64,000 nt of DNA from Bowmanella yangjiangensis. Its GTDB lineage: Bacteria; Pseudomonadota; Gammaproteobacteria; Enterobacterales; Alteromonadaceae. Below, piece by piece: positions 1-64,000 of this stretch. The stretch's first letter is position 1. The number at the start of each line of letters is the position of its first letter. A program made the position numbers and the translations under genes. The stretch lies in contig NZ_JAFKCS010000008.1 of NCBI RefSeq assembly GCF_017255015.1, positions 1 through 64,000 of the forward strand, read 5' to 3'. The notes under the pieces are model-generated. The model had not been told where the DNA came from. It worked only from the letters and a program-made list of their open reading frames with translations, and ran no database searches.

Positions 1-216
1 TAAACTCGGCGGCGTTCTCACCACCAAGTGGACATGGTCAATCTGAACATTCAGTTCAACTACCACGCACTTCTTCATGCTGCAAAAAACATAGATACTT
101 CGGTAAAGCTCTTTGCCCACCTGACCTCTCAAAATCTTGTATCTATACTTCGGTGTCCACACGATGTGATACTGACAACGATAGAATACGTGTGAGGCGG
201 ATTCGTATCGGCTCAT
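1..216 (-). CDS. tnpA: IS200/IS605-family transposase TnpA, cut by the window edge
   Basis: Reading the complement from ATG at 216 gives 72 codons beginning MSRYESASHVFYRCQYHIVW and running off the window at base 1. The text YHIVWTPKYR near residue 20 and the IDHVHLVV segment near residue 60 match the Y1 (HUH) transposase family; H-V-H is the metal-binding HUH triplet. The catalytic tyrosine would lie beyond the edge, so activity cannot be judged. These enzymes cut and rejoin single-stranded DNA at hairpin-marked ends without duplicating the target. AGGAG-like bases lie just upstream of the start. The reading frame is intact as far as seen. No tnpB or RNA-guided partner is visible. Confidence 0.88.
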   Translation of the reverse strand, partial: MSRYESASHVFYRCQYHIVWTPKYRYKILRGQVGKELYRSIYVFCSMKKCVVVELNVQIDHVHLVVRTPPSL

Positions 217-303
217 GCTATTTACTCCTTTTATTTGCTGGTAACAAACAAAAGTCAGTATCTAGCATGGGCGCTTTACGGGCATAGCCCCGACTGGACG
301 ATC

Positions 304-324
304 ACCACCTCCATAGGAGGTGGT
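304..324. repeat. Perfect hairpin, probable subterminal hairpin of the IS200-like element
   Basis: Arms 304-312 (ACCACCTCC) and 316-324 (GGAGGTGGT) are perfect complements around a 3-base loop. The hairpin lies about 90 bases upstream of tnpA, where IS200/IS605 elements carry the left-end hairpin recognised by TnpA. The exact insertion boundary cannot be set from one copy. Confidence 0.5.
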
Positions 325-338
325 TTAAGACTGACAAC

Positions 339-361
339 AAAAAACGGCGCCATCGGCGCCG
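339..361 (-). terminator. Rho-independent terminator of the OmpA-like lipoprotein gene
   Basis: On the minus strand a 7-bp G+C stem (355-361 with 345-351, loop 352-354) is followed by a run of T bases. It begins about 20 bases after the stop codon of the OmpA-like gene. Confidence 0.8.
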
Positions 362-381
362 CTTAACTTTCTTTTGCTCTG

Positions 382-1014
382 TTATCCCGCTTGCAGGGGT
401 AATATTTTCAATTCAACCCGACGGTTGCGCTGGCGATTAGCATCGCTTGAGTTATCAACTACCGGCTGATACTCACCCAGGCCAACGGTGGTGATACGGC
501 GATAATCCACCTGCTGACCTAACAGAAAGTTTTTCACCGAATTTGCCCGTGCCTCAGAAAGTTTCTGATTGCTTTCGGCACTGCCCACATCATCAGTATG
601 ACCTTCAACCATTAAGGTTGTTTTCGGATATTTGTTCAGTACTTTGGCGACATCTTCCAGAACAGGGTTAAAGCCCTGAGAAATACCAGCGCTGCCAGTT
701 GCAAAGGTGATATTGCCAGGCAGTTGCAGCCTCAGATTGTCACCCTCGCGATACACCTGCACACCACTGCCGGCCAGCTCATCACGAAACTCCTGCTCTT
801 GCTGATCCATATAGTTGCCGATGGCAGCACCGGCCAGCGCGCCAACCGCCGCCCCCCAAACATAACGGCTTTTCGCATTATCGCCCGTCGCTTTACCTAA
901 CAACGCACCGGCAACCGCGCCAATAGCAGCGCCCTTTTGGGTGTTATTTGCAGTAGTCTGGCAACCCGCTAAGGCCAGAGCAGAGAGAGTGAAAAAAATC
1001 AGTGCTTTGCGCAT
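382..1014 (-). CDS. OmpA-family outer-membrane lipoprotein (YiaD-like)
   Basis: 210 residues. The N-terminus MRKALIFFTLSALALAGC is a lipoprotein signal with lipobox L-A-G-C and lipidated Cys18. Residues about 25-68 form two glycine-zipper segments (GAAIGAVAGALLG and GAAVGALAGAAIG) typical of outer-membrane-associated lipoproteins. The C-terminal 110 residues are an OmpA-like peptidoglycan-binding domain, with VEGHTDDVGS and the NRRVEL segment that contacts diaminopimelate in this family. It should tether the outer membrane to the cell wall. It is a single gene with its own terminator. The layout (lipobox, glycine zipper, OmpA domain) and length match YiaD-type proteins, but the exact orthologue is not certain. 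Confidence 0.92.
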   Translation of the reverse strand: MRKALIFFTLSALALAGCQTTANNTQKGAAIGAVAGALLGKATGDNAKSRYVWGAAVGALAGAAIGNYMDQQEQEFRDELAGSGVQVYREGDNLRLQLPGNITFATGSAGISQGFNPVLEDVAKVLNKYPKTTLMVEGHTDDVGSAESNQKLSEARANSVKNFLLGQQVDYRRITTVGLGEYQPVVDNSSDANRQRNRRVELKILPLQAG

Positions 1015-1193
1015 AAAAAACTCCTAGCTATTTGCGAATACGGGTTCAGGTTATCTCATCAGGCTTAATCAGTCCTGAACAAGCACCTTAACAATAGAAC
1101 AATTTTACGTTTGCCGATCATATCGGATTTCCAAGTAAGGATTATGTCTATAAGATTCGCATCAGTATTTATTTCAATAACAGGGGAGAGCTT

Positions 1194-1808
1194 ATGCTTA
1201 CCGCAATTGAAGCGTTAGCAAGACTTAAAGAAGGCAACAAACGTTTTGTTGAAGGCGACAGTCAACTGGAAAAACTGGTTAATGAAAACCGCCGTGACAA
1301 GTTGATCAGTAGTCAGGCTCCCTTCGCAGTTATCATAGGCTGCTCAGACTCCAGAGTGCCGGTTGAGATCGTTTTTGATCAGGGTCTGGGGGATTTATTT
1401 GTTATCCGGGTGGCGGGGAATATCGTCGCGCCATCACAAATTGGCAGCGTAGAATTTGCTGCTGAACAATTTGGCACTCGCTTAGTTGTGGTGATGGGCC
1501 ATAGCAAATGCGGCGCAGTACATGCCACCTTGGAACAGCTGCAACGTCCAACAGATGCCCCTTCGAAAAACCTCGGCTCCATCGTCAAACGCATCCGTCC
1601 TGCCGTTGAAGCACTGGTTTATACCGATTTACGTAATGATCAGAAAGCCCTGGCCGAACAAGCCATTCGCGCCAATGTGAGAATGTCAGTAAATACACTT
1701 AGCGCGGGCTCTGCAGTCCTAGAAAACCTGATTAAAAATGACGGACTGATGGTAGTGGGCGCCGAGTACTCACTGGAAACCGGACAAGTCCACTTCTTTG
1801 ATAATTAA
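1194..1808 (+). CDS. Beta-class carbonic anhydrase
   Basis: 204 residues. It interconverts CO2 and bicarbonate with a zinc ion in the cytoplasm. The family signature CSDSRVP gives Cys50, Asp52 and Arg54, and GHSKCG gives His103 and Cys106; together these are the Cys/Asp/His/Cys zinc site and the Asp-Arg dyad. There is no signal peptide. GGGGAG lies 7-8 bases before the ATG, supporting this start. It is monocistronic and its end faces the convergent response-regulator gene. The N-terminal segment (EALARLKEGNKRFVEGD) places it in the clade of general bacterial beta enzymes rather than close to E. coli Can, so no symbol is given. Confidence 0.95.
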   Translation: MLTAIEALARLKEGNKRFVEGDSQLEKLVNENRRDKLISSQAPFAVIIGCSDSRVPVEIVFDQGLGDLFVIRVAGNIVAPSQIGSVEFAAEQFGTRLVVVMGHSKCGAVHATLEQLQRPTDAPSKNLGSIVKRIRPAVEALVYTDLRNDQKALAEQAIRANVRMSVNTLSAGSAVLENLIKNDGLMVVGAEYSLETGQVHFFDN

Positions 1809-1831
1809 CCGCGTGACAGGCGGCCTGTCAT

Positions 1832-2599
1832 TCAGGTCGCCGATAGCTGAAAACGACGACGGTAGGCATTATCGACTCTAAATCTGTCGCCGGATTTCAT
1901 AAACACCAATAGCTCCCCCGCTCCTTCCGCTGAGGTTTTCTGCAACTGTGTCAGATTGATAATCACTGATGCATTAATTCGACAAAACGTCTTCGGATTA
2001 AGCTGCCTTTCCACGCCTAATATACTGTGCCGACCTACCACAGACTCATAAGGAGTATGCAAACACACATAATCTCCAGCTTCTTCCACCCAGTTAATCC
2101 GGTGATGAGGCACCTTGCGCCAGTGATCGCCGGTTTTTAGTCGCACAAATTCACTCGCCGTATCTTCAGATGATTCACCAAGCATCAGCGTGCCGCCTTC
2201 GTCCCCAACGCATCGCAAACGCCCCTCAGCGATTCCCCTACTGGCAGTAACTGTTCCAATAAGATCGCTTATAACTTGGGGGCACAGGGGTTTAAGTAAG
2301 TAATCATCGCAGCAATTTAAATAGCGGTGGCGCAAGTCTGTGGCACTCACCAAAACTGCTTTTGAGGTGGACAAGCCTTCAGCCCGTATTATCTGGAGCA
2401 CTTCATCACCACGTAACTCAGGCATCTCAACATCAAGGATTACCATATCCGGGCGCAAGGCACGAATCCCTTCCAAGGCTTGCTTACCGTCGGCGTAGAC
2501 TCCAACAATGCACACTCCAGGCAACATCGATAGGAGACTCGTCAATCCTTCTCTGGCCAATAATTCATCATCGGCAATAATGACAGATACCTTGTTCAT
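1832..2599 (-). CDS. LytTR-family response regulator (second regulator of the operon)
   Basis: 255 residues. Residues 1-120 are a receiver domain: acidic pair Asp10-Asp11, phosphoacceptor Asp56 in ILDVEMP, and conserved Lys in DDYLLKP. Residues about 150-255 are a LytTR DNA-binding domain (VRLKTGDHWRKVP...WVEEAGDYV...FCRINASVIINL). A longer than usual linker of about 30 residues separates them. The start codon shares one base with the stop of the kinase gene upstream (TGATG), so translation is coupled. It is the last gene of a regulator-kinase-regulator operon; target genes are unknown. Confidence 0.92.
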   Translation of the reverse strand: MNKVSVIIADDELLAREGLTSLLSMLPGVCIVGVYADGKQALEGIRALRPDMVILDVEMPELRGDEVLQIIRAEGLSTSKAVLVSATDLRHRYLNCCDDYLLKPLCPQVISDLIGTVTASRGIAEGRLRCVGDEGGTLMLGESSEDTASEFVRLKTGDHWRKVPHHRINWVEEAGDYVCLHTPYESVVGRHSILGVERQLNPKTFCRINASVIINLTQLQKTSAEGAGELLVFMKSGDRFRVDNAYRRRFQLSAT

Positions 2600-3720
2600 C
2601 AGTTCTCTTCGTATGGCAGGCTAATGCGAACGCCAAAACCATTCGGATTAACCACATAGAGTTTCAGCGATTGTTTATCCTGATACAGCACTCTTAACCT
2701 GTCCGTAATATTTTGTAATCCAATCCCATCTTTGTTGACCTCCGCCAAGTCTGTGAGTGGCCCATTGTCTTCCACTTGCAAAATTAAATCCGTCTCTTCT
2801 AACCATGCTCTAACAGTGATCTTTCCGCCACGGGACATTTTCGCAATAGCATGTTTTATTGCATTCTCAATTAATGGCTGTATTAACAAGCTGGGAACCA
2901 GAGCAAATTCTGCATCCGGATGCACATGTAACTTAACCTCCAATCGCTCCCCGAAACGGGTTTTTTCAATATCCAGATACAGCATCAAAGCGCGAATCTC
3001 CTCATGCAGCCGGATCTTCTTCTCAGGATCGGTATCCAGGGAAAAACGCAAAAAGGTAGAAAGCTGACTTAGCATCCGGTTACAGCGTTGCTTATCGTCA
3101 CGCATCACCAGCGTAGACACCGCATTTAAACTGTTAAACAAAAAGTGAGGGTTGATCTGATAGCGCAGCATACGAATCTGTGCCAAATGACTCAGCCGCG
3201 CAGCCTCATAGCGCTGACTCTGGGCATCTACCAGGCGAAAGTGGTAGTTGATACCAAAATACAGACTACACCAGACCATGATGATAAAAAATGAAGTGCT
3301 GACCATCATAAATAAATGTACCCATTCAAAACTAGGAATGCTGTTCAAGGCGAACACATCCTCTCCTCTGGCGTAATGCAGGAGCAGATTTTTCGGTACA
3401 GTCCAAAGTACAGAAAGTAAGGCACTGACGCCCAGAATCATTACGCCAAGCCATAAAGGCCGCATATGCATACAGTGTCGGAACAGATAGCGCAGCGGTA
3501 TCGTCAGTAGCATCCCCATCAGGGTAATAGGAATAAGCCAATAGACAATGCTGGTGCCAAAGTAGTTATAACTACCAAATAAAAACAGATTGTCGAATAC
3601 CAACACCAAATAATAAAAAAGCCAGCCGCTGATATGCAGCAACCAAAAGTTAGGCTTTTTAAACAACGACTCGTTAATATCTGGCGAACTCAAGCTTGTT
3701 ACAGGCTCATTCACCAGCAT
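2599..3720 (-). CDS. LytS/YehU-type sensor histidine kinase
   Basis: 373 residues. Residues about 25-160 carry four hydrophobic segments that should be membrane helices, with no recognisable extracellular sensor domain. The His_kinase domain (PF06580) starts near residue 185; QINPHFLFNSLNAV places the phosphoacceptor at His192. The ATPase part has the N box (IQPLIENAIKHAI, Asn286) and a glycine box (NKDGIGLQNITDRL). It overlaps the upstream regulator gene by 14 bases and the downstream one by one base. This architecture phosphorylates LytTR regulators; having two such regulators in the same operon raises the question of which one it serves. The signal is unknown. Confidence 0.93.
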   Translation of the reverse strand: MLVNEPVTSLSSPDINESLFKKPNFWLLHISGWLFYYLVLVFDNLFLFGSYNYFGTSIVYWLIPITLMGMLLTIPLRYLFRHCMHMRPLWLGVMILGVSALLSVLWTVPKNLLLHYARGEDVFALNSIPSFEWVHLFMMVSTSFFIIMVWCSLYFGINYHFRLVDAQSQRYEAARLSHLAQIRMLRYQINPHFLFNSLNAVSTLVMRDDKQRCNRMLSQLSTFLRFSLDTDPEKKIRLHEEIRALMLYLDIEKTRFGERLEVKLHVHPDAEFALVPSLLIQPLIENAIKHAIAKMSRGGKITVRAWLEETDLILQVEDNGPLTDLAEVNKDGIGLQNITDRLRVLYQDKQSLKLYVVNPNGFGVRISLPYEEN

Positions 3721-4420
3721 CTAACCCTAGCATTTGGAATAATGGCTTTCGGTAGGTATTACCGATACGCACTTCGTCCTTATTAGACATTTCCAGGGTA
3801 CTGTAACGACCCAGTTCGCTATTGATGGCATCCAGATAGTTAATATTGACTATAGCTGAGCGGTGAATACGAATAAAACTTGAGGGATCCAAGTGCTGCT
3901 CAATACCGGTCATCGACTCTCTGTGCAAATAGGTTCGGTTCTGACAATGCAGCTCCAGATAATTACCCGCACCTTTAATCCAGATGATGTCTCGTGTTTT
4001 AATAAATTGTACATGGCCATTAGTACGCACCGCCAAGATGTCCCGGTTTGGCATACTTAATATCAGTTTACGCTGAAGCTTCTCCAAAATTCGCTCAAAG
4101 CGCTCGTCATCGAAGGGTTTAAGCAAATAATCATCCGCTTCAATCTCAAAGGCCTTATGAGCATGCTGAGAGTAAGCCGTGGTAAACACCCAACGCGTAT
4201 TCAGCTCCGAACTCAGTTCTGTAGCCAAATTGATGCCACTACCTCCGATAATTTCCACATCCATAAAACAAACCTGAGGTCGCTTCTCAAGCAATAGTGT
4301 GCGAGCCTTCTGGTAACTATCAGCTTCAGCTACAAGTTTCCAGTTGCCGCGCTGAGCAATCAGCCTGGTAAGACGCTCTCTGGCCAATTCCTCATCATCA
4401 ACCACCATGCAAGTGAACAT
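3707..4420 (-). CDS. LytTR-family response regulator (first gene of the operon)
   Basis: 237 residues. The receiver domain (1-118) has the acidic pair Asp8-Asp9, phosphoacceptor Asp54 in CFMDVE, Thr in TTAYS and Lys in DDYLLKPF. The LytTR domain spans about residues 135-235 (LAVRTNGHVQFI...WIKGAGNYLELHC...FIRIHRSAIVNI). GAGAGGGG lies just ahead of the ATG, a strong ribosome-binding site. The gene opens the three-gene operon and overlaps the kinase by 14 bases. Its domain spacing is that of classic LytR/AgrA-type regulators, so it is the better candidate for the kinase's cognate partner. Confidence 0.93.
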   Translation of the reverse strand: MFTCMVVDDEELARERLTRLIAQRGNWKLVAEADSYQKARTLLLEKRPQVCFMDVEIIGGSGINLATELSSELNTRWVFTTAYSQHAHKAFEIEADDYLLKPFDDERFERILEKLQRKLILSMPNRDILAVRTNGHVQFIKTRDIIWIKGAGNYLELHCQNRTYLHRESMTGIEQHLDPSSFIRIHRSAIVNINYLDAINSELGRYSTLEMSNKDEVRIGNTYRKPLFQMLGLDAGE

Positions 4421-4599
4421 GATTCCCCTCTCAATTTCAGTTACTGCGAATTTCTATGCTTTTCTTCAACATGCGGAAACGATCTTACAGATGTTTGCAG
4501 CTAGTTGCGCGCGCACAAGCTTTACCCACATTGCCCGTCTGACCTGCCAATGCGCGTCGATTTACCACTTTTTATATCCCCTTGATTCTGCAACAGGGT

Positions 4600-4630
4600 A
4601 AAAAAAAAGCCAAGGCACAGGCCTTGGCTT
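4600..4630 (-). terminator. Rho-independent terminator of the TonB-dependent receptor gene
   Basis: A 10-bp stem (4607-4616 with 4621-4630, 4-base loop) is followed on the minus strand by an unbroken run of about nine T bases. It starts about 20 bases after the receptor stop codon. Confidence 0.88.
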
Positions 4631-4652
4631 TGTTGTTACAGTTAGTGACAGA

Positions 4653-7619
4653 TTAGAATGACAGCTTCATACCCAGGTAGAAGCGACGTGGTTCAACCCA
4701 GTTCATCGCCTCACCAAATTGGTAAGTACCGTCACCTGCTACAAGGTCTTGTTCACGCGTAACAGCTTGATCATCCAGCGCGTTAAAGATATCCAGGAAG
4801 AACTCCGCCTTATAGATATCGATATCCATGCTGTATTTAACACGCAGGTCCAACGTACCGAAAGACGGCGTAGTGTGTGAACCTACCGCACCTTCTTTAA
4901 TCCAGGTATCAGTCCAACCACCGAACTCATAAGGTACATCAACCAATACTGGCAAGTGTCGTCCACCAATCGCCATAGTTTCACTGTAACGTACACCAGA
5001 GTTCCAGTTGTATACCGCACCAACTTCTATGCCATTGTCAAAGAAGTAAGACGCAGCGACCTTGAATTGGTCATCAATGTTACCTGGCTGCTTACCATAC
5101 TGGTTAGGCGCACGAGGATCCAGAACACTCCAGTCCCCTTGGTAGTCAGCGTTACTGTCTGAGTTGGTGTTACCTTCTGCATCGTTGTGCGTATAAGACG
5201 CCAGCATCTGCCAGTTGTCAGTTTTATGCTTACGGAAGGCCACTTCATAGCCTTTATACTTACGGATACCGCCTTCTAATGTGGCAATCACGTAGTTGGT
5301 GCGGGGCACTTCAGAGAAGCCAAAGTAAGACAGTGGCAGCTCGAGGAAGGTACCAGCATATTCACCCGTCTCTGAGTACAAACCTAAGTCATAATCTTCC
5401 AGAATGTCCTTGGTTTTACGATCAGTATAGGTAAATGACACGCTCATATCATCCAGGATGCTTTGCTGATAACCGATCATAAACTCATCGGTATAAGGCG
5501 TCTTGGTTGAAGGTGCAAACATCGCATCAGCTGGACCACGTGTACGGTAAGTCAGCCACTTATCACCAACAAACACCTGTTCATCCAGAACATTACCCTT
5601 CACATTACCGGCGAATGAGGTCATGTTGGTACGAATGGGGTCGTAATAACGGCCGCTGAACGCCCAAACCTTACTTTCACCATCGCCATTGATGTCATAA
5701 ACCACGCTTAAACGCGGAGCATATTCCCAATCAAAGGTGAAGATCTTGCTACCGTCGTTGGCATAGTGATTCCATTTTTCAGCACGGATACCACCAGCAA
5801 CAGTCAGATTGTCCAAAGTCCAGGTATCTTGCAGATAGAAAACCTGACCTTTTGTTACAAACTCTGACGGAGCTTGGAAAGACAACAAGGCACGATAGGC
5901 ATTAACTTGGCTATCAGGGTTGCCTGAAGTCGTACCGAAGGTCATTGCACCTATTTCAGCTTGGCTAACAGCACCATCATTGTCGGTATCCAGCAGACCT
6001 ACGAAATAGTCTTTGTCAGCACTGCTGTTAATTGCATTGATAAAACGCGCTCTGTCACCAGAACTGAACTCTTTCTCACCTGTCCAACTAGCGGCAATAT
6101 ACTCATCCAGCGTGATACCTGCTTGAGCGGCGGCAATAGAGGTATATTGTGCGCCTTCACCAGTATATATCTGGTTGCTGTAGTTTTCGTTTTTCTCTCT
6201 TTCGTAGCCAAACTCAAACTTATGCTCACCAAAATCTGTATACAGGTAGTATTCCAGATTGATATATGCATTGTCTTTATTACGGAAACGTGTGGTATTG
6301 GAACCCAGACCACCACGGCTTAATTCGGCCTTGGTTGGGTTGCCACCTATATAGGCAACATCGTTACGGGTGGTTTGGTCAACTGCGATATCACTCAGTT
6401 CACCTTCATGCGACATAATGCCGGCTGACAGAATCAAATCATCCCATGAGTGGGTGTAATCAACTTTGTAGTTGTCGCCACCTTGCTTACGAACGCGGTC
6501 ACGATTGTTTGGCGTGCTGGCAATGTCGGTGCCTGAGATCTCAGTTGGGTCATTGAAGTAGGTAAAGGTCAGACGATCATCGTCTGTGGCCTGCCAGGTA
6601 ATTTTGGCAAAACCGAGTTTTTCTTCACGCTCAACTGAACGGGCTACCGCACCGTTATTGTCTGGATCTGGTACGTCGGTATCTTCGTTTTTCAGCTGAT
6701 AAGACGCAAAGAACCACAGTTTGTCTTTGATAATTGGACCACCTAGTGTGATAGCCGTATCAAAGTTGCTGAAGCTCTTCTCTCTGGTAGAGTCATTTTT
6801 GTAATCAGACACCAGACTGTCATTCTGCATATAGTAGTTAATGGAGCCATGGAACTCGTTACTACCTGATTTGGTAACTACCCGAGAGACCAGACCTGCA
6901 CCACCTGAATATTTAGCAGGAATACCACCGGTAATAATCTGCTGTTCCTGAATAATCTCAGAGTTAAAGTTGGCACCAAAGGTACCAGCAGAGTTATCCG
7001 TTACGTTTACACCATCAATGTAGTAGACGTTGTCCGAAGAAGTCCCTGCACTACCAAATCTTGCATCAGGAATATCTGAATAGTTCACACCCGATTTCGA
7101 TGAAGGGTTGCCACCATTACTTGGCTTAACACCTGGCGCCAACTGCAGGTAGCTCTGGTAGTTACGCGCGGTAGGCAGTGATTCTGTCAGGTCCAGGGTA
7201 ATATCTGTTGCTACGACAGCGGATGTGGTATCCATCGCCGCAACTTGTTTACCAGTAACTTCGATTTTCTCGAAATTCTCACTGGATACCTGATAACTCA
7301 GGCTCAGGCTCTTGCCAGTAACAACCCGCACGTTATTAGCAACCAGCGGTTGATATCCCTGGCCGGTAATATTGACTTGGTACTTGGTCGATGCATCCAG
7401 ACCAACCAAACGCACATTACCTTCGGCGTCTGAAACCGCTTCTTTCTCTGTCAAACTGTCAGGGGTTCTAACTTTAACCGTTGCACCAGCAACTGGGTTA
7501 CCGTTGTTATCAACGATAGTGATACGCAAACCACCCGTATCAGCCAATACACTGGTTGAAAAGCTCAATGCAGCGGCAACTGCCAATGCAGTCATGCGCC
7601 TATTGAATTTTGCTCTCAT
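4653..7619 (-). CDS. TonB-dependent receptor with N-terminal carboxypeptidase-regulatory-like domain
   Basis: 988 residues. A signal peptide (to about residue 27, ...STSVLA) is followed by a carboxypeptidase-D regulatory-like beta-sandwich (about 28-115), a plug domain (about 125-250, with the PDARFGSAG and YYIDGVNVTDN segments), then a 22-strand-type barrel ending in aromatic FYLGMKLSF, the outer-membrane insertion signal. This layout matches Oar-like receptors of alteromonads. The substrate cannot be read from sequence. An inserted loop at residues 544-555 reads as a complete EF-hand calcium loop (DTDNDGAVSQAE). It is a single gene with its own terminator, upstream of the LytTR operon on the same strand. 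No canonical TonB box was identified with confidence. The roughly 235 bases upstream (7620-7855) hold no gene and presumably the promoter. Confidence 0.93.
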   Translation of the reverse strand: MRAKFNRRMTALAVAAALSFSTSVLADTGGLRITIVDNNGNPVAGATVKVRTPDSLTEKEAVSDAEGNVRLVGLDASTKYQVNITGQGYQPLVANNVRVVTGKSLSLSYQVSSENFEKIEVTGKQVAAMDTTSAVVATDITLDLTESLPTARNYQSYLQLAPGVKPSNGGNPSSKSGVNYSDIPDARFGSAGTSSDNVYYIDGVNVTDNSAGTFGANFNSEIIQEQQIITGGIPAKYSGGAGLVSRVVTKSGSNEFHGSINYYMQNDSLVSDYKNDSTREKSFSNFDTAITLGGPIIKDKLWFFASYQLKNEDTDVPDPDNNGAVARSVEREEKLGFAKITWQATDDDRLTFTYFNDPTEISGTDIASTPNNRDRVRKQGGDNYKVDYTHSWDDLILSAGIMSHEGELSDIAVDQTTRNDVAYIGGNPTKAELSRGGLGSNTTRFRNKDNAYINLEYYLYTDFGEHKFEFGYEREKNENYSNQIYTGEGAQYTSIAAAQAGITLDEYIAASWTGEKEFSSGDRARFINAINSSADKDYFVGLLDTDNDGAVSQAEIGAMTFGTTSGNPDSQVNAYRALLSFQAPSEFVTKGQVFYLQDTWTLDNLTVAGGIRAEKWNHYANDGSKIFTFDWEYAPRLSVVYDINGDGESKVWAFSGRYYDPIRTNMTSFAGNVKGNVLDEQVFVGDKWLTYRTRGPADAMFAPSTKTPYTDEFMIGYQQSILDDMSVSFTYTDRKTKDILEDYDLGLYSETGEYAGTFLELPLSYFGFSEVPRTNYVIATLEGGIRKYKGYEVAFRKHKTDNWQMLASYTHNDAEGNTNSDSNADYQGDWSVLDPRAPNQYGKQPGNIDDQFKVAASYFFDNGIEVGAVYNWNSGVRYSETMAIGGRHLPVLVDVPYEFGGWTDTWIKEGAVGSHTTPSFGTLDLRVKYSMDIDIYKAEFFLDIFNALDDQAVTREQDLVAGDGTYQFGEAMNWVEPRRFYLGMKLSF

Positions 7620-7855
7620 GTCACATCTCCTGTGGAGTTATTATTCGTTTCCATCGACGCACAACTACGCCGATTATGGCAACGCTAACAGTGCGCCAAA
7701 CGCAGAAGCTGAATCAGTGACAAACCAGACAGTATTGAGTTTGAATAGCCCATTTCAGATGTTAAAAATTCGTCCTGTGTGAGGAATAAACAGTATCGAG
7801 GGACAAATGTTGCGCTGCAGGGTATAGACAGAAGGAAATAAAATTAGGGGAAACA

Positions 7856-7882
7856 GGCAATGGTGTATCAGACACCATTGCC
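7856..7882 (-). terminator. Terminator-like hairpin after lysC
   Basis: Perfect 11-bp arms (7856-7866 and 7872-7882) around a 5-base loop, starting 8 bases after the lysC stop on the minus strand. The following T tract is short (TGTTT), so termination may be incomplete. Confidence 0.6.
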
Positions 7883-7889
7883 CTTCGCA

Positions 7890-9236
7890 TCAAGACTCGA
7901 ATAAGTCCTGATGCAAGACTTTAATAACGTCGGTACTGTCTTCGTCCTTGACCAGGAAGGATATATTGTGAGGGTTGGCACCATAACAAATCAGGCGCAG
8001 ATTAAACTCGCTCACTGCATTGAAGATACGGCTGGAGACACCAGCAGCACTGTGCATGTTGTTGCCCACCACTGTCACCAGGTCATAGCCTTCTTCCACC
8101 GTAACTTCGCTGATTTCTTTTAAGTCTTCGATGGTGGCTTTATTCAGCCTGGCTCGCACTGAATTAGGTGGATTATCAATGGTTAGCGACACGGCAATTT
8201 CTGAAGTGGTCACCAGATCGACGCTCAGATTATGATTAGCCAGAATCTCAAAAACCTGCTGTAAAAAACCCGAGGCATACAGCATGCTGGGTGTTTTAAC
8301 CGTTACCAACACCTGGTCTTTTCTGCGAGTCAATGCACGATAATAGGGTTCGTGGTCACAGTTCTTCGCAATCCAGGTACCGCCCTTCTCCGGCTCCCGA
8401 CTGGAACCAACAAACACACGAATGTTCTTTCTGACCGCGGGAACCATAGTGGCAGGGTGCAGGACCTTGGCACCGAAAGTAGCCATTTCCGCCGCTTCTT
8501 CAAAGCTCAATTCGGGCAAAGGCCGGGCTTTGTCAGTAATGCGTGGGTCCGTGGTGTATACCCCGATAACATCGGTCCAGATCTCACAGGTGTCCGCATC
8601 CAGCGCTTCGGCTAACAACGCGGCTGTGTAATCTGAGCCGCCGCGGCCAAGTGTAGTGGTATTATCTTGTTCATCAGAGCCGATAAAGCCTTGGGTGACT
8701 AGCACAGTACTCGCCAGCTCCGGCTTCATGAGTTTTTCCGCCTGTTGTGCAATCAGACCGATATCAGGCTCAGCCTGACCATAGTCATTATCAGTCTTGA
8801 TTACTTTACGGGCATCAAAGTTTGCAGCAGCGTGCCCCATCTGACACAAAAGCTCAGCAAACATCAGCGATGACATCCGCTCGCCCAGCGACAGGATGGC
8901 ATCTTTCAAATCCGGGCGATGTAAGATCTCTTCGTGACTTGCCAACTCGCGCAACTGCACCAACAATTCATTCAGCTTCGCTGCAACCGGTGCTGGCGAG
9001 TCCAAGCCTCTGAGGATGGAAAATTCGATCTCTTCGACCTTGGCAATCAATTCATTGATTTGCTCAGAGGTCAGTTCTTCATTAGCCAACTGCACCAGGT
9101 AATTCGTAACACCAGCGGCCGCACTGACCACAACAACCCGGGTTGCAGGATTGTTGATAACGATACGCGCGCAGTTGCGCATCGCGTCAATATTAGCGAC
9201 GCTGGTTCCGCCAAATTTGGCAATATTGAGTGACAT
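7890..9236 (-). CDS. lysC: Lysine-sensitive-type aspartate kinase (aspartokinase III)
   Basis: 448 residues from the ATG at 9236. It phosphorylates L-aspartate, the first step towards lysine, threonine, methionine and diaminopimelate. The N-terminal amino-acid-kinase domain has KFGGTSV at residue 6, the catalytic TLGRGGSDYTAALLAEAL segment, and WTDVIGVYTTDPR. Two ACT domains follow at about 305-445 (VDLVTTSEIAVSLT and LICYGANPHNISFLV). The sequence tracks E. coli LysC closely through its length. The open frame extends 30 codons further upstream, but GGGGGGAG lies just ahead of ATG 9236 and homologues start at this Met, so this start is chosen. Monofunctional; no homoserine dehydrogenase domain is attached. 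I see no lysine riboswitch upstream. Confidence 0.95.
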   Translation of the reverse strand: MSLNIAKFGGTSVANIDAMRNCARIVINNPATRVVVVSAAAGVTNYLVQLANEELTSEQINELIAKVEEIEFSILRGLDSPAPVAAKLNELLVQLRELASHEEILHRPDLKDAILSLGERMSSLMFAELLCQMGHAAANFDARKVIKTDNDYGQAEPDIGLIAQQAEKLMKPELASTVLVTQGFIGSDEQDNTTTLGRGGSDYTAALLAEALDADTCEIWTDVIGVYTTDPRITDKARPLPELSFEEAAEMATFGAKVLHPATMVPAVRKNIRVFVGSSREPEKGGTWIAKNCDHEPYYRALTRRKDQVLVTVKTPSMLYASGFLQQVFEILANHNLSVDLVTTSEIAVSLTIDNPPNSVRARLNKATIEDLKEISEVTVEEGYDLVTVVGNNMHSAAGVSSRIFNAVSEFNLRLICYGANPHNISFLVKDEDSTDVIKVLHQDLFES

Positions 9237-9583
9237 AGCTCCCCCCAAAAACAAATTCATCCCGATGTTCGGCGCACTGCGGCAGCCCAGCAACGCTACT
9301 GAGCCGCCACCCAGAAGAATTTCCATTCACTAAAAATGAAATTTTATGCAACGTAAAAAAGATACTCTTTCTACTCGCACTAGGGTCTGGGCCAAGCATG
9401 ATAGCGCCTATTCCCCCTGTTACAATGAAAATATTCGCTATAAGGCCGCCAAATTTTATCTAAGTAATATGAATGTAAGTGGATGCAGAGCCGGAAAATA
9501 AAGTCGGTTGAAACGGTTTCGGTTCGAAAAGGCGTGAACTGCTAAGACATGGCATTGAAGCACAACCCAAAGAGCGTTTTATC
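9237..9583 (-). other. lysC upstream region, gene-free, with a possible structured leader
   Basis: No gene is visible. On the minus strand the 100 bases before lysC contain a GC-rich inverted repeat (GCGGC near 9304 and GCCGC near 9280, enclosing a smaller hairpin) and a T run at about 9355-9360. The core features of the lysine riboswitch are not present. A promoter must lie here but I cannot place one convincingly. Confidence 0.35.
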
Positions 9584-10309
9584 TCATTGATTTTTATTAC
9601 GTTTCAAGCGTTCATCTATAAATTTTTGAATGGGCGGTGGCTGACTGCATTTAACCATTCCTCCGGCAATGCCCATCAGCACGGCAGCCACCTTGTTGCT
9701 AGTTGAGTCACAATTGGCTTCAACCATTAAATCCTGCATCCGCTGCTCATCTTCACTGAGCCGCTCGCTGTAGTCAGAAATTTCCCCAACAGGGTTATTC
9801 TGTTGCTGCCGGAACTGCCTGGCAGCGCGCTCAACCACTTGCTGTTGTTGCTGGGAATGCCAATTGCGTAAGTGCCTCTGTGCCATGGACATATGTTCAC
9901 TATTCCCCCCCAGCACTTTTCCACTTTCAGCACTTGGGGGCGGCTCTGTCACAGTTGGCGTTGTTGCCTCAACTGCAGCCACCTCTGTATCTTTCTGCTC
10001 CGAAGCAGAGGCGGAAGGTTGTTCGATAATAGCAGGCAACGGCACTTGCTCGGCAGGCTCAGGAAGGATGACTTGTTCGTTTTGCAATTCAGTCACAACA
10101 GGCTGTTCAACAGGTTCAGATGGCAAAGGCGCTGGCTTTGGCGACATTGTCCAAAGCTTCGCCTTAATAGTGGTTTCTGCCACCTTTTGCTTAGGAAGGG
10201 TATTTTTTTGCAACAAAGCAAGAACCACCAGCATATGTGCGACCACGGATATACCTATCCATGGCAACAATGATGGTGGCTTGGCGCTATTTTTAACTTC
10301 CTGTTGCAA
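9584..10309 (-). CDS. Membrane-anchored Pro/Glu-rich periplasmic protein, TonB-like N-terminus
   Basis: 241 residues, function not recognised. Residues 1-14 are polar with Lys, 15-34 form one membrane helix (WIGISVVAHMLVVLALL), and 45-125 are a Pro/Glu/Val-rich stretch, the pattern of TonB-type energy transducers with an inside N-terminus. The C-terminal part lacks the TonB fold: it is a Gln/Arg-rich predicted helix (about 140-170) then a segment with two cysteines (EANCDSTS and MVKCSQPP) that could form a disulfide in the periplasm. It is a lone gene between lysC and a GNAT gene. It could be an envelope spacer or a divergent energy transducer; I do not assign a role. Confidence 0.75.
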   Translation of the reverse strand: MQQEVKNSAKPPSLLPWIGISVVAHMLVVLALLQKNTLPKQKVAETTIKAKLWTMSPKPAPLPSEPVEQPVVTELQNEQVILPEPAEQVPLPAIIEQPSASASEQKDTEVAAVEATTPTVTEPPPSAESGKVLGGNSEHMSMAQRHLRNWHSQQQQQVVERAARQFRQQQNNPVGEISDYSERLSEDEQRMQDLMVEANCDSTSNKVAAVLMGIAGGMVKCSQPPPIQKFIDERLKRNKNQ

Positions 10310-10418
10310 AACAATTCAGGTAACAAAAAAACATGCCAATGTAGATGCACGGCTAACAGGAAAGTTCACTGCCGCCCACTACTTATAGGTATTTCCCGCC
10401 CGGTACAGGATGGCAGAA

Positions 10419-10901
10419 CTACTGGGTAGCAAAACGTTGCAAGGTTTCGCCAGACATTCGATAACCGATCCATTCAGAAAGCGGTTCAGCACCTAATGAT
10501 TCGTAAAATTCCCTGGACGGGGTGTTCCAGTCAAGGCAACTCCACTCGAAGCGTCCACATTGCTTTTCAACCGCTATACCCGCCAAATGCTTAAGCAAGG
10601 CAACACCATAGCCCTTGCCCCTTTGCGCCTGAGACACATACAAGTCTTCCAGATACAGACCCGGTTTAGCCAGCCAGGTGGAGTAATTGTAGAAGTACAC
10701 CGCAAAGCCAACTGCCTGCCCCTCTGCCTCAGCAATCAGTCCATGCACACCGCTTTGCTCGCCGAACATACTCGTTTGAATTGTTTCCAGTGTCGCTTTG
10801 ACTTCATGCTCGGCTTTTTCATAAATGGCCAGTTCACGAATAAAGTGCAATATGGTGGCGGCATCGTCGCGCTGCGCGGCCCTGATACTGATGTTTGTCA
10901 T
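10419..10901 (-). CDS. GNAT-family N-acetyltransferase, diamine/polyamine type
   Basis: 160 residues. The full GNAT fold is visible: IRAAQRDDAATILHFIRELA at the start, the YLEDLYVSQAQRGKGYG motif A with the R/Q-x-x-G-x-G acetyl-CoA loop near residue 90-97, and WNTPSREFYESLGA motif B. The opening sequence and EDLYV...GYG pattern are those of the spermidine/spermine (thialysine) N1-acetyltransferase branch, so a small amine is the likely acceptor. Cytoplasmic, no signal peptide. It is flanked by gaps of about 100 bases on both sides and looks monocistronic. Substrate identity is inferred only from family resemblance. Confidence 0.9.
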   Translation of the reverse strand: MTNISIRAAQRDDAATILHFIRELAIYEKAEHEVKATLETIQTSMFGEQSGVHGLIAEAEGQAVGFAVYFYNYSTWLAKPGLYLEDLYVSQAQRGKGYGVALLKHLAGIAVEKQCGRFEWSCLDWNTPSREFYESLGAEPLSEWIGYRMSGETLQRFATQ

Positions 10902-10991
10902 ATTTACTCTCTGTTATGGGTCTAAACGGGAGATATTAACTAAATTGCTGGTTGTGTGAAAAATTGTGGCGCTAAGCCAAGCAGCAGAAAA

Positions 10992-11014
10992 ATAAAGGGG
11001 GCCGATTGGCCCCG
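10992..11014 (-). terminator. Rho-independent terminator after the DUF6702 gene
   Basis: The stem pairs 11008-11013 with 10998-11003 around a 4-base loop and is followed on the minus strand by TTTATTTTT. It lies immediately after the stop codon. Confidence 0.8.
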
Positions 11015-11021
11015 CTTTGAA

Positions 11022-11534
11022 TCAATGGTGATGACCACCTAAATGCACTTCTAACAACTCCGTATTGCCATTGAAGTTCAGGCTTTTTACCTCGTCATCT
11101 TTTTCAACATTAACGAGGTTTTCCTGTTCCGGCCAGATGTCCCGCAAGGCGTTATGCTTCACCGACAGCGCCTTCAGGGTAACGGGAACAGGGGTTTCCT
11201 GATAAACCCAGAAAAACTTACCTTCGGTTTCAAATCCTACCGCACCCAGCGGCAACGGCTGGCCGTCACGTAATAAAGCAAAACGCTCAGCCACGTACTC
11301 GGCAAACTGACGTTGGGTTTGCTCTGAGCCGATAATATCGGCATCTTTGCCAAAAATTTCCTTTACCGCATGCTCCGCATCGTGCAGATAAAAGCGATGC
11401 ATCACTTCAATATGCTGCGTGCGTGAATTAAACAAAACCTTGGTCACAGAGGCTTTTTGCTGATGGGCAAGACTGGCAAATGCCGCCAGCACGAGGCTGA
11501 CGGCAACCAGCAGTTTAAAGTGCTGTTTGATCAT
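11022..11534 (-). CDS. DUF6702-family exported protein with His-rich tail
   Basis: 170 residues. A signal peptide (about 1-23, ...ASLAHQQ) precedes a small globular domain with the DUF6702 pattern: paired strands (ASVTKVLFNSRTQHIEVMHR), FYLHDAEHAVKEIFG, and FETEGKFFWVYQE. The protein ends GGHHH, which together with His residues in the mature N-terminus could bind a metal; that is inference. Its start codon shares one base with the stop codon of the M1 peptidase gene (TAATG), so the two are translated as a coupled pair. The family has no established function; the pairing suggests an envelope partner of the peptidase. Confidence 0.85.
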   Translation of the reverse strand: MIKQHFKLLVAVSLVLAAFASLAHQQKASVTKVLFNSRTQHIEVMHRFYLHDAEHAVKEIFGKDADIIGSEQTQRQFAEYVAERFALLRDGQPLPLGAVGFETEGKFFWVYQETPVPVTLKALSVKHNALRDIWPEQENLVNVEKDDEVKSLNFNGNTELLEVHLGGHHH

Positions 11535-13984
11535 TAGTTAGCTTTATCGTCCTTGTCTTCATCTGTCTTCAGCTTGGTCTTGATGTCCTGCATGATATCG
11601 CGGCTGATCTTAGCCTTAGACTTCTCAGACTTATAAGCTTCAACACGAGAAGGCACTATACGGCGTGGATAGAGGTTGTTCTCTATATCCGCATCGGCAG
11701 TTTCCCAGCGCGGATCCACTTCAACCTGGGTCAACTCTTTACCCTTATCGGTGACAATCAGCTTCTTCACCTCTTTCGGGCTACGACGCCAGATCTCGGC
11801 GGGAATACGCATGGTTTCGCTGCTGCCGTCCGCATAATCCAGTTTAAGGATAATCGGCATCACCAGACCGCCAAGGTTTGAGAATTCAAGAACATAGTAG
11901 TTCTTGTCTTCTTTTACTGCACGCTCAAGAGCTTCACGCTCCCAGTCTTCCAAATCCTTCATGAACTTGTTGTACTTGTTGCGTTCTTTGTTGGTCACCG
12001 TCCAGCGGTCATGCTCGTCATAGAAGTCCTTCAGGTCTTCATTCAGTTCTCGCCACTCACGGATGCCTTCTTTACGGTTGTTTTCCAAGCTCATGGACAA
12101 TGGCTTATCCAGATCCTGCTCTTTATCACGAGCAAAATCGATGTCCGGATTTTCTGTATCCAAACGCAGCTTGTAGACTTTATCTAATGAGATATCTACG
12201 TGGTCAGTGCTGTAGAACCAACCACGCCAGAACCAATCCAAATCAACACCGCTGGCCTCTTCCATCGTACGGAAAAAATCAGCCGGTGTCGGACGCTTAT
12301 ATTGCCAGCGACGCGCGTACTCTTTGAAGGCAAAATCAAACAGTTCACGGCCCAGGATAGTCTCACGCAAAATGGTCAGTGCCGCAGCTGGCTTAGTGTA
12401 GGCATTGGGGCCAAGGCGCAACACAGAGTCAGACTGAGTCATAATTGGCACTTGGGTGCTGGACACCATGTAATCAACAATTTCAGAAGGTTCGATACCC
12501 CAGGGCATATCTGAATCCCATTCGCGTCCGGCCACGCCGTCCAGGAAGCTGTTCAGGCCTTCATCCATCCAAGTCCATTGACGCTCATCCGAGTTAACCA
12601 GCATAGGGAAATAAATATGCCCTACTTCATGGATAACCACGCCAATCAGGAAGCGTTTTTCCGCCTGGGTATAAGTGCGGCTGCCGTCATCTTGCAAGGT
12701 GGTACGCGGGCCGTTGAAAGTAATCATGGGATATTCCATGCCACCTACAGGGCCATTCACCGACTGAGCTACGGGATAGGGATAGTCAAAGGAGAAGCGT
12801 GAGTATACTTCCATGGTATGCACAACAGCTTCGGTGGAATATTTCTTCCACAGATCGCCACCTTCTTTCGGGTAGAAAGACATCGCCATGACCAGAGGCT
12901 GTGTGTCGCCGCCCTGCTGATAACCTTTCGCATCCCACATAAACTTACGCGACGACGCCCAGGCGAAATCTCTTACCTTGTCGGCTTTAAAACGCCAGGT
13001 TTTGGTTTTGTCGGTGCCTTCTTTCTCGTTTTCCAGCGCCTCTTCTTCGGTCACCACAAACACAGGGCGCTTAGCCTTCTCGGCGTCTTTCAAACGCTTT
13101 CTCTGCTCGCGGGTCAATACCTTATCCGCGTTTTGCAAACTACCTGTGGCCGCTACGATATGGTCAGCGGGTACAGTAATTTCTACGTCGTAATTACCAA
13201 ACTCCAGGGTGAACTCGCCGCGCCCCAGGAATTCTTTGTTGGTCCAGGCTTCATAGTCAGTGTAAGCATGCAGACGTGGGAACCATTGGGCCAGTTGGAA
13301 AATATCATTGCCACCTTCACGAGCATCCTTAGGGAAATGCTCGTAACCACCGCGGGCCGAAACTGCATTCTCTTCCACTATGTTGTAAGCGTAAGTTAGC
13401 GAGAACTGAGTGGACTGACCGGGCTTTAGCGGCTGATTCAGGTCAATACGCATATTGGTACCCACCAAGGTCACTTTCAGCGGCTTACCATTACCGTCCT
13501 TAACGTCTTTAATCACATAACCTAATTCATTGTCGGCCATAAAGTGCTGGCGACGCAGCTCATCCAGGCTAAGACGTGCCGGCTTTTTACCATCACCGGC
13601 AGACGTAGCGGGACCACGACGACCAATGCCGGCAAAGGCTGTCGTCAGTTCGGCCATAGAATCGGATTTGAAAATATTCTGATCCAGCTGCAGCCACAGA
13701 TAACGCAGGGTATCCGGTGAATTATTCTGGTAAGTCACCTGTTGGCTGGCTTCCAGTCGGCGCTTGTCTTCCAACAACTTCGCCTGAATTTTATAATCTA
13801 CCTGCTGCTGCCAGTATTGATGACCTGGCTCTCCTGCAGCATTTCGATACACGTTGGGAGTGGGCAACACTTCATCTAGTTGACGAAATTTGTCCTCGAA
13901 ATCGCCTTTAGTCTGACGGATCGCGTCTGCACTGGCCTGCAAGCTGCAAAGCAAGGCTGCTGAGATTAACAATGGTCTTAACAT
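11534..13984 (-). CDS. M1-family zinc metallopeptidase, exported
   Basis: 816 residues from the ATG at 13984. That start gives a clean signal peptide (MLRPLLISAALLCSLQASA) and is preferred to an upstream in-frame ATG at 14062 that would bury it behind 26 polar residues. The zinc site is HEVGH followed 18 residues later by Glu (WMDEGLN), the gluzincin M1 pattern, and GGMEYP is the exopeptidase-recognition motif variant of this group. A long charged C-terminal region (about 600-816, rich in Lys/Glu/Asp) follows the helical domain. It should trim N-terminal residues of peptides in the periplasm or outside the cell. The gene is translationally coupled to the DUF6702 gene downstream. Confidence 0.92.
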   Translation of the reverse strand: MLRPLLISAALLCSLQASADAIRQTKGDFEDKFRQLDEVLPTPNVYRNAAGEPGHQYWQQQVDYKIQAKLLEDKRRLEASQQVTYQNNSPDTLRYLWLQLDQNIFKSDSMAELTTAFAGIGRRGPATSAGDGKKPARLSLDELRRQHFMADNELGYVIKDVKDGNGKPLKVTLVGTNMRIDLNQPLKPGQSTQFSLTYAYNIVEENAVSARGGYEHFPKDAREGGNDIFQLAQWFPRLHAYTDYEAWTNKEFLGRGEFTLEFGNYDVEITVPADHIVAATGSLQNADKVLTREQRKRLKDAEKAKRPVFVVTEEEALENEKEGTDKTKTWRFKADKVRDFAWASSRKFMWDAKGYQQGGDTQPLVMAMSFYPKEGGDLWKKYSTEAVVHTMEVYSRFSFDYPYPVAQSVNGPVGGMEYPMITFNGPRTTLQDDGSRTYTQAEKRFLIGVVIHEVGHIYFPMLVNSDERQWTWMDEGLNSFLDGVAGREWDSDMPWGIEPSEIVDYMVSSTQVPIMTQSDSVLRLGPNAYTKPAAALTILRETILGRELFDFAFKEYARRWQYKRPTPADFFRTMEEASGVDLDWFWRGWFYSTDHVDISLDKVYKLRLDTENPDIDFARDKEQDLDKPLSMSLENNRKEGIREWRELNEDLKDFYDEHDRWTVTNKERNKYNKFMKDLEDWEREALERAVKEDKNYYVLEFSNLGGLVMPIILKLDYADGSSETMRIPAEIWRRSPKEVKKLIVTDKGKELTQVEVDPRWETADADIENNLYPRRIVPSRVEAYKSEKSKAKISRDIMQDIKTKLKTDEDKDDKAN

Positions 13985-14215
13985 GGGATGTCCAAAAAAC
14001 TTGTTGGCATTATGACGGTATCCGGGGTTGGGTTGCTCTTCGGCACCTTTATCCCGGTCCAAAGATGCAGCCTACCGCACTAAACTCAAAAAAATAACCA
14101 GTCAGAACAAAATAAATCGGCCAATGGTCGAGTAAAAAGGATGAAATGGGCGGAAATTGCTGCAATCCCGATTTTATTTACTACCCTGATAAACAGGGAA
14201 GTTGGAGAGACTGGG

Positions 14216-15100
14216 ATGCGTGCCGTTTTTATCTCCCTGATATCTGGGCTTATCAATCTGTGTGTTTTTGGTCAGGAACTACCTGCCGAACATCATTTCA
14301 TTTGGGCAGTAAATGACGCGCCGCCCTTTCATATTATGCGAGGCAAGTATGAAGGCCAGGGATTCTGCGATGTACTCACTGAGCAATTAAAGCATTCACT
14401 GAACGGCAAACATGAAGTGATGTATCTCCCCCCGGCGAGGATTGCAAAACTGCGTAAGCAAGGCGCCCCTTTGTGCTTTCCCTGTATGATCAAACAGGCT
14501 GACACACCAGATACTACTTATTCGCGTGCGACTCTCTACTACCAAGCCCACCAGCTATTTACCAGCCTGGATTTAGCATCAGAATTACAGGCTAAACATG
14601 GCCGGCCCATATTATTGGCCAGCTTACTGCAAGACCCTGAATATTCTTTTGTCAGACCGCTAGGCCGTCAATACGGAGAATACTTACAGCCCTTAATGGA
14701 TAAGTATGCGGATAAGGATAAAAAACACATACAGCTGGCCGGAGAAGCACCAACCCTCACCATGCTGCGTTTGATTACCGCCAGGAAACTAGACTACAGC
14801 TTGGACTACCCGGTAATTGGTCGATACTTTGAACTTACTACTGAACTTCCACTTGCTTACCTGCCCATAGCCGAAAATCAGCAAACAGCTATCATAGGGG
14901 CAGTGGGATGCAGTAACAACCCATGGGGTGAGCAGACTATTTCGTTAATAAACCAAGCACTGCCGAGGGTACTCCGCTCAGCAGCTTATCTTCGTAATCT
15001 GGAATTTTGGTTTGCTGATGGCAGTACTGCGTTCTGGCAACACTACCGTAGTCAGGTCCTAAACCAATCGCCTCAGCAACAGATTAGGATTTCGCGCTGA
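14216..15100 (+). CDS. Periplasmic solute-binding-like protein (TIGR02285-type)
   Basis: 294 residues from the ATG at 14216, which has GGAG upstream and yields a signal peptide (MRAVFISLISGLINLCVFGQ); an upstream in-frame ATG at 14141 looks artificial. The mature protein starts with a strand-turn HFIWAVNDAPPFHIM and continues with GQGFCDVLTEQL, the type II periplasmic binding-protein fold seen in TIGR02285 proteins. Two Cys residues (LCFPCMIK) lie near residue 85. No transporter genes are adjacent, so it may be a stand-alone sensor or binder. Its 3' end overlaps the convergent cyclophilin gene by 17 bases. Function unknown. Confidence 0.8.
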   Translation: MRAVFISLISGLINLCVFGQELPAEHHFIWAVNDAPPFHIMRGKYEGQGFCDVLTEQLKHSLNGKHEVMYLPPARIAKLRKQGAPLCFPCMIKQADTPDTTYSRATLYYQAHQLFTSLDLASELQAKHGRPILLASLLQDPEYSFVRPLGRQYGEYLQPLMDKYADKDKKHIQLAGEAPTLTMLRLITARKLDYSLDYPVIGRYFELTTELPLAYLPIAENQQTAIIGAVGCSNNPWGEQTISLINQALPRVLRSAAYLRNLEFWFADGSTAFWQHYRSQVLNQSPQQQIRISR

Positions 15101-15857
15101 AACGGCGTCTGCAGGCAACCAGCATACCGACCAACAGCACGCCAAAACCTAAACTACCGCCTGAACCTGAACCTTCTGATCCTGGTAATTTATTAATCAG
15201 GGTATTAGGCACGGGATTCAACTCGGGGTGAGTATTGACTGTCGCATCCACTATCACGATGTCGGTGATCAGTACCAAGTTCTCACCGTTTACGTCCTGA
15301 CTGGCATCGCTGTAGTTACGCAGGGGAATATTGCGAAACGCCGGCCCTTTATCGAACGTTTGTAATGCAGCAATGGCATCCACCACTTGCATACCATTCC
15401 CAAGAACCTGGCCAAATACGGTAAAACCATGGTTCTGCAGATCCAGATTGGCACTATTGTCCTTTAGATTAATAAACCACTCAGAGGTTGCACTGTTAGG
15501 GTCATTCGCCAGTTTAGCCATGGCAATAGTGCCGCGCACATTTGACAACTTAGGCTCATTGACCACGGATGCCGCTTTGCTTAGCTCATTGAGGGGTAAC
15601 TCGCCATCGAATTGATAGCCACCCGCCTGAATGATGAAGTCGTCCATTGAACGATGTACAACGTTATTAAAATACGCGCCGGATTTAACGTAGCCGAGGA
15701 AGTTTTCCACCGTCTTTGGGGTTTTGCTGTCATATAGGTTGACCTGGAAATTGCCCATCACAGTTTGTACTTCAACCACTGTTGCCTGTGCTGACCAGGT
15801 TGATAACGTGAGCAAGCCAGCTCCAAGAACAATATTAATATGACGCGATAACTTCAT
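15084..15857 (-). CDS. Exported cyclophilin-type peptidyl-prolyl isomerase with GlyGly-CTERM-like tail
   Basis: 257 residues from the ATG at 15857, chosen because it starts a normal signal peptide (MKLSRHINIVLGAGLLTLSTWSAQA); the open frame runs 39 codons further up without support. The cyclophilin domain covers about residues 26-200: MGNFQVNLYDSKTPKTVENF, FNNVVHRSMDDFIIQAGGY, NHGFTVFGQVLGNGMQVVD. The family's catalytic Arg is present in VHRSM. After a linker the protein ends in a Ser/Gly stretch, one hydrophobic helix and a Cys-Arg-Arg-Arg tail, the GlyGly-CTERM sorting pattern cut by rhombosortase. It would fold secreted proteins while held at, or released from, the surface. Confidence 0.88.
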   Translation of the reverse strand: MKLSRHINIVLGAGLLTLSTWSAQATVVEVQTVMGNFQVNLYDSKTPKTVENFLGYVKSGAYFNNVVHRSMDDFIIQAGGYQFDGELPLNELSKAASVVNEPKLSNVRGTIAMAKLANDPNSATSEWFINLKDNSANLDLQNHGFTVFGQVLGNGMQVVDAIAALQTFDKGPAFRNIPLRNYSDASQDVNGENLVLITDIVIVDATVNTHPELNPVPNTLINKLPGSEGSGSGGSLGFGVLLVGMLVACRRRFSAKS

Positions 15858-15963
15858 TTGCGCTTTTCCACTAAATATAAGCATTAACTTGGAGAGAAGC
15901 TTAAGTGGAAGACAAGGGAAAAACCTTATCAGTTTGTGTTCTTTTGTGTTTGCCTGTAGCACA

Positions 15964-15983
15964 GGGGCGAACAAGTTCGCCCC
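15964..15983. terminator. Perfect 9-bp hairpin downstream of the permease remnant
   Basis: Arms 15964-15972 (GGGGCGAAC) and 15975-15983 are perfect complements. It sits just after the remnant's stop on the minus strand and upstream of the cyclophilin gene. There is no T run, so it may be a weak terminator or a processing site. Confidence 0.4.
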
Positions 15984-15988
15984 ATACT

Positions 15989-16282
15989 TTATACTTTTGC
16001 CAGACGATTAAATCGCCAGGTTAGTAGTACTCCAAGCCCAGCAAGCAATATGACCAAGGCCAATGGTAATGGGTATTGCGCCGTTGGCTTTGCCACAAAC
16101 GCCGGAAAGGCATAGTGAAAGGCGGGAAATCTCTGCCAGTAACTGGCAGAAAGACGCTGCCCCCGGTTATCGTGATAATCCACTTCTTCCACATGCAGCT
16201 TATTGAGCTGTTGAATGCGGGCATAGCGATGCGACTCAGCTTGTTGCTCGAAGTCAAAGAAGTGACGACTATCAGTACCTCT
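15989..16282 (-). pseudogene. C-terminal remnant of an ABC-2-type permease (DUF3526-like)
   Basis: The minus-strand frame is open from 16282 to the TAA at 15989 but has no ATG; only a GTG at 16192 inside it. It reads about 97 residues: SRHFFDFEQQAESHRYARIQ, then a polar region, SYWQRFPAFHYAFP, one membrane helix (LPLALVILLAGLGVLLTW) and RFNRL. This resembles the end of DUF3526-type ABC permeases, where an ExxxxYR-like helix is followed by an aromatic P-x-F-x-Y segment and the last membrane helix. Everything upstream of it is missing: the open frame begins 10 bases before the stop of the neighbouring lipoprotein gene. I read it as a gene truncated by a rearrangement. The family match is by eye. 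Confidence 0.55.
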
Positions 16283-18653
16283 TTACCAATGCCAGTCTGA
16301 AACTCGGTCCCTTGGCCTTTCGCCCATTGCTTTCATAGCCCTTACTGGCCACACCATAACGACTTGAGCCTTGCAGCTGCTCTGGTTGATTCTGATAATG
16401 CACCTTAACAATACCACTCTGTCCGTCCTCTAATACCCCCGCATGTACCGCAGCGACCGCCACATCACTGCCGAACAGATAAACATCAGTACCGTACAGA
16501 GCACCGCGGGTTCTGCCGGTAAGATACAGATAAGCACTTTGTCCGGCTTCAGGTTTGGACGGTGGGTATTCGGACGCCCCCAGCGCATACGCCTCAATCA
16601 GCAATGCCTGGTCTGCAGGAATCGACACTTTGTCTGCTGTAGTCCGCAGGGTCAGGTAAGTACCGCTGCTGTTGGACAGCACCGGCCCCTTGAGAACCAC
16701 CCCGGTTTCAGACCAGTCTGCAAACAGCGCAAAATCCATACTGCTATGTCCTTTGAAGTCATGCACGCTGTGCAACCGAAGCATATGCTGGCCTTGCTCA
16801 GTCACCAGTTGCCCGGAAAGATGAGCAGGATGGCGCACCGCATTGAGCCTGGCACCAAAAATCGCACCGCTGAGCTTATCGGTGGCTGGATCCAGGGTCA
16901 GCCTTACATAGGTCTGCTCGGTTCTGGGTCGGTCGTCGGTAGTCAGAATAAAATCCTGCCCGCTTAACACCGCAATCAGTTGCCGCTTCTGTTCTGCCAG
17001 CAGATGTTCATCCACAGGCGCAAGCAGCACCTCGCCGCTGCTGAGATTCAACTTCACCCGGCCAGATAACCTCATAGGCTCGTCAGCCTGCAGCAGCTCC
17101 AGTTGCCAGTCCTGGCGGCCGAATTTGCGCAAATTCATCGTACTACCCTGCACCTTGGTAGCATGCAACAATAACTGTGGTGAAAAAGAGCCGGGCTTAA
17201 TACTGCCCTGCAGCTCTACACTGACCTCTTCGAACTGCAGCTTTGCCATACCGCTAAGACTACCGTCAGACTGGCGATGAAGTGATAGCCATAGGGGCAT
17301 GGCCTCATCACGCATAGTCAGAAGTCCGCTAAACTGCTGCGGCTGACTGAGCGTTTTGTCCAGATAAGCCTGCATCTTTGCTTTGTCAGCGCTGAGCTGT
17401 TCTTCGTTCCAGGTTTGGTCTATACGCAAATCGCTGGCAGCACTTTTGCCCTCCAGCACCGAATTACCAAAATACCAGGTGCCCGATAACCCCTTGTCGC
17501 TTACAGAGAGGCGCCAGTGGTTATTGTTGTCCATATGCAGTTGAACAATGGCTACCTTGTCATCACCTTTGCTCAGCACGTCAATCTCTGAGCGCACTTT
17601 GGACGAGAAGTTATCCTGCCCGAACACCGCGGTGCCTATATAGGCGGACTGCTGTCCCATACGCTCCAGGATGATACTTACGGGCACTAACTGTCCCTGG
17701 GCGGTACGCAGCGCACTGCCTTTAAGGACAGTGCGAACACCCAATGCATCAGTGACCATAGCGATGGCCCGGCGTTTCTGCTCAACCACTTCCTCCACCC
17801 TGGCCAGTATGGCCTGCGCGGTTAACTTGTCCTTTTCCAGCACAACAGCCAATGCATCATTGCCTTCCTCCAATGCTCCGGCAAGCTGCAGTGGATCGCC
17901 ACCGGCAATCAGCCTTAAGTGGCCCCGCATGCGCCTGGCCTGACTATTTGTGTCGACCCGCCCGGTAAGCTGAAAATCCAGGTTGGCACTATTATCCATG
18001 GCCACAAGCAGTTGTCCGCGCACATCAAATACTTGTGGATCATCGCCGGCAATATCGGTCACCGCGGTACCACTAAAAGTTCTGCCATCGGTGAGCTTTA
18101 CATTCAAAAGTATAGGAGGCAGTGGCACCTTGCTGTCTGAAGATTTCAGCAGCAGATGTTCGCGACTCAGACTTTGCCCCAGCGCTACCAGGATTTGTTC
18201 ACGCTCCAGGGCCAGTTGCTGTAAATAGGTCTGCCGCTCGGCCAGCAATGCCGGACCTGAGTCCACCTTCCGGAAACGCTGGCTGCTCTGTCCGCCGAGC
18301 TGCTCGCTCAATTCCAGCCACTCATCATCCACTATAGCCTGCAGCACTGAGGTTCTGCCCCCCAAACCAATCAGACTCAACCGCCCCCCCTCTAGCAGTT
18401 GATATTGCATGGTCATAGCCTGGCCATTCATATTGGTAAAACCCTGCACCACCAACACTGAACCATTGGATAGAAATTCCAGGCTGCCGAACTGCCCATC
18501 GCTGACCGCCATCCACGCACCTTCCAGTTCATCCCGGTCTTCCACGGGATGTCCCTGCAGAGGTTTGGACAGATCACCGGCCAATTGTGAAGACGACGAC
18601 TCCGCACCACATCCCCATAAGCACAGCAGCATCAATAGATTCAAGTATTTCAT
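16272..18653 (-). CDS. Large lipoprotein with a C-terminal LCCL domain
   Basis: 793 residues. The N-terminus MKYLNLLMLLCLWGCG gives a lipobox with Cys15. Residues about 40-130 look like a small beta domain (ELEGAWMAVSDGQFGSLEF...). The long middle alternates beta strands and short charged helices (EEVVEQKRRAIAMV, EQLSADKAKMQAYL) and is not recognised. The last about 85 residues match an LCCL domain: GALYGTDVYLFGSDVAVAAV, HAGVLEDGQSGIVKV, SSRYGVASKGY, PSFRL; the usual first cysteine region is replaced, so it lacks the family's disulfide. AGGAAG precedes the ATG. It is divergent from the winged-helix/kinase gene, with 152 bases between start codons, suggesting shared control. Confidence 0.8.
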   Translation of the reverse strand: MKYLNLLMLLCLWGCGAESSSSQLAGDLSKPLQGHPVEDRDELEGAWMAVSDGQFGSLEFLSNGSVLVVQGFTNMNGQAMTMQYQLLEGGRLSLIGLGGRTSVLQAIVDDEWLELSEQLGGQSSQRFRKVDSGPALLAERQTYLQQLALEREQILVALGQSLSREHLLLKSSDSKVPLPPILLNVKLTDGRTFSGTAVTDIAGDDPQVFDVRGQLLVAMDNSANLDFQLTGRVDTNSQARRMRGHLRLIAGGDPLQLAGALEEGNDALAVVLEKDKLTAQAILARVEEVVEQKRRAIAMVTDALGVRTVLKGSALRTAQGQLVPVSIILERMGQQSAYIGTAVFGQDNFSSKVRSEIDVLSKGDDKVAIVQLHMDNNNHWRLSVSDKGLSGTWYFGNSVLEGKSAASDLRIDQTWNEEQLSADKAKMQAYLDKTLSQPQQFSGLLTMRDEAMPLWLSLHRQSDGSLSGMAKLQFEEVSVELQGSIKPGSFSPQLLLHATKVQGSTMNLRKFGRQDWQLELLQADEPMRLSGRVKLNLSSGEVLLAPVDEHLLAEQKRQLIAVLSGQDFILTTDDRPRTEQTYVRLTLDPATDKLSGAIFGARLNAVRHPAHLSGQLVTEQGQHMLRLHSVHDFKGHSSMDFALFADWSETGVVLKGPVLSNSSGTYLTLRTTADKVSIPADQALLIEAYALGASEYPPSKPEAGQSAYLYLTGRTRGALYGTDVYLFGSDVAVAAVHAGVLEDGQSGIVKVHYQNQPEQLQGSSRYGVASKGYESNGRKAKGPSFRLALVKRY

Positions 18654-18805
18654 GACAATCTTCCTGTTGGTTGACTGCTTTGCAGTGTCACCGCGCCATT
18701 GTCAATTTGTCCTCACGGTGATTTCACGAATTTTTCACGGCATAAAACTGTCTACTTTTTCAACTGTTTGGGTATAGTGTTTGAAAAATCTGTGGGAGTT
18801 TGGCC

Positions 18806-21508
18806 ATGGTTACTTCAACTCAGGATATACGCTTTCGCTACAGTTTTGGCACAGCCTGCTTTGACAGCGCGGCCATGACCCTGGAGGTTGCCGGCCAAGC
18901 CGCAGAGCTGGAACCCAAACCGCTGGAACTGCTGGGGGTTTTGCTGACCCACAACAACGAGGTAATGACCAAGGAAGAGCTGTTAGAAAGGGTATGGCCA
19001 GGTCGGGTAACGGTTGAACATGTGCTGGCCAATGCTGTCGCCAAGCTTCGTAAGGCGCTGGGAAAGGACAACAGTGAGTATATCCAGACTCAGCCCAAAA
19101 TAGGCTACCGGTTTGTCGGTGTGCTGCAGTGCGAAGCGATAAGCACAGGAACAACTACCCAGCTTGACCTGCATGTAGGGCAGAGCGTACCGCAACGCCG
19201 TCATTTTCACTTTCAAAGGCAACTGGCCGCTAACCGGCATAGTGAAGTCTGGTTAGCAGCTCACCACAAAACCCACGAACTTAGGGTGTACAAGTTCAGT
19301 CCCGACGGGGGAAATCTGAGTATCCTTAAACGTGAAATGACCCTAGCCCGTCTGTTACAGCAGAATTTGGGCGACAGACCCGATCTGTGCAGGTTGCTGG
19401 ACTGGAACTTTGAGCAACCACCTTTTTTTCTGGAATATCAATACGGCGGGGAAGATCTCCTGCACTGGTCAGAGCAACATAACCGGCTGGCCAGTCTGTC
19501 ATCCGAGCAGCGTTTAACCCTCGCCCTGCAACTGACCGATGCCTTAGCGGCAGCTCATCAAAGTGCCATATTACACAAGGACCTGAAACCCGCCAATATA
19601 CTGGTGGCACCTGACAGCAAGGGCTTCTGGCAAATCAAGCTGACAGACTTTGGCGTCGGCAGCTTGCTAGATCCCCGCCAACTTGAAGCCCTGTCGATCA
19701 CTGTGCATCCCGACCACAATGTCGGTCATCAAGACAGTAGTTCAGGTACCCCCCTGTATCTGGCACCGGAAGTGCTGCGCGGTGAAATGCCCACCATACA
19801 AAGCGATATCTATGCGCTTGGCGTATTGATTTATCAGCTACTCAGTGGCGATATACGTAAACCTCTGACCAGCAACTGGCAGGAGAACATTGACGATCCG
19901 CTATTATGTGAAGATATTGCGCTGGCCTGTCACAGTAATCCTCAGCAACGTATTCATTCAGCCGCCGCCCTGGCAGAACGTATGAGAAATCTGCGCCATC
20001 GGCATAATGAGCAGGCTATGCAGGAAAGGCAGCAACAGCTGATGGCGCAGAATCAGCAGAAACTGCAAAAGTTGCGTGCCGCACGTCCCTGGCTGCTGGC
20101 AACGCTAGTGGCATTAGTATTAGGCCTAACCAGCAGTTTAATCTTGTATCGTCAGGCTTGGCAGGCAGCCGAGCAGGCCAGATTGCAGACTGACAAAACC
20201 CAGGCTATCAGCGACTTTTTAACCGATTTGTTGAAAAATGCCGATCCGCACAATCCTGGCGGCAGCGGTAACGTGACAGTACGCCAGGCGCTGGACCGGG
20301 CCACCGATGCAATTCCTGTACATTTTAAAGACCAGCCGCTCCTGGCAATGCTTGTGCATCAAACCGCCGCCCACCTCTACACCAGTCTGGCCGATTATCA
20401 TGCCGCTGCCAGACAGGGGCGTCGCCAGGTAGAATTATTGGCGCAACATCTGGCACCCGATGCCAGCGAGTTATTGCTGGCCCGTTATCAATTGGCTGAA
20501 ATACTGGTCAATGCCTCAGAATATGACGAAGCGCGGCAACAACTCGAACTGGCCGATGCCAACAGCAAACAGCAACTGCAGCAAAATGCCAGCCTGGATT
20601 ATCAAGCGTCCCGCGCACACGCCCGCTACCATTTGCTTAAAGCGCAAATTGAGGATGCCGCCAGTTGGTTGCAGCGCGCCCTGCTGCGCATCGACCCAGC
20701 CGATCCCATGCAACAAATTGCGGCCTTTCGGCTGAACATGGACCTTGCTCAGTGTTACAGCCGCCTGGGTCAGTACCAACAAGCCATCGACCTGTTGCTT
20801 GAATTGCATTCAAGCCGCTATCAAAAATTGAACATTAGTGATGCCAACCGCGCTAGCGCCAAACTCTATTTGGGCGCGGCTTATCTTTACAGCGGCCACT
20901 ACTCAGAGGCAGAAAGCACTTTACAACAATCGATTGCTGAACTGATTGAAGTGTTCGGTTCAGCGTCACCCCAGGTGCTGGAAGCCAAAGGCTCGCTGGG
21001 TAACCTGTATGCTACTTCAGGACGCTGGGCCGAAGCCCTGCCACTGGTGAGAACAGTCAGAGACCAAACTTGCCGACTTCAGGGAGAGAACCACCTGAGC
21101 TGTATGATGCAAAGCGGCAATGAAGGGGTTATCTTGCTTGAACTTCAAGAACCGGCAGCGGCGGTGGCCAAGCTTGAACCGGCCATGCACGCCTTCGCCG
21201 AGCGTCTGGGACAGGACTCCCCTGGTGTACAGGTACTTGGCTATTACCTGGCCTGCGCGTATCTGGAACAAGCACAATATCAGTTGGCCGCACCGCTTAT
21301 TCAGATACTCGACCCGGCCAGGCTGACTTCGGGTAGCCCTGGCGAAGGTTGGGATGCCCGGGTAGCAGGCCTGCATGCCAGATTACTGATAGGCCAGGGC
21401 CAGCAACAAGAAGGTAGGAAACAACTACTAACCGCCATAGGCAGGATGGAAGCGTTACAGATGCAGGAGTGGATCATTACCCCATTTAAACGCGCCTTAC
21501 AGCCATAG
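18806..21508 (+). CDS. Winged-helix DNA-binding / Ser-Thr protein kinase / TPR fusion protein
   Basis: 900 residues from ATG 18806 (GGGAG 7 bases upstream; a TTG at 18800 is too close to it). Residues about 10-103 are an OmpR/CadC-type winged helix (LEPKPLELLGVLLTHNNEVM, VEHVLANAVAKLRKAL, IGYRFVG). Residues about 132-400 are a protein kinase: Lys163 in VYKF, HKDLKPANI with Asp259 and Asn264, TDFG with Asp281, and YLAPE at 319-322. The glycine-rich loop is degenerate (LAANRHSEVWLA, no GxGxxG). A charged coiled helix, one membrane helix (about 428-448) and a TPR-like region (450-900) follow. The DNA-binding and kinase parts would be cytoplasmic, the TPR part periplasmic. A possible -10 (TATAGT) lies at 18773-18778. 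It ends 2 bases before the convergent msrB stop. Confidence 0.9.
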   Translation: MVTSTQDIRFRYSFGTACFDSAAMTLEVAGQAAELEPKPLELLGVLLTHNNEVMTKEELLERVWPGRVTVEHVLANAVAKLRKALGKDNSEYIQTQPKIGYRFVGVLQCEAISTGTTTQLDLHVGQSVPQRRHFHFQRQLAANRHSEVWLAAHHKTHELRVYKFSPDGGNLSILKREMTLARLLQQNLGDRPDLCRLLDWNFEQPPFFLEYQYGGEDLLHWSEQHNRLASLSSEQRLTLALQLTDALAAAHQSAILHKDLKPANILVAPDSKGFWQIKLTDFGVGSLLDPRQLEALSITVHPDHNVGHQDSSSGTPLYLAPEVLRGEMPTIQSDIYALGVLIYQLLSGDIRKPLTSNWQENIDDPLLCEDIALACHSNPQQRIHSAAALAERMRNLRHRHNEQAMQERQQQLMAQNQQKLQKLRAARPWLLATLVALVLGLTSSLILYRQAWQAAEQARLQTDKTQAISDFLTDLLKNADPHNPGGSGNVTVRQALDRATDAIPVHFKDQPLLAMLVHQTAAHLYTSLADYHAAARQGRRQVELLAQHLAPDASELLLARYQLAEILVNASEYDEARQQLELADANSKQQLQQNASLDYQASRAHARYHLLKAQIEDAASWLQRALLRIDPADPMQQIAAFRLNMDLAQCYSRLGQYQQAIDLLLELHSSRYQKLNISDANRASAKLYLGAAYLYSGHYSEAESTLQQSIAELIEVFGSASPQVLEAKGSLGNLYATSGRWAEALPLVRTVRDQTCRLQGENHLSCMMQSGNEGVILLELQEPAAAVAKLEPAMHAFAERLGQDSPGVQVLGYYLACAYLEQAQYQLAAPLIQILDPARLTSGSPGEGWDARVAGLHARLLIGQGQQQEGRKQLLTAIGRMEALQMQEWIITPFKRALQP

Positions 21509-21510
21509 AT

Positions 21511-21951
21511 TCAGAGCTTCTTCAAGGCCACGGCATTAATACAGTAGCGCAGGCCACTGGGGGGTGGTCCATCTGGGAAGACATGACCAAGATGGGCATC
21601 ACAGACATTGCATAAGGTTTCAATGCGCCGCATACCATGAGACTCATCCATGACATAGGCAACAGAATCAATGTTGGCGGGTTGAGTGAATGACGGCCAG
21701 CCGCTGTGACTATCAAACTTATGATCCGCATCGAACAACAAAGTATTGCAGCACGCACAGGTATAGCAGCCGGGTTCAAATCTGGCACACATGGCAGAGC
21801 TGAATGGTCTCTCCGTACCATGCTGGCGGGTCACCCTGAACACCTCTTCATCCAGCAATTCCTGCCACTCCTGCTCAGATTTTTGAATCTTGTGCGAGGG
21901 TTTAGGATTGCCCTGAATCGCGAAATTAATCACATCTGCCCAGTTCAACAT
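21511..21951 (-). CDS. msrB: Peptide-methionine (R)-S-oxide reductase MsrB
   Basis: 146 residues. It reduces the R form of methionine sulfoxide in proteins. The family's GWPSF (84-88), HLGHVFPDGP (120-129) and RYCIN are present; Cys137 is the catalytic cysteine. Zinc ligands are two CxxC pairs, Cys65/Cys68 and Cys114/Cys117. An N-terminal extension of about 20 residues (MLNWADVINFAIQGNPKPSH) precedes the usual start of the domain but has no signal-peptide character, so the enzyme is cytoplasmic. GGAAAG lies upstream of the ATG. It is monocistronic and convergent with the kinase fusion gene. Confidence 0.96.
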   Translation of the reverse strand: MLNWADVINFAIQGNPKPSHKIQKSEQEWQELLDEEVFRVTRQHGTERPFSSAMCARFEPGCYTCACCNTLLFDADHKFDSHSGWPSFTQPANIDSVAYVMDESHGMRRIETLCNVCDAHLGHVFPDGPPPSGLRYCINAVALKKL

Positions 21952-22092
21952 GATGACTTTCCTTCTTGGCAGCCTGTTCGCCGCCGCTTACATGCCTGAC
22001 TAACCTCAGTATGCATCAAGACAGCGGCACAAACACAAAACTTTCAAATCTCTGCGGGTGTCATCCATGACAACCCACTTTTAATTAGCAAG

Positions 22093-24975
22093 TTATGGTG
22101 TTTCCACCTGCCGCTCGCTGACTTTATCCAGCAGGTACAAAATGGATTGATAGGGAATGCCGCTATGCTGACTCAAACCTATTTCACAAGTGCGGCTATT
22201 AGATACGCCCTGATGACAACCGCTCGGAATTTGCTGTTTCAAGCCTTTAAGTGCACTGGCATTGAGCTCTGGGGTAAAAAAGCCTTTATCCCCGGCAAAA
22301 CCACAACATTGAATATCTTTGGGGATCACCACGTCTTCGGCGCAGGCTCTGGCCAGCTCCACCAATTGCTGCTCAGCATGCAAGCGCTTGCTGGAACAGG
22401 TGACATGCAGCATCACAGGTTGCTGCTGTTTGCGGATGTGTAAGTTTGGCAGCACATACTGATGCAGGAACTGGGCGGTCTCCTGCACATTCAAACCGTC
22501 CTGACTAAACTGCAATGCGCAAGGCGAAGCATCAACGACTATGGGTAATTCCTGCTCTTTTGCCAGTTGTAACAGTGCCTCGGCACTTTGCTGACGCTTT
22601 TGCTTAGCGAGTGCTTGATGTCCTTTGCTGTCCCAAGGCATTCCGCAGCAAAGCTGTTGCAGATTATCCGGGATCAGCACCCTGTAGCCAGCTTTGGCCA
22701 GCACACTGGCCATTACCTCAGGTAAAGGTCGGCGATCCTCTGCGTGACTGTCAGCGTCAAACATACGATTGGCGCAGGTAGGAAAATACACTACCGCCCG
22801 GGCGTCAGGGTGTTGCGGGATATCGCTGCCTTTTGCTCCCCCCGGCCAAGCTGGATACCAGGTGGGTACCGCGCCTGCGGTCACTTTGTTCAGACCGCGG
22901 AATAAAGCCGCGGTGGCCGAATCGCCCAGCACATTATGGGTAACCTTGCTGGCGTTAAGTGCAAAACGCGCCACCACGCCCGCCGCAGCAAAATGCTCGG
23001 CTGCCATCCCCGCCAGCCATTTTCCTGTTGGCTGCTCGGCACGTAACGACTTAATAAAGTCGCCGGTGTTGATGCCAACCGGGCAGCGCATGGCGCACAA
23101 ACCGGTGGCCGCGCAGGTATCAACGGCCAGATACTGATAAGCCTCTTTCAGTTGGGCTTTTTCGACACCTGTTAATGCACTGTCACCATCCTGGATCTGC
23201 CGGTGCAAGGCAATTCGCTGACGTGGTGTCAGGCTCAATTCTCGAGATGGGCAGACCGCTTCACAAAAACCGCACTCGATACATTTATCCAGCTCAGTAT
23301 CCACCGACGGGATGGGCTTCAAGTCCTTCAAATGGGCGTTAACATCATGATTAATGATAACCCCCGGATTCAATACGCCAGATGGGTCGAACAAGGCCTT
23401 AATATCTTGCATCAATCGGTAAGCATCTTCGCCCCACTCTAACTTTACAAAGGGGGCCATATTGCGTCCGGTGCCATGTTCGGCTTTAAGTGAGCCACCA
23501 AACTCCACCGCAACCAGCTCACCTACCGCTTGCATAAACTCACCATAACGCTGCACTTCTGACGGCTGATTGAAGGATTGGGTGAAGACAAAATGCAGAT
23601 TTCCTTCCAGCGCATGACCGAAAATAATGGCTTCCTGATAGTCAAAACGCACCAACAGGGCTTGAAGCTTCTCAACCCCTTCTGCTAACTGCGTTACCGG
23701 AAAGGCTACATCCTCGATAATCACCGTAGTGCCAGCCGGGCGCACCGCACCCACGGCCGGGAAGGTTCCCTTACGAATGGCCCACAGCGCCTGGTTGCGG
23801 GCAGGCTCCTGACTGAATGGCACTTGCGCGAGCATGGATGAGTCAAATCCCGCCAAAATGCCTGACACCGCTTGCAAATGAGCGGTGAGCATAGCTTCAT
23901 CCTCACCAGCAACTTCAATCAACAGCGCCGCGGCGTTGTCTTTAAGCGCTACCATGCCAGCTGGCATGGCGGGTTTTTCAGCTACACTGCGTAGCGCTCT
24001 GGCATCCATCAGCTCCACCGCGCTAACCGGTGCCGATGCCATTAATTGCACGGCTTCACAGCAGGCGCGGATATCGGCGAAAACAAACAGGCCTGTGGCC
24101 CGAAACGCCTCATCAACCACTGTGTGATAGGTAATGTCAGCAATAAATCCCAGTGTCCCCTCAGAACCAATCATCAAGTGTTTGAGGATCTCTAGAGGTT
24201 GGTCAAAGTCCAGCAACGCATTAATGCCATAGCCCGTGGTATTTTTAAGTCGGTACTTGTGCCGGATCTTTTCACTCAGCACGGGATTGCTTTTTACTTT
24301 TTGCGCCAGTTCAGACAAACCATCAAGCAGCTGTGGGCGCTTAGCCACAAAGGCCTGCACGCTGGTGGAATCGGCAGTATCCAGGCGGCTACCATCGGCC
24401 AGCACCACATGAATATCAGCCACCGTGTGGTAACTGTTCTGCTTGACCCCACAACACATACCCGAGGCATTGTTGGCGGCAATCCCGCCAATTTTACAAC
24501 TATCGATAGAGGCAGGATCCGGCCCTATCTTACGCCCTAGCGGCTTCAGCAGTTGGTTGGCATGCGCACCAATCACCCCAGGTTGCAGCCAGATTTTCTT
24601 ACCCTCGTCCAACACTTTGGCTCCGCGCCAATGCTCAGACAGCAAAACCAATACCGAATCGGTTACCGCCTGGCCTGACAAGCTGGTGCCGGCGGCACGA
24701 AAGGTCAGAGCAACTTTGTGGGTATTGGCACAGGCAACCAAACGGGTCAGTTGCTCGAGCGTATCGATGTTCACCACCAGTTTGGGAATAAGCCGATAAA
24801 AACTGGCATCACCGGCATATGCCAGTCGTCGGGGCAAATCGGAATACATATTGGCCGCGGCCAAGAAGGTCTGTATTTCATCCACAAAACGTTGAAAGTC
24901 AGCCTTATTTACCGGGTCTTGCTGCATCATCTGTCCCATTTTGGTTTGCGAGTTGTGAAAATTATTCGTATTCAT
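22093..24975 (-). CDS. FAD/Fe-S D-lactate dehydrogenase (Dld-II-like)
   Basis: 960 residues. It should oxidise D-lactate (or a related D-2-hydroxy acid) to pyruvate and pass electrons to the quinone pool. The N-terminal half is an FAD-binding oxidase (FRAAGTSLSGQAVTDSVLV, IGGIAANNASGMCCG, GSEGTLGF) with the GlcD-type cap (VEFGGSLKAEHGTGRNMAPF). Two 4Fe-4S motifs follow (CIECGFCEAVCP and CAATGLCAMRCPVG), then two CCG domains (LCCGMPWDSKG and CCGFAGDKGF). Length and order match the Dld-II group of shewanellas and alteromonads. It is divergent from the MurR-like regulator only 48 bases away, and MurQ in the same cluster releases D-lactate, which fits. The exact start is uncertain; ATGs at 24939 and 24930 are alternatives. 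Confidence 0.9.
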   Translation of the reverse strand: MNTNNFHNSQTKMGQMMQQDPVNKADFQRFVDEIQTFLAAANMYSDLPRRLAYAGDASFYRLIPKLVVNIDTLEQLTRLVACANTHKVALTFRAAGTSLSGQAVTDSVLVLLSEHWRGAKVLDEGKKIWLQPGVIGAHANQLLKPLGRKIGPDPASIDSCKIGGIAANNASGMCCGVKQNSYHTVADIHVVLADGSRLDTADSTSVQAFVAKRPQLLDGLSELAQKVKSNPVLSEKIRHKYRLKNTTGYGINALLDFDQPLEILKHLMIGSEGTLGFIADITYHTVVDEAFRATGLFVFADIRACCEAVQLMASAPVSAVELMDARALRSVAEKPAMPAGMVALKDNAAALLIEVAGEDEAMLTAHLQAVSGILAGFDSSMLAQVPFSQEPARNQALWAIRKGTFPAVGAVRPAGTTVIIEDVAFPVTQLAEGVEKLQALLVRFDYQEAIIFGHALEGNLHFVFTQSFNQPSEVQRYGEFMQAVGELVAVEFGGSLKAEHGTGRNMAPFVKLEWGEDAYRLMQDIKALFDPSGVLNPGVIINHDVNAHLKDLKPIPSVDTELDKCIECGFCEAVCPSRELSLTPRQRIALHRQIQDGDSALTGVEKAQLKEAYQYLAVDTCAATGLCAMRCPVGINTGDFIKSLRAEQPTGKWLAGMAAEHFAAAGVVARFALNASKVTHNVLGDSATAALFRGLNKVTAGAVPTWYPAWPGGAKGSDIPQHPDARAVVYFPTCANRMFDADSHAEDRRPLPEVMASVLAKAGYRVLIPDNLQQLCCGMPWDSKGHQALAKQKRQQSAEALLQLAKEQELPIVVDASPCALQFSQDGLNVQETAQFLHQYVLPNLHIRKQQQPVMLHVTCSSKRLHAEQQLVELARACAEDVVIPKDIQCCGFAGDKGFFTPELNASALKGLKQQIPSGCHQGVSNSRTCEIGLSQHSGIPYQSILYLLDKVSERQVETP

Positions 24976-25023
24976 TTAATATGTGTCGAATAGCTTATTA
25001 TTGACCTTTCAGAGTGGCGCTTC

Positions 25024-25881
25024 ATGTCAACATTCATAAAAATCAAAGCCATGCGCGACAACCTCTCCACCAGTGAATTGGCCCTGGCGGACTATATCTT
25101 GTCCCATCCAGAGAGCATCCGCGACTTATCCTCGCAGAAGCTGGCTCAGCAGGCCGGCGTCAGTCAATCCAGTGTGGTGAAATTTACCCAAAAACTCGGC
25201 TATCGCGGCTATCCGGACTTTAAATTTGCCATTAACGACAGTTTGCGCTCCGCTCAGCAAAATGACACGCCCAGACTTCATGGACAGATATCCCTGGATG
25301 ACACCTTTTCTGCTGTCGCAGAAAAATTACTCTCCAGCAAAGTTGCCGTGCTGACCAATACCAAAAGTGTCAATGAGCAATCCACCTACGAGCAAGCTCA
25401 GACCATGCTGCAAAAAGCCAATCGCATACTCATATGCGGCGTGGGCGGTTCAGCGTTAGTCGGCCGGGATTTGTCGTTTAAACTGCAAAAACTCGGTATG
25501 TCAGCCTTCGCGGAAAGCGATAACCATGTGCAAATGGCCAACGTTGCCAACTATACCAATAAGGATCTGCTGTTTGTTATCAGTGAATCGGGGGAAACCC
25601 GTGAAGAAGTTGCCGTCACTGAACTAGCCAAAAAACATGGTGTAACAATTGTCAGCCTCACCGGTTATGGCAACAACAGCATATCCAAACTAGCCGACGT
25701 CAAACTCTACACTGTGTCTGACGAAAACTCGGCGCGTTTATCTTCTATTCTCGCGCGTACGGCGCAAGAGTTTGTGATAGACACCTTGTTTATCCTGCTC
25801 ACCCAGTCTTCCGCAAAGGGTCGGAAGCTACTCGAAGTTTCCAACCAGGCCATACGCGAGTTCCGCACCAGCGGCCGCTAA
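25024..25881 (+). CDS. murR: MurR/RpiR-family transcriptional regulator of the amino-sugar cluster
   Basis: 285 residues. Residues 1-77 are the RpiR helix-turn-helix domain (LATTERALADYIL-like start here as LSTSELALADYILSHPE, then QKLAQQAGVSQSSVVKFTQK). Residues about 105-255 are a SIS sugar-phosphate-binding domain (RILICGVGGSALVGRDLSFK, LLFVISESGETREEV). Such proteins usually repress sugar genes until a phosphosugar binds; MurNAc-6-P is the expected ligand because murQ lies next door, which is inference. The gene is divergent from the D-lactate dehydrogenase and convergent with the namZ-murQ operon. It is not HexR-like in sequence. Confidence 0.85.
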   Translation: MSTFIKIKAMRDNLSTSELALADYILSHPESIRDLSSQKLAQQAGVSQSSVVKFTQKLGYRGYPDFKFAINDSLRSAQQNDTPRLHGQISLDDTFSAVAEKLLSSKVAVLTNTKSVNEQSTYEQAQTMLQKANRILICGVGGSALVGRDLSFKLQKLGMSAFAESDNHVQMANVANYTNKDLLFVISESGETREEVAVTELAKKHGVTIVSLTGYGNNSISKLADVKLYTVSDENSARLSSILARTAQEFVIDTLFILLTQSSAKGRKLLEVSNQAIREFRTSGR

Positions 25882-25888
25882 AGGGTTC

Positions 25889-25915
25889 AACAGGTATCCA
25901 GCCTGGATACCTGTT
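25889..25915. terminator. Bidirectional terminator-like hairpin between murR and namZ
   Basis: Perfect 11-bp arms, 25889-25899 and 25905-25915, with a 5-base loop, between two convergent stop codons. It ends in TTT on the plus strand. Confidence 0.65.
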
Positions 25916-25932
25916 TGCCTATTCAAACAACC

Positions 25933-27111
25933 TCAGGGGTAGAGCAAATAGCCCTGACGCATTTTCATATACCGCTGCAAATCACTCTGCCACTGAGCGC
26001 GAATTTGCGCCTCGCTTAAGCCTTCGGCAAGGGCCAGGCGCAGTTTGTCAGTACCGGCCAGTTTGTCCATAAAGCTCGGACTGGTGAAAAAGGTCTCACC
26101 TGCCTTGGCAAATTTATGATGCCATTCAACCAGATAATTCAGGTTTAAGCCTTTGGCTTCAATACTACGTAAATCCATGCCCTGCACTGTGACATTTTCA
26201 AACTTGGGATGAGTAGACGCCCCCGGAATAGAACGAGGCGCAAAGCTGAATGGCTCGGCGGCACTCACAAACAAGCTGTCATGGCCAATCACTTGGAAGG
26301 GGAAATCTGTCCCTCTCCCTATGCTCACCGGCGTCGGTTCAAAAAAGCCCAGCGACGGATAGTGGCGGATTGACACATAGTTGGGCAGATTCGGACTGGG
26401 TCTGACAGGCAGCTCATAACGCATATCATGACGGTAACCCTGCATAGGGATAACGGTTAATGCCAGGGATTTATCCGTTTCCAGCCAACCTTCACCGACA
26501 ATCATATGGGCCAGTTCACCCACGGTCAGACCATGCACCAAGGGGATCTCATGCATTCCCACAAAAGAACGAAATGCCGGCTCAAGCATAGGACCATCAA
26601 CGTAATCACCGTTGGGGTTAGGTCTGTCTAACACCATAAAGGGCAGGCCTGCTTCAGCAGCCGCTTCCATCATGTAGTGCATGGAACTGATGTAGGTGTA
26701 GTAACGCACCCCAACATCTTGAATATCAAACAGAATGACATCCAAATCGGCTAAGGCTTCGGCTTCAGGTTTACGGGTTTTGCCATAAATGGAGTAAAGT
26801 GGAATACCGGTTTTTGCATCAATGGATGAGTCCACTTTGGCACCGGCATCATGGTCACCACGAAAGCCATGCTCTGGGGCAAAGATGCGCTGAACCTTTA
26901 CCCCTTTTTCCAGCAACAGATCCACCAGGTGCTGCTCACCAACAACAGAGGTTTGGTTAACAATCAAACCGACCCGCTTACCGGCCAGTTTGGGTAAAAA
27001 CAGTCCATCACGCTCAGCGCCCACCATAAAGTTATCGGTCGGCGCAGTGTTATGGCTGGAACAAGCCACCAAGCTCGTTGCCATCAACAAGGTAACCAGC
27101 CACTTAAACAT
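25933..27111 (-). CDS. namZ: Exo-beta-N-acetylmuramidase NamZ (DUF1343), lipoprotein
   Basis: 392 residues. The N-terminus [17 protein letters not shown] ends in a lipobox with Cys17, so it is predicted to be membrane-anchored and exported. All DUF1343 hallmarks are visible: VGLIVNQTSV, RIFAPEHGFRGD, IPLYSIYG, ILFDIQDVGVRYYTYIS, VLDRPNPNGD, PSPNLPN and GRGTDFPFQVIG. This family includes the Bacillus subtilis enzyme YbbC/NamZ, which takes MurNAc from the non-reducing end of peptidoglycan fragments. Length is normal for the family. Its ATG shares one base with the murQ stop (TGATG), so it is the last gene of the symporter-kinase-murQ-namZ operon. It would feed MurNAc to the importer encoded first in the operon. 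Confidence 0.93.
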   Translation of the reverse strand: MFKWLVTLLMATSLVACSSHNTAPTDNFMVGAERDGLFLPKLAGKRVGLIVNQTSVVGEQHLVDLLLEKGVKVQRIFAPEHGFRGDHDAGAKVDSSIDAKTGIPLYSIYGKTRKPEAEALADLDVILFDIQDVGVRYYTYISSMHYMMEAAAEAGLPFMVLDRPNPNGDYVDGPMLEPAFRSFVGMHEIPLVHGLTVGELAHMIVGEGWLETDKSLALTVIPMQGYRHDMRYELPVRPSPNLPNYVSIRHYPSLGFFEPTPVSIGRGTDFPFQVIGHDSLFVSAAEPFSFAPRSIPGASTHPKFENVTVQGMDLRSIEAKGLNLNYLVEWHHKFAKAGETFFTSPSFMDKLAGTDKLRLALAEGLSEAQIRAQWQSDLQRYMKMRQGYLLYP

Positions 27112-28064
27112 CAGTTCTGACCTCTTGCAGACTCAACGGCTTTACGCAAAAAGCCCTGTTGTTTGTCCAAAAGCGCCTGGCCTTCTTCACGCTCCAAACC
27201 GGTCAGAACGTGTAAAATGGCTAGTTTCGCCTTAAAGCCCGTTTTCGCCAGAGCGTCACGCGCAGTTTCATGATCACAGTCAGTGGCTTGCATCACGATA
27301 CGAATAGCGCGGGCATAAAGCTTCTGATTGCTGGCATTCACATCCACCATCAGATTTTCATAGCTCTTGCCGCTGCGGATCATGGCTGTGGTGGTCAGCA
27401 TATTCAGTACCATTTTCTGCGCCGAGCCCGATTTCATCCGAGTTGAGCCGGTTAATGCCTCGGGGCCCACAGTGGCACAAATACCAATATCGGCTTCCTG
27501 GGTGACTGCCGAATTGGGGTTACAGGTGACACTGATCGCCGGTGCGCCGAGTTGCTTGGCGTATTGCAAAGCTGAAATCACATAAGGTGTACGACCACTG
27601 GCGGCAATACCTACCAACACATCGTTGCCGCTCAGGCCAACTTTCTGTAAATCCCTGATGGCCAGTTCAGGGTCATCTTCCGCCCCTTCCACCGCTTTGT
27701 ACATAGCACCTTCACCACCAGCAATAATGCCAATGACCTGCTGATCCGAGACACTAAAAGTTGGCGGACATTCCACCGCATCTAACACCCCAAGACGACC
27801 ACTGGTGCCGGCGCCAATGTAAATCAGTCGCCCGCCCTTAGCGAAGGACTCGACAATCTTATCTACTGCCTGGGCCACCAAAGGAATGGTTTGTCGAACC
27901 GCCAGCGCCACTTTCTGATCTTCTTGATTGATCTTGTCGAGGATCTCTTCGGTGCTTAGCAAATCTATGTCATAGGTTTCAGGGTTGCGTCCTTCAGAAA
28001 CCATTTGATCCAATTGTTGTAGCAAAACGGATTCGTTTTTCAGCTTATCTTGGGTTGATGCCAT
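27111..28064 (-). CDS. murQ: N-acetylmuramic acid 6-phosphate etherase MurQ
   Basis: 317 residues. It cleaves the lactyl ether of MurNAc-6-P, giving GlcNAc-6-P and D-lactate in the cytoplasm. The SIS domain (about 50-220) includes [20 protein letters not shown] with the catalytic Glu98 (Glu83 of E. coli MurQ) and EGAEDD with Glu129 (Glu114 of E. coli). The [13 protein letters not shown] segment is a further MurQ signature. A UBA-like C-terminal helical region ([17 protein letters not shown]) completes the family layout. It directly follows the BadF-type kinase gene, which should make its substrate, and is coupled to namZ by a one-base overlap. Confidence 0.97.
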
Positions 28065-28964
28065 CTATTTGGCTTCCTCATTGTTCAAAGTAACGTCGTC
28101 AGATTTCCGCGCCAGCAAGCAGGCGCCATCCAAGGCAGTCCCACGCGCACGAATTAAATTCATGTTTTTATCTGCAGCTAAGGCCATGATGGTTGGCTCG
28201 GCAAGCCCGCCGGTCAGTACCAGCGGCAAATCCTGGTCATGCTGGCGACTGGCCGCAATCAATCGCTGCACTTCCTGTAAATGCGCGGCAAAAAGCTGTC
28301 CTGCTACCGCACATTGGTCTTTCAGGCTAAGTACCATGGGTACCAAAGCCGCGTAATGGGTTGGGGTAGCGGCAGCCAGCCATTGCAAAATAGTCGGCTT
28401 ATCCTGCCCCAGTTGAGACTTCAGCATTTTGCCCAGCTTGGATTCAGCATGACCACCGTGTAAATCAAGTTCCCATAGTAAGGAAGTTACCGCATTCACG
28501 CCCAAGCGAGCGCCACTGCCCTGATCGCCGACCAGCAGTCCCCAACCGCCAATTTGGCGCTCTCCGCCATGGTTATCCAGCACCATGGCCACCGATCCTG
28601 TTCCCAAGGCCACCACGACCACCGGCTCACCAAGGTTGGCGCCGTAGGCCGAGGTTCGCGCATCAGAACAGAGCGTTATATGCTTAAAATGCCCGGAAAA
28701 CCCCGCCATGGCATCGGCGCAAAAACGTGGATTCCCGGCTCCGGCCAGACCGGCCAGAGCAATTATATCCTGGGTGCGGCAACCAGCCTGCTCGGCCAGC
28801 TCTTCGGCCAGGGAGAGAATGCGAGCTACCGATTGGGGTACACCCAGGCTCAGCGATGAGGCTTCCCCACGCGCTTCCCATTGTTTTCCACTGGCAAGAT
28901 GCTCCAATCGTGCCAGAGTCTTACTACCACCGCCGTCTATACCTAAAATATACTGAGTCTGCAT
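28065..28964 (-). CDS. BadF/BadG-type amino-sugar kinase, probable MurNAc kinase (MurK-like)
   Basis: 299 residues. ATP-dependent sugar kinase of the actin-like ATPase fold: phosphate-1 loop LGIDGGGSKT at residues 7-16, VVALGTGSVA near 118-127, the GGWGLLVGDQGSGARLG segment, and the adenosine motif LVLTGGLAEP. The BadF/BadG branch includes glucosamine/GlcNAc kinases and MurK of Clostridium, which phosphorylates both MurNAc and GlcNAc. Here it lies between the SSS symporter and murQ in one operon, with one base or less between neighbours, so it most likely makes MurNAc-6-P for MurQ after import of free sugar. GlcNAc could be a second substrate. Confidence 0.88.
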   Translation of the reverse strand: MQTQYILGIDGGGSKTLARLEHLASGKQWEARGEASSLSLGVPQSVARILSLAEELAEQAGCRTQDIIALAGLAGAGNPRFCADAMAGFSGHFKHITLCSDARTSAYGANLGEPVVVVALGTGSVAMVLDNHGGERQIGGWGLLVGDQGSGARLGVNAVTSLLWELDLHGGHAESKLGKMLKSQLGQDKPTILQWLAAATPTHYAALVPMVLSLKDQCAVAGQLFAAHLQEVQRLIAASRQHDQDLPLVLTGGLAEPTIMALAADKNMNLIRARGTALDGACLLARKSDDVTLNNEEAK

Positions 28965-28965
28965 G

Positions 28966-30537
28966 TCAGCTTACCTGCGCTGGCGATTGCTGACTGCGGC
29001 CCGCCCAACAAACCGTAAAGGCAATAGCGGTACCGATGCACAACTGCCAGGTGAAACCAAGGTTAAACTGCCAGCTTTCAGGTAACAGCAGGCCTTGAAT
29101 ATAGGGTTGCATCGCCAGCGTAACCATAAAACCTGTTATCAAGGCTGCCAGTACCGAACGCGGGCTACCGCCTTTGGTAAACAGGGTGGTGAAGTAAACG
29201 CCCAGCAAGCCACTGTATGAGAAGACCATCACTGAGAGGGCAAAGGCGAGCAGCGGCATATCCGAATATTGTTGCCAGTAGAAACACAAAATAGCCATAG
29301 CCGACAGCGCCACCGCCGCGACCACCATGCCCATCTGGCCGGCCCAGACAAAGTGCGCTTCGCTATGCTCGCCGCGCTTTTCTTTCATGGGGCGATACAA
29401 ATCCTGAACCAATACGGATGACATGGCATTCAGACCGGAGTTCAAAGTAGATAATGCAGCGGCAATCACGCCGACCGTTACTAATCCTCTGACCCCCACC
29501 GGAATTTCATTCAACACGTAATACATAAAGATAGTGATCTGCTCACCTTCGAAGCTTTGCACTATGGGCTGTCCGGCATCTGTCATCATCAAGTCAGGGC
29601 GCTGATAGAACACATACAGCAGCAAACCAATAATAATAAACAGCGCCATCACCGGGATAACCATCACCACCGACCAAATCAGGGCAGATGCCCCTTGCTT
29701 GGCATCTTTACAACTTAGCATGCGCTGCGTCATGTCCTGATCCAGACCAAAGGCGGCGATGTTAAGCAGCACAAAGCCGGTAATGGCCGACCAAACGGTA
29801 AAGACTCCGGTAGGGCCAAAGTCCAAACGCCAGTCAAACAAGGTCAGCTTTGACATTTCACGGTCTGCTGGATTCGCCAGTGCATCCATGATGGTTGACC
29901 AATCGGCCGGGATGCTGACCGCCAGAAAATAAATAACGAATAGCGCAGCCCCTACATAAACGGCACACTGAATCACATCACTGACGATAACGGATTTCAG
30001 GCCCCCCACAAAGGAATAAGCCAGCCCCACCAGCGTCAAAATAACAATAGCGCTGATAACACTGCCAGCCTGGATATCACCAAACAGAATCATGGCGACG
30101 GCTATGGCAGCCATGTACAATCTGGCGCCACTGGCAAACACGCGACCGAACAGGTACATAATACCGGCCTGACGCTTGGCCGATGCGCCAAAGCGCTGTT
30201 CAAGCAGTTCGTATACTGTGGTGACCCGCAATTGATAAAAACGCGGGATTAAGAATATCGCCACACCAAAAGCGGCAATAAAGGCGCCGATATTGGTGGC
30301 AAGATAACTAAAATCGTTGCGATATCCCTGATCCGGCCCCCCCAGAAAAGTGGCGGCCGACTGGGATGTAGCCAGCACAGAGATGGCAACCATCCATATG
30401 GGCATTTTATTTCCGCCAAGAAAATAGTCGGCGGTAGTAGCCGCCTTCTGTCTGCTGTAGTACCAGCCGGTAGTGGCCATCACAACAAAATAGGCGGCAA
30501 ATACCAGCCAGTCCTGCCAGGCAAATTGGCTATGCAT
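28966..30537 (-). CDS. Sodium:solute symporter, probable MurNAc/amino-sugar importer
   Basis: 523 residues with about 14 hydrophobic segments, the size and pattern of SSS-family Na+ symporters. Recognisable pieces are TTADYFLGGNKMPIWMVAISV near residue 35, ATFLGGPDQGY, RFYQLRVTTVYELLEQRFG, and FGLDQDMTQRMLSC. It imports its solute with sodium across the inner membrane. As first gene of the operon ahead of the kinase, murQ and namZ, it most likely carries MurNAc (possibly GlcNAc too) and would replace the phosphotransferase importer MurP of other bacteria. The substrate is inferred from context only. The promoter and a 26-bp palindrome lie just upstream. Confidence 0.9.
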   Translation of the reverse strand: MHSQFAWQDWLVFAAYFVVMATTGWYYSRQKAATTADYFLGGNKMPIWMVAISVLATSQSAATFLGGPDQGYRNDFSYLATNIGAFIAAFGVAIFLIPRFYQLRVTTVYELLEQRFGASAKRQAGIMYLFGRVFASGARLYMAAIAVAMILFGDIQAGSVISAIVILTLVGLAYSFVGGLKSVIVSDVIQCAVYVGAALFVIYFLAVSIPADWSTIMDALANPADREMSKLTLFDWRLDFGPTGVFTVWSAITGFVLLNIAAFGLDQDMTQRMLSCKDAKQGASALIWSVVMVIPVMALFIIIGLLLYVFYQRPDLMMTDAGQPIVQSFEGEQITIFMYYVLNEIPVGVRGLVTVGVIAAALSTLNSGLNAMSSVLVQDLYRPMKEKRGEHSEAHFVWAGQMGMVVAAVALSAMAILCFYWQQYSDMPLLAFALSVMVFSYSGLLGVYFTTLFTKGGSPRSVLAALITGFMVTLAMQPYIQGLLLPESWQFNLGFTWQLCIGTAIAFTVCWAGRSQQSPAQVS

Positions 30538-30563
30538 TCGAACCTCGCTTATCGCACTTAATC

Positions 30564-30589
30564 TGGAAATACCTTATAAGGATTTTCCA
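30564..30589. promoter_or_regulatory. 26-bp near-perfect palindrome, candidate operator of the MurR-like regulator
   Basis: Outer arms TGGAAA/TTTCCA and an inner 10-bp palindrome CCTTATAAGG are separated by two mismatched pairs; 22 of 26 positions are symmetric. It lies between the divergent symporter operon and nagZ, overlaps a minus-strand TATAAG -10-like hexamer, and abuts the plus-strand -35. Assignment to the RpiR-type regulator is inference. Confidence 0.55.
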
Positions 30590-30617
30590 TTGATGTAATT
30601 TTTTATACTGATATGAT
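30590..30617 (+). promoter_or_regulatory. Candidate sigma-70 promoter of nagZ
   Basis: TTGATG at 30590-30595 and TATGAT at 30612-30617 are separated by 16 bases. The -35 hexamer begins on the base after the 26-bp palindrome. A second palindrome, TTCATT-CT-AATGAA at 30618-30631, falls at the expected transcription start. Confidence 0.5.
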
Positions 30618-30732
30618 TTCATTCTAATGAATAATTAATTCCGAAAGCCAGTAAAAAATTATTCTTTTCACTGGTCTTGCCGTAAAGTTTGCTGTCGGCA
30701 CCGGGAGTGATAAAGTTCCAACGGGAGTATCT

Positions 30733-32619
30733 ATGTATCCAATCGGACGTCGCCTTAAGCGCGGCAAACTCATTTGTATTGTGGCGACTATCTTAACCAT
30801 GACATCTTGTTCTCCAGTTTCTCAGCCTGCCGCTAAACTCAGCGATGCGCAACTTCGCGATGACTTGGCGCAGAAGATAATGATCGATCTGCGTTACTAT
30901 TGTGAGCAAGCACCAGAAAAAGGCTTATGCCGCACCCCCATGACCGAACTACCTGACGACTTGGCCGGTCTGATTCGCGATACCGGTGTAGGTGGCGTTA
31001 TTCTGTTTGCCGAGAATCTTACCGACGTGCCACAAATGGTCAGACTGAATCGCGCCATGCAATTGGCCGCCAGCCAGTCAAAAAGCCAGCAACCTTTGTT
31101 TATCAGCCTGGATCAGGAAGGCGGGCGGGTTGCCCGGGTGCCGCGTCATTTAGGCACTGCCTTTGCCGGTAACATGGCCATCGGCGCTACATATCAGAAA
31201 CACGGTCTGGAGTATGCCAAAGCGACCGGCACAGTGTTAGGTAAAGAGCTAAAATCCCTGGGTTTTAATGTAAACCATGCACCTACAGTGGACGTCAACG
31301 TCAATCCAGACAACCCGGTCATCAATGTGCGCTCTTTTGGTGAAGATGCTTCGCTGGTTGCTAAGTTGGGCATTGCTCAGATGCAAGCCATGCAGGAACA
31401 AGGGGTAATTGGCACACTGAAACACTTCCCCGGACACGGTGATACCGCTGTGGACAGTCACACCGGCCTGCCTCTGGTGGAACATGACCGTGCCACCATA
31501 GACAAAGTTGATCTGTTGCCGTTCCGTCGCGCCATAGAGCAAGGTCTGGTGGAAACCATCATGACAGCGCATATCCAGTACCCTGCCCTGGATGATTCCA
31601 AGCTAGTCAGCAAAACCGGTGAACTAATATTACGCCCGGCTACCTTGTCTCGGGCCATTCTGACAGACCTGCTGCGTGGTGAATTGGGTTTTAAAGGGCT
31701 AATTGTGACGGATGCCATGGACATGGCCGGCATTTCGCATTTCTTTGAACCCACCCAGGCGGTGATAGAAACCTTTAAGGCCGGTACCGATATGGTTCTG
31801 ATGCCGGTGCGTTTGCACAGCAAGGAAGAGCTGAAGCAGTTGCCAGAATTAATCGAGGCATTGATGGCCGCCATCAAGTCTGGCGAATTATCGGCCGAGG
31901 AAGTACATGCCTCTGCTGAGCGAATCAGAGCCAGCAAAGCCCGTTATGTGAAACTGGACCAAGCAAGCGAAGCCGACGCGATTGCCAAAGCCGAAGCTGT
32001 AGTGGGTGCAGATGAGCACAAGGCTCTTGAACAAGCACTGAGTGACGATGCACTCACACTGATTCGTGGCACTCAGGATTCAGTGGTTAACAAGATCCAA
32101 TCGCTGCATCTGGTTATGCCTGACCGAAGCAAATGTTTGGCCATGCAACAGGCCCTGCGCCGCAATTTGCCTTCGTTATCTTCCAGCTGTGCCAGCCTGC
32201 AAGGCTTCGACGCCGAGCTAAATCAGTCGCAAATGGCAGATGCCGATTTGCTGCTGATAGCCAGTATCACACCTGCCCAAAGTGCAGTAGAGCGTGGCGG
32301 CATGGAAGACATGAGCCTGGTAAAAGCCGATGCCTTGGATCACCAGGCCCAGCAGGCGTTAATTCCGGCCCTGATCAAACAGGCGAAAAGCCAGAACAAA
32401 GCCGTTGCCTTTGTCAGCCTGCGCACCCCCTATGAAACGGCTCGCCTGGCTAAGGACGCCGATTTGGTATTGGCTACTTATGCTTACAACAGCTATGTGA
32501 TCCCCGGTACAGAGGCTGAGCCACAGATCTATGGTCCAGCATTTGAGACTTTGGCTCGCTTCCTGTCCGGAAAAATAACCGCCACCGGCCACTTACCAGT
32601 GTCGGTGAAGCAAGACTGA
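30733..32619 (+). CDS. nagZ: Exported GH3 beta-N-acetylglucosaminidase NagZ, two-domain type
   Basis: 628 residues. A lipoprotein-like signal ends in MTSC (Cys26), so this NagZ acts outside the cytoplasm, unlike the short cytosolic enzyme of E. coli. The GH3 barrel (about 40-390) has FISLDQEGGRVARVP, KHFPGHGDTAVDSH with the Asp241-His243 acid/base dyad, and IVTDAMDM with nucleophile Asp327. A second alpha/beta/alpha domain (about 410-628) follows, as in the B. subtilis enzyme. It removes GlcNAc from peptidoglycan fragments and so exposes MurNAc for NamZ. It is divergent from the MurNAc operon and followed by nagX after a terminator. Confidence 0.94.
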   Translation: MYPIGRRLKRGKLICIVATILTMTSCSPVSQPAAKLSDAQLRDDLAQKIMIDLRYYCEQAPEKGLCRTPMTELPDDLAGLIRDTGVGGVILFAENLTDVPQMVRLNRAMQLAASQSKSQQPLFISLDQEGGRVARVPRHLGTAFAGNMAIGATYQKHGLEYAKATGTVLGKELKSLGFNVNHAPTVDVNVNPDNPVINVRSFGEDASLVAKLGIAQMQAMQEQGVIGTLKHFPGHGDTAVDSHTGLPLVEHDRATIDKVDLLPFRRAIEQGLVETIMTAHIQYPALDDSKLVSKTGELILRPATLSRAILTDLLRGELGFKGLIVTDAMDMAGISHFFEPTQAVIETFKAGTDMVLMPVRLHSKEELKQLPELIEALMAAIKSGELSAEEVHASAERIRASKARYVKLDQASEADAIAKAEAVVGADEHKALEQALSDDALTLIRGTQDSVVNKIQSLHLVMPDRSKCLAMQQALRRNLPSLSSSCASLQGFDAELNQSQMADADLLLIASITPAQSAVERGGMEDMSLVKADALDHQAQQALIPALIKQAKSQNKAVAFVSLRTPYETARLAKDADLVLATYAYNSYVIPGTEAEPQIYGPAFETLARFLSGKITATGHLPVSVKQD

Positions 32620-32641
32620 GCCTCCATCTTATGTGTAGATT

Positions 32642-32688
32642 AACCGGGCTAACTGGGATACCTCCTATCCTGTTGGCCCGGTTTTACA
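32642..32688 (+). terminator. Long terminator hairpin after nagZ
   Basis: Outer arms 32642-32649 (AACCGGGC) and 32676-32683, with further inner pairing (AAC/GTT and GGATA/TATCC), followed by TTTT. Read-through into nagX is possible because nagX follows 78 bases later. Confidence 0.7.
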
Positions 32689-32765
32689 TTCAGGTCAATA
32701 ATATCTGACCTTTACTGAGCCGACCTTCAGGTTGCCGGAATACAGAATAATAATGAGGATCTTCC

Positions 32766-33959
32766 ATGCTAAGTCGCTACGCTAACGGCATTCTGCAGGG
32801 CCTGCCGCCTAATCGTTTACTGGCTATTGATGCCTTTCGTGGTTTAACCATAGTGGCCATGATTCTGGTCAACAATCCCGGCAGTTGGAGTTACGTATAT
32901 GCGCCCCTGCTACATGCGCAGTGGCATGGCTGGACACCCACAGATCTGATCTTCCCGTTTTTTGTGTTTATTGTTGGCTTGTCAATCAAAATTGCCATTG
33001 ACCGCCAACTGGCCGCCGGCCATGCCCGCGCTCCTATCATCAAGCATGCTTTTATTCGCATGACTAAGTTGGTTTTACTGGGTTGGTTCCTCGCCTTGTT
33101 TTTCTACAATTTCCGCGACCCATCCTTCAGTTGGATAAACGATCGTTTGCTCTCCATGCGCATACCCGGCGTATTACAGCGGCTTGGTCTGGTGTATTTC
33201 TTCACCGTCCTGATAGTGCTGTATTGGCGCACCGCAGGACGCGCCATCTGGGCCCTGCTGCTGGCCTTTGGTTACTGGGCGATGCTGGCGTTTGTGCCAT
33301 ACAGTGACACAGCCGGAAACCAATATCAGGGGCTGTATGACTACGGCAACAATCTGGCGTCATGGCTGGATCAGTGGCTATTGGGTGCTGCTCATGTGTA
33401 CGACAAGAAAGCCGCACCTTTTGTCATGGATCCTGAAGGTATACTCAGTACCTTGCCTGCAATTGCAGGCTGCCTGACAGGCGTGTTAGCCGGGCAGTTT
33501 TTGATGAACGACAAAATCGCCTTACTAAAACGCATAAGCGGATTACTGGTTGTAGGTTTAGCTTCAGTGCTAGTTGCCGAAGTCTGGGATAGTCTGCTAC
33601 CTATCAACAAAGCCCTTTGGACTCCCAGTTTTGTCTTACTGTCTTCAGGTTTTGCCTGTTTAACCCTGGGCTTATGTTTGTGGCTTATCGATCACAAAGG
33701 AATAAAGGCATGGACCGCACCTTTTGTCGTATTCGGCGCAAATGCCATTGCGTTTTATATGTTTGCTGCCATCGTTGCCAGAGTGTTGCTGATGTTAAGC
33801 GTGGGTGACACCAGTCTTAAGGGGTGGCTATACACACAAGTATTTCAGCCCCTGTTTGGTAACTACAACGGTTCATTAGCCTTTGCGCTGTGTTTCCTGG
33901 CGCTGTCTTATACAGTAATGCATTGGATGTACAAGCGAGGCTGGTTCTGGAAAGTCTGA
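32766..33959 (+). CDS. nagX: NagX-type multi-membrane protein (DUF5009/COG4299, HGSNAT-like)
   Basis: 397 residues with about 10-11 membrane helices. The N-terminus LLAIDAFRGLTIVAMILVNN, and the segment HGWTPTDLIFPFFVFIVGLS, are hallmarks of the family that includes human heparan-alpha-glucosaminide N-acetyltransferase. In alteromonads and shewanellas this gene travels with GlcNAc/chitin genes and is called nagX; a role in amino-sugar transport or transmembrane acetylation has been proposed but not settled. Downstream of nagZ on the same strand, it fits the amino-sugar block: it could acetylate de-acetylated sugars or help import GlcNAc. A conserved His appears in LLHAQWHGW. Confidence 0.88.
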   Translation: MLSRYANGILQGLPPNRLLAIDAFRGLTIVAMILVNNPGSWSYVYAPLLHAQWHGWTPTDLIFPFFVFIVGLSIKIAIDRQLAAGHARAPIIKHAFIRMTKLVLLGWFLALFFYNFRDPSFSWINDRLLSMRIPGVLQRLGLVYFFTVLIVLYWRTAGRAIWALLLAFGYWAMLAFVPYSDTAGNQYQGLYDYGNNLASWLDQWLLGAAHVYDKKAAPFVMDPEGILSTLPAIAGCLTGVLAGQFLMNDKIALLKRISGLLVVGLASVLVAEVWDSLLPINKALWTPSFVLLSSGFACLTLGLCLWLIDHKGIKAWTAPFVVFGANAIAFYMFAAIVARVLLMLSVGDTSLKGWLYTQVFQPLFGNYNGSLAFALCFLALSYTVMHWMYKRGWFWKV

Positions 33960-33974
33960 TACAGAGGATGTGTT

Positions 33975-34361
33975 ATGCAGCAAGACCATCAAAAAATTGC
34001 CCAGGCACTTAAACGTTTCCTATTCACCGTGCTGGCAATCTCAAGTGCGTCTCTATCACTAATGATTGCCTGCATGTGGCTGTTCGGTCAGGATCGCGAC
34101 CGCCGCTTCTCAGATAATCAGTTTATTGCCTCTGATGGACATTTTAATAACGCTTTGTATCAAGGACGTTGTGAAGAACTTATAGAGCCACTACAACAAT
34201 CATCTGCCATACAAAACGACGATAGCTTGCCACGGCAGTTGGATGATGAATTATTTATCAACCGCAACCAAAGCACTATCGCCTCCCAGTACTACTGGAA
34301 AAATGGTTTCAGTATTGAGGCGACGTCGTCGGGCATGGTTGCCCGACTTGAGATAAAGTAG
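33975..34361 (+). CDS. Small membrane-anchored protein of unknown function
   Basis: 128 residues, not recognised. Residues about 14-38 form a membrane helix (FLFTVLAISSASLSLMIACMWLFG); the rest is polar and probably periplasmic, with one Cys (QGRCEELIE). It starts 15 bases after nagX and appears cotranscribed with it. GAGGATGTG precedes the ATG, so it is likely translated. No motif suggests a role; it may be a lineage-specific accessory. About 150 gene-free bases follow before the chemoreceptor end. Confidence 0.65.
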   Translation: MQQDHQKIAQALKRFLFTVLAISSASLSLMIACMWLFGQDRDRRFSDNQFIASDGHFNNALYQGRCEELIEPLQQSSAIQNDDSLPRQLDDELFINRNQSTIASQYYWKNGFSIEATSSGMVARLEIK

Positions 34362-34515
34362 CCAAACTAACAAGCTCCCGCCAAGACTGAAAGCGAGGGG
34401 CAGGATAAGCTGATAACAGAGCGTCCAAACTCGTCAGGCTTGAATGGCACGTCCAGCCCGCAAAATAGCGGCAATAGTGAACTCCGATATTACCTACAGA
34501 GACATAAGATAATTT

Positions 34516-36096
34516 TTACTTTCCAATAGTTCCTACACTGAAACGCCGGATAATTTCGCGCACCGATGTAACGGTTTTCATCAATCTTTCACTGGCATTG
34601 AGTGAATTCTCGGCCGACTCGCGAGTTAACCTGGCACTGTCAGCAATTCCAACCACCTGCTGATTGATATGCTCAGCAACAGAACTTTGTTCTTCCACCG
34701 CTGCCGACATTTCATCTGTCAGTTCAGTGATCCTGCCAACAGCTTCGCTGATCCCGTCAAGTGCATCCCTGGTCTGATCAACGATTTCCACCCCTTTGGC
34801 TGCCGCGGCTTCTCCTTTACCTGAAACAGTCACAGCATTCTCAGCCCGTTTACTCAACACCGAGACAATACCATGAATTTTGTCTGTGGATTCCCGGGTT
34901 TTCATCGCCAGAGAGCGAACCTCGTCCGCCACAACACTAAATCCTCTGCCCTGTTCACCGGCCCTGGCCGCTTCAATGGCTGCATTCAGCGCCAACAAAT
35001 TGGTTTGCTCAGCAATTGTTGAAATAAGGCTGGCCGCTTGACCAATCTCACTGCTGGATTCGGCTAATTCACGCACAGTCTTGGCAATATCACTGACGGA
35101 ACCGCTAAGTTCATCTATTGCACGTTTTGCATCATTGGCCAGTTTGCCGCCGTCACGCACATTTTGTAGCGCTTGCCTGGCATTTTCTGCATTAGCCTGA
35201 ACATTGGCTGATACCTCTTGGATAGCGGTGGACATCTGAGTGATCGCCGAGGCAATTTGTTGGGTAGACTGATTCTGCGCATCACTCGATTTGGCTGCAG
35301 CATCTGACTCGCTATGCGTCTGATGCGCAATACCTTCAAGAACACCTGCGGCATCGGCAATTCTGGTTAAGGCTGTGCGGGTTCTGGCCAGTTCCGAGCC
35401 AAATGCCATTTTAGCCTGAGCTTGCAGCCCCACATCGTTGAAGTAGGTTTCTGCCACAAACGGATCTGAAAATGAATCTGGACTGATATCCAGCAGCGAC
35501 TGCCAATCTCGCCTGCCGGCATTCCTATTCCACCAAGCAGCAACGCAGGTCAATGCCAATACCACCAATCCTGCCTGCCAATCGGCCATCACCCAAACAA
35601 CTGCGCTGGCTATGATGCCGGGCAGAACACTCGGCATCATAGCCGCCCCGCGAGCCAGAATCTTGTCCCAGGCAGGGCGCGGTGGTTTCCCTTGCCTAAT
35701 CCGGTGATACATGGCTTCTGCCCGTGCCTTTTCACTGGACGTGGCAGAAATGCGTACTGATTCATATCCCACCAGTTGGTCGCCATCAAAAATGGGGGTA
35801 ACAAAAGCACTTACCCAGTAGTGATCACCATTTTTACGTCTGTTCTTGACCAATCCCATCCAGATCCGTCCCGCAGAAATAGTTGCCCACATGGCCTTAA
35901 ACACATCGGCAGGCATATCCGGATGCCGAACGATATTGTGTGGCTTGCCAATTAACTCTTCACGGGTGAAACCACTCACTTCGACAAAAGCATCATTGCA
36001 ATGCTGTATGATACCGCGGTGGTCAGTGCCAGAAATGAGGCGATACTCGGCAGGAATCGCGTAGTCTCTCTGGGTAACAGGCTGATTGTCCCTCAT
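34516..36096 (-). CDS. Aer-like PAS-containing methyl-accepting chemotaxis receptor
   Basis: 526 residues. Residues about 15-125 are a PAS domain ([56 protein letters not shown]), the FAD-binding type seen in the aerotaxis receptor Aer. Two short hydrophobic segments (about 150-190) anchor it without a periplasmic domain. The cytoplasmic part contains the MCP signalling hairpin with [20 protein letters not shown] and [19 protein letters not shown]. It should report redox or oxygen state to CheA/CheW. It is monocistronic. Its leader carries the terminator-like RNA structure described at 36207-36346. AGGAGATAGT lies just before the ATG. Confidence 0.93.
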
Positions 36097-36206
36097 ACTA
36101 TCTCCTAAAGGTATCCAGGATTTGTGTTGGTGTACTGATAACCAATTAGTCTACATTTGAAATTCATTCAACTAATGATTTCAGCCTAATAGTATGAGAG
36201 ATAAAG

Positions 36207-36245
36207 AAAAAAGGGCGGCAGCGCGAAGATTCGAACAAGCCGCCC
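36207..36245 (-). terminator. Terminator-like stem with six-T tract ahead of the chemoreceptor gene
   Basis: 7-bp all-G/C stem (36239-36245 with 36213-36219), 19-base loop, TTTTTT at 36212-36207. It follows no gene on this strand, which implies either a small RNA or premature termination of the chemoreceptor mRNA. Confidence 0.6.
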
Positions 36246-36346
36246 CGAGAGGGCAAGGGGGCGGAATCAACTGAGCATCCAGCCCGGTTGAACCGCTTAT
36301 CAAAACAACAACATGACAAGAATAATTAAACATAAAAATATTGCAA
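36207..36346 (-). ncRNA. Candidate structured leader or small RNA with alternative terminator hairpins
   Basis: On the minus strand a possible promoter (TTGCAA 36346-36341, 16 bases, TATTCT 36324-36319) precedes about 105 bases ending in a terminator-like element: GGGCGGC (36245-36239) pairs perfectly with GCCGCCC (36219-36213) and is followed by six T bases. Most of the left arm can instead pair upstream: CCGCCCC (36264-36258) with GGGGCGG (36246-36240), 7 perfect pairs. The two stems exclude each other, as in attenuators. The chemoreceptor gene starts 110 bases downstream. No known riboswitch class was recognised. Confidence 0.4.
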
Positions 36347-36460
36347 GTTTATGAAATATTTTATTCCTAATTGTTTTTTTACCGGTACGCATGAAAACTC
36401 ATCAAAAGCCAGTGAGGTTGCTGTCAGAGGCAATGCTAGTCAATTGAAACAACATAACCT

Positions 36461-36495
36461 GGAGGCCCCAATCCTCCTTCCCCCATGCATGGGGG
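36461..36495. repeat. Two adjacent inverted repeats upstream of the D-glutamate/oxoproline operon
   Basis: GGAGG (36461-36465) pairs with CCTCC (36473-36477), and CCCCC-ATGCAT-GGGGG at 36480-36495 is a perfect 16-bp palindrome. Both lie 125-160 bases ahead of the operon start. The rest of 36347-36618 shows no gene. Confidence 0.4.
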
Positions 36496-36618
36496 TTATG
36501 CGACGAGCAAAAACAAGCAATGGTCACAAGGCAGGAAAGCGTCAGAATTGAGGTATATTGCCGCCAGTCGCGGTCAGGCCCATAATTTGGTCGTCCATTT
36601 TTCAATCAGGAGTATGTA

Positions 36619-37419
36619 TTGTCTGCTCAACTCAAAGCCACGCTAAATCCCTATCAGCTGCGCCAGGAAATTCGTCAGGGCCTGCATCAGGGCAATACAT
36701 CTGGGCTGGCTGCCGGGTATGTACAATGCAACCTGGCGATTTTACCGGCCGATTATGCCAATGAGTTTCTGCGCTTTTGTCAGTTAAACCCCAAGCCATG
36801 CCCGCTGATAGGCATGGCAGACAAGCCTGGGGATTTTATGCTGCCGCAGGTTGGCCAGGATGTGGATATCCGTACCGATGTACCTGCCTATGAAATTTTT
36901 GAGCACGGGGAGCACAAAGCGCGGGTTCACGATCTTCTCGACTTTTGGCGCGATGACCTGGTGACATTTATGCTCGGCTGCTCTTTTTCCTTTGAAGAGC
37001 CCTTACTGGCTGACGGCCTGGAAATTCGCAACATTACTGAAAAAGTAAACGTGCCCATGTACCGCACCAATATTGCCTGCCAACCAGCCGGGCGCTTCGG
37101 AGGCAACATGGTGGTCAGTATGCGGCCGATGAAAGCAGCCGATGCCATCCGTGCTATCCAGATCTGTAGTCGCTTTCCTGCTGTACATGGTGCGCCTGTT
37201 CATTTGGGTGACCCGGCCCAAATCGGCATTGCGGATATCAACAAGCCGGATTTTGGCGATGCAGTCAGTATTAAAGAGGGTGAAATGCCGGTCTTCTGGG
37301 CATGCGGCGTGACACCACAAATGGCCATTCGCCATGCCAAACCGCCATTTTGCATTACTCATAGCCCTGGCTGCATGCTGGTTACAGACCTGCTTAACAG
37401 CCGACTATCTATCCTGTAG
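36619..37419 (+). CDS. DUF1445 putative hydro-lyase (YcsI-like), N-terminal half of a D-glutamate cyclase
   Basis: 266 residues from a TTG start at 36619, chosen because AGGAG (36608-36612) sits 6 bases before it and no in-frame ATG competes. The whole protein is a DUF1445 domain: [102 protein letters not shown]. In animals this domain forms the first half of the mitochondrial D-glutamate cyclase DGLUCY; in B. subtilis (YcsI) it lies next to the 5-oxoprolinase genes as here. It opens a five-gene operon. The second half of DGLUCY, DUF4392, is the last gene of the same operon. Confidence 0.9.
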
Positions 37420-37426
37420 GTGACGT

Positions 37427-38149
37427 ATGCTGCTGAATTGCGATCTAGGTGAAAGTTTCGGCAACTGGAAAATGGGTCTGGATGACCAGGTGATGCCCTT
37501 CATCGATCAGGCCAATATCGCCTGTGGTTTCCATGCTGGTGACCCGGATGTGATGCATCGCACCCTGCTGTTAGCGAAACAAAATCAAGTCAGCATAGGT
37601 GCACATCCCGCTTATCTGGATCTACAGGGTTTTGGGCGCCGTTCTATGCAACTCACCCGTCAGGAAATCATCAACCTGTTGCATTACCAAATTGGCGCAC
37701 TCAGTGCCATGGCCACAGTACATGGCATGCAACTGAGTTATGTAAAACCTCACGGCGCCTTGTACAACGACATGATGGCCAAGCCCGCAGTATTTGAAGC
37801 AGTAGTTGAGGCTATTGACAGCTTCCCGCACAAACTGAAGTTGATGATTCTTGCTACTGCAGAGTCCGATCAATATCAAAAGGCGGCTGGACAAGTACCG
37901 CTGTTGTTTGAGGCATTTGCTGACCGACGTTATCAGGACAACGGCCATCTCACCCCTCGCAGTCAGCCGGATGCTGTATTGGATACCGAGCAAACCCTGC
38001 AGCAAGTGAAATTGCTGGCAGCGGAAGGCACAGTGATCACCCAAAGCGGCCGTAAGCTGGCATTAAATCCTGATACGTTATGTGTGCATGGTGATAATCC
38101 CCATGCTCTGGCCATGGTCAGACAGATCCGGGATCTGTTGCCACGATGA
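37427..38149 (+). CDS. pxpA: 5-oxoprolinase subunit A (LamB/YcsF family)
   Basis: 240 residues. One of three subunits of the ATP-dependent prokaryotic enzyme that opens 5-oxoproline to glutamate. Family signatures: LLNCDLGESFGNWKMGLDD at the N-terminus, ANIACGFHAGDPDVM (about 31-45), VSIGAHPAYLDLQGFGRR, YVKPHGALYNDM and VCVHGDNPHALAMV-like LCVHGDNPHAL near the end. These are the metal-binding and active-site segments of the YcsF fold. GTAGGTG precedes the ATG. Its stop overlaps the pxpB start by 4 bases. Confidence 0.96.
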   Translation: MLLNCDLGESFGNWKMGLDDQVMPFIDQANIACGFHAGDPDVMHRTLLLAKQNQVSIGAHPAYLDLQGFGRRSMQLTRQEIINLLHYQIGALSAMATVHGMQLSYVKPHGALYNDMMAKPAVFEAVVEAIDSFPHKLKLMILATAESDQYQKAAGQVPLLFEAFADRRYQDNGHLTPRSQPDAVLDTEQTLQQVKLLAAEGTVITQSGRKLALNPDTLCVHGDNPHALAMVRQIRDLLPR

Positions 38150-38859
38150 GCCAGTATCCGATGATCCAGACAGCGGGCGAGAACTGCCTGATACTCTATG
38201 TGGCAGAGCAGTCCGGGCCCGACGTAGCAAACCAGATTGCAGCCTTACTGCCTGGCTTAAGAACGGTGTTTGGTCGTTACCTGGTGGACGTTACGCCCTC
38301 TTACAACTCCATATTGATCCAATATGACTGCCTGCAGATTGATCATTTTCAGGCCAGGGCCCTGCTTCAAAAAGTACTCAGCCTGCCACAGCAAAGCAGC
38401 AGTCTGGCCGGTAAGCTGGTTGAATTGCCGGTTTACTACAGTGAGCAAAGCGGCCCTGACTTATCAGCACTGGCACAGCGCGCTGGTTTGTCCGTTCAGG
38501 ACGTAATCGACATCCATCAAGGGCAGGAATATCGGGTCTATGCCATAGGCTTTGCACCAGGTTTTGCTTATCTGGGTGAAGTGGATGCACGTATCGCTGC
38601 ACCACGTTTAGCCACGCCCCGCAAGAAAGTTCCTAAAGGCGCGGTAGCCATAGCTGATCGTCAGACTGCGGTGTATCCGGCCATGTCGCCTGGCGGCTGG
38701 AATCTGGTAGGTTTATGCCCAACGCCCATGTTCAATCCGCTTAGCGAGCCCCATATGCCAGTGCAAGTGGGTGACAGAGTGCGCTTTGTGGCGATCAGTC
38801 AGGATGAGTTTGTTGGACTGGGTGGCGATCTTTCACAGCTGGCAGGAGGCATTAGCTGA
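38146..38859 (+). CDS. pxpB: 5-oxoprolinase subunit B (KipI family)
   Basis: 237 residues. Contains the allophanate-hydrolase subunit-1 domain: N-terminal half with LLPGLRTVFGRYLVDVTPSY, then the cyclophilin-like half with YAIGFAPGFAYLGEVD, PRLATPRKKVPKGAVAIAD, and YPAMSPGGWNLVG. With PxpA and PxpC it forms the 5-oxoprolinase complex; the related B. subtilis KipI was first known as an inhibitor of sporulation kinase KinA. It overlaps pxpA by 4 bases and shares one base with the pxpC start. A His in LVDVTP-adjacent position is not obvious, so no catalytic residue is assigned. Confidence 0.95.
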   Translation: MSQYPMIQTAGENCLILYVAEQSGPDVANQIAALLPGLRTVFGRYLVDVTPSYNSILIQYDCLQIDHFQARALLQKVLSLPQQSSSLAGKLVELPVYYSEQSGPDLSALAQRAGLSVQDVIDIHQGQEYRVYAIGFAPGFAYLGEVDARIAAPRLATPRKKVPKGAVAIADRQTAVYPAMSPGGWNLVGLCPTPMFNPLSEPHMPVQVGDRVRFVAISQDEFVGLGGDLSQLAGGIS

Positions 38860-39803
38860 TGTTTAGGGTACTGAAGCCGGGCATGATGAGCCTGCTCACC
38901 GACGCTGGTCGCTTTGGCCAGGCTGGCCTGGGTCTGACCCAGGGTGGACCGGTGGATCCTTTTGCTTTTGGTATGGCAAATATTCTGGCGGGTAATACTG
39001 CGCAATGCACGGCATTGGAAGTCACCATGGGTGGCTTAAAGCTTGAAGCGCGTCAGGATGCACTTATCTGCGTCACAGGCGCACCGCTTGAACTAACAGT
39101 CGATGAACAGCCGCAACCGCTATGGCAGAGCATCAAGATCAAAGCCGGTAGCCACATAGAACTTGGTATGCAAACAGCCGGACTGCGCACTTACCTGGCG
39201 GTTCATGGCGGCTTTGACATCCGCCCCGCCTTTGGCAGTAGCAGCACCGTTGTGCGTGAAGGCATTGGTGGATTGAAGGGCGGTAAACTGAATGCAGGTG
39301 ATGAATTGCCTATTGGCGAAGCGGTTGAACAGGCTGTGCGCAAAAAACTGCCAGAATCTGCTATTCCCCAATACCAGCACAACATCACAGTAAGTTTGAT
39401 TCCCGCTTACCAATATGCGGCGTTTTCTGCCACCAGCCGGGCGGTGTTTTTTAGCAGTACCTACCAGGTCAGTAACCAAGCCGACCGTATGGGCTATCGT
39501 CTGCAAGGGCCTAGTGTTGCCAGCAATACCACTAGCATGCTGTCAGAAGGCATTGCTTTGGGTGCTGTACAGGTTCCTGCTGACGGGCAACCCATAGTAT
39601 TACTCAATGACCGCCAAACCATCGGCGGCTATCCAAAACTGGGTTCTGTACTGTCCCTAGACTGCGCCAGATTGGGCCAGTGTCGCCCCGGAGCAAATAT
39701 CCAATTTGAACTTATCAGCCTGGAGCAGGCGCATAATCAACTTATGCTTCACCATGCCCGCCAACAACGCTTGCTGACACACCTGGAAGAACTTGATGAG
39801 TGA
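38859..39803 (+). CDS. pxpC: 5-oxoprolinase subunit C (KipA/AHS2 family)
   Basis: 314 residues. Biotin-dependent-carboxyltransferase-like AHS2 domain without a biotin-carboxylase partner: FRVLKPGMMSLLTDAGRFGQ, LGLTQGGPVDPFAFGMAN, TALEVTMGGLKLEA, TYLAVHGGFDIRPAFGSSST, SNQADRMGYRLQGP, and QTIGGYPKLGSVLSLDCARL are all family segments. It completes the PxpABC complex that converts 5-oxoproline plus ATP to glutamate. It shares one base with pxpB and overlaps the DUF4392 gene by 8 bases, so all five genes are tightly coupled. Confidence 0.95.
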   Translation: MFRVLKPGMMSLLTDAGRFGQAGLGLTQGGPVDPFAFGMANILAGNTAQCTALEVTMGGLKLEARQDALICVTGAPLELTVDEQPQPLWQSIKIKAGSHIELGMQTAGLRTYLAVHGGFDIRPAFGSSSTVVREGIGGLKGGKLNAGDELPIGEAVEQAVRKKLPESAIPQYQHNITVSLIPAYQYAAFSATSRAVFFSSTYQVSNQADRMGYRLQGPSVASNTTSMLSEGIALGAVQVPADGQPIVLLNDRQTIGGYPKLGSVLSLDCARLGQCRPGANIQFELISLEQAHNQLMLHHARQQRLLTHLEELDE

Positions 39804-40641
39804 CGCTCTACTTCACCTTAGCCGTCAGATAGAAGATCTGCTGGTTGCGCGCAATATCCGTGGAATGCAGAGCCTCCAGGCTGCATTGTCGCCAGGCTAC
39901 TTGTTGCGTGCCGCAACTTTGCTAAACGATAATCCGGGCACCGTATTAATAGGTACAGGTTTTCCGGTCACTGACACCTTTGAAACAGACGGCCCGGTTG
40001 GCGCTGTTGCACTGTACAACGCCCTGTTAACCCTCGGCTACAAGCCTGTACTGGTATGCGGCGAGCCGCTGTTTAGCGCTTTATCCAGCGACTATCAGTG
40101 CATTCGGATTCGAGACAATGAGCTCCCGGAAGCTCGCCGTGAGACCCGTCAGCTTCTGGAGCAATATGCCCCTAGTCTGGTGATATCCATTGAACGTCCG
40201 GGTCTTAGTGCAGACGGACGTTATTACAACATGCGCAGCGAAGATATCAGTGACCGCTGTGCCTGCTATGACTATTTTCTGATTGATTCCCAGTGCCCAA
40301 CTATCGCTATCGGGGACGGTGGCAACGAGATAGGTATGGGGAAAGTACTGGACGCGGTGAAATCACTCAACATAGTTCCGGCAGTGACCAGTTGCGATGA
40401 ACTGGTGGTGGCCGATGTATCAAACTGGGCTGCCTACGGTATTCTTGCCTTGTTGGGTAAACTTCGCGGTGTGGATTTACTGGAAGGCATACAGCCAGAG
40501 CAAATTCTCACTTATCTGTCGAAGCGTGGCAGTGTTGATGGGGTTACCAGAGAAAATACCTTAACCGAAGATAGTTTGTGCTTCAGCGCAGGTGTTGAAT
40601 TGATTGAACAGATCCGCGACGTCTGGCGGTCAGCCCCCTAA
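39796..40641 (+). CDS. DUF4392 protein, C-terminal half of a D-glutamate cyclase
   Basis: 281 residues from the ATG at 39796 (GGAAGA upstream; a TTG three bases earlier is the only nearby alternative). A single DUF4392 domain: VLIGTGFPVTDTFETDGPVG, YKPVLVCGEP, LVISIERPGLSADGRYYNMR, CPTIAIGDGGNEIGMGKVLD, and SNWAAYGILALLG. The ERPG and GIGDGGNEIGMGK-type segments are the most conserved in the mammalian D-glutamate cyclase, where this domain follows DUF1445 in one chain. Here the halves are separate genes at the two ends of the pxp operon. The enzyme would turn D-glutamate into 5-oxo-D-proline; the separate-subunit arrangement is inference. Confidence 0.9.
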   Translation: MSDALLHLSRQIEDLLVARNIRGMQSLQAALSPGYLLRAATLLNDNPGTVLIGTGFPVTDTFETDGPVGAVALYNALLTLGYKPVLVCGEPLFSALSSDYQCIRIRDNELPEARRETRQLLEQYAPSLVISIERPGLSADGRYYNMRSEDISDRCACYDYFLIDSQCPTIAIGDGGNEIGMGKVLDAVKSLNIVPAVTSCDELVVADVSNWAAYGILALLGKLRGVDLLEGIQPEQILTYLSKRGSVDGVTRENTLTEDSLCFSAGVELIEQIRDVWRSAP

Positions 40642-40651
40642 CGCCTCTGCA

Positions 40652-40676
40652 GGCCACGTAATTCGCGGCCTTTTTT
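40652..40676 (+). terminator. Rho-independent terminator of the D-glutamate/oxoproline operon
   Basis: GGCC at 40652-40655 pairs with 40667-40670, with two further inner pairs across one mismatch, followed by TTTTTT. It lies 10 bases after the last stop codon. Confidence 0.8.
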
Positions 40677-40747
40677 GTTCAGACCATCGAGAATATCTTT
40701 CGCTTACTGCCAACAAACAATAAAGTATTACTTATTCGACAACGAAT

Positions 40748-40761
40748 AATAATCGATTATT
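40748..40761. promoter_or_regulatory. 14-bp perfect palindrome upstream of the lysR-type gene
   Basis: AATAAT-CG-ATTATT is perfectly symmetric and lies 42 bases before the LysR start. LysR proteins usually bind such interrupted AT-rich repeats near their own promoter. Function is inferred. Confidence 0.35.
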
Positions 40762-40802
40762 TTTACCTGCCAGGGGTAAAGTCAGCTAAGGAGTAGGGAC
40801 TT

Positions 40803-41708
40803 ATGGCACTTTCGTTGGAGCAGTTGGAAGCATTTATGGCTGCCGTTGAAACCGGCAGTTTTTCTGCCGCCGCCCGCAAGTTGGGTAAAGCGCAGTCATC
40901 TGTCAGTGGCTTAATCAGTAATCTGGAGTCTGACACCGGTTTACCTTTGTTTGATCGCAGCACCCGTGAACCCCGCTTAACCCGCCAAGGCCAAGCGCTG
41001 TTGGAAGACATCAAGTCTGTACTAAAGAGCCACAATCATCTTCGTTACCGGGTCAGCAACCTCGCTGACAAAGTTGAGCTGGAAATTGGCCTGGCCTATG
41101 ACAACCAATTGATTAACGACCAGCAGATAAAGCAGTTGCTAAATGACTTTGAACAACAATTCCCCAGCACTTCGTTGCGATTACTGCATGCTGCCCAACA
41201 CGGCGCCTATAGGTTGCTTGATGAGCACAAAGTGGATCTCGCCATTGGCCTCAGACATCCCGACAGTGCAGCGCGTTTCGGCGTGACAAGCATTGGACAG
41301 GTGCAATTTGCCAAAGTGGCCAGTGCCGATCACCCACTTGTTGAGCTAAAGGAATTAAGTGATCAGGATCTGCAGCAACATCGGCAGTTAAAGTTTGTTG
41401 ATACACAAGCGCACAGCGAGAGTATCCGCCCAGGTGGAAGCAATGCGTGGTACTGCAACGCACCTGAGACCCTGCTATCTATGCTGAGGATGGGTCTTGG
41501 CTGGGCAGACCTGCCCTTGCCATGGGTAGAAAAAGAGCTGCAAAGCGGGCAAGTAGTGCACCTGCACAGCCACCATCAGGCCACATCCTTTCCACAATCA
41601 CTGGACATTATGTGGCGACGAGAAGGCGAAGCTGGCAAATGTCAGCAATGGCTGCGTAACCGGCTTGAGCTGCAGCTAACGCAAAGTTATCAGCCACAGC
41701 CCTGCTAG
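40803..41708 (+). CDS. LysR-family transcriptional regulator
   Basis: 301 residues. Residues 1-60 are the LysR helix-turn-helix (LSLEQLEAFMAAVETGSFSA, ARKLGKAQSSVSGLISNLE, FDRSTREPRLTRQG). Residues about 90-300 are the periplasmic-binding-like effector domain (LEIGLAYDNQLINDQQIKQL, VDLAIGLRHPD, MLRMGLGWADLPLPWVEKEL). AAGGAG lies 9 bases before the ATG. It stands alone, on the same strand just after the D-glutamate/oxoproline operon and its terminator, so it may control that operon, but nothing in the sequence proves it. Inducer unknown. Confidence 0.9.
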   Translation: MALSLEQLEAFMAAVETGSFSAAARKLGKAQSSVSGLISNLESDTGLPLFDRSTREPRLTRQGQALLEDIKSVLKSHNHLRYRVSNLADKVELEIGLAYDNQLINDQQIKQLLNDFEQQFPSTSLRLLHAAQHGAYRLLDEHKVDLAIGLRHPDSAARFGVTSIGQVQFAKVASADHPLVELKELSDQDLQQHRQLKFVDTQAHSESIRPGGSNAWYCNAPETLLSMLRMGLGWADLPLPWVEKELQSGQVVHLHSHHQATSFPQSLDIMWRREGEAGKCQQWLRNRLELQLTQSYQPQPC

Positions 41709-41734
41709 CCCAGCGGCATTGCCTGCTGATTCAG

Positions 41735-41761
41735 AGGTTAACAACCAGGGGTTGTTGACCT
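41735..41761. terminator. 12-bp hairpin after the lysR-type gene
   Basis: Arms 41735-41746 and 41750-41761 pair over 12 positions with one G-T wobble and a 3-base loop, starting 27 bases after the stop codon. No T run follows, so it may be a termination or mRNA-stability element. Apart from a possible small ORF, 41762-42186 holds nothing I can identify. Confidence 0.4.
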
Positions 41762-41806
41762 AATAACACCAATCCAATGCCAGACTGATATGCCCCGTAT
41801 GTCAGT

Positions 41807-41941
41807 CTATAGCAACGCGCTGGTGCGCGCATTTAGGTCATCACGGCACGGGCTCTGACAATCCGCCGTTGCCAATAAAGACAGGGCCAGAACGCTGACA
41901 ATAGGGTTGAGTCGGTGTGCTTTATGATTCCATTGATGCAT
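41807..41941 (-). CDS. Possible small exported or lipoprotein-like ORF, 44 residues
   Basis: Minus-strand ATG at 41941, stop at 41807. It starts MHQWNHKAHRLNPIVSVLAL and continues SLLATADC, a short basic N-terminus, a hydrophobic stretch and a lipobox-like LATADC (Cys28), then a 16-residue polar tail. A GAGAGAAG sequence just upstream could bind ribosomes. It lies alone in a 480-base gap. Length and composition suit a tiny lipoprotein, but chance cannot be excluded and no family is recognised. Confidence 0.3.
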   Translation of the reverse strand: MHQWNHKAHRLNPIVSVLALSLLATADCQSPCRDDLNARTSALL

Positions 41942-42186
41942 GGTCTTCTCTCAAGTTTTACGGATTATTGGCGAACGCTGTTATTCGCCGACCTGGTTAA
42001 AACGAACCAAACAAGCAATTTGGGAATAGAATGAAAAAATTACGTTAAAAATATGCTGACTAGCGCGTGCTGATGATGTCCAATTCGCCCCTTATGTGTG
42101 AGGCACCATAGAGATAATGAAAGGCTTCTGGCAGAATAACCGAGGATTACCCCACAGACTCAACGGACTGAATCACTAAACAGACC

Positions 42187-43233
42187 ATGCAAGACAACCA
42201 GTATTCCCTTTCTGCTGACCAAATCCGGGTAGTTGCTACCATTGCGGTAATTGTCTTGCATGTCAGTGCCAGTGGCGTCAGTCGTTTACCTTTGGATAGC
42301 GGAGCCTGGTGGCTGGCGAACTTGCTCGATTCATTCAGTCGAGTGTCCATTCCACTGTTTGTGATGCTTTCGGGAGCCCTGCTACTGCATCCTCCCCTTG
42401 ATTCAGTCGCCAATTTCTATCGTAAGCGGGTTGCCCGTATTGCTGTGCCATTGCTCTTGTGGTCTTTGTTCTACAGTGGCTGGACACTGCTTAAAGGCGA
42501 GGTAAAACACCAACCTGTGCCGCCTTCACAGCTGTTGGATAATCTGCTGGGCGGTATGCCCTACTTTCACCTCTGGTATTTATTTATGCTGGTTGGCTTA
42601 TACGCCGCCACGCCGCTGATTCGCTGGTTGATGATGTTGCTAAAAGCCGCTTATGCGCCTTCCCCGAGTTTTTATCTCGCTACGGCCGTAGTCGCGTCAA
42701 CCCTCTACACTTTTGGCTTCCAATGGTTTGGTGACGGCTGGCCCTGGCCATTGTGGTTTGTCGGCTATATTCCATTGTTTATGCTGGGTGCCGCCATGTG
42801 GGGACGCCCCAGTAATCAGGGGCGTTTGGCGTTGCTGGCCGCTTTTGTGCTGATGGTAGTAATCATTGCCCGTCTGGCACATATTCAACTTAGCGAATAC
42901 CCTGCATTGGGCGCCATCTATAGCTATCAGTATTTGAGTTTGCCGGTGCTGGCAGCCAGTGTATGCGCCTGGTATCTATTTAAACGACCTCATCAAAAGC
43001 TCGCCGCATACACTCGCTTTTTAGCCCCTTATTGCTTTGGGATTTATCTGGTGCATCCCATCTTCCTCGATATCAGTCAGATGCTGCTGGCTAAACTTAT
43101 GTTCGATGATATCGCTAAGATGCTAGTACAGCTTCCTTTGGTATTCGGTTTGTCATTGCTTACTTGTATGACTTATCGCCATACTAGCTCAAAATACCTG
43201 AAAGCCTCTCTGACTGCCCAGACTCCCCACTAA
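42187..43233 (+). CDS. Acyltransferase-3 family membrane protein (WecH/OafA type)
   Basis: 348 residues with about 10 membrane helices. The N-terminal part has the family's active-site region: ADQIRVVATIAVIVLHVSAS with the conserved R and H, then FSRVSIPLFVMLSGALLLHP. YRKRVARIAVPLLLWSLFY and YFHLWYLFMLVGLYAATPL are further signatures, closest to the WecH/YiaH branch. These proteins O-acetylate surface polysaccharides at the inner membrane. It precedes the exopolysaccharide locus but is separated from it and on the opposite strand, so an acceptor in that polymer is possible but unproven. The ATG has no strong ribosome-binding site. Confidence 0.9.
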   Translation: MQDNQYSLSADQIRVVATIAVIVLHVSASGVSRLPLDSGAWWLANLLDSFSRVSIPLFVMLSGALLLHPPLDSVANFYRKRVARIAVPLLLWSLFYSGWTLLKGEVKHQPVPPSQLLDNLLGGMPYFHLWYLFMLVGLYAATPLIRWLMMLLKAAYAPSPSFYLATAVVASTLYTFGFQWFGDGWPWPLWFVGYIPLFMLGAAMWGRPSNQGRLALLAAFVLMVVIIARLAHIQLSEYPALGAIYSYQYLSLPVLAASVCAWYLFKRPHQKLAAYTRFLAPYCFGIYLVHPIFLDISQMLLAKLMFDDIAKMLVQLPLVFGLSLLTCMTYRHTSSKYLKASLTAQTPH

Positions 43234-43361
43234 TAGCCGGGTCAGACAGACCTTTCATAAACAAATTGTATTGATTGCCTTTAAAGTCGAATAGCCGCTT
43301 CATCCTTGGCTATGCTATACAAGACTCTCATCGAAATTATGCCGTGGATTAGCCTGCAATC

Positions 43362-44030
43362 ATGAAATATGCCTTACAGCACCTGTTTTTCCTCTTGTTG
43401 CTAACCACTTCCTGGCAGCTCCGGGCACAGTATCAGTCCATTGAAGTACTGGCAGTAGAATATCCCCCCTTTACGACCATTACTCATCCTTATGGTGGCT
43501 TGGCGTTTGAATTATTGGAATCGGCCATCCCACAGCGACAATGGAAACCACTCTTTGTGCCTCCCAAACGGGCCTATGCAAGTATCGACAGCGGCCATTG
43601 GTGCGCTAGCTTTTATCCGGCCAATAAGACCTCGGACTATTTCACTGTCGAGTTGTCCCAGCAGCCGATTAAAATCAGATTGGTCAGGCTGTCACAAACA
43701 TCCTCATTCGGCTGGAAGCAACTAAGCGAATTAGCGGGAAAAAGCGTAGCTTTGCTACGCACAGGAGAAAGCTCAGAGTTTGTTCAGCAATTCGAAGATG
43801 CAGAAGTACGAATCGTGTATGTTGAATCCGTACAAGCTGGCTTACAGATGGTTCTGCTAAACAGAGTGTATATGGCGATGCTGGACGACATCAGCTTTGC
43901 CGGGCTGGAACGCGATAACAAAGCCAAACTGCAAATGTCAGAAAATACTTTGCTGGAAACCCCAATTACACTGTTCGTTAATAAAGCCTGCTTAGATGAT
44001 TTGCCTAAAATAACCACTAGTAAAAAGTGA
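43362..44030 (+). CDS. Periplasmic solute-binding-like protein (SBP family 3 fold)
   Basis: 222 residues. A signal peptide (about 1-22, ...TTSWQLRAQ) is followed by a family-3-type binding fold: IEVLAVEYPPFTTITHPYGG, LAFELLESAI, RAYASIDSGHWCASFYP, LAGKSVALLRTGESSEFV, and MVLLNRVYMAMLDD. It is slightly shorter than transport-linked members and no permease or ATPase is nearby. Alteromonads have many such stand-alone proteins; ligand and role are unknown. Two Cys residues (HWCAS and KACLDD) could pair in the periplasm. A weak AT-rich terminator follows. Confidence 0.82.
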   Translation: MKYALQHLFFLLLLTTSWQLRAQYQSIEVLAVEYPPFTTITHPYGGLAFELLESAIPQRQWKPLFVPPKRAYASIDSGHWCASFYPANKTSDYFTVELSQQPIKIRLVRLSQTSSFGWKQLSELAGKSVALLRTGESSEFVQQFEDAEVRIVYVESVQAGLQMVLLNRVYMAMLDDISFAGLERDNKAKLQMSENTLLETPITLFVNKACLDDLPKITTSKK

Positions 44031-44065
44031 AAACTCAAAAAAGCACATTCACTTTTACCTATAGC

Positions 44066-44085
44066 AATACTCACAAGTATTTTTT
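44066..44085 (+). terminator. Weak AT-rich terminator after the binding-like protein
   Basis: AATACT (44066-44071) pairs with AGTATT (44076-44081), followed by TTTT. The stem is short and AT-rich. Confidence 0.4.
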
Positions 44086-44210
44086 ATAGCCATCCTGACT
44101 TTGCTGCCACTAGCATGCAGCAACACACTACTTGAATATATTCAGCAACGGGAGGTCTGTGGTTAATAATGAGTTCCTTTATAGTATTAACCTTCTTAAA
44201 AAAGAACGAA

Positions 44211-46412
44211 TCAATTCAACAAAAATCGAAGTGTCAGACTGCTTCCATTAAGTCCTGACATGTTAACTAACACTGCATTATCTTTAACTTTCGCCCTCCC
44301 CTCTCCATCACCTTGCTGTAAGAAGTCACTTTTAAAAAGTAGCTCAACATGACCTTGGCTTCTTGAAGGATCTGCCATGCTGACATCGAGTACATTTCCG
44401 GTCTTCCTCACCACAAGACTGACAGCTCCTTTAATATCAAACCACTCTGATATTTCTAGAAGATCCTTTGTAAAAACATTTGCGAGCAGCGTACTTTCCT
44501 CTTCAATCCAAATGGAATGAGACTTTCTCGATTGACTCTGCACTTTCACGCGATTTTCTGTTGAAAGAGACCTAAAACTTTCTTTCTCTTGATTAGGAAA
44601 CAGAAAATAGGCGTAGTTGTTTTTCTCTGTATCATGGAGAATATCAAACCGTGCTCTCCACTTGGAAAGCTCTGTTTCTTCCATGTACTGAGTAGAAAAT
44701 CGGTTAAGCTCTTCCCAACTGCCTTGTATTTTATTTAGCTTAAACGAGGCACTTTGCTCATAGGGCAGGTAGACACCCAAACTAGTATTTGATGCCAGAT
44801 TTTCCAGCCAGAACGTCTTCCCATTATCCAATTCTTCCCATTTTAATTGGGTGGGCTTATCTGCAAACCTCTGTAAGACATTGGTCTGCAAAGCACCTTC
44901 TATATCTGAACCCAAAGCGATAACAAGGTCAGGCAAATAGAACCAGGATTTTCTAGCTTGGACTTCTTCATCTACACTTCTATAGTCCATTCCAACTGCA
45001 GCATAGCCATCTAAAGTGGCTCCGCCTACCCAGTCTTGTGACTTCTGAGGTTTGTTATAAATATTGCTTAGTCCCTTACATGGCGGGTAAACCTTTGCGT
45101 TTGTCGTTGTGCCGGGGAGAGAAGTTGAATCAACCAAGGGCCAGAAATCGATGTAATCATCTGGGTGTAGCTGTAAATAGAGCATACCATCACCGGTATA
45201 CCAGCCTTTTAAGTTTTCCCCATTTGTACACTCATAATTCCCCGTCCGTGATGAATGCATAGAAATTGCTGAAGCATAATTGGGGGCACGGTACACAAAC
45301 CTGTCCATAGATGGATACATTAATGCTCTATATTGTTTATCAGCCTCTTCCATTTCCTCTTGTATTAAATCTATCCGTGCAACGACATCTGGAGGACTCA
45401 ACGTCTTAAAGATTGCAAGCAACTGAGATACTTGCTTACCTCTATGATTACTCTGTGCCCAGCCTCTGCTCGGCCCTCGTCCACTTACGGCGTCGAGCAA
45501 ACGCTCTTCTACCAAGAACGGCAGTAAATGTGTTTGATAGCGATCTAGAATCAAATGATAGACAGCCGAGGACGGTTGCCACTTTGTGCCTTGAAGTAAC
45601 GTAAAAATTCTATTTACGCCCTCAAATAAAACCAGACCATATGTACCAATATAGGGAATGTCTTTGTGCTGAATATAGCTTCCGTCTCTATAGAAGCCAT
45701 CACCGGAATCAACATATTCAAATACTTCCCAAAGCTTATCTAACGCCTCACTAAACGCTAGCTCATCTTGTTCTAATAAGGCTCTTTGAAGAACAATTAA
45801 CACTGTATCTACTCGATTCGCCCCTGTATTGTGAAATGCTTTTGAGGAAGACGCCTTACCGTAGTTTTGAAATTCTGCTTTGGGAAGAAAATGATGACTG
45901 GCAGCCAAAAGACGCGAAAACAAATCTTTGTCCAGCCAAGGCTGCGATAGCAGTAAAACTTGGTTTATCTGTCTGGGTATGCCTATTTCCCAGTGCCACC
46001 AGTTTCCAACCTTTTTACTTTCTGTGTTGTACTCACCAAGTATTTTTTCTAATGCTGCGCTGATGCTCTGTTTTTGTTCATCATTCAGCTTTTCAGAAAG
46101 CGACTTCCTAATTTTAAAAAGACTCCGAGTAATTGAGTCTGCTTGAACCTTTCCGGAAGAGTTTACTAAGGGAAGCTCTGGAAATATCCTATCTCTGTCT
46201 TCTTTGACATCACTTAGTATTTCCAATAGTTCCTTATTCTGTTTGTATTTTAAGCTGTTTGAAGTCTTCCAATTCTCTTTTGCTTTCTTCAAATCACTTG
46301 TAGCACCGAAAACCGGGCTACAAATGACAAGAAGTGAAAGAAGAGTGCCTTGGAGCCCTCTTCTATAACCGAATATCTGCCGTCCCTTTTGGCAGAACAT
46401 ACTTGAGATCAT
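44211..46412 (-). CDS. Polysaccharide lyase family 8 enzyme, exported
   Basis: 733 residues. A signal peptide (about 18-36, ...[11 protein letters not shown]) precedes the alpha/alpha toroid and then beta domains of PL8. The catalytic set is visible: Asn199 in NTGANRVDT, His249 in YIQHKDIPY and Tyr258 in IGTYG. Their spacing (50 and 9 residues) equals that of pneumococcal hyaluronate lyase (Asn349, His399, Tyr408). [26 protein letters not shown] and [10 protein letters not shown] are further PL8 signatures. It should cleave uronic-acid-containing chains by elimination. The gene overlaps the upstream dehydrogenase gene by 50 bases and ends the exopolysaccharide operon, so the polymer made here may be its substrate. 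The segment is AT-rich. Confidence 0.92.
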
Positions 46413-47625
46413 AGATAACGCCTTTTTCCTTTAACAGAGACCTGAATTCAGGAACTGTTTTCTCTTTAAATTCCTTATGAGAGACACACAGCACAATAGC
46501 ATCATACTGACCCGCCTTTGGCTCTTGGATAGGTCTAATTTCATACTCGCTCATAGCCTCATCTGGATCGACCCAAGGATCATAAACATCGGCCTGCACG
46601 TCGTATTCCTGCAACTCGTTGATAATATCAATTACTTTGGTGTTTCTGAGATCTGGACAATTTTCTTTAAAGGTTAAGCCCATAACCAAAACTTTCGCAT
46701 CGCTGACCTGAATACGTTTCTTTAACATGGCCTTGATCAGTTCACTCACCACATAACGACCCATACCATCATTGATACGGCGACCTGCCAAAATCACTTC
46801 TGGATGATAGCCAATGGCTTGCGCTTTGTGAGTGAGGTAATAAGGATCAACACCAATACAATGCCCGCCCACTAGTCCCGGACGAAAAGGTAGAAAGTTC
46901 CACTTGGTACCTGCCGCCAATAGTACTTCTTCGGTATCAATGCCTAGTTTGTTGAAAATTACCGCTAATTCATTGATCAATGCGATATTTAAATCTCGTT
47001 GAGTATTTTCGATAACCTTAGCGGCTTCGGCGACTTTGATACTGCTCGCCTTGTGAGTCCCCGCGGTAATGATACTGCGGTACAAAGCGTCTACTCTTTC
47101 AGCTACTTCAGGTGTAGAACCAGAAGTCACCTTCTTGATAGTAGTTACCCTGTGTTCTTTATCACCAGGGTTAATTCGTTCAGGACTGTATCCTGCAAAA
47201 AAGTCCTGATTGAATTTCAGACCAGACACACGCTCTAGTACTGGAACACAATCTTCTTCCGTTGCCCCAGGGTAAACAGTAGATTCATAGATAACAATAT
47301 CGCCTTTCTTCAGCACCTTGCCGATAGTTTCACTGGCTTTAATAAGAGGGGTTAAATCAGGTTGGCGATGCTCATCTATAGGAGTAGGCACAGTAACAAT
47401 AAAAGTATTCACGTCTTTTAAGTCTTCTACCTGACAGGTGAAACTCAAAGAAGTCGCACTGGCAATCTCAGCTTTTGTAACTTCAAGTGTATGGTCAATA
47501 CCATCCCTCAGTTCATCAATACGAGACTTATTAATATCAAAGCCAACAGTGCGGTATTTTTTCCCGAACTCGACAGCTAAAGGTAAACCGACGTAACCAA
47601 GGCCAACAATACAAATTTTTTGCAT
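46363..47625 (-). CDS. tviB: UDP-N-acetylhexosamine 6-dehydrogenase (TviB/WbpO type)
   Basis: 420 residues from the ATG at 47625; GAGG lies 6 bases before it, whereas an ATG two codons earlier touches GAGG directly. NAD-binding motif [19 protein letters not shown] at the start, then [31 protein letters not shown], the central [20 protein letters not shown] containing the catalytic cysteine, and a C-terminal NAD-dehydrogenase domain ([20 protein letters not shown]). The TviB/VipA branch oxidises UDP-GlcNAc or UDP-GalNAc to the uronic acid. It would supply an acidic amino sugar for the exopolysaccharide. Substrate choice between the two sugars cannot be read here. Confidence 0.9.
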
Positions 47626-47654
47626 AAACATCCTCTATATATGCGGGTGGTGAA

Positions 47655-48680
47655 CTACAGCCAATAAGCCATTTTTATAATATCAACAGACTTAATATTT
47701 AGTTCCTCTGCTTCCCTGTTTAAAATTAAATTAGCCTCATGATATGTAGCCAGTGCTCCAGGCAACTTATGCAGTGAATAACCTTCAGTGGGTATGTTTC
47801 CTAGAAAAGAAACCAAGTCGCGTCTAAATATCTCAACTCGGGAGGTAATGGCGTTTGATTCTTTTTCAGGGCGTTGTTCCAAAGCTGTGCGAATAAGTTG
47901 CATATAGTCAAAGTCTAAACAATAGGGTACTGATTCTAGGAAAGGTCCGTCTTGCATATGCTCCATACACCTATCGATCAACTTATCAGCCGCTATATAA
48001 TTTCTACCCAACACATGGTTTATCCAATGAATATGTACCAATCCGCCAATATCGCCGTGCTCAGGATTATGGCGAAGACGGTATAGAACTCGAAAACATT
48101 GCTGCAACAGCTCACTTTTATAAGCCTTCATCAATCCAGTATTGGGTTGCAATATAGCCTTGTCACATGCTTCAAGGACCTTGCAAACAAGTGCCTCATC
48201 TATCTGTCGATTAGGATCATGCCTGGCAAACGTAAGGAGGATAGATGGAATACCACCAATCCAGTGGCTAACCCGCCATGTATGATGCGACCACTTAGCA
48301 GGCCATTTGGGTAAATAAGTTTGGCGATCTATAAGCAGATCCAAATCAAGCCGAACCTTGCCCAGAACTCTACCCCTGACATCCGCTCCGGCTAGAGCCA
48401 ACAAATTCAACGAGGCCAGTGCGTAAGCTGAAATATGTGGTAACAGGTGTTCCTGACAACCGACGCGTCCCGCGAAAGCTGAATCAATAAGTACAGCTGC
48501 ATATTTGTCTAATGCTGATTCACAATACCAGTCCTTGTCCCCTAGCAATGCCCGTACATAAATGTAATCTGCGTGATCTTGTAGCGTTCCACAGTCCAAA
48601 ACTTCTGAATTTCCCGTGGACCAGAATGACTTGATTAACGATGCATGATTATTTAAATATGACTCGATTGAATCTCTCAC
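47655..48680 (-). CDS. Unknown protein of the exopolysaccharide locus
   Basis: 341 residues, no family recognised. It has no signal peptide or membrane helix. Repeating helix pairs rich in Leu, Trp and His (YLPKWPAKWSHHTWRVSHWI, HIHWINHVLGRNYI, ESVPYCLDFDYMQLI) suggest an all-helical barrel of the alpha/alpha-toroid type found in many sugar-active enzymes, but no catalytic motif can be named. It sits between a GT2 gene and the TviB-type dehydrogenase, 24 bases from each, in the same AT-rich operon, so a role in making or modifying the polymer is likely. MRDSIESYLNNHASLIKSFW is its start. Confidence 0.75.
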   Translation of the reverse strand: MRDSIESYLNNHASLIKSFWSTGNSEVLDCGTLQDHADYIYVRALLGDKDWYCESALDKYAAVLIDSAFAGRVGCQEHLLPHISAYALASLNLLALAGADVRGRVLGKVRLDLDLLIDRQTYLPKWPAKWSHHTWRVSHWIGGIPSILLTFARHDPNRQIDEALVCKVLEACDKAILQPNTGLMKAYKSELLQQCFRVLYRLRHNPEHGDIGGLVHIHWINHVLGRNYIAADKLIDRCMEHMQDGPFLESVPYCLDFDYMQLIRTALEQRPEKESNAITSRVEIFRRDLVSFLGNIPTEGYSLHKLPGALATYHEANLILNREAEELNIKSVDIIKMAYWL

Positions 48681-48704
48681 TAACTTTCCCTCTATGCCTT
48701 TGGC

Positions 48705-49622
48705 TTAAGGCTTAATCCCAAACTTGGCAAGCACATCTGACATCTTCCTATAAGCACTTTTACTCAGTAGCACCTGCAAAAAAATCACAATGGCCATCTT
48801 GGGTTTGTAACATCCTCTAAACAGCGCTTTAGAATAAAGGCTAAGCCCTTTTAACCTTCTTCCCTGTTGTGAGTATGCTCTGGCCACAGGCCATCCAGTC
48901 TCAGCCCAGTAAGCTTTATCTGTTAACAAAGGCTTAATTCGATTCAACCAACCAGTTCTTAAATCTGGATTTGGTTTACTAGAAAGGCGGCCAGGATCCC
49001 AACCGTCATTCCATATAGCTGATGCCGAGGGAAGCATGGTAAGCAAGCCACCATTAGATACGATCTTAATTGCAAAATCATAATCTTGACCTGACTTAAT
49101 CTCTTCGTCATATAAGGATCTTAAAGCCAATTCCCGGGGGACAATGAAAGTGATGGTAGGAACAAAGCCCCTATCACACATCAGATACTCTGAAATATGC
49201 TCATCTTGCCTAATCTCTCTTCCTGGCTTTAAAAATGTAAGTCCATCACCTCTGTCCACAACTACTTGTGCATAGGTACAAACATTTTCTTTGGATTCCA
49301 ATACAGGTAGGGCTTGTTCTAAATGATGACTAAGAAACACATCATCAGAGTCAAGGAAAGCTATATATTTTCCTTTAGCTATTTTTATTCCTGTGTTTCT
49401 CGCTTTAGAACCGCCACCATTATCTTGATATACATAAGTAATTCTAGAATCTGATTCACATAGTTTTTCTACTACATCCTTTGTATTATCCGATGAACCA
49501 TCATCTACAATTATTATCTCAAAATTATTGAGTGTCTGCTGCTGCACCGACTTTACACATTCTTCAATAGTACCCGAACGATTAAATGCAGGTATTACTA
49601 CACTAAAAACAGGATCACTCAC
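48705..49622 (-). CDS. GT2-family glycosyltransferase
   Basis: 305 residues from a GTG at 49622. That start has GGAG 8 bases upstream and overlaps the polymerase stop by 8 bases (GTGAGTGA), whereas an ATG at 49652 lies inside the upstream gene with no such site. GT-A fold: FSVVIPAFNRSGTIEECVKS, VDDGSSDNTKDV near residue 40, NGGGSKARNTGIKIAKGKYI and AFLDSDDVF with the DxD-type metal motif, then the SGQDYDFAIKI ED-like acceptor region. It transfers a sugar from a nucleotide donor to a lipid-linked oligosaccharide at the inner membrane. Donor unknown. Confidence 0.92.
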   Translation of the reverse strand: MSDPVFSVVIPAFNRSGTIEECVKSVQQQTLNNFEIIIVDDGSSDNTKDVVEKLCESDSRITYVYQDNGGGSKARNTGIKIAKGKYIAFLDSDDVFLSHHLEQALPVLESKENVCTYAQVVVDRGDGLTFLKPGREIRQDEHISEYLMCDRGFVPTITFIVPRELALRSLYDEEIKSGQDYDFAIKIVSNGGLLTMLPSASAIWNDGWDPGRLSSKPNPDLRTGWLNRIKPLLTDKAYWAETGWPVARAYSQQGRRLKGLSLYSKALFRGCYKPKMAIVIFLQVLLSKSAYRKMSDVLAKFGIKP

Positions 49623-50889
49623 CAGCTTTCTCCCTAGACTTAAGCATGACAACCATATATATCAGCAAGAAAAACAACCACCGTCCCTTATCTGCATAAA
49701 GCAAGTTGGTTTCTAAAAATGAATGAAAAACAAAAAAGAAAAACAATGAGTAGTAGACAAAACTAAAACTGCTATTACTTCCAAAGACTATCATTTTATA
49801 AAAAGGCTGAATAAATAGAACAAAAATACTAATCCCGAAGCCAACCACTCCAATAGATAATAGGATATCTAAATAAGAATTATGTCCCTGGGTAAGAGTA
49901 AAAACCCAGTCTACCCAGCCAAATGCGTATTCAGTTATCAGCATGTTATCGCCAACACGCCATACTGAACCATAACCTAGACCAAGTAAAAAATTATCTT
50001 TGAGAGCGTAATACATAATATTCCATATGGTTGCTCTACCGGTAAAAGCTTCAGGATCATCTAGAAGCTCAACAAATCCATCAACTATAAATCCCTGCAG
50101 AATTATCGATAGTACGATGAAAATAAAAAGCATTAATGATAGAACTTTTCTAATCGTAAAATTTGAAGATGCTTTCATCATGGCAATGCCAAAAACCATA
50201 CTTGGTATAATTAAGGCAAGGGACGTCTTTGATTTTGTAAAATATATAAAAACAAGCCCGCAAAATATTGCAAAACCCCAAATAAGATTTTTGGTTTTCA
50301 TATACATATATGAAAAAAGCAAGATTCCAAATGCAGTTGCAGGCCCAGCTATATTTTTATGGGAGTAGATCCCTTTCCAGTTCCCAACTAAACCACTATC
50401 AAACATTTCCGGATTAGAATGAACCGCACCATTAACCAAGGGTATTGATACAATGCTAACGACTAGCATTCCAAGATACACTTTCGCTAAACACCGCAGC
50501 AAATCCTCTTTATCAATAATGCTAACAAGCATAAAGACCACTGATGATGTGATAAAAAGTAGAACTGTGCGTCTTATAGAAACACCTGGAACCTCAGCCC
50601 ATAAAACGGATGCAAGACACCAAAATAGAAGAAAAATATATCCTCCAATCTTATACAGATCATGCTTTTCCCCCAGTTTTCTGAAGCAAATAAAGGTCAA
50701 AGAAAATAATAAAACAAAGACAAACTGCCTGAGAAAGTTTCCGCCGCCAGTATCAGAAAGTTGAAGATCAAAATCAGCCTCAGCAAACGGCGAAAGCCCT
50801 ACATAAGAATAGATAAAAAACAATCCCATCAAAAACACTGATGCTTTGTAATAATCTAATTTTAATTTTCCATCACTGTAGGAGATCAT
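49615..50889 (-). CDS. Wzy/ExoQ-type polysaccharide polymerase (O-antigen ligase superfamily)
   Basis: 424 residues, about 11 membrane helices. IYSHKNIAGPATAFGILLFS, EAFTGRATIWNIMYYAL and a large periplasmic loop before TQGHNSYLDILLSIGVVG are the Wzy_C hallmarks of ExoQ-like polymerases, with conserved Arg and His in the loop. It should join repeat units flipped by the Wzx of this operon. The coding sequence is strongly AT-rich, as is common for horizontally moved polymerases. It overlaps the downstream GT2 gene by 8 bases. A second, unrelated-looking member of the superfamily lies at 61187. Confidence 0.9.
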   Translation of the reverse strand: MISYSDGKLKLDYYKASVFLMGLFFIYSYVGLSPFAEADFDLQLSDTGGGNFLRQFVFVLLFSLTFICFRKLGEKHDLYKIGGYIFLLFWCLASVLWAEVPGVSIRRTVLLFITSSVVFMLVSIIDKEDLLRCLAKVYLGMLVVSIVSIPLVNGAVHSNPEMFDSGLVGNWKGIYSHKNIAGPATAFGILLFSYMYMKTKNLIWGFAIFCGLVFIYFTKSKTSLALIIPSMVFGIAMMKASSNFTIRKVLSLMLFIFIVLSIILQGFIVDGFVELLDDPEAFTGRATIWNIMYYALKDNFLLGLGYGSVWRVGDNMLITEYAFGWVDWVFTLTQGHNSYLDILLSIGVVGFGISIFVLFIQPFYKMIVFGSNSSFSFVYYSLFFFFVFHSFLETNLLYADKGRWLFFLLIYMVVMLKSREKAGE

Positions 50890-50938
50890 ATATACACCAT
50901 AGACCTATATTTATCAGACTATTTTTTTTATGAATCGC

Positions 50939-51856
50939 TCACTTGTAGAAATTTTCACTTTTCCCTAGGAAAGCTGACAATTTCCCCAATTGTCTATGAA
51001 CTTTAAGCCTGACAAGAAACTCATTTTTTCTTCTAGTCAAAGCAACCAGATAAGAAGCAGAGAAAAACAAAAGAGAAACTAAGCTCTGAATAAAAAAATT
51101 TAGTCTCAGTAACACATTACAATTTCGACTTAAAATAATTCTCACATCATTAGAACCAATTCTATATGACCGCTCAATTGCCCAATTTATACTTACTCTC
51201 TCATTCCCATAAAACTCATAAGATACTGCTTTAGGTGCAAAATAAAATCGACATCCCAAGTCCTTTAAACGCAAGAAGAACTCTTTGTCTTCACCACCAG
51301 TCAATCCAAACTCTTCAGAAAAAAGCAAACTGCCAGATTTAATAAAAGCATTCTTAGAAAGTAAAATATTACCTGCAGCCTGAATGAGTTGAACTTCGCC
51401 TTCCTCTCTTATCTTTCTAAAGTAAAGAGGGCATAACTTGGTCCATTCTGGAGGTGGGGATTCAAACTCTGGAATTATTGCCCCGCCAATAATTTCCGCT
51501 CCACTTTTCTGATGTGCCAGCAAAAGTTCTTTGAGCCAGTGTTTATCAACCACTTCATCATCGTCAACCATGGCCAAAAGGTCCGCGTCTAGTTCAGCAA
51601 AAGCCTTAGTCATAATTGCGTTTCTGACGTTTGATATTCCGCGGGCTTCAACGGGTAAACAAATAATGTCGTAAGGATATGAACTAGACATCTCACTAGC
51701 TCGCAGCAAGCCAGCGCCACTAAGGCCTTCGTTGTCAGCAACGATGATCGTAAAACGTAAATCTATCTCTTGTTTTGCTAGCGATGTAAGAAGCCTCTCC
51801 AGCTGGAGAGGCCTTTTAAAAGTGGGTATACCTATCACAACATTTTCATTAAGCAC
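50939..51856 (-). CDS. GT2-family glycosyltransferase (ExoM/EpsE-like)
   Basis: 305 residues. GT-A fold: VVIGIPTFKRPLQLERLLTS, FTIIVADNEG, GISNVRNAIMTKAFAELDA, LLAMVDDDEVVDKHWL with the metal-binding DDD, and the acceptor-side FGLTGGEDKEFFLRL. Two hydrophobic segments near the C-terminus (FFIQSLVSLLFFSASYLVAL) suggest membrane association. The domain order is like rhizobial ExoM glucosyltransferase, but the sugar is not known. It overlaps the flippase gene by 8 bases. Confidence 0.92.
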   Translation of the reverse strand: MLNENVVIGIPTFKRPLQLERLLTSLAKQEIDLRFTIIVADNEGLSGAGLLRASEMSSSYPYDIICLPVEARGISNVRNAIMTKAFAELDADLLAMVDDDEVVDKHWLKELLLAHQKSGAEIIGGAIIPEFESPPPEWTKLCPLYFRKIREEGEVQLIQAAGNILLSKNAFIKSGSLLFSEEFGLTGGEDKEFFLRLKDLGCRFYFAPKAVSYEFYGNERVSINWAIERSYRIGSNDVRIILSRNCNVLLRLNFFIQSLVSLLFFSASYLVALTRRKNEFLVRLKVHRQLGKLSAFLGKSENFYK

Positions 51857-53087
51857 CCTGAAGTTCCTTCTTCAAATTCAATGCAATCAGAGTTAGCGCA
51901 ATAAGATCTCCCACAAGCACACCAAAAAGCGAAGGTGCAACGCCTAAATTTACGAGTAGTATATAAACCAGTGGAATCGTCACCGCGCACGCAAACAACG
52001 TAATATTTGCCAGCGTTTTGAATCTGTCCTGAGCCTGGAGAAAAACGCTAACTGGGTTTCTGAGAGCCCTAACAAGCACAATTAGTGACATCAGTCCGGC
52101 AGCAACAAAAAGTACACTCAACGAACTGCTATCAGACCAATACAGCGCTGGGTAAAGAGATAACAGCAGTGCCGCAGCCACACTATTAGCAAGCCAGAAT
52201 GAAATACTGATTGTGTAAAAACGCTTCAGAGACTTCCTAGCTTCTACCGTTTGGTGGCCGGCAATTAGCTTTCTCAACCTTGGTCGTTCAATTTGCATCA
52301 AACTGCTAAAAACCACATTAGCCGGACGGAAAAGTAACGTAGCCGCCGCTAAAGGAGCAAAAGCCTTCGGGCCGAGTAGAAAGGTCACCAAATAAGAATG
52401 CGCATTTACCGTTGCTTCTGTTGAAACCACTCCGATCAATGCATGTTTTCCCTGCGCTCGGTAACCTTTTAAAAAACCATCCAAACTAGCACTAAAAAGC
52501 GCTGTAAATTGTTTTTGGAAGTACTCAGCTCCCAGCATAAATAGTGCAAAAATGGCAGATACAGCAGTAAGTAATCCAAAACTATACAGATCAACCCAAT
52601 CGGATAGATACAAAACTGCAGCTCCACTCAAGCATAAGACGCTATATATCGCATCAGAATACACAACACGTTGGTGCTGATGACAATTGTTGCAGTATGA
52701 ACGACCAAACCAACGTAACGTTGTCGCAAAGCCACTGAATGTATAGACAAGAGCAATAACGCCTGATTCAGAGTACAACCAAGCAAATGAAGCTTGAACA
52801 CATGCGAAAACCATACACAATGCAAGGTTTGCCAGCATAAAGCTTCGAACACGCTCGTTATTGACGCTTGTACTTTCATTTAATGCAATGAGTAAAGGCG
52901 CACCCAAAATCGCATTTGACACGCCATTGGCCAAAGCTTGGGTTATCAACAAAAATGCAAACAACCCGTATTCTTCGACGGCGCCTTTTTGCATCAAACA
53001 AAGCGCTAGCACCAAACTGGACAAGGCCATTCCGGCAGAACCACCTATGGCTGCAAGCGCTCGTTTAAAGGGTAACTTACTGGACAT
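51849..53087 (-). CDS. wzx: Wzx-type oligosaccharide flippase
   Basis: 412 residues with about 12 membrane helices in the MATE/MVF-like polysaccharide-exporter pattern. It starts LPFKRALAAIGGSAGMALSS, with the Gly-rich first helix of flippases, followed by GLFAFLLITQALANGVSNAI. No long soluble domain. It should move undecaprenyl-linked repeat units across the inner membrane. Neighbours are the GT26 gene (11-base overlap) and a GT2 gene (8-base overlap), consistent with one translated block. It is more divergent than the sugar-nucleotide enzymes, as usual for flippases. Confidence 0.88.
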   Translation of the reverse strand: MSSKLPFKRALAAIGGSAGMALSSLVLALCLMQKGAVEEYGLFAFLLITQALANGVSNAILGAPLLIALNESTSVNNERVRSFMLANLALCMVFACVQASFAWLYSESGVIALVYTFSGFATTLRWFGRSYCNNCHQHQRVVYSDAIYSVLCLSGAAVLYLSDWVDLYSFGLLTAVSAIFALFMLGAEYFQKQFTALFSASLDGFLKGYRAQGKHALIGVVSTEATVNAHSYLVTFLLGPKAFAPLAAATLLFRPANVVFSSLMQIERPRLRKLIAGHQTVEARKSLKRFYTISISFWLANSVAAALLLSLYPALYWSDSSSLSVLFVAAGLMSLIVLVRALRNPVSVFLQAQDRFKTLANITLFACAVTIPLVYILLVNLGVAPSLFGVLVGDLIALTLIALNLKKELQGA

Positions 53088-53874
53088 CGGCGGTAACTTG
53101 TCGCTTACCTATTCCGTGCTTAATCACGCAATAAATGGCATGGGGATTAGTCAACAAGTAGCGGACGAATAATTTGCGCGGATCGTTGGCCATTCTAAAA
53201 AACCACTCTAATCCGACATTTTGCATCCACATGGGCGCACGCGGATATTCTCCGGTGATGTAGTTGTAGCAACCACCGCAGGAAATAATCACCGGCACAT
53301 TTAATCTGTGCTTGTTGCGGATGCAAAAAATCTGTTCCTTAGGCTTTCCTAATCCCACCCAAAGCACATCAGGACTGGCAGCATTTATTGCAGCACAAAT
53401 CGCCTCTTCTTCTGCATCAGTAAAATAACCATGCTGATGCCCAACCACGTCGAAATTACTGTAAGTTTTTGCCAGAATCTCTGCCGCTTTGCTCACTGAG
53501 GTCTCTTTTCCACCCAATAGAAAGTGCTTTAACTTAGGGCTATAAAAGTTTGGAACATCGTGAATCATGTCAGTGGTAGCAGTCCGTTCCGGTACTGGAT
53601 TTCTATTAAACCAACGGGAAAAACTCACCACACTTTGACCGTCAGCATGCACAAGATCAGCTTTGTCCATTTGCTCACGAGCTTCTTTGTCTGAGTTATA
53701 AATGGATATGGCATGGCCATTATTACTGAAAATAACAAAAGGCTCTCTATGCTCAGGTTCAGCTAACGCGTACTTTTCACAAACATCGCCAATTAACCTG
53801 GCCAACGCTTCCCTTCCCAAACAGGCGGTTTGAATGCCACCCACATTAACTTTTTCAAACGCTGGCTTGTACAT
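53077..53874 (-). CDS. WecG/TagA/CpsF-family glycosyltransferase (GT26)
   Basis: 265 residues. Full GT26 domain: FVIFSNNGHAISIYN, DKADLVHADGQSVVSFSRW, ERTATTDMIHDVP, FLLGGKETSVSKAAEIL, VVGHQHGYF, PDVLWVGLGKPKEQIF and the acidic-aromatic LEWFFRMANDPRKLFVRY tail. The TATDMI and GLGKPKQE motifs hold the active-site Thr/Asp and Gln. Enzymes of this family add N-acetylmannosaminuronic acid, ManNAc or similar to lipid-linked GlcNAc. With uronic-acid dehydrogenases in the locus, an acidic sugar is plausible. It overlaps wzx by 11 bases. Confidence 0.93.
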   Translation of the reverse strand: MYKPAFEKVNVGGIQTACLGREALARLIGDVCEKYALAEPEHREPFVIFSNNGHAISIYNSDKEAREQMDKADLVHADGQSVVSFSRWFNRNPVPERTATTDMIHDVPNFYSPKLKHFLLGGKETSVSKAAEILAKTYSNFDVVGHQHGYFTDAEEEAICAAINAASPDVLWVGLGKPKEQIFCIRNKHRLNVPVIISCGGCYNYITGEYPRAPMWMQNVGLEWFFRMANDPRKLFVRYLLTNPHAIYCVIKHGIGKRQVTADVQ

Positions 53875-53889
53875 TCGCCAAACACTCCA

Positions 53890-54879
53890 TTACTTATAAA
53901 AGGCTCTATACCAGTCAACGAAACGTTGCATCCCATCCACTAAATCTGTTTTCGGCGCAAACCCGGTGCATTGATTCAAGGCAGTCACATCGGCATAGGT
54001 TTGATAAACATCACCGGGCTGCATGGGCAGATAGTTTTTATTGGCTGACTTGCCACAGGCTTTTTCAATAGCGCTGATAAAGGTTTCAAGTTCAACCGGC
54101 TGATTGTTACCTATGTTGTAAAGCGCATAATAAGGATTTTCAGCCAACTGTACCGGATAACCTGCGCTGCCCGGAATCTGTGCCTGAACCCGCACTATGC
54201 CTTCGACAATGTCATCCACATAAGTGAAATCACGCTGCAGCTTACCGTGGTTATACACATCAATGGTTTTGCCTTCGAGGATCGCTTTGGTAAATTTAAA
54301 GGGTGCCATATCCGGTCTGCCCCAGGGGCCATATACGGTAAAGAAGCGCAACCCTGTGGTGGGAAGTTGATACAAGTGGCTGTAGGTATGCGCCATCAGC
54401 TCATTGGCTTTTTTGGTCGCCGCATACAAAGAGATAGGCGTATCTACCCTGTCATTTTCACTAAAGGGTACTTTCTGTTGGTTGCCATATACTGAACTGC
54501 TTGAGGCATAAACCAGATGCTCAACCTGATGATGGCGGCAGCCTTCCAGTATGTTCAGTGTGCCAGTTAAATTACTGTCGGCATAAGCCATGGGATTCTC
54601 AAGTGAGTACCGCACCCCAGCCTGTGCCGCCAGGTGTATAACCCGCTGAAATTGCTCTTTAGCAAACAACTCGGCGATACCTGCACGGTCAGCCAAATCC
54701 AGTTTAATAAAACGAAATGTCGGGTAGTTTGCCAGTTGCTTGAGCCGCGCATCTTTTAATGCCGGATCGTAGTAATCATTGAGGTTGTCTATTCCTACGA
54801 CCTCATGGCCTTGTTCCAGTAAGGCTTTAGCAGTGAACATGCCAATAAAGCCGGCCGCTCCTGTCACCAGAAATTTCAT
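53890..54879 (-). CDS. UDP-glucuronate 4-epimerase-type NAD-dependent epimerase
   Basis: 329 residues from the ATG at 54879 (AAGGCAG upstream; Rossmann motif follows at once), preferred to an upstream ATG at 54915. Extended SDR: MKFLVTGAAGFIGMFTAKAL, LAAQAGVRYSLENP, SSSSVYG, catalytic YAATKKAN (Tyr/Lys) and FFTVYGPWGRPDMAPFKFTK. The last segment, with Arg and the Met-Ala-Pro-Phe context, matches UDP-glucuronate/galacturonate 4-epimerases. It would make UDP-galacturonate from the product of Ugd encoded just upstream. Fifteen bases separate it from the GT26 gene. Confidence 0.92.
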   Translation of the reverse strand: MKFLVTGAAGFIGMFTAKALLEQGHEVVGIDNLNDYYDPALKDARLKQLANYPTFRFIKLDLADRAGIAELFAKEQFQRVIHLAAQAGVRYSLENPMAYADSNLTGTLNILEGCRHHQVEHLVYASSSSVYGNQQKVPFSENDRVDTPISLYAATKKANELMAHTYSHLYQLPTTGLRFFTVYGPWGRPDMAPFKFTKAILEGKTIDVYNHGKLQRDFTYVDDIVEGIVRVQAQIPGSAGYPVQLAENPYYALYNIGNNQPVELETFISAIEKACGKSANKNYLPMQPGDVYQTYADVTALNQCTGFAPKTDLVDGMQRFVDWYRAFYK

Positions 54880-54951
54880 TTTATCTGCCTTATTTCGTTG
54901 AAGTTCAAACAACAATCAGAAAGAAGGGCCGCTTATATGGCCCTTAAACAC

Positions 54952-56292
54952 TTAGTAGCTAGTTACACTAGCTCCGCGCCCTATGGCATAGTAGGTGAAG
55001 CCCTTACGCGTCATACGACTTGGCTCAAACAGGTTACGTCCATCAAAAATAACCGCTTCACCTAATTGTTGTTTTATAAGATCGAAATCGGGTGCCTTAA
55101 ACTGCTGCCACTCAGTACAGATAATCAGTGCATCGGCCCCTTTCAGTGCCGCTTCTTTAGTGCCAACCAGGCTAAGGTCATCACGTACACCATAAATACG
55201 CTGGGTTTCTTCCATGGCTTCTGGGTCAAAAGCCTGAACCTTAGCCCCTTTTTCCCATAAGGCTTCAAGCAAAACACGGCTCGGTGCCTCACGCATATCG
55301 TCAGTGTTTGGCTTAAAGCTCAGGCCCCACAAGGCAAAGGTTTTGCCTGCCAACTGGCCGTTAAAATGCCTATCAACCAGGGTCGGCAGTTTCGTCTTCT
55401 GGCGATCATTCACCGCTTCAACGGCTTGTAAAATGGCAGGTTGATAATCATGCTGCTCGGAGGTACGAATCAATGCCTGCACGTCTTTGGGAAAACAGGA
55501 ACCGCCGTAACCACAGCCAGGATAAATAAAGTGATAACCAATGCGCGGGTCAGAACCGATACCGCGACGCACAGCTTCGATATCTGCGCCGAGGATCTCT
55601 GCCAGATTGGCCATTTCATTCATAAAGCTGATTTTGGTGGCCAGCATACAGTTAGCTGCGTACTTGGTCAGTTCTGCCGAACGAACATCCATAAAGATGA
55701 CTTTGTCGTGATTGCGGTTGAACGGCGCATACAATTCACGCATCAGATCTTGGGGACGCTCATCGTAGGTACCGATAATGATGCGATCAGGGCGCATGCA
55801 ATCGTTAACCGCCGCACCTTCTTTCAAAAACTCCGGGTTGGACACCACGTCAAACTCAATAGCGGCGCCACGCTCGGCCAGAATATCTGCAATTTTTTGC
55901 TTTACTTTGTCCGCCGTACCTACTGGTACCGTGGACTTATCTATAATGACCTTGGGGCTTTCCATATGCTTGGCGATTGTCGATGCCACAGCCAGCACAT
56001 ATTTTAGATCTGCAGAGCCATCTTCATCAGGCGGCGTACCTACAGCAATAAATTGTACCTCACCATGCTCCACGCCCAGCGCCGCATCGGTGGTGAAATT
56101 CAATCGCCCAGCTTTAAAATGAGCTTCAACCAAAGGCGTAAGGCCCGGTTCGTAGATTGGTATGATCCCCTTTTTCAGGTTCTCAACTTTCTTCTCATCA
56201 ACGTCGACACACACCACATCGTGACCAACTTCAGCCAATACTGCTGCTTGCACCAAACCAACATAGCCGATGCCAAATACTGTTACGCGCAT
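54952..56292 (-). CDS. ugd: UDP-glucose 6-dehydrogenase
   Basis: 446 residues. It oxidises UDP-glucose to UDP-glucuronate using two NAD+. [20 protein letters not shown] is the N-terminal NAD motif; [35 protein letters not shown], and [17 protein letters not shown] with the catalytic cysteine are family hallmarks, then [20 protein letters not shown] in the C-terminal domain. Length is typical. It stands between galU and the epimerase on the same strand, so substrate (UDP-glucose) and product pathway are encoded next to it. Confidence 0.96.
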
Positions 56293-56331
56293 GATTTAAC
56301 CTTATTCTTTTTAAATCCTGAATTCAGATCA

Positions 56332-57297
56332 TTACTGCTTAGGTAATAGATGAGGAAAGGCGCCAGTTTCAAGCTCCTGAAGCAACCCTTCCATTACAGT
56401 GCGAATCTGCGGACCGAACCGTTCACTGTGCAGGGCATATTCCAGATTTGCCTGGAGAAGGCCCATTTTGTTACCGCAGTCGTGGCTCTTGCCCTTAATC
56501 TGATAAGCTTCGATTTTTTCCAGCAACAATAGTTGATGCAGCGCATCGGTTAACTGGATTTCATCGCCTGCGCCAGGGGGAGTAAATTCAAGTAAATCCC
56601 ACACAGCAGATGAAAGCACATAGCGCCCGGTAATCGCCAGATTGCTCGGGGCTTCATCTACATCAGGTTTTTCAACCATGTCTTTAATCAGAGCATTCTC
56701 ACCGGCTTGAATTTCTGCACCATTTATATCTACCACACCATATTGGTTAACCAGGTCCGGGGCTACAGGCTCCACCATAATCTGACTGTGGCCTGTCTCA
56801 CCAAAACGTTTAACCATAGCGGCAAGGTTATCTTTTTTCAGATTACTGCGGTGTTTATCTACCATTACGTCCGGCAGAATCACCGCAAAAGGTTGTTCAC
56901 CAATTACAGAGCGAGCACATAAAATGGCATGACCCAAACCCAAGGCCTGAGGCTGACGAACAGAGATAATGGTGACATTCTTAGGCACGATATTGCGCAC
57001 TTCATCCAACAACTGCCTTTTTACCCGCTTCTCTAAAGTCGCTTCTAATTCAAAGCTGGTATCAAAGTGGTTTTCAATACTGTTTTTAGATGAATGGGTG
57101 ACTAATACAATTTCGGTAATGCCGGCCGCTACCGCTTCCTGCACTACGTATTGGATCATGGGCTTATCAACGACGGTCAGCATTTCCTTGGGAATGGCTT
57201 TGGTAGCAGGCAGCATGCGCGTACCCAACCCAGCCACAGGAATTACCGCTTTGGTAACCAACGACGGGGAAGTTTCCGTGATAGAAGTTTTCAACAT
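56332..57297 (-). CDS. galU: UTP-glucose-1-phosphate uridylyltransferase
   Basis: 321 residues. It makes UDP-glucose from UTP and glucose-1-phosphate. An N-terminal extension ([14 protein letters not shown]) precedes the nucleotidyltransferase motif [25 protein letters not shown]. Other signatures: [64 protein letters not shown]-type region, and [20 protein letters not shown]. It is the first gene of the minus-strand exopolysaccharide operon and feeds Ugd directly downstream. Confidence 0.96.
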
Positions 57298-57818
57298 TTA
57301 AGCCATCCTCATCAATTAAACGCGGACAGCCTGAAAAAGGTAGGAAATACCAGGATCAAGTTAAGTCCGTTTTAACTTTTTTATAACAACCACAAGGGTT
57401 ACATCCAAATTTTAGCGCGGCGGATAATAACACTTTTCGTAGGATATCTGCCACAGATGACGGCATTATGACGCCAATTTTTTGAATGAAAATTACAGAA
57501 TTTCAGATCAAATCCGGTAAACCTACTATTTTTCAAAGCTTTCCAAATAATTCTCCCGGTACCCAAAGCGAAAACCATTCGAAAACTATATTTTGGCAGA
57601 AAATATAATCACAGCCTCGAAAGGGCATTGCTAAGCGAACACCGACTTGTGAATAACCAGAATATCACTCTCAAAGCCCATTGGTTAGGCTTTATTCGCA
57701 TTCCTTTATTGGCGGACATTTCACTTGTTATCAACCAAGTAGGCTAGTAACTGTTAACCCTTCATGGAGATTAGGTTATGCTTGCCGCCACATTAGCCTG
57801 GACGGCTTACGGGAATAG
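57298..57818. other. Gene-poor divergent region between galU and lapG
   Basis: About 520 bases, AT-rich in parts, that must hold the promoters of both the exopolysaccharide operon and lapGD. I found no JUMPstart/ops (GGCGGTAG) element. A 34-codon ORF with GGAG upstream begins at 57778 and runs into lapG in another frame; its status is unclear. Confidence 0.5.
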
Positions 57819-58505
57819 ATGTACGGGTTTCAAACGTTGCAGCACAATCAAAATAAACGCCTTTTGCTTGGTGGCCTTTTGATCTGTCTTTTACTCAGCG
57901 GCCTGGCAACAGCAGTACAGGAACATTTCCCGTTCGATGATGAATTCTACCTTAAACTCCGCCAACGCTATGGCGAGCGGTCAGAACGCCCTGTAAAAGC
58001 CTGGCAAAATTTGATCGAAGAGCAACAACAAAATGGCGTCATCGCTCAGCTAAATGCCACCAATTATTTTGCCAATCGTCGCATCCGCTATGCCACCGAC
58101 ATGGAACACTGGCAACAAAATGACTATTGGGCCACGCCGATAGAGAGCTTGGTATCTCAGCGCGGTGATTGCGAAGACTACGCCATTTTAAAATATGCCA
58201 CCTTACGTGCTTTAGGTGTTCCGGAAGATAAATTGCGCCTGATGTATGTGCGTGCATCTAGCGTAAATGAGCCGCATATGGTGTTGATCTATTTTGAGAC
58301 ACCACAGTCATTACCTTTGGTGCTGGATAATTTAACCGATAAGATTTTACCCGCAGACCAACGCAAGGATCTGCGCCCGGTTTACTCCTTTAATGGTCAA
58401 GGCCTTTGGTTGGCCAGAGCACAAGGATTGGGTAAACCGGTAAAAAACAGCAGCGGTGTGTCCAGCTGGACCAAGCTGTTAGAGCGTATCGAGAGAGGGG
58501 AATGA
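57819..58505 (+). CDS. lapG: LapG-type periplasmic cysteine protease
   Basis: 228 residues. An N-terminal hydrophobic segment (residues 14-32) exports it. The transglutaminase-like domain carries Cys118 in RGDCEDYA, His153 in EPHMVL and Asp170 in VLDN; the His-Asp spacing of 17 equals that of Pseudomonas fluorescens LapG (Cys135, His172, Asp189). Asp117 and Glu119 beside the Cys are the calcium-binding positions. LapG cuts the retention module of giant adhesins (LapA) and releases biofilm cells. lapD follows in the same operon, as in Pseudomonas. No LapA-type adhesin is in this window. Confidence 0.95.
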   Translation: MYGFQTLQHNQNKRLLLGGLLICLLLSGLATAVQEHFPFDDEFYLKLRQRYGERSERPVKAWQNLIEEQQQNGVIAQLNATNYFANRRIRYATDMEHWQQNDYWATPIESLVSQRGDCEDYAILKYATLRALGVPEDKLRLMYVRASSVNEPHMVLIYFETPQSLPLVLDNLTDKILPADQRKDLRPVYSFNGQGLWLARAQGLGKPVKNSSGVSSWTKLLERIERGE

Positions 58506-58524
58506 GCGATTGATGTTAATCGCT
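58505..58524 (+). repeat. Small hairpin overlapping the lapG stop
   Basis: AGCGATT (58505-58511) and AATCGCT (58518-58524) are perfect complements with a 6-base loop in the 45-base lapG-lapD gap. No T run follows, so it is more likely to tune expression or stability than to terminate. Confidence 0.4.
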
Positions 58525-58550
58525 GGGGCGGTATGTTTGGAGAATAAAAA

Positions 58551-60635
58551 GTGACAGAACAACATGGAGTCAATGTCAGCGGCGGCCTGTCGTTAAAGGC
58601 TCAGCTGTATGGTTTGCTGGTTACCCTGTTAGCCTTGGCCTTTGCCAGTGCTTTGTATACCAGCATTGAAGGGGTAAGAGCCTATCAAGCTAAGCAACTT
58701 GCTTCGCATGCTCAGGACGCGGCGCATAACCTGGGTTTGGCTATCTCACCGCATTTGGACGAGCCCGGCTTAATTCTCGCGGAAACCATGGCGAGTGCCA
58801 TATTTGATTCCGGTTACTATGAGCAAATTCAGTTTATCGACACACAAGGCGAAACGCGTTTCTCCCGAGTGCATGAAAACAGTGAGCTAGACGTCCCCCA
58901 ATGGTTTCAAGATTGGTTTCCGCTGCACGCCCCAAAGATGCAAAGTGAAGTCGCCAACGGCTGGGTACCGGGAGGTACGCTTACCGTGCAATCTCACGTT
59001 GGCCAAGCTTATGAAGCGCTATGGCAAAGTGCCGTAGGACTTTCGCTCAATACGCTGTGGCTGCTGGTTGCTGCCATGCTGATTGGTTATTTAATTTTAA
59101 AAGCAGTGCTAAGTCCCCTGTCAGCCTTAAAAGGCCAGGCTCTGGCTGTGATGAGGAAAGAATTCCATCAGGTAAAGCGGCGCCCCTTCACCCTGGAACT
59201 ACGTGCTCTGGTCAGCGCTTTTAACCAAATGGTCAGCAATACAGAACGCAGTTTTTCCGAGCAAGCCACCTATGCCAAACAGCTATCCGAGCAACTTTAT
59301 GTGGATGGCTTGACCGGCTTACCCAATCGCCAGGCACTGATAATGCAATTCGAACCACAACGGGAAGATGCCCAATTGCACAACGATAGCTTACAACTTG
59401 GCCTTATCCGTTTGCCATCTCTAGCCGACATTAACCAAAATGAGGGTTATACGGGTGGCGATCAGTACCTAATGAAGTGCATCACTATTGTCCAGAAACA
59501 TCTGACCAAAAGAGCAGATACCCGTCTTTATCGCCTATCTGGTTCTGAGCTGGCAATACTGTGCAGACTGGATACCGGTGACCTGATTCAACTACAGCAA
59601 CACCTGAGTAATGAGTTCGTTACACAATCTGCAGAGTTGTATCCTCTGGGCTTTGCTCAGCTTTACTTCACGAAAGTAGAAGAGCAAGAATCCTTTTCAG
59701 AAGCCATCAGCCGTCTGGATACATTGCACCTCACTGATAATGAAGCGAAACCCACAGCCGTCCTGGAGGACGCAACAGAAGGGCATAGCCGTCAATATTG
59801 GCGCGGTGTAATAAAGCAATATACGGCCATTACCCAAACCGGCTTACCTATTGAAACCGAAAGCCAATTTGAGCATTTAAGCACCAGTCTGGCGAAACAT
59901 TTTGAACTTATGCTGCAACCCATACTGGGTAAAGATGGCAATATCATCTACTCAGAATCCTTGGTCAGATTCAATTGGCAACAAGCCAGTTTATCCACGG
60001 CAGCAACTTTCGCCATGGCGGAAAGGTTAAACCTTGGACCAGCATTAGAAAGAGCCGTTTTGTGTTATGTGTTATCGCAGTTACGCCATCACCCGGAACA
60101 TCGTGTCGGTATCAATCTGAGCAATGTATTTGTGCATGACCGCATGCATCAGCAGTGGCTCCTTACGCTGTTGAAAACACTGAAAGGTCAGTTACCACCA
60201 TTAGTATTTGAAATTAAGGAAAGCGCCTTAATTAGCCAGGGGCATCGTTTGAAGGACCTGATACAAAGTCTGCATGAACTGGGGGCTCAGGTCACCATTG
60301 AACATTTCGGTGCGCATCTGAGCAGCTTCCAGTCTATAGGTAATATGAATATCGATTTTGTGAAAATTGACGGCAGCTTTATTCGCAGCCTGAATCAGCA
60401 TAACAACGTGTTTTTCGTGCAGAGTCTCACCCAAGTTTGCCACGCCGTCGGTGTCAAGGTGCTGGCATGTCATGTGGAAAACGCTACGACAGCCAGGCAA
60501 TGTCTGCAGCTGCATATAGATGGCATACAAGGCAGAGGCTTTGCAGATACAGCCTCGATCAGCGACTGTTTTAAAAATTTCATATACAGTGACACCCCAG
60601 CTGGTTTAGAATTGCGCAACAGATTTTTGTCGTAA
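58551..60635 (+). CDS. lapD: LapD-type c-di-GMP receptor with degenerate GGDEF and EAL domains
   Basis: 694 residues from a GTG at 58551 with TTGGAG 8 bases upstream. A membrane helix (about 16-38), a periplasmic LapD_MoxY-type domain (about 40-165), a second helix, HAMP (about 180-235), a GGDEF-like domain (about 255-400) and an EAL-like domain (about 430-680). The GGDEF position reads SGSEL, and EAL reads ESL in SESLVRFNW, so it should bind rather than make or break c-di-GMP. In Pseudomonas, LapD with c-di-GMP sequesters LapG and protects the adhesin. Immediate linkage to lapG supports the assignment. Confidence 0.93.
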   Translation: MTEQHGVNVSGGLSLKAQLYGLLVTLLALAFASALYTSIEGVRAYQAKQLASHAQDAAHNLGLAISPHLDEPGLILAETMASAIFDSGYYEQIQFIDTQGETRFSRVHENSELDVPQWFQDWFPLHAPKMQSEVANGWVPGGTLTVQSHVGQAYEALWQSAVGLSLNTLWLLVAAMLIGYLILKAVLSPLSALKGQALAVMRKEFHQVKRRPFTLELRALVSAFNQMVSNTERSFSEQATYAKQLSEQLYVDGLTGLPNRQALIMQFEPQREDAQLHNDSLQLGLIRLPSLADINQNEGYTGGDQYLMKCITIVQKHLTKRADTRLYRLSGSELAILCRLDTGDLIQLQQHLSNEFVTQSAELYPLGFAQLYFTKVEEQESFSEAISRLDTLHLTDNEAKPTAVLEDATEGHSRQYWRGVIKQYTAITQTGLPIETESQFEHLSTSLAKHFELMLQPILGKDGNIIYSESLVRFNWQQASLSTAATFAMAERLNLGPALERAVLCYVLSQLRHHPEHRVGINLSNVFVHDRMHQQWLLTLLKTLKGQLPPLVFEIKESALISQGHRLKDLIQSLHELGAQVTIEHFGAHLSSFQSIGNMNIDFVKIDGSFIRSLNQHNNVFFVQSLTQVCHAVGVKVLACHVENATTARQCLQLHIDGIQGRGFADTASISDCFKNFIYSDTPAGLELRNRFLS

Positions 60636-60651
60636 TCAATGAGGGACCATT

Positions 60652-61119
60652 ATGAAAATCAAGCATTTGTCAGTTTTCTTGGCCGCTGCACTGTCTGTTT
60701 CTGCCGTTCAGGCTCAGCAAACGCTGAATCTGGCTGAGCTACAGCAGGGCTATGCTCAGGCTGCTAATCAAGGTATCAGCTTCGTACAGTATCTGCGCCA
60801 GCAAGTACTGACCGACGAGATGATTGCTGCTAACTCCATCAACGCAGAACAAACCTTAACATCGCTGTTAGCCTTGCTGCGTGACAACCAAGAGCAAGTG
60901 GCTGAACTGCTGGACTCTGTTTCTGCCAGTGGTTTTTCCTCAGACCAGCTTCTGACTAGCGCAGTGGGTGCCGGTATTGACCCTACTCTGGTTAGCACCC
61001 TGATTGCCGACACAGCAACAGCCGCACCAGGTGCTGCTACGGGTCCAGCGCCAACGCCTGGCGTACTGGGTCTTGGTGCTGGCACTGGTGGTGGTGGCGC
61101 TACCGCATCCAACAACTAA
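60652..61119 (+). CDS. Small secreted Ala/Gly-rich protein
   Basis: 155 residues, not recognised. A clear signal peptide (MKIKHLSVFLAAALSVSAVQA) is followed by a helical Gln/Leu/Ala-rich part (residues 22-115) and a flexible Ala-Pro-Thr-Gly tail (PGAATGPAPTPGVLGLGAG, GGGG). No cysteine. AGGGACC precedes the ATG, 16 bases after lapD, and a good terminator follows. It probably ends the lapGD operon; the gene is expected to be well translated. A matrix or periplasmic role linked to biofilm is plausible but only from context. Confidence 0.7.
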   Translation: MKIKHLSVFLAAALSVSAVQAQQTLNLAELQQGYAQAANQGISFVQYLRQQVLTDEMIAANSINAEQTLTSLLALLRDNQEQVAELLDSVSASGFSSDQLLTSAVGAGIDPTLVSTLIADTATAAPGAATGPAPTPGVLGLGAGTGGGGATASNN

Positions 61120-61139
61120 GTTGGTGAGATTCAGTAAAG

Positions 61140-61160
61140 AGGGCCGACAGGCCCTTTTTT
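61140..61160 (+). terminator. Rho-independent terminator after the small secreted protein
   Basis: AGGGCC (61140-61145) pairs with GGCCCT (61150-61155) around a 4-base loop, followed by six T bases. Confidence 0.88.
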
Positions 61161-61186
61161 GTTAGTCTGTAATTCGGCTTCAATCT

Positions 61187-62524
61187 ATGCACAAAGCGAC
61201 GTCAGGATTTTATGGCAGCACTCCCCTGATATGGTGGCTGGGGTTTATTCTGGTTTGGGCTCCCATCCCTCTTGGTAGCAATCGCCCCTGGGCCTGGGCG
61301 TTATTACATGGCCTGATAGCTATGGGCGGTATTTGGCACCTGTTTCAGGTGGCCCGCAATAAAGCCCCGCTTTTCCCTAAGCAATGGCAACTCCTGCTGC
61401 TCTTCGGCCCCGTCCTTATAGCTATGTATCTAGCCGCCCAGTTGGCTTGTGCTTTGCCGGGGATATGCAGTGTCGACCCATATCAAACCAATATTATGTT
61501 GGAAAAGTCGCTTTATCTTTTGCTATTTACTTATTTACTCAGCCAAAACTGCCGCAATCAGCATCAGCTAAAGATCATTCTGATTTGCATCCTAATCTCC
61601 GGTGGCTTACAGGCAATCTATGGCAGTCTGTTAAATCTCAGCGGGCTGGAGTTGTCCCCTGTATTTGGCATTCCCGAAGGAGAAAAAGCCAGAGGCAGCT
61701 TTGTTTACCAGAATCACTATGCAAACTATCTTGCGCTTTGTCTGAGCATTGCTATCGGGTGGATGCTCAGTGAGCTAAGCACCAGCAAGCAGAAAGTGCC
61801 ACTAGCGAAATGGCTTAGGGCTATGGCGGAATTAATCCTCAGCCGCAAGCTTTTGCTGCGTCTAGCTATCATTCTGATGGTTGTGGGTTTAGTGCTAAGT
61901 CGCTCCAGAATGGGTAACGCCGGATTCTTTACCGCCTTAGGTATAGTTGCTGTACTGGCTTTGTTTATTTATCGTCGCCCACCACCACTGCTTAAATGGC
62001 TGGTACTTAGTATTTTTGTGTTGGATATGCTGTTGATTGGCTCAATGTTTGGGGTCGAAAAGGTAAAACAGCGCATGCAAGATACCAGCTTTGTCAGTGA
62101 AGCCCGTGATGAAGTGGTGATGCACAGTCTGCCACTATTGGAAGAACAAGGGCTCACTGGCACGGGCGGGGGCACTTTCTATACTGTCTTTCCGCGCTAT
62201 CAACAGCAATCCTATAGCGGCTTTTACGACCACGCACACAATGACTATTTACAGTTTGCTATTGAGCTGGGTTGGCCGGTCACTGTATTACTTTGTGCCT
62301 GGCTTGCCATTGCACTCTGGCAATCTTTGTATGTCATGAATAAGCGTAAAACCAAGCTCTATCAGGGGATTGCCTTTGGCTGCTGTATGGCTTGGGTACA
62401 TATGCTAATGCACAGTACCGTTGACTTTAGTTTGCAGGCGCCGGCGAACAGTCTGCTGTTTATGACCATCCTGACCTTAGCTTATTTGGTCAGAATGCTG
62501 CCGGGTGAGCGCAAAGTTTTTTGA
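61187..62524 (+). CDS. O-antigen ligase/polymerase superfamily membrane protein
   Basis: 445 residues, about 12 membrane helices. The Wzy_C signature is clear: KARGSFVYQNHYANYLALCL, LSRSRMGNAGFFTALGIVAV, then a periplasmic loop with GTGGGTFYTVFPRYQ and DHAHNDYLQFAIELGWPV. Compared with the 49615 gene it is less AT-rich and has the Y-D-H-A-H-N-D-Y-L pattern of a different branch, often found in exopolysaccharide clusters of alteromonads. It could ligate or polymerise a second polymer. It follows a terminator and ends 35 bases inside the convergent VpsP-like gene. Confidence 0.9.
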   Translation: MHKATSGFYGSTPLIWWLGFILVWAPIPLGSNRPWAWALLHGLIAMGGIWHLFQVARNKAPLFPKQWQLLLLFGPVLIAMYLAAQLACALPGICSVDPYQTNIMLEKSLYLLLFTYLLSQNCRNQHQLKIILICILISGGLQAIYGSLLNLSGLELSPVFGIPEGEKARGSFVYQNHYANYLALCLSIAIGWMLSELSTSKQKVPLAKWLRAMAELILSRKLLLRLAIILMVVGLVLSRSRMGNAGFFTALGIVAVLALFIYRRPPPLLKWLVLSIFVLDMLLIGSMFGVEKVKQRMQDTSFVSEARDEVVMHSLPLLEEQGLTGTGGGTFYTVFPRYQQQSYSGFYDHAHNDYLQFAIELGWPVTVLLCAWLAIALWQSLYVMNKRKTKLYQGIAFGCCMAWVHMLMHSTVDFSLQAPANSLLFMTILTLAYLVRMLPGERKVF

Positions 62525-63212
62525 GATGTTTCAGACGGTCTTCTGAAAGCGCAGGAGTCCGATTGAAAAGATAAGCACAAACTACCGCCTCACGACGGTA
62601 TTGTTTAATCAGGTCACGCATGGTTGAGAAGGTTGGCCAATGAGCTTCAGCGGCTCGTCCGGTTACCTTGAGAAGCCATGCCTTGTCTGGTGTTGACATG
62701 TCATCCCAGTTTGCCAATCCCACCACCAGTTGTTGACGTAAAACTTCGGGCAAAAATGGACCATAGTATTCGGCCTGCTGTAGTTGGGTCACTGCGCCTG
62801 GAAGATCATTTCCCCAAAAAGCCAACACAAATCCATAGTCCGCATAAGCCACCGGCCAATCAGGTCTTAGCGAGATAGCCTTTTTATACAGCGGTATTAA
62901 TCTCTCGGCAGCAGAAGTCTCGAAATGAAAATGCATACCCCACTCGAGTACCTTCGCCAGGGTGAGTATGTAATGAGCGGATTCCGGCTGACTTTCCAAA
63001 GCACGATTAGCAGCGTTTAGGCTTTGCTGATAAGCCTCTTCGGTTGGCACCTCGCCTTTTTGCCACTTTTGCAAAGCATCATTGACGACATAGTACTGAA
63101 TATTACCCTGAGCAGACTGATACAAAACCGGTATTTGCCAAATCAGTAATACCAGAATTAACGCCGCAAGCAGTCGGCTTGTGTGACTTTTTAGCTGAAC
63201 AAGCTTTGACAT
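62490..63212 (-). CDS. Membrane-anchored TPR-like protein of the exopolysaccharide locus (VpsP-like)
   Basis: 240 residues. One N-terminal membrane helix (about 11-30, LLAALILVLLIWQIPVLY) and a periplasmic helical region of TPR type (EAYQQSLNAANRALESQPES, LIPLYKKAISLRPDWPVAYA, AVTQLQQAEYYGP). This resembles VpsP-family proteins of vibrio and alteromonad polysaccharide clusters, but I hold the match loosely. It overlaps the phosphatase gene upstream by 22 bases and the convergent ligase-like gene by 35. A scaffold role in the export complex is a fair guess. Confidence 0.7.
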   Translation of the reverse strand: MSKLVQLKSHTSRLLAALILVLLIWQIPVLYQSAQGNIQYYVVNDALQKWQKGEVPTEEAYQQSLNAANRALESQPESAHYILTLAKVLEWGMHFHFETSAAERLIPLYKKAISLRPDWPVAYADYGFVLAFWGNDLPGAVTQLQQAEYYGPFLPEVLRQQLVVGLANWDDMSTPDKAWLLKVTGRAAEAHWPTFSTMRDLIKQYRREAVVCAYLFNRTPALSEDRLKHLKKLCAHPAAF

Positions 63213-63916
63213 ATATTGCCCGGAGTAGTTATCAACAATTGCTCGGCCTTGTTTTCTCCTACCAGTTCGCAGGCCCTGTCAAAAGACTGCCGCATTCTTG
63301 GCGGGCGACGTTTAACCGAATGGGTGTCTGAGGCGATAATGTCAAACAAGCCGTCGCTGAGCCACTTTTCCCCCAGACTTTGGGCGGTTTCGCCCATTTC
63401 CCCAATCAGTGCCGAAGCTGTTAGTTGAAATAAACAACCGGCTTGCTTAAAGGGCCTGATAAGTTCAGGATTTGACTGCAAGTCACGATTCCTTTCAGGG
63501 TGGGCAATCATAGGCAAAATAGACTGTCGACACAGCCACTTAATCAGCCGATCTGCACCGGGTGGGATGTGACTATGCGGGAACTCTAACAGCAGCACTT
63601 TGTGGCCATTCAGCTCACCTAGAAACAGCAATTCGCCTTTCTCAACCGCTGGTAGCAATTCTGCGCAAACCCGTGCTTCACAGGCACTGCGTAACTCTAT
63701 TGCTATATTTTCCACGCTGCACAATGACTGTAAATGACCGAGCCCTGCGAGAATTTTAATTCTATCGTTATCAAAGCGACCCGGATACCAATGGGGCGTA
63801 CAAACAATGCGACTGACACCTTGCTCAGCCGCCATACGCAACAATGCCAGTGATTCTTGCGAATCACTGGCACCATCATCAATACCTGGTATCAAATGGG
63901 CATGAAGATCAATCAT
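63191..63916 (-). CDS. CpsB/YwqE-type PHP tyrosine phosphatase
   Basis: 241 residues. PHP-fold metal enzyme: MIDLHAHLIPGIDDGASDS with the first His pair, VCTPHWYPG, LLLEFPHSHIPPG, ILPMIAHPERNRDL and DIIASDTHSVKRRPPRM supply the usual His/Asp/Glu ligands for two or three metals. The family removes phosphate from tyrosine-phosphorylated Wzc/CpsD-type kinases and so controls polymer length. Its ATG overlaps the stop of exactly such a kinase gene by 3 bases (ATGA arrangement). It is unlike the low-molecular-weight Wzb of E. coli. Confidence 0.93.
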   Translation of the reverse strand: MIDLHAHLIPGIDDGASDSQESLALLRMAAEQGVSRIVCTPHWYPGRFDNDRIKILAGLGHLQSLCSVENIAIELRSACEARVCAELLPAVEKGELLFLGELNGHKVLLLEFPHSHIPPGADRLIKWLCRQSILPMIAHPERNRDLQSNPELIRPFKQAGCLFQLTASALIGEMGETAQSLGEKWLSDGLFDIIASDTHSVKRRPPRMRQSFDRACELVGENKAEQLLITTPGNICQSLFS

Positions 63917-64000
63917 GCCTTCCCTGCAGGTTGTTCATAGGTTTGATAGTATCCATATTCAGCGCTACCGCCATAGTAGCTGGTCTGCTTCTCAGTGGCC
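63913..64000 (-). CDS. C-terminal end of a Wzc-type tyrosine kinase, cut by the window edge
   Basis: Only the last 28 codons are inside the window. The frame ends YYGGSAEYGYYQTYEQPAGK-A and a TGA that overlaps the phosphatase start. The six tyrosines packed in about 17 residues are the autophosphorylated tail of polysaccharide co-polymerase/tyrosine autokinases. The identity rests on this tail and on the coupled CpsB-type phosphatase; kinase domain not visible. Confidence 0.7.
   Translation of the reverse strand, partial: ATEKQTSYYGGSAEYGYYQTYEQPAGKA

Follow-up and report, generated by a model that had tools for sequence, protein, structure and literature searches.

The locus at 22093..40641 in Bowmanella yangjiangensis is probably a peptidoglycan utilisation island, which would combine exported glycan clipping, MurNAc import and splitting, D-lactate oxidation and the disposal of D-Glu via 5-oxoproline. 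The window, i.e. the whole stretch of DNA analysed, comprises positions 1-64,000 of contig NZ_JAFKCS010000008.1 (assembly GCF_017255015.1). Genes were labelled using a Pfam domain search, NCBIfam models with their cut-offs and PDB matches (Table 1), and these profile searches recovered all genes that a first-pass annotation had named in the locus. The blocks are, in order, an FAD/Fe-S dehydrogenase (LDH), a MurR-type regulator, a NamZ-MurQ-BadF kinase-SSS operon, a GH3 gene, a NagX-like gene and a DGC-PxpABC-GLUCM_C operon. Two genes absent from the first-pass annotation, including a PAS-MCP gene, separate the glycan block from the D-Glu block. The labels of LDH, kinase, NagX, MurR, GH3 (as NagZ), SSS and PxpC (as equivalog) scored below the NCBIfam cut-offs; it is therefore from context that substrates are proposed for LDH, kinase, SSS and NagX.

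Table 1. Features of the locus and its downstream flank, with positions in the window.
Feature	Position	Strand	Evidence or remark
FAD/Fe-S D-2-hydroxyacid dehydrogenase, probable D-lactate dehydrogenase (LDH)	22093..24975	-	FAD_binding_4, FAD-oxidase_C, CCG, Fer4
MurR/RpiR-type regulator (HTH + SIS)	25024..25881	+	HTH_6 and SIS
NamZ exo-beta-N-acetylmuramidase, lipoprotein by N-terminus	25933..27111	-	PF07075 E 7e-83; PF20732
MurQ, MurNAc-6-phosphate etherase	27111..28064	-	TIGR00274 419.9 bits, cut-off 302 (equivalog passed)
BadF-type sugar kinase, probable MurNAc kinase (MurK-like)	28065..28964	-	PF01869
SSS symporter, probable MurNAc/GlcNAc importer (MurT-like)	28966..30537	-	PF00474
Candidate MurR operator TGAATAATTAATTCC	30628..30642	.	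within SSS|NagZ divergent promoter
GH3 beta-N-acetylglucosaminidase (NagZ-type), 628 aa, exported/lipoprotein-like	30733..32619	+	PF00933 E 3e-86
NagX-like transmembrane acetyltransferase	32766..33959	+	NF046061 179.2 bits, cut-off 480
128-aa gene, no known family	33975-34361		between glycan and D-Glu blocks
PAS-MCP gene	34516-36096	opposite strand	between the two blocks
Weak candidate operator GAAATATTTTATTCC	36353..36367	.	upstream of D-Glu operon, one mismatch
D-glutamate cyclase domain protein (DUF1445, DGC)	36619..37419	+	PF07286 E 1e-68
PxpA	37427..38149	+	NF003816 (subfamily) 349.1 bits, cut-off 213
PxpB	38146..38859	+	TIGR00370 147.6 bits, cut-off 145.55 (equivalog)
PxpC	38859..39803	+	PF02626 E 2e-91; TIGR00724 285.3, cut-off 230.2 (domain model, passed)
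GLUCM_C (GLUCM-like_C, DUF4392), putative metal-site protein	39793..40641	+	PF14336 E 1e-65
LysR regulator, possible local regulator	40803..41708	+	downstream of D-Glu operon; PF00126, PF03466

NamZ carries both of its domains (NamZ_N and NamZ_C; PF07075 and PF20732 above cut-off), matches PDB 4jja (E 6.5e-105) and has a clean lipobox, LVAC, at its N-terminus. The GH3 protein, with a signal-like N-terminus ending in MTSC (both N-termini were judged by eye), missed the NagZ equivalog cut-off (PRK05337, 190.8 vs 207) and may act like NagZ. Outside the cytoplasm, these two lipoprotein-like enzymes would clip single GlcNAc and MurNAc residues off the glycan ends. SSS, BadF kinase and MurQ form one same-strand operon with gaps of 1 and 0. 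The symporter would bring the sugar in, the kinase would form MurNAc-6P and MurQ would split this into GlcNAc-6P and D-lactate. MurNAc/GlcNAc is the probable cargo of the symporter (TIGR00813 176.1 bits, cut-off 184), which was present in 25 of the 30 NamZ-bearing loci compared for gene content, window included. The kinase scored 96.7 with the NagK model (cut-off 370); its nearest structures, 1zc6 (E 2e-33) and 8zo3 (E 5e-15), are a probable GlcNAc kinase and a MurNAc/GlcNAc kinase. A homologous kinase domain is fused to MurQ in three loci from three genera (L061, L063 and L064), which speaks for MurNAc as the kinase substrate.

D-lactate would be oxidised to pyruvate by the dehydrogenase, whose FAD and Fe-S domains lie in a single chain, a layout which we take to be that of the Dld-II-type D-lactate dehydrogenase family. 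Its best NCBIfam model, glcD, gave 195.9 bits (cut-off 567.9), YdiJ likewise stayed below cut-off, and the PDB matches cover glycolate, D-lactate and D-2-hydroxyglutarate enzymes. The LDH label recurred in 17/30 NamZ-bearing loci (window counted), the MurR/RpiR regulator (PRK11557 253.4 bits, cut-off 355) in 21/30 and the NagX-like gene, which had no Pfam match in the domain search, in 10/30.

The sugar part resembles murTKQ of Tannerella forsythia, and the whole would be a variation on known systems for the use of MurNAc and peptidoglycan. In the available portions of PMC5790795 and PMC10465942, an SSS-type MurNAc transporter, a PF01869 MurNAc kinase and MurQ are described in one operon of this MurNAc auxotroph, the same combination at family level as found here; NamZ1 and NamZ2 are also known from T. 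forsythia, as far as the available text goes. Our locus differs in the addition of an RpiR-type regulator, the FAD/Fe-S dehydrogenase and the D-Glu operon. For Bacillus subtilis we assume a MurNAc cluster of nagZ, namZ, amiE and murQRP, with ykfABC as a murein-peptide operon. B. yangjiangensis shares this NagZ, NamZ, MurQ and MurR logic, with an epimerase and NlpC/P60 at a second locus, but SSS and an ATP kinase replace the PTS importer, and the D-lactate and D-Glu parts are extra.

The D-Glu operon encodes all three 5-oxoprolinase subunits together, although PxpC fell below its equivalog cut-off (NF045499, 245 vs 500). GLUCM_C matches PDB TON_0340 (E 2e-31). Six metal-binding acids (E64, D66, E134, D175, E179 and D260), listed in PMC5132392 and placed by counting along the TON_0340 alignment, were invariant in 13/13 same-family rows. 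Among 118 genomes of the family (Alteromonadaceae), DUF1445 and DUF4392 occurred together in 21 and each in 22. In the mammalian D-glutamate cyclase (9030617O03Rik/C14orf159), which according to the available part of PMC5339696 converts D-Glu to 5-oxo-D-proline, the two domains form one fused mitochondrial protein, whereas here they are separate proteins beside PxpABC. The locus ties this domain pair to bacterial D-Glu disposal, if our reading is right, and deletion and assay in bacteria would let the DUF1445 and DUF4392 reactions be resolved. We take ycsI to be the DUF1445 gene of B. subtilis; the B. subtilis control genome contained a PF07286 match, and the profile search found no GLUCM_C match in it. 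The available part of PMC10448178 places ycsI in one operon with pxpABC and the Mn importer gene ycsG; unlike that operon, the one described here adjoins cell-wall sugar genes.

D-Glu could come from stem peptides, or from D-Ala via a D-amino-acid transaminase (DAAT) encoded elsewhere. DGC and GLUCM_C would convert it to 5-oxoproline, which PxpABC would open with ATP to glutamate. The first-pass annotation had stated that PxpABC opens 5-oxoproline. The genes were indeed found, but a step had been skipped: the mouse cyclase yields the D form, while the L form is the known PxpABC substrate (C. glutamicum, available part of PMC13274462), so that the route from D-Glu to L-Glu would contain a stereochemical gap. 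No glutamate racemase activity was seen for the mouse two-domain protein in the available part of PMC5339696, and this protein therefore offers no inversion step.

It is possible, if somewhat doubtful, that the D-Glu steps run otherwise, with PxpABC opening 5-oxo-D-proline to D-Glu, DAAT moving the amino group and DGC and GLUCM_C acting on another substrate. DAAT is encoded no more than 6 kb from PxpA in 23 family genomes that lack DGC, 22 of which also lack GLUCM_C, and PxpABC-DAAT operons were present in 17 fetched loci, 9 of them with an alanine racemase. The names also fit this alternative, since the studied member of the GLUCM_C family is called a phosphatase (PMC5132392) and DGC a 'putative hydro-lyase' in NCBIfam (415 bits, cut-off 324). 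Against it, DGC-linked PxpC, including that of other orders, grouped apart from the sampled PxpC of DGC-lacking family members (support only 82/73), suggesting that DGC and PxpABC evolve together. This alternative concerns the D-Glu steps alone and is compatible with the island reading.

The gene-neighbourhood comparison bore out the expectation that related genomes, too, would carry the D-Glu block together with the glycan and lactyl parts. NamZ was present in 20 of the 22 genomes with DGC and in 50/118 overall (Fisher p=2.7e-7, relatedness ignored); 2 genomes had DGC without NamZ and 30 of the 50 had NamZ without DGC. DGC and NamZ lay within 25 kb in 12 of the 20 genomes with both (window counted), in 8 genera and with varying gene orders; in 6 they were on different contigs and in 2 they were 91 and 96 kb apart. 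PxpA, a control gene present in 105/118 genomes, was within 40 kb of NamZ in 12/20 genomes with DGC vs 1/23 without, a limit chosen after two distances of 33-37 kb had been seen; within 25 kb the counts were 10/20 vs 1/23. One-strand joins were found in four family loci (NagX-DGC, gap 0, in L056; NagZ-DGC in L064, gap 1, and in L078, gap 29; NagZ-MurR-DGC in L063) and as NagZ-DGC in three Pseudoalteromonas loci.

This linkage, together with the joins, makes it unlikely that two independent modules adjoin by chance, namely a MurNAc operon and a general D-amino-acid/5-oxoproline operon for any D-Ala or D-Glu. In favour of two modules, the blocks of the window are organised as separate operons, the MCP gene lies between them on the other strand, and their neighbouring regulators differ, MurR adjoining the glycan block and LysR the D-Glu block (a gene 69% identical to the latter occupies the same place in L058). 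DGC-PxpABC-GLUCM_C-DAAT(-Alr) also occurs without glycan genes in loci of Oceanospirillaceae and Halieaceae, and the PxpA-DAAT neighbours in the 23 DGC-less genomes fit a general module as well. NamZ, MurQ, SSS and NagZ were all absent within up to 10 kb in 76 of 80 D-Glu gene loci, and therefore the D-Glu genes also occur alone; the other 4, with glycan genes, were from Lacimicrobium and the three Pseudoalteromonas.

A palindrome shared between the blocks also argues against chance. In L061 and L106 it precedes DGC or PxpABC (exactly before PxpABC in the latter), and in the Pseudoalteromonas loci L123 and L129 it lies at the LDH|NagZ-DGC junction; L106, L123 and L129 are outside the locus set of the counts that follow. 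Intergenic sites numbered 16 in 63 kb vs 1.75 in single-base shuffles, and 12 sites lay inside ORFs in 772 kb. The palindrome was found between genes in 11/30 NamZ loci and was missing there in 19/30, including L056; no intergenic site occurred in 11 fetched loci without NamZ. The only genome match of DGAATWWWWWATTCC was the site in the SSS|NagZ promoter, although a control with the pattern reversed returned 1 and 1. The weak site before the D-Glu operon, whose sequence also precedes DGC in L058, was not significant alone (4 window matches vs 2.09 expected).

MurR would bind MurNAc-6P and then leave its GGAAT-N5-ATTCC operator. A bolder proposal, which we consider improbable, is one undescribed, MurR-run peptidoglycan-nutrition regulon for glycan, lactyl and D-amino-acid use, in which nitrogen of D-Glu and, via DAAT, of D-Ala would reach L-Glu through DGC, inversion by GLUCM_C and a dedicated PxpABC lineage. 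If true, GLUCM_C (DUF4392) would be a metal-dependent 5-oxoproline epimerase; the mouse protein, as described in the available part of PMC5339696, counts against such an inversion. The regulon could also supply enzymes for the growth reported for Pseudoalteromonas sp. CF6-2, a marine bacterium that preys via the secreted M23 protease pseudoalterin and, in the available part of PMC6962226, grew on peptidoglycan as sole C and N source and could draw its N from D-Ala or D-Glu alone. The likeness lies in this reported growth, which also fits the island reading as such; that text mentions no D-Glu route.

The first-pass annotation had read the locus as serving food use rather than simple recycling, wording that is not supported, because AnmK is encoded in the genome and no other MurQ exceeds the cut-off, so recycling probably also uses this MurQ. 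That the locus is only an own-wall recycling system is nevertheless very unlikely: NagZ, MurQ and the sugar kinase are recycling parts too, but NagZ and NamZ look exported, another GH3 (353-aa frame) is encoded elsewhere, NamZ occurs in under half of the family genomes, and the symporter, lactate oxidation and D-Glu breakdown suggest use as food. Food use would also fit the peptide locus on another contig, which would handle the stem peptides. There a dipeptide epimerase adjoins a VanX-type M15 peptidase, NlpC/P60, an NhaC-type transporter and DUF819; some of these names likewise miss curated cut-offs. Since dipeptide and D-Ala-D-Ala handling thus lie elsewhere, the earlier claim that one locus uses most of a muropeptide was too strong.

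The island supplies a testable gene set, and DGC, GLUCM_C, NamZ and the dipeptide epimerase together are suggested as a genome marker of wall-eating bacteria. The epimerase was present in 27/118 genomes, all 27 with NamZ (p 3.4e-13), an association that favours the island reading. It was also present in 17 of the 22 DGC genomes. With this enzyme at work little free D-Glu is expected, which counts against the island reading. Its best PDB match was 1jpm, presumably a B. subtilis protein.

All genes that the first-pass annotation had named for this island were recovered at 22093-40641 by domain and NCBIfam profile matches; the window is the start of contig C778, in a genome of 5.4 Mb and 922 contigs. 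NamZ, MurQ, the BadF-type kinase (PF01869) and the SSS symporter form a single minus-strand operon with gaps of at most 1 base. The SSS gene is divergent from NagZ (GH3), as is the gene for the FAD/Fe-S dehydrogenase (LDH) from MurR. On the plus strand, the D-glutamate cyclase domain gene (DGC; DUF1445, PF07286), PxpA, PxpB, PxpC (5-oxoprolinase, PxpABC) and GLUCM_C (DUF4392, PF14336) follow each other with overlaps or a 7-base gap. The two halves are separated by a 128-aa orphan and a minus-strand PAS-MCP gene, which are not constant across the genus in the fetched loci. The LDH, kinase, NagX (acetyltransferase-like), MurR and SSS labels, the NagZ label of the GH3 protein and the PxpC equivalog were below the NCBIfam cut-offs.

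In relatives the glycan and D-glutamate halves co-occurred; the annotation had named a lack of co-occurrence as a refutation of its reading. Among 118 Alteromonadaceae genomes (the window's genome counted), DGC was present in 22, GLUCM_C in 22, NamZ in 50 and PxpA in 105, and 20 of the 22 DGC genomes contained NamZ (Fisher p 2.7e-7, relatedness ignored). DGC and NamZ were 2.3-22.7 kb apart in 12 of these 20, spanning 8 genera; the remaining 8 had them at 91 and 96 kb (2 genomes) or on different contigs (6). As a control, PxpA lay within 40 kb of NamZ in 12/20 genomes with DGC versus 1/23 without, and within 25 kb in 10/20 versus 1/23. The 30 NamZ-bearing stretches contained MurQ (27), SSS (25), NagZ (25), MurR (21), the kinase (19), LDH (17), DGC (11), PxpA (10), GLUCM_C (10) and NagX (10). 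DGC is rare in the order: it was found in 6 of 295 genomes of the order-wide set, all from the window's own family. This set is uninformative on linkage beyond the family, and the Pseudoalteromonas evidence comes from a scan of a genome collection for DGC loci (best 80 of 585 used).

The gene order of the window was kept in five fetched loci (L053, L054, L055, L057 and L058), three of them without NagX; L093 (Lacimicrobium) is the same genome as L057. Elsewhere the order differed. NagX is directly joined to DGC in L056 (gap 0), DGC-PxpABC-GLUCM_C is divergent from MurR in L061, and L063 has NagZ-MurR-DGC-GLUCM_C-LDH without PxpABC. L064 reads NagZ-DGC-PxpB-PxpC-GLUCM_C and L078 NagZ-DGC-PxpA. 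Among the best 80 of 585 loci, three from Pseudoalteromonas (L123, L129, L136) have NagZ-DGC-PxpA-GLUCM_C-DAAT (D-amino-acid transaminase) next to LDH; PxpB and PxpC were not found within these stretches. In L065, from a genome of the window's genus (G014), PxpABC stands beside NagZ in the wall island and DGC and GLUCM_C are absent, an apparent loss. Since the order varies while the company stays, this argues for a function shared by the two halves, which would not merely have been inherited side by side.

A palindrome, GGAAT-N5-ATTCC with one mismatch allowed, was searched in 40 fetched loci and the window (41 stretches). Across 63,169 bp of intergenic sequence it occurred 16 times, versus 1.75 in single-base shuffles, and across 772,407 bp of ORFs 12 times. 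The intergenic sites were in 11 of the 41 stretches, all 11 with NamZ, and were absent from 19 NamZ stretches. The motif was first derived from a set of promoters that included the SSS|NagZ regions of the window, L053, L054, L055, L057, L058 and L061 and the DGC|MurR region of L061; palindromes at these promoters are not independent because the motif was read from them. The SSS|NagZ region of L064 was also viewed at that stage, and the L064 site lies elsewhere. A second scan, done without shuffles, covered 33 of the best 80 of 585 loci and L173, a locus of the window's own genome. Here the palindrome was found at LDH|NagZ, ahead of DGC, in L123 and L129, with an extra copy before NagX in L123, and an exact copy precedes PxpABC in L106. 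L136 has two, both in called ORFs (LDH start, NagZ). Further one-mismatch copies were within ORFs in L120 (105 aa) and L104, in a receptor gene in L173, and, not placed, in L096, L100, L101, L107 and L121. The independent sites are those of L074, L087, L088, L106, L123 and L129. In relatives the motif suggests co-regulation of the two halves, with MurR as the putative binder of this candidate palindrome. The window's own palindrome before DGC was rejected as proof of co-regulation, not being significant alone. A stricter form of the motif gave one match in the window's genome, at SSS|NagZ, and its reversed control gave one in each direction. The M14-type peptidase divergent from MurR in L088 is a candidate muropeptide amidase.

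Coordinates and palindrome positions of the features discussed (window or fetched locus; A|B, region between genes A and B)
Feature	Stretch	Position	Strand	Remark
128-aa gene, no known family	window	33975-34361	+	3' of NagX; 64% identity copy in L054; unlabelled in other fetched loci
OmpR-kinase-TPR protein	window	18800-21508	+	
PL8 lyase and polysaccharide cluster	window	44211-57297	-	
Kinase-MurQ fusion	L061	11790-13637		
Kinase-MurQ fusion	L063	5641-7494		
Kinase-MurQ fusion	L064	9611-11491		
M14-type peptidase	L088	11613-12965		
PEP-CTERM-box response regulator	L173	7608-8963		
PxpABC-DAAT run	L177	2744-7111		
PxpC match	L178	3664-5484		
Palindrome	window, L053, L054, L055, L057, L058, L061			SSS|NagZ
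Palindrome	window, L058			before DGC
Palindrome	L061			DGC|MurR
Palindrome	L087			LDH|MurR and before NagZ
Palindrome	L088			MurR|M14 peptidase and before SSS
Palindrome	L074			before NagZ
Palindrome	L064			beside MurR
Palindrome	L063			just within SSS ORF

In three relatives MurQ is the C-terminal part of a 615-626-aa protein whose preceding kinase domain is 38-46% identical to the kinase of the window. Judging by this fusion, the kinase probably supplies MurQ with its substrate. The SSS, kinase and MurQ operon of the window matches that of Tannerella, for which excerpts of two papers describe the SSS-type MurT, a MurNAc-stringent PF01869 kinase and MurQ (PMC5790795, PMC10465942). Because MurQ is nearby, the LDH substrate would be D-lactate; sequence alone leaves it unfixed.

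For the D-glutamate half, the excerpted text of a study on a mouse protein with both domains fused reports conversion of D-Glu to 5-oxo-D-proline, saw no glutamate racemase activity and suggested that the GLUCM_C domain is akin to Asp/Glu racemases (PMC5339696). By structure match, TON_0340 is a crystal relative of GLUCM_C; it is described as having a parallel sheet and a metal cavity, with six acids that bind metal, and its Mn-dependent phosphatase activity is low (PMC5132392), which speaks neither for nor against an epimerase. All six acids are in invariant columns of 13 aligned GLUCM_C rows of the same family. An island using the glycan, lactyl and D-glutamate parts of peptidoglycan is, in our judgement, fairly probable, and a more novel reading, a single MurR-controlled regulon with inversion of 5-oxoproline by GLUCM_C, is improbable; both estimates were lowered because of the mouse result, which is against inversion, the 19 palindrome-less loci and the cut-off misses. 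DGC as a substitute for the dipeptide epimerase was rejected, the epimerase being present in 17/22 DGC genomes versus 27/118 overall.

In the best 80 of 585 loci, glycan genes were not found within up to 10 kb of DGC in 76. DGC-PxpABC-GLUCM_C with DAAT, often followed by alanine racemase, occurred there in Oceanospirillaceae, Halieaceae and others, and DGC alone, by these probes, in many beta- and alphaproteobacterial loci. DAAT-like genes, found with a query below the NCBIfam DAAT cut-offs, were present in 63/118 family genomes and 21/22 DGC genomes; the copy of the window's genome lies on a different contig. Of 59 genomes with both PxpA and DAAT, 34 had them no more than 6 kb apart; 23 of the 34 lack DGC, and a single one of these 23 (G110) carries GLUCM_C. 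PxpABC was followed by DAAT in 17 of 20 fetched stretches (L175-L191, without DGC, chosen for it), and in 9 of those further by alanine racemase. As such runs occur without a D-glutamate cyclase, PxpABC is suggested to work in D-amino-acid metabolism generally. In L178 no PxpB was called separately from a 606-aa PxpC match, whose length allows a PxpB-PxpC fusion.

A PxpC tree was built from all 16 PxpC found at the fetched in-family DGC loci (6/22 DGC genomes unrepresented), DGC-lacking G014, 20 of the 83 PxpA-bearing genomes without DGC (17 of them taken for a nearby DAAT), and 19 loci of the best 80 of 585, selected for PxpABC. DGC-linked PxpC from several orders formed one group of 33 rows (support 82/73) that was separate from the DGC-lacking members sampled in the family. 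Three of the 19 scan loci (two Azospirillum, one Dechloromonas) fell outside it. G014 was inside, as if it had lost DGC. From this grouping the window's PxpABC seems, with modest support, to belong to a DGC-associated lineage. A quick PxpA tree placed three DGC-lacking rows inside the wider group.

Contig C889 of the window's genome (L173) encodes an NhaC-type transporter, a VanX-type M15 peptidase, an L-Ala-D/L-Glu epimerase (1jpm match, E 3.5e-102; NCBIfam 262.8, under the cut-off of 500), an NlpC/P60 protein and a DUF819 protein. Dipeptide epimerase was present in 27/118 family genomes, and 11 of the 27 carry it no more than 30 kb from NamZ. Since it is confined to genomes with NamZ (27/27, p 3.4e-13), NamZ genomes are likely wall users. 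A PEP-CTERM-box response regulator (711.7 bits, above cut-off) adjoins this peptide-use locus. The annotation had proposed use as food rather than recycling. The food part is supported by the export-like N-termini of NamZ and NagZ, a further GH3 in a 353-aa frame, the symporter and the predicted lactate and D-Glu breakdown; the exclusion of recycling is not, as AnmK is present and MurQ is single in the genome. We read the island as serving food first, shared with recycling.

Every part has precedent, and no description of the whole combination was found in the open-access literature, judged by titles and abstract beginnings. Elsewhere in the window, a PL8 polysaccharide lyase gene abuts an apparent surface-polysaccharide synthesis cluster, whose scanned genes include two UDP-sugar dehydrogenases, GT2, Wzy_C and a WecG-type transferase. 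A 902-aa protein fuses an OmpR-type DNA-binding domain, a protein kinase and TPR repeats.
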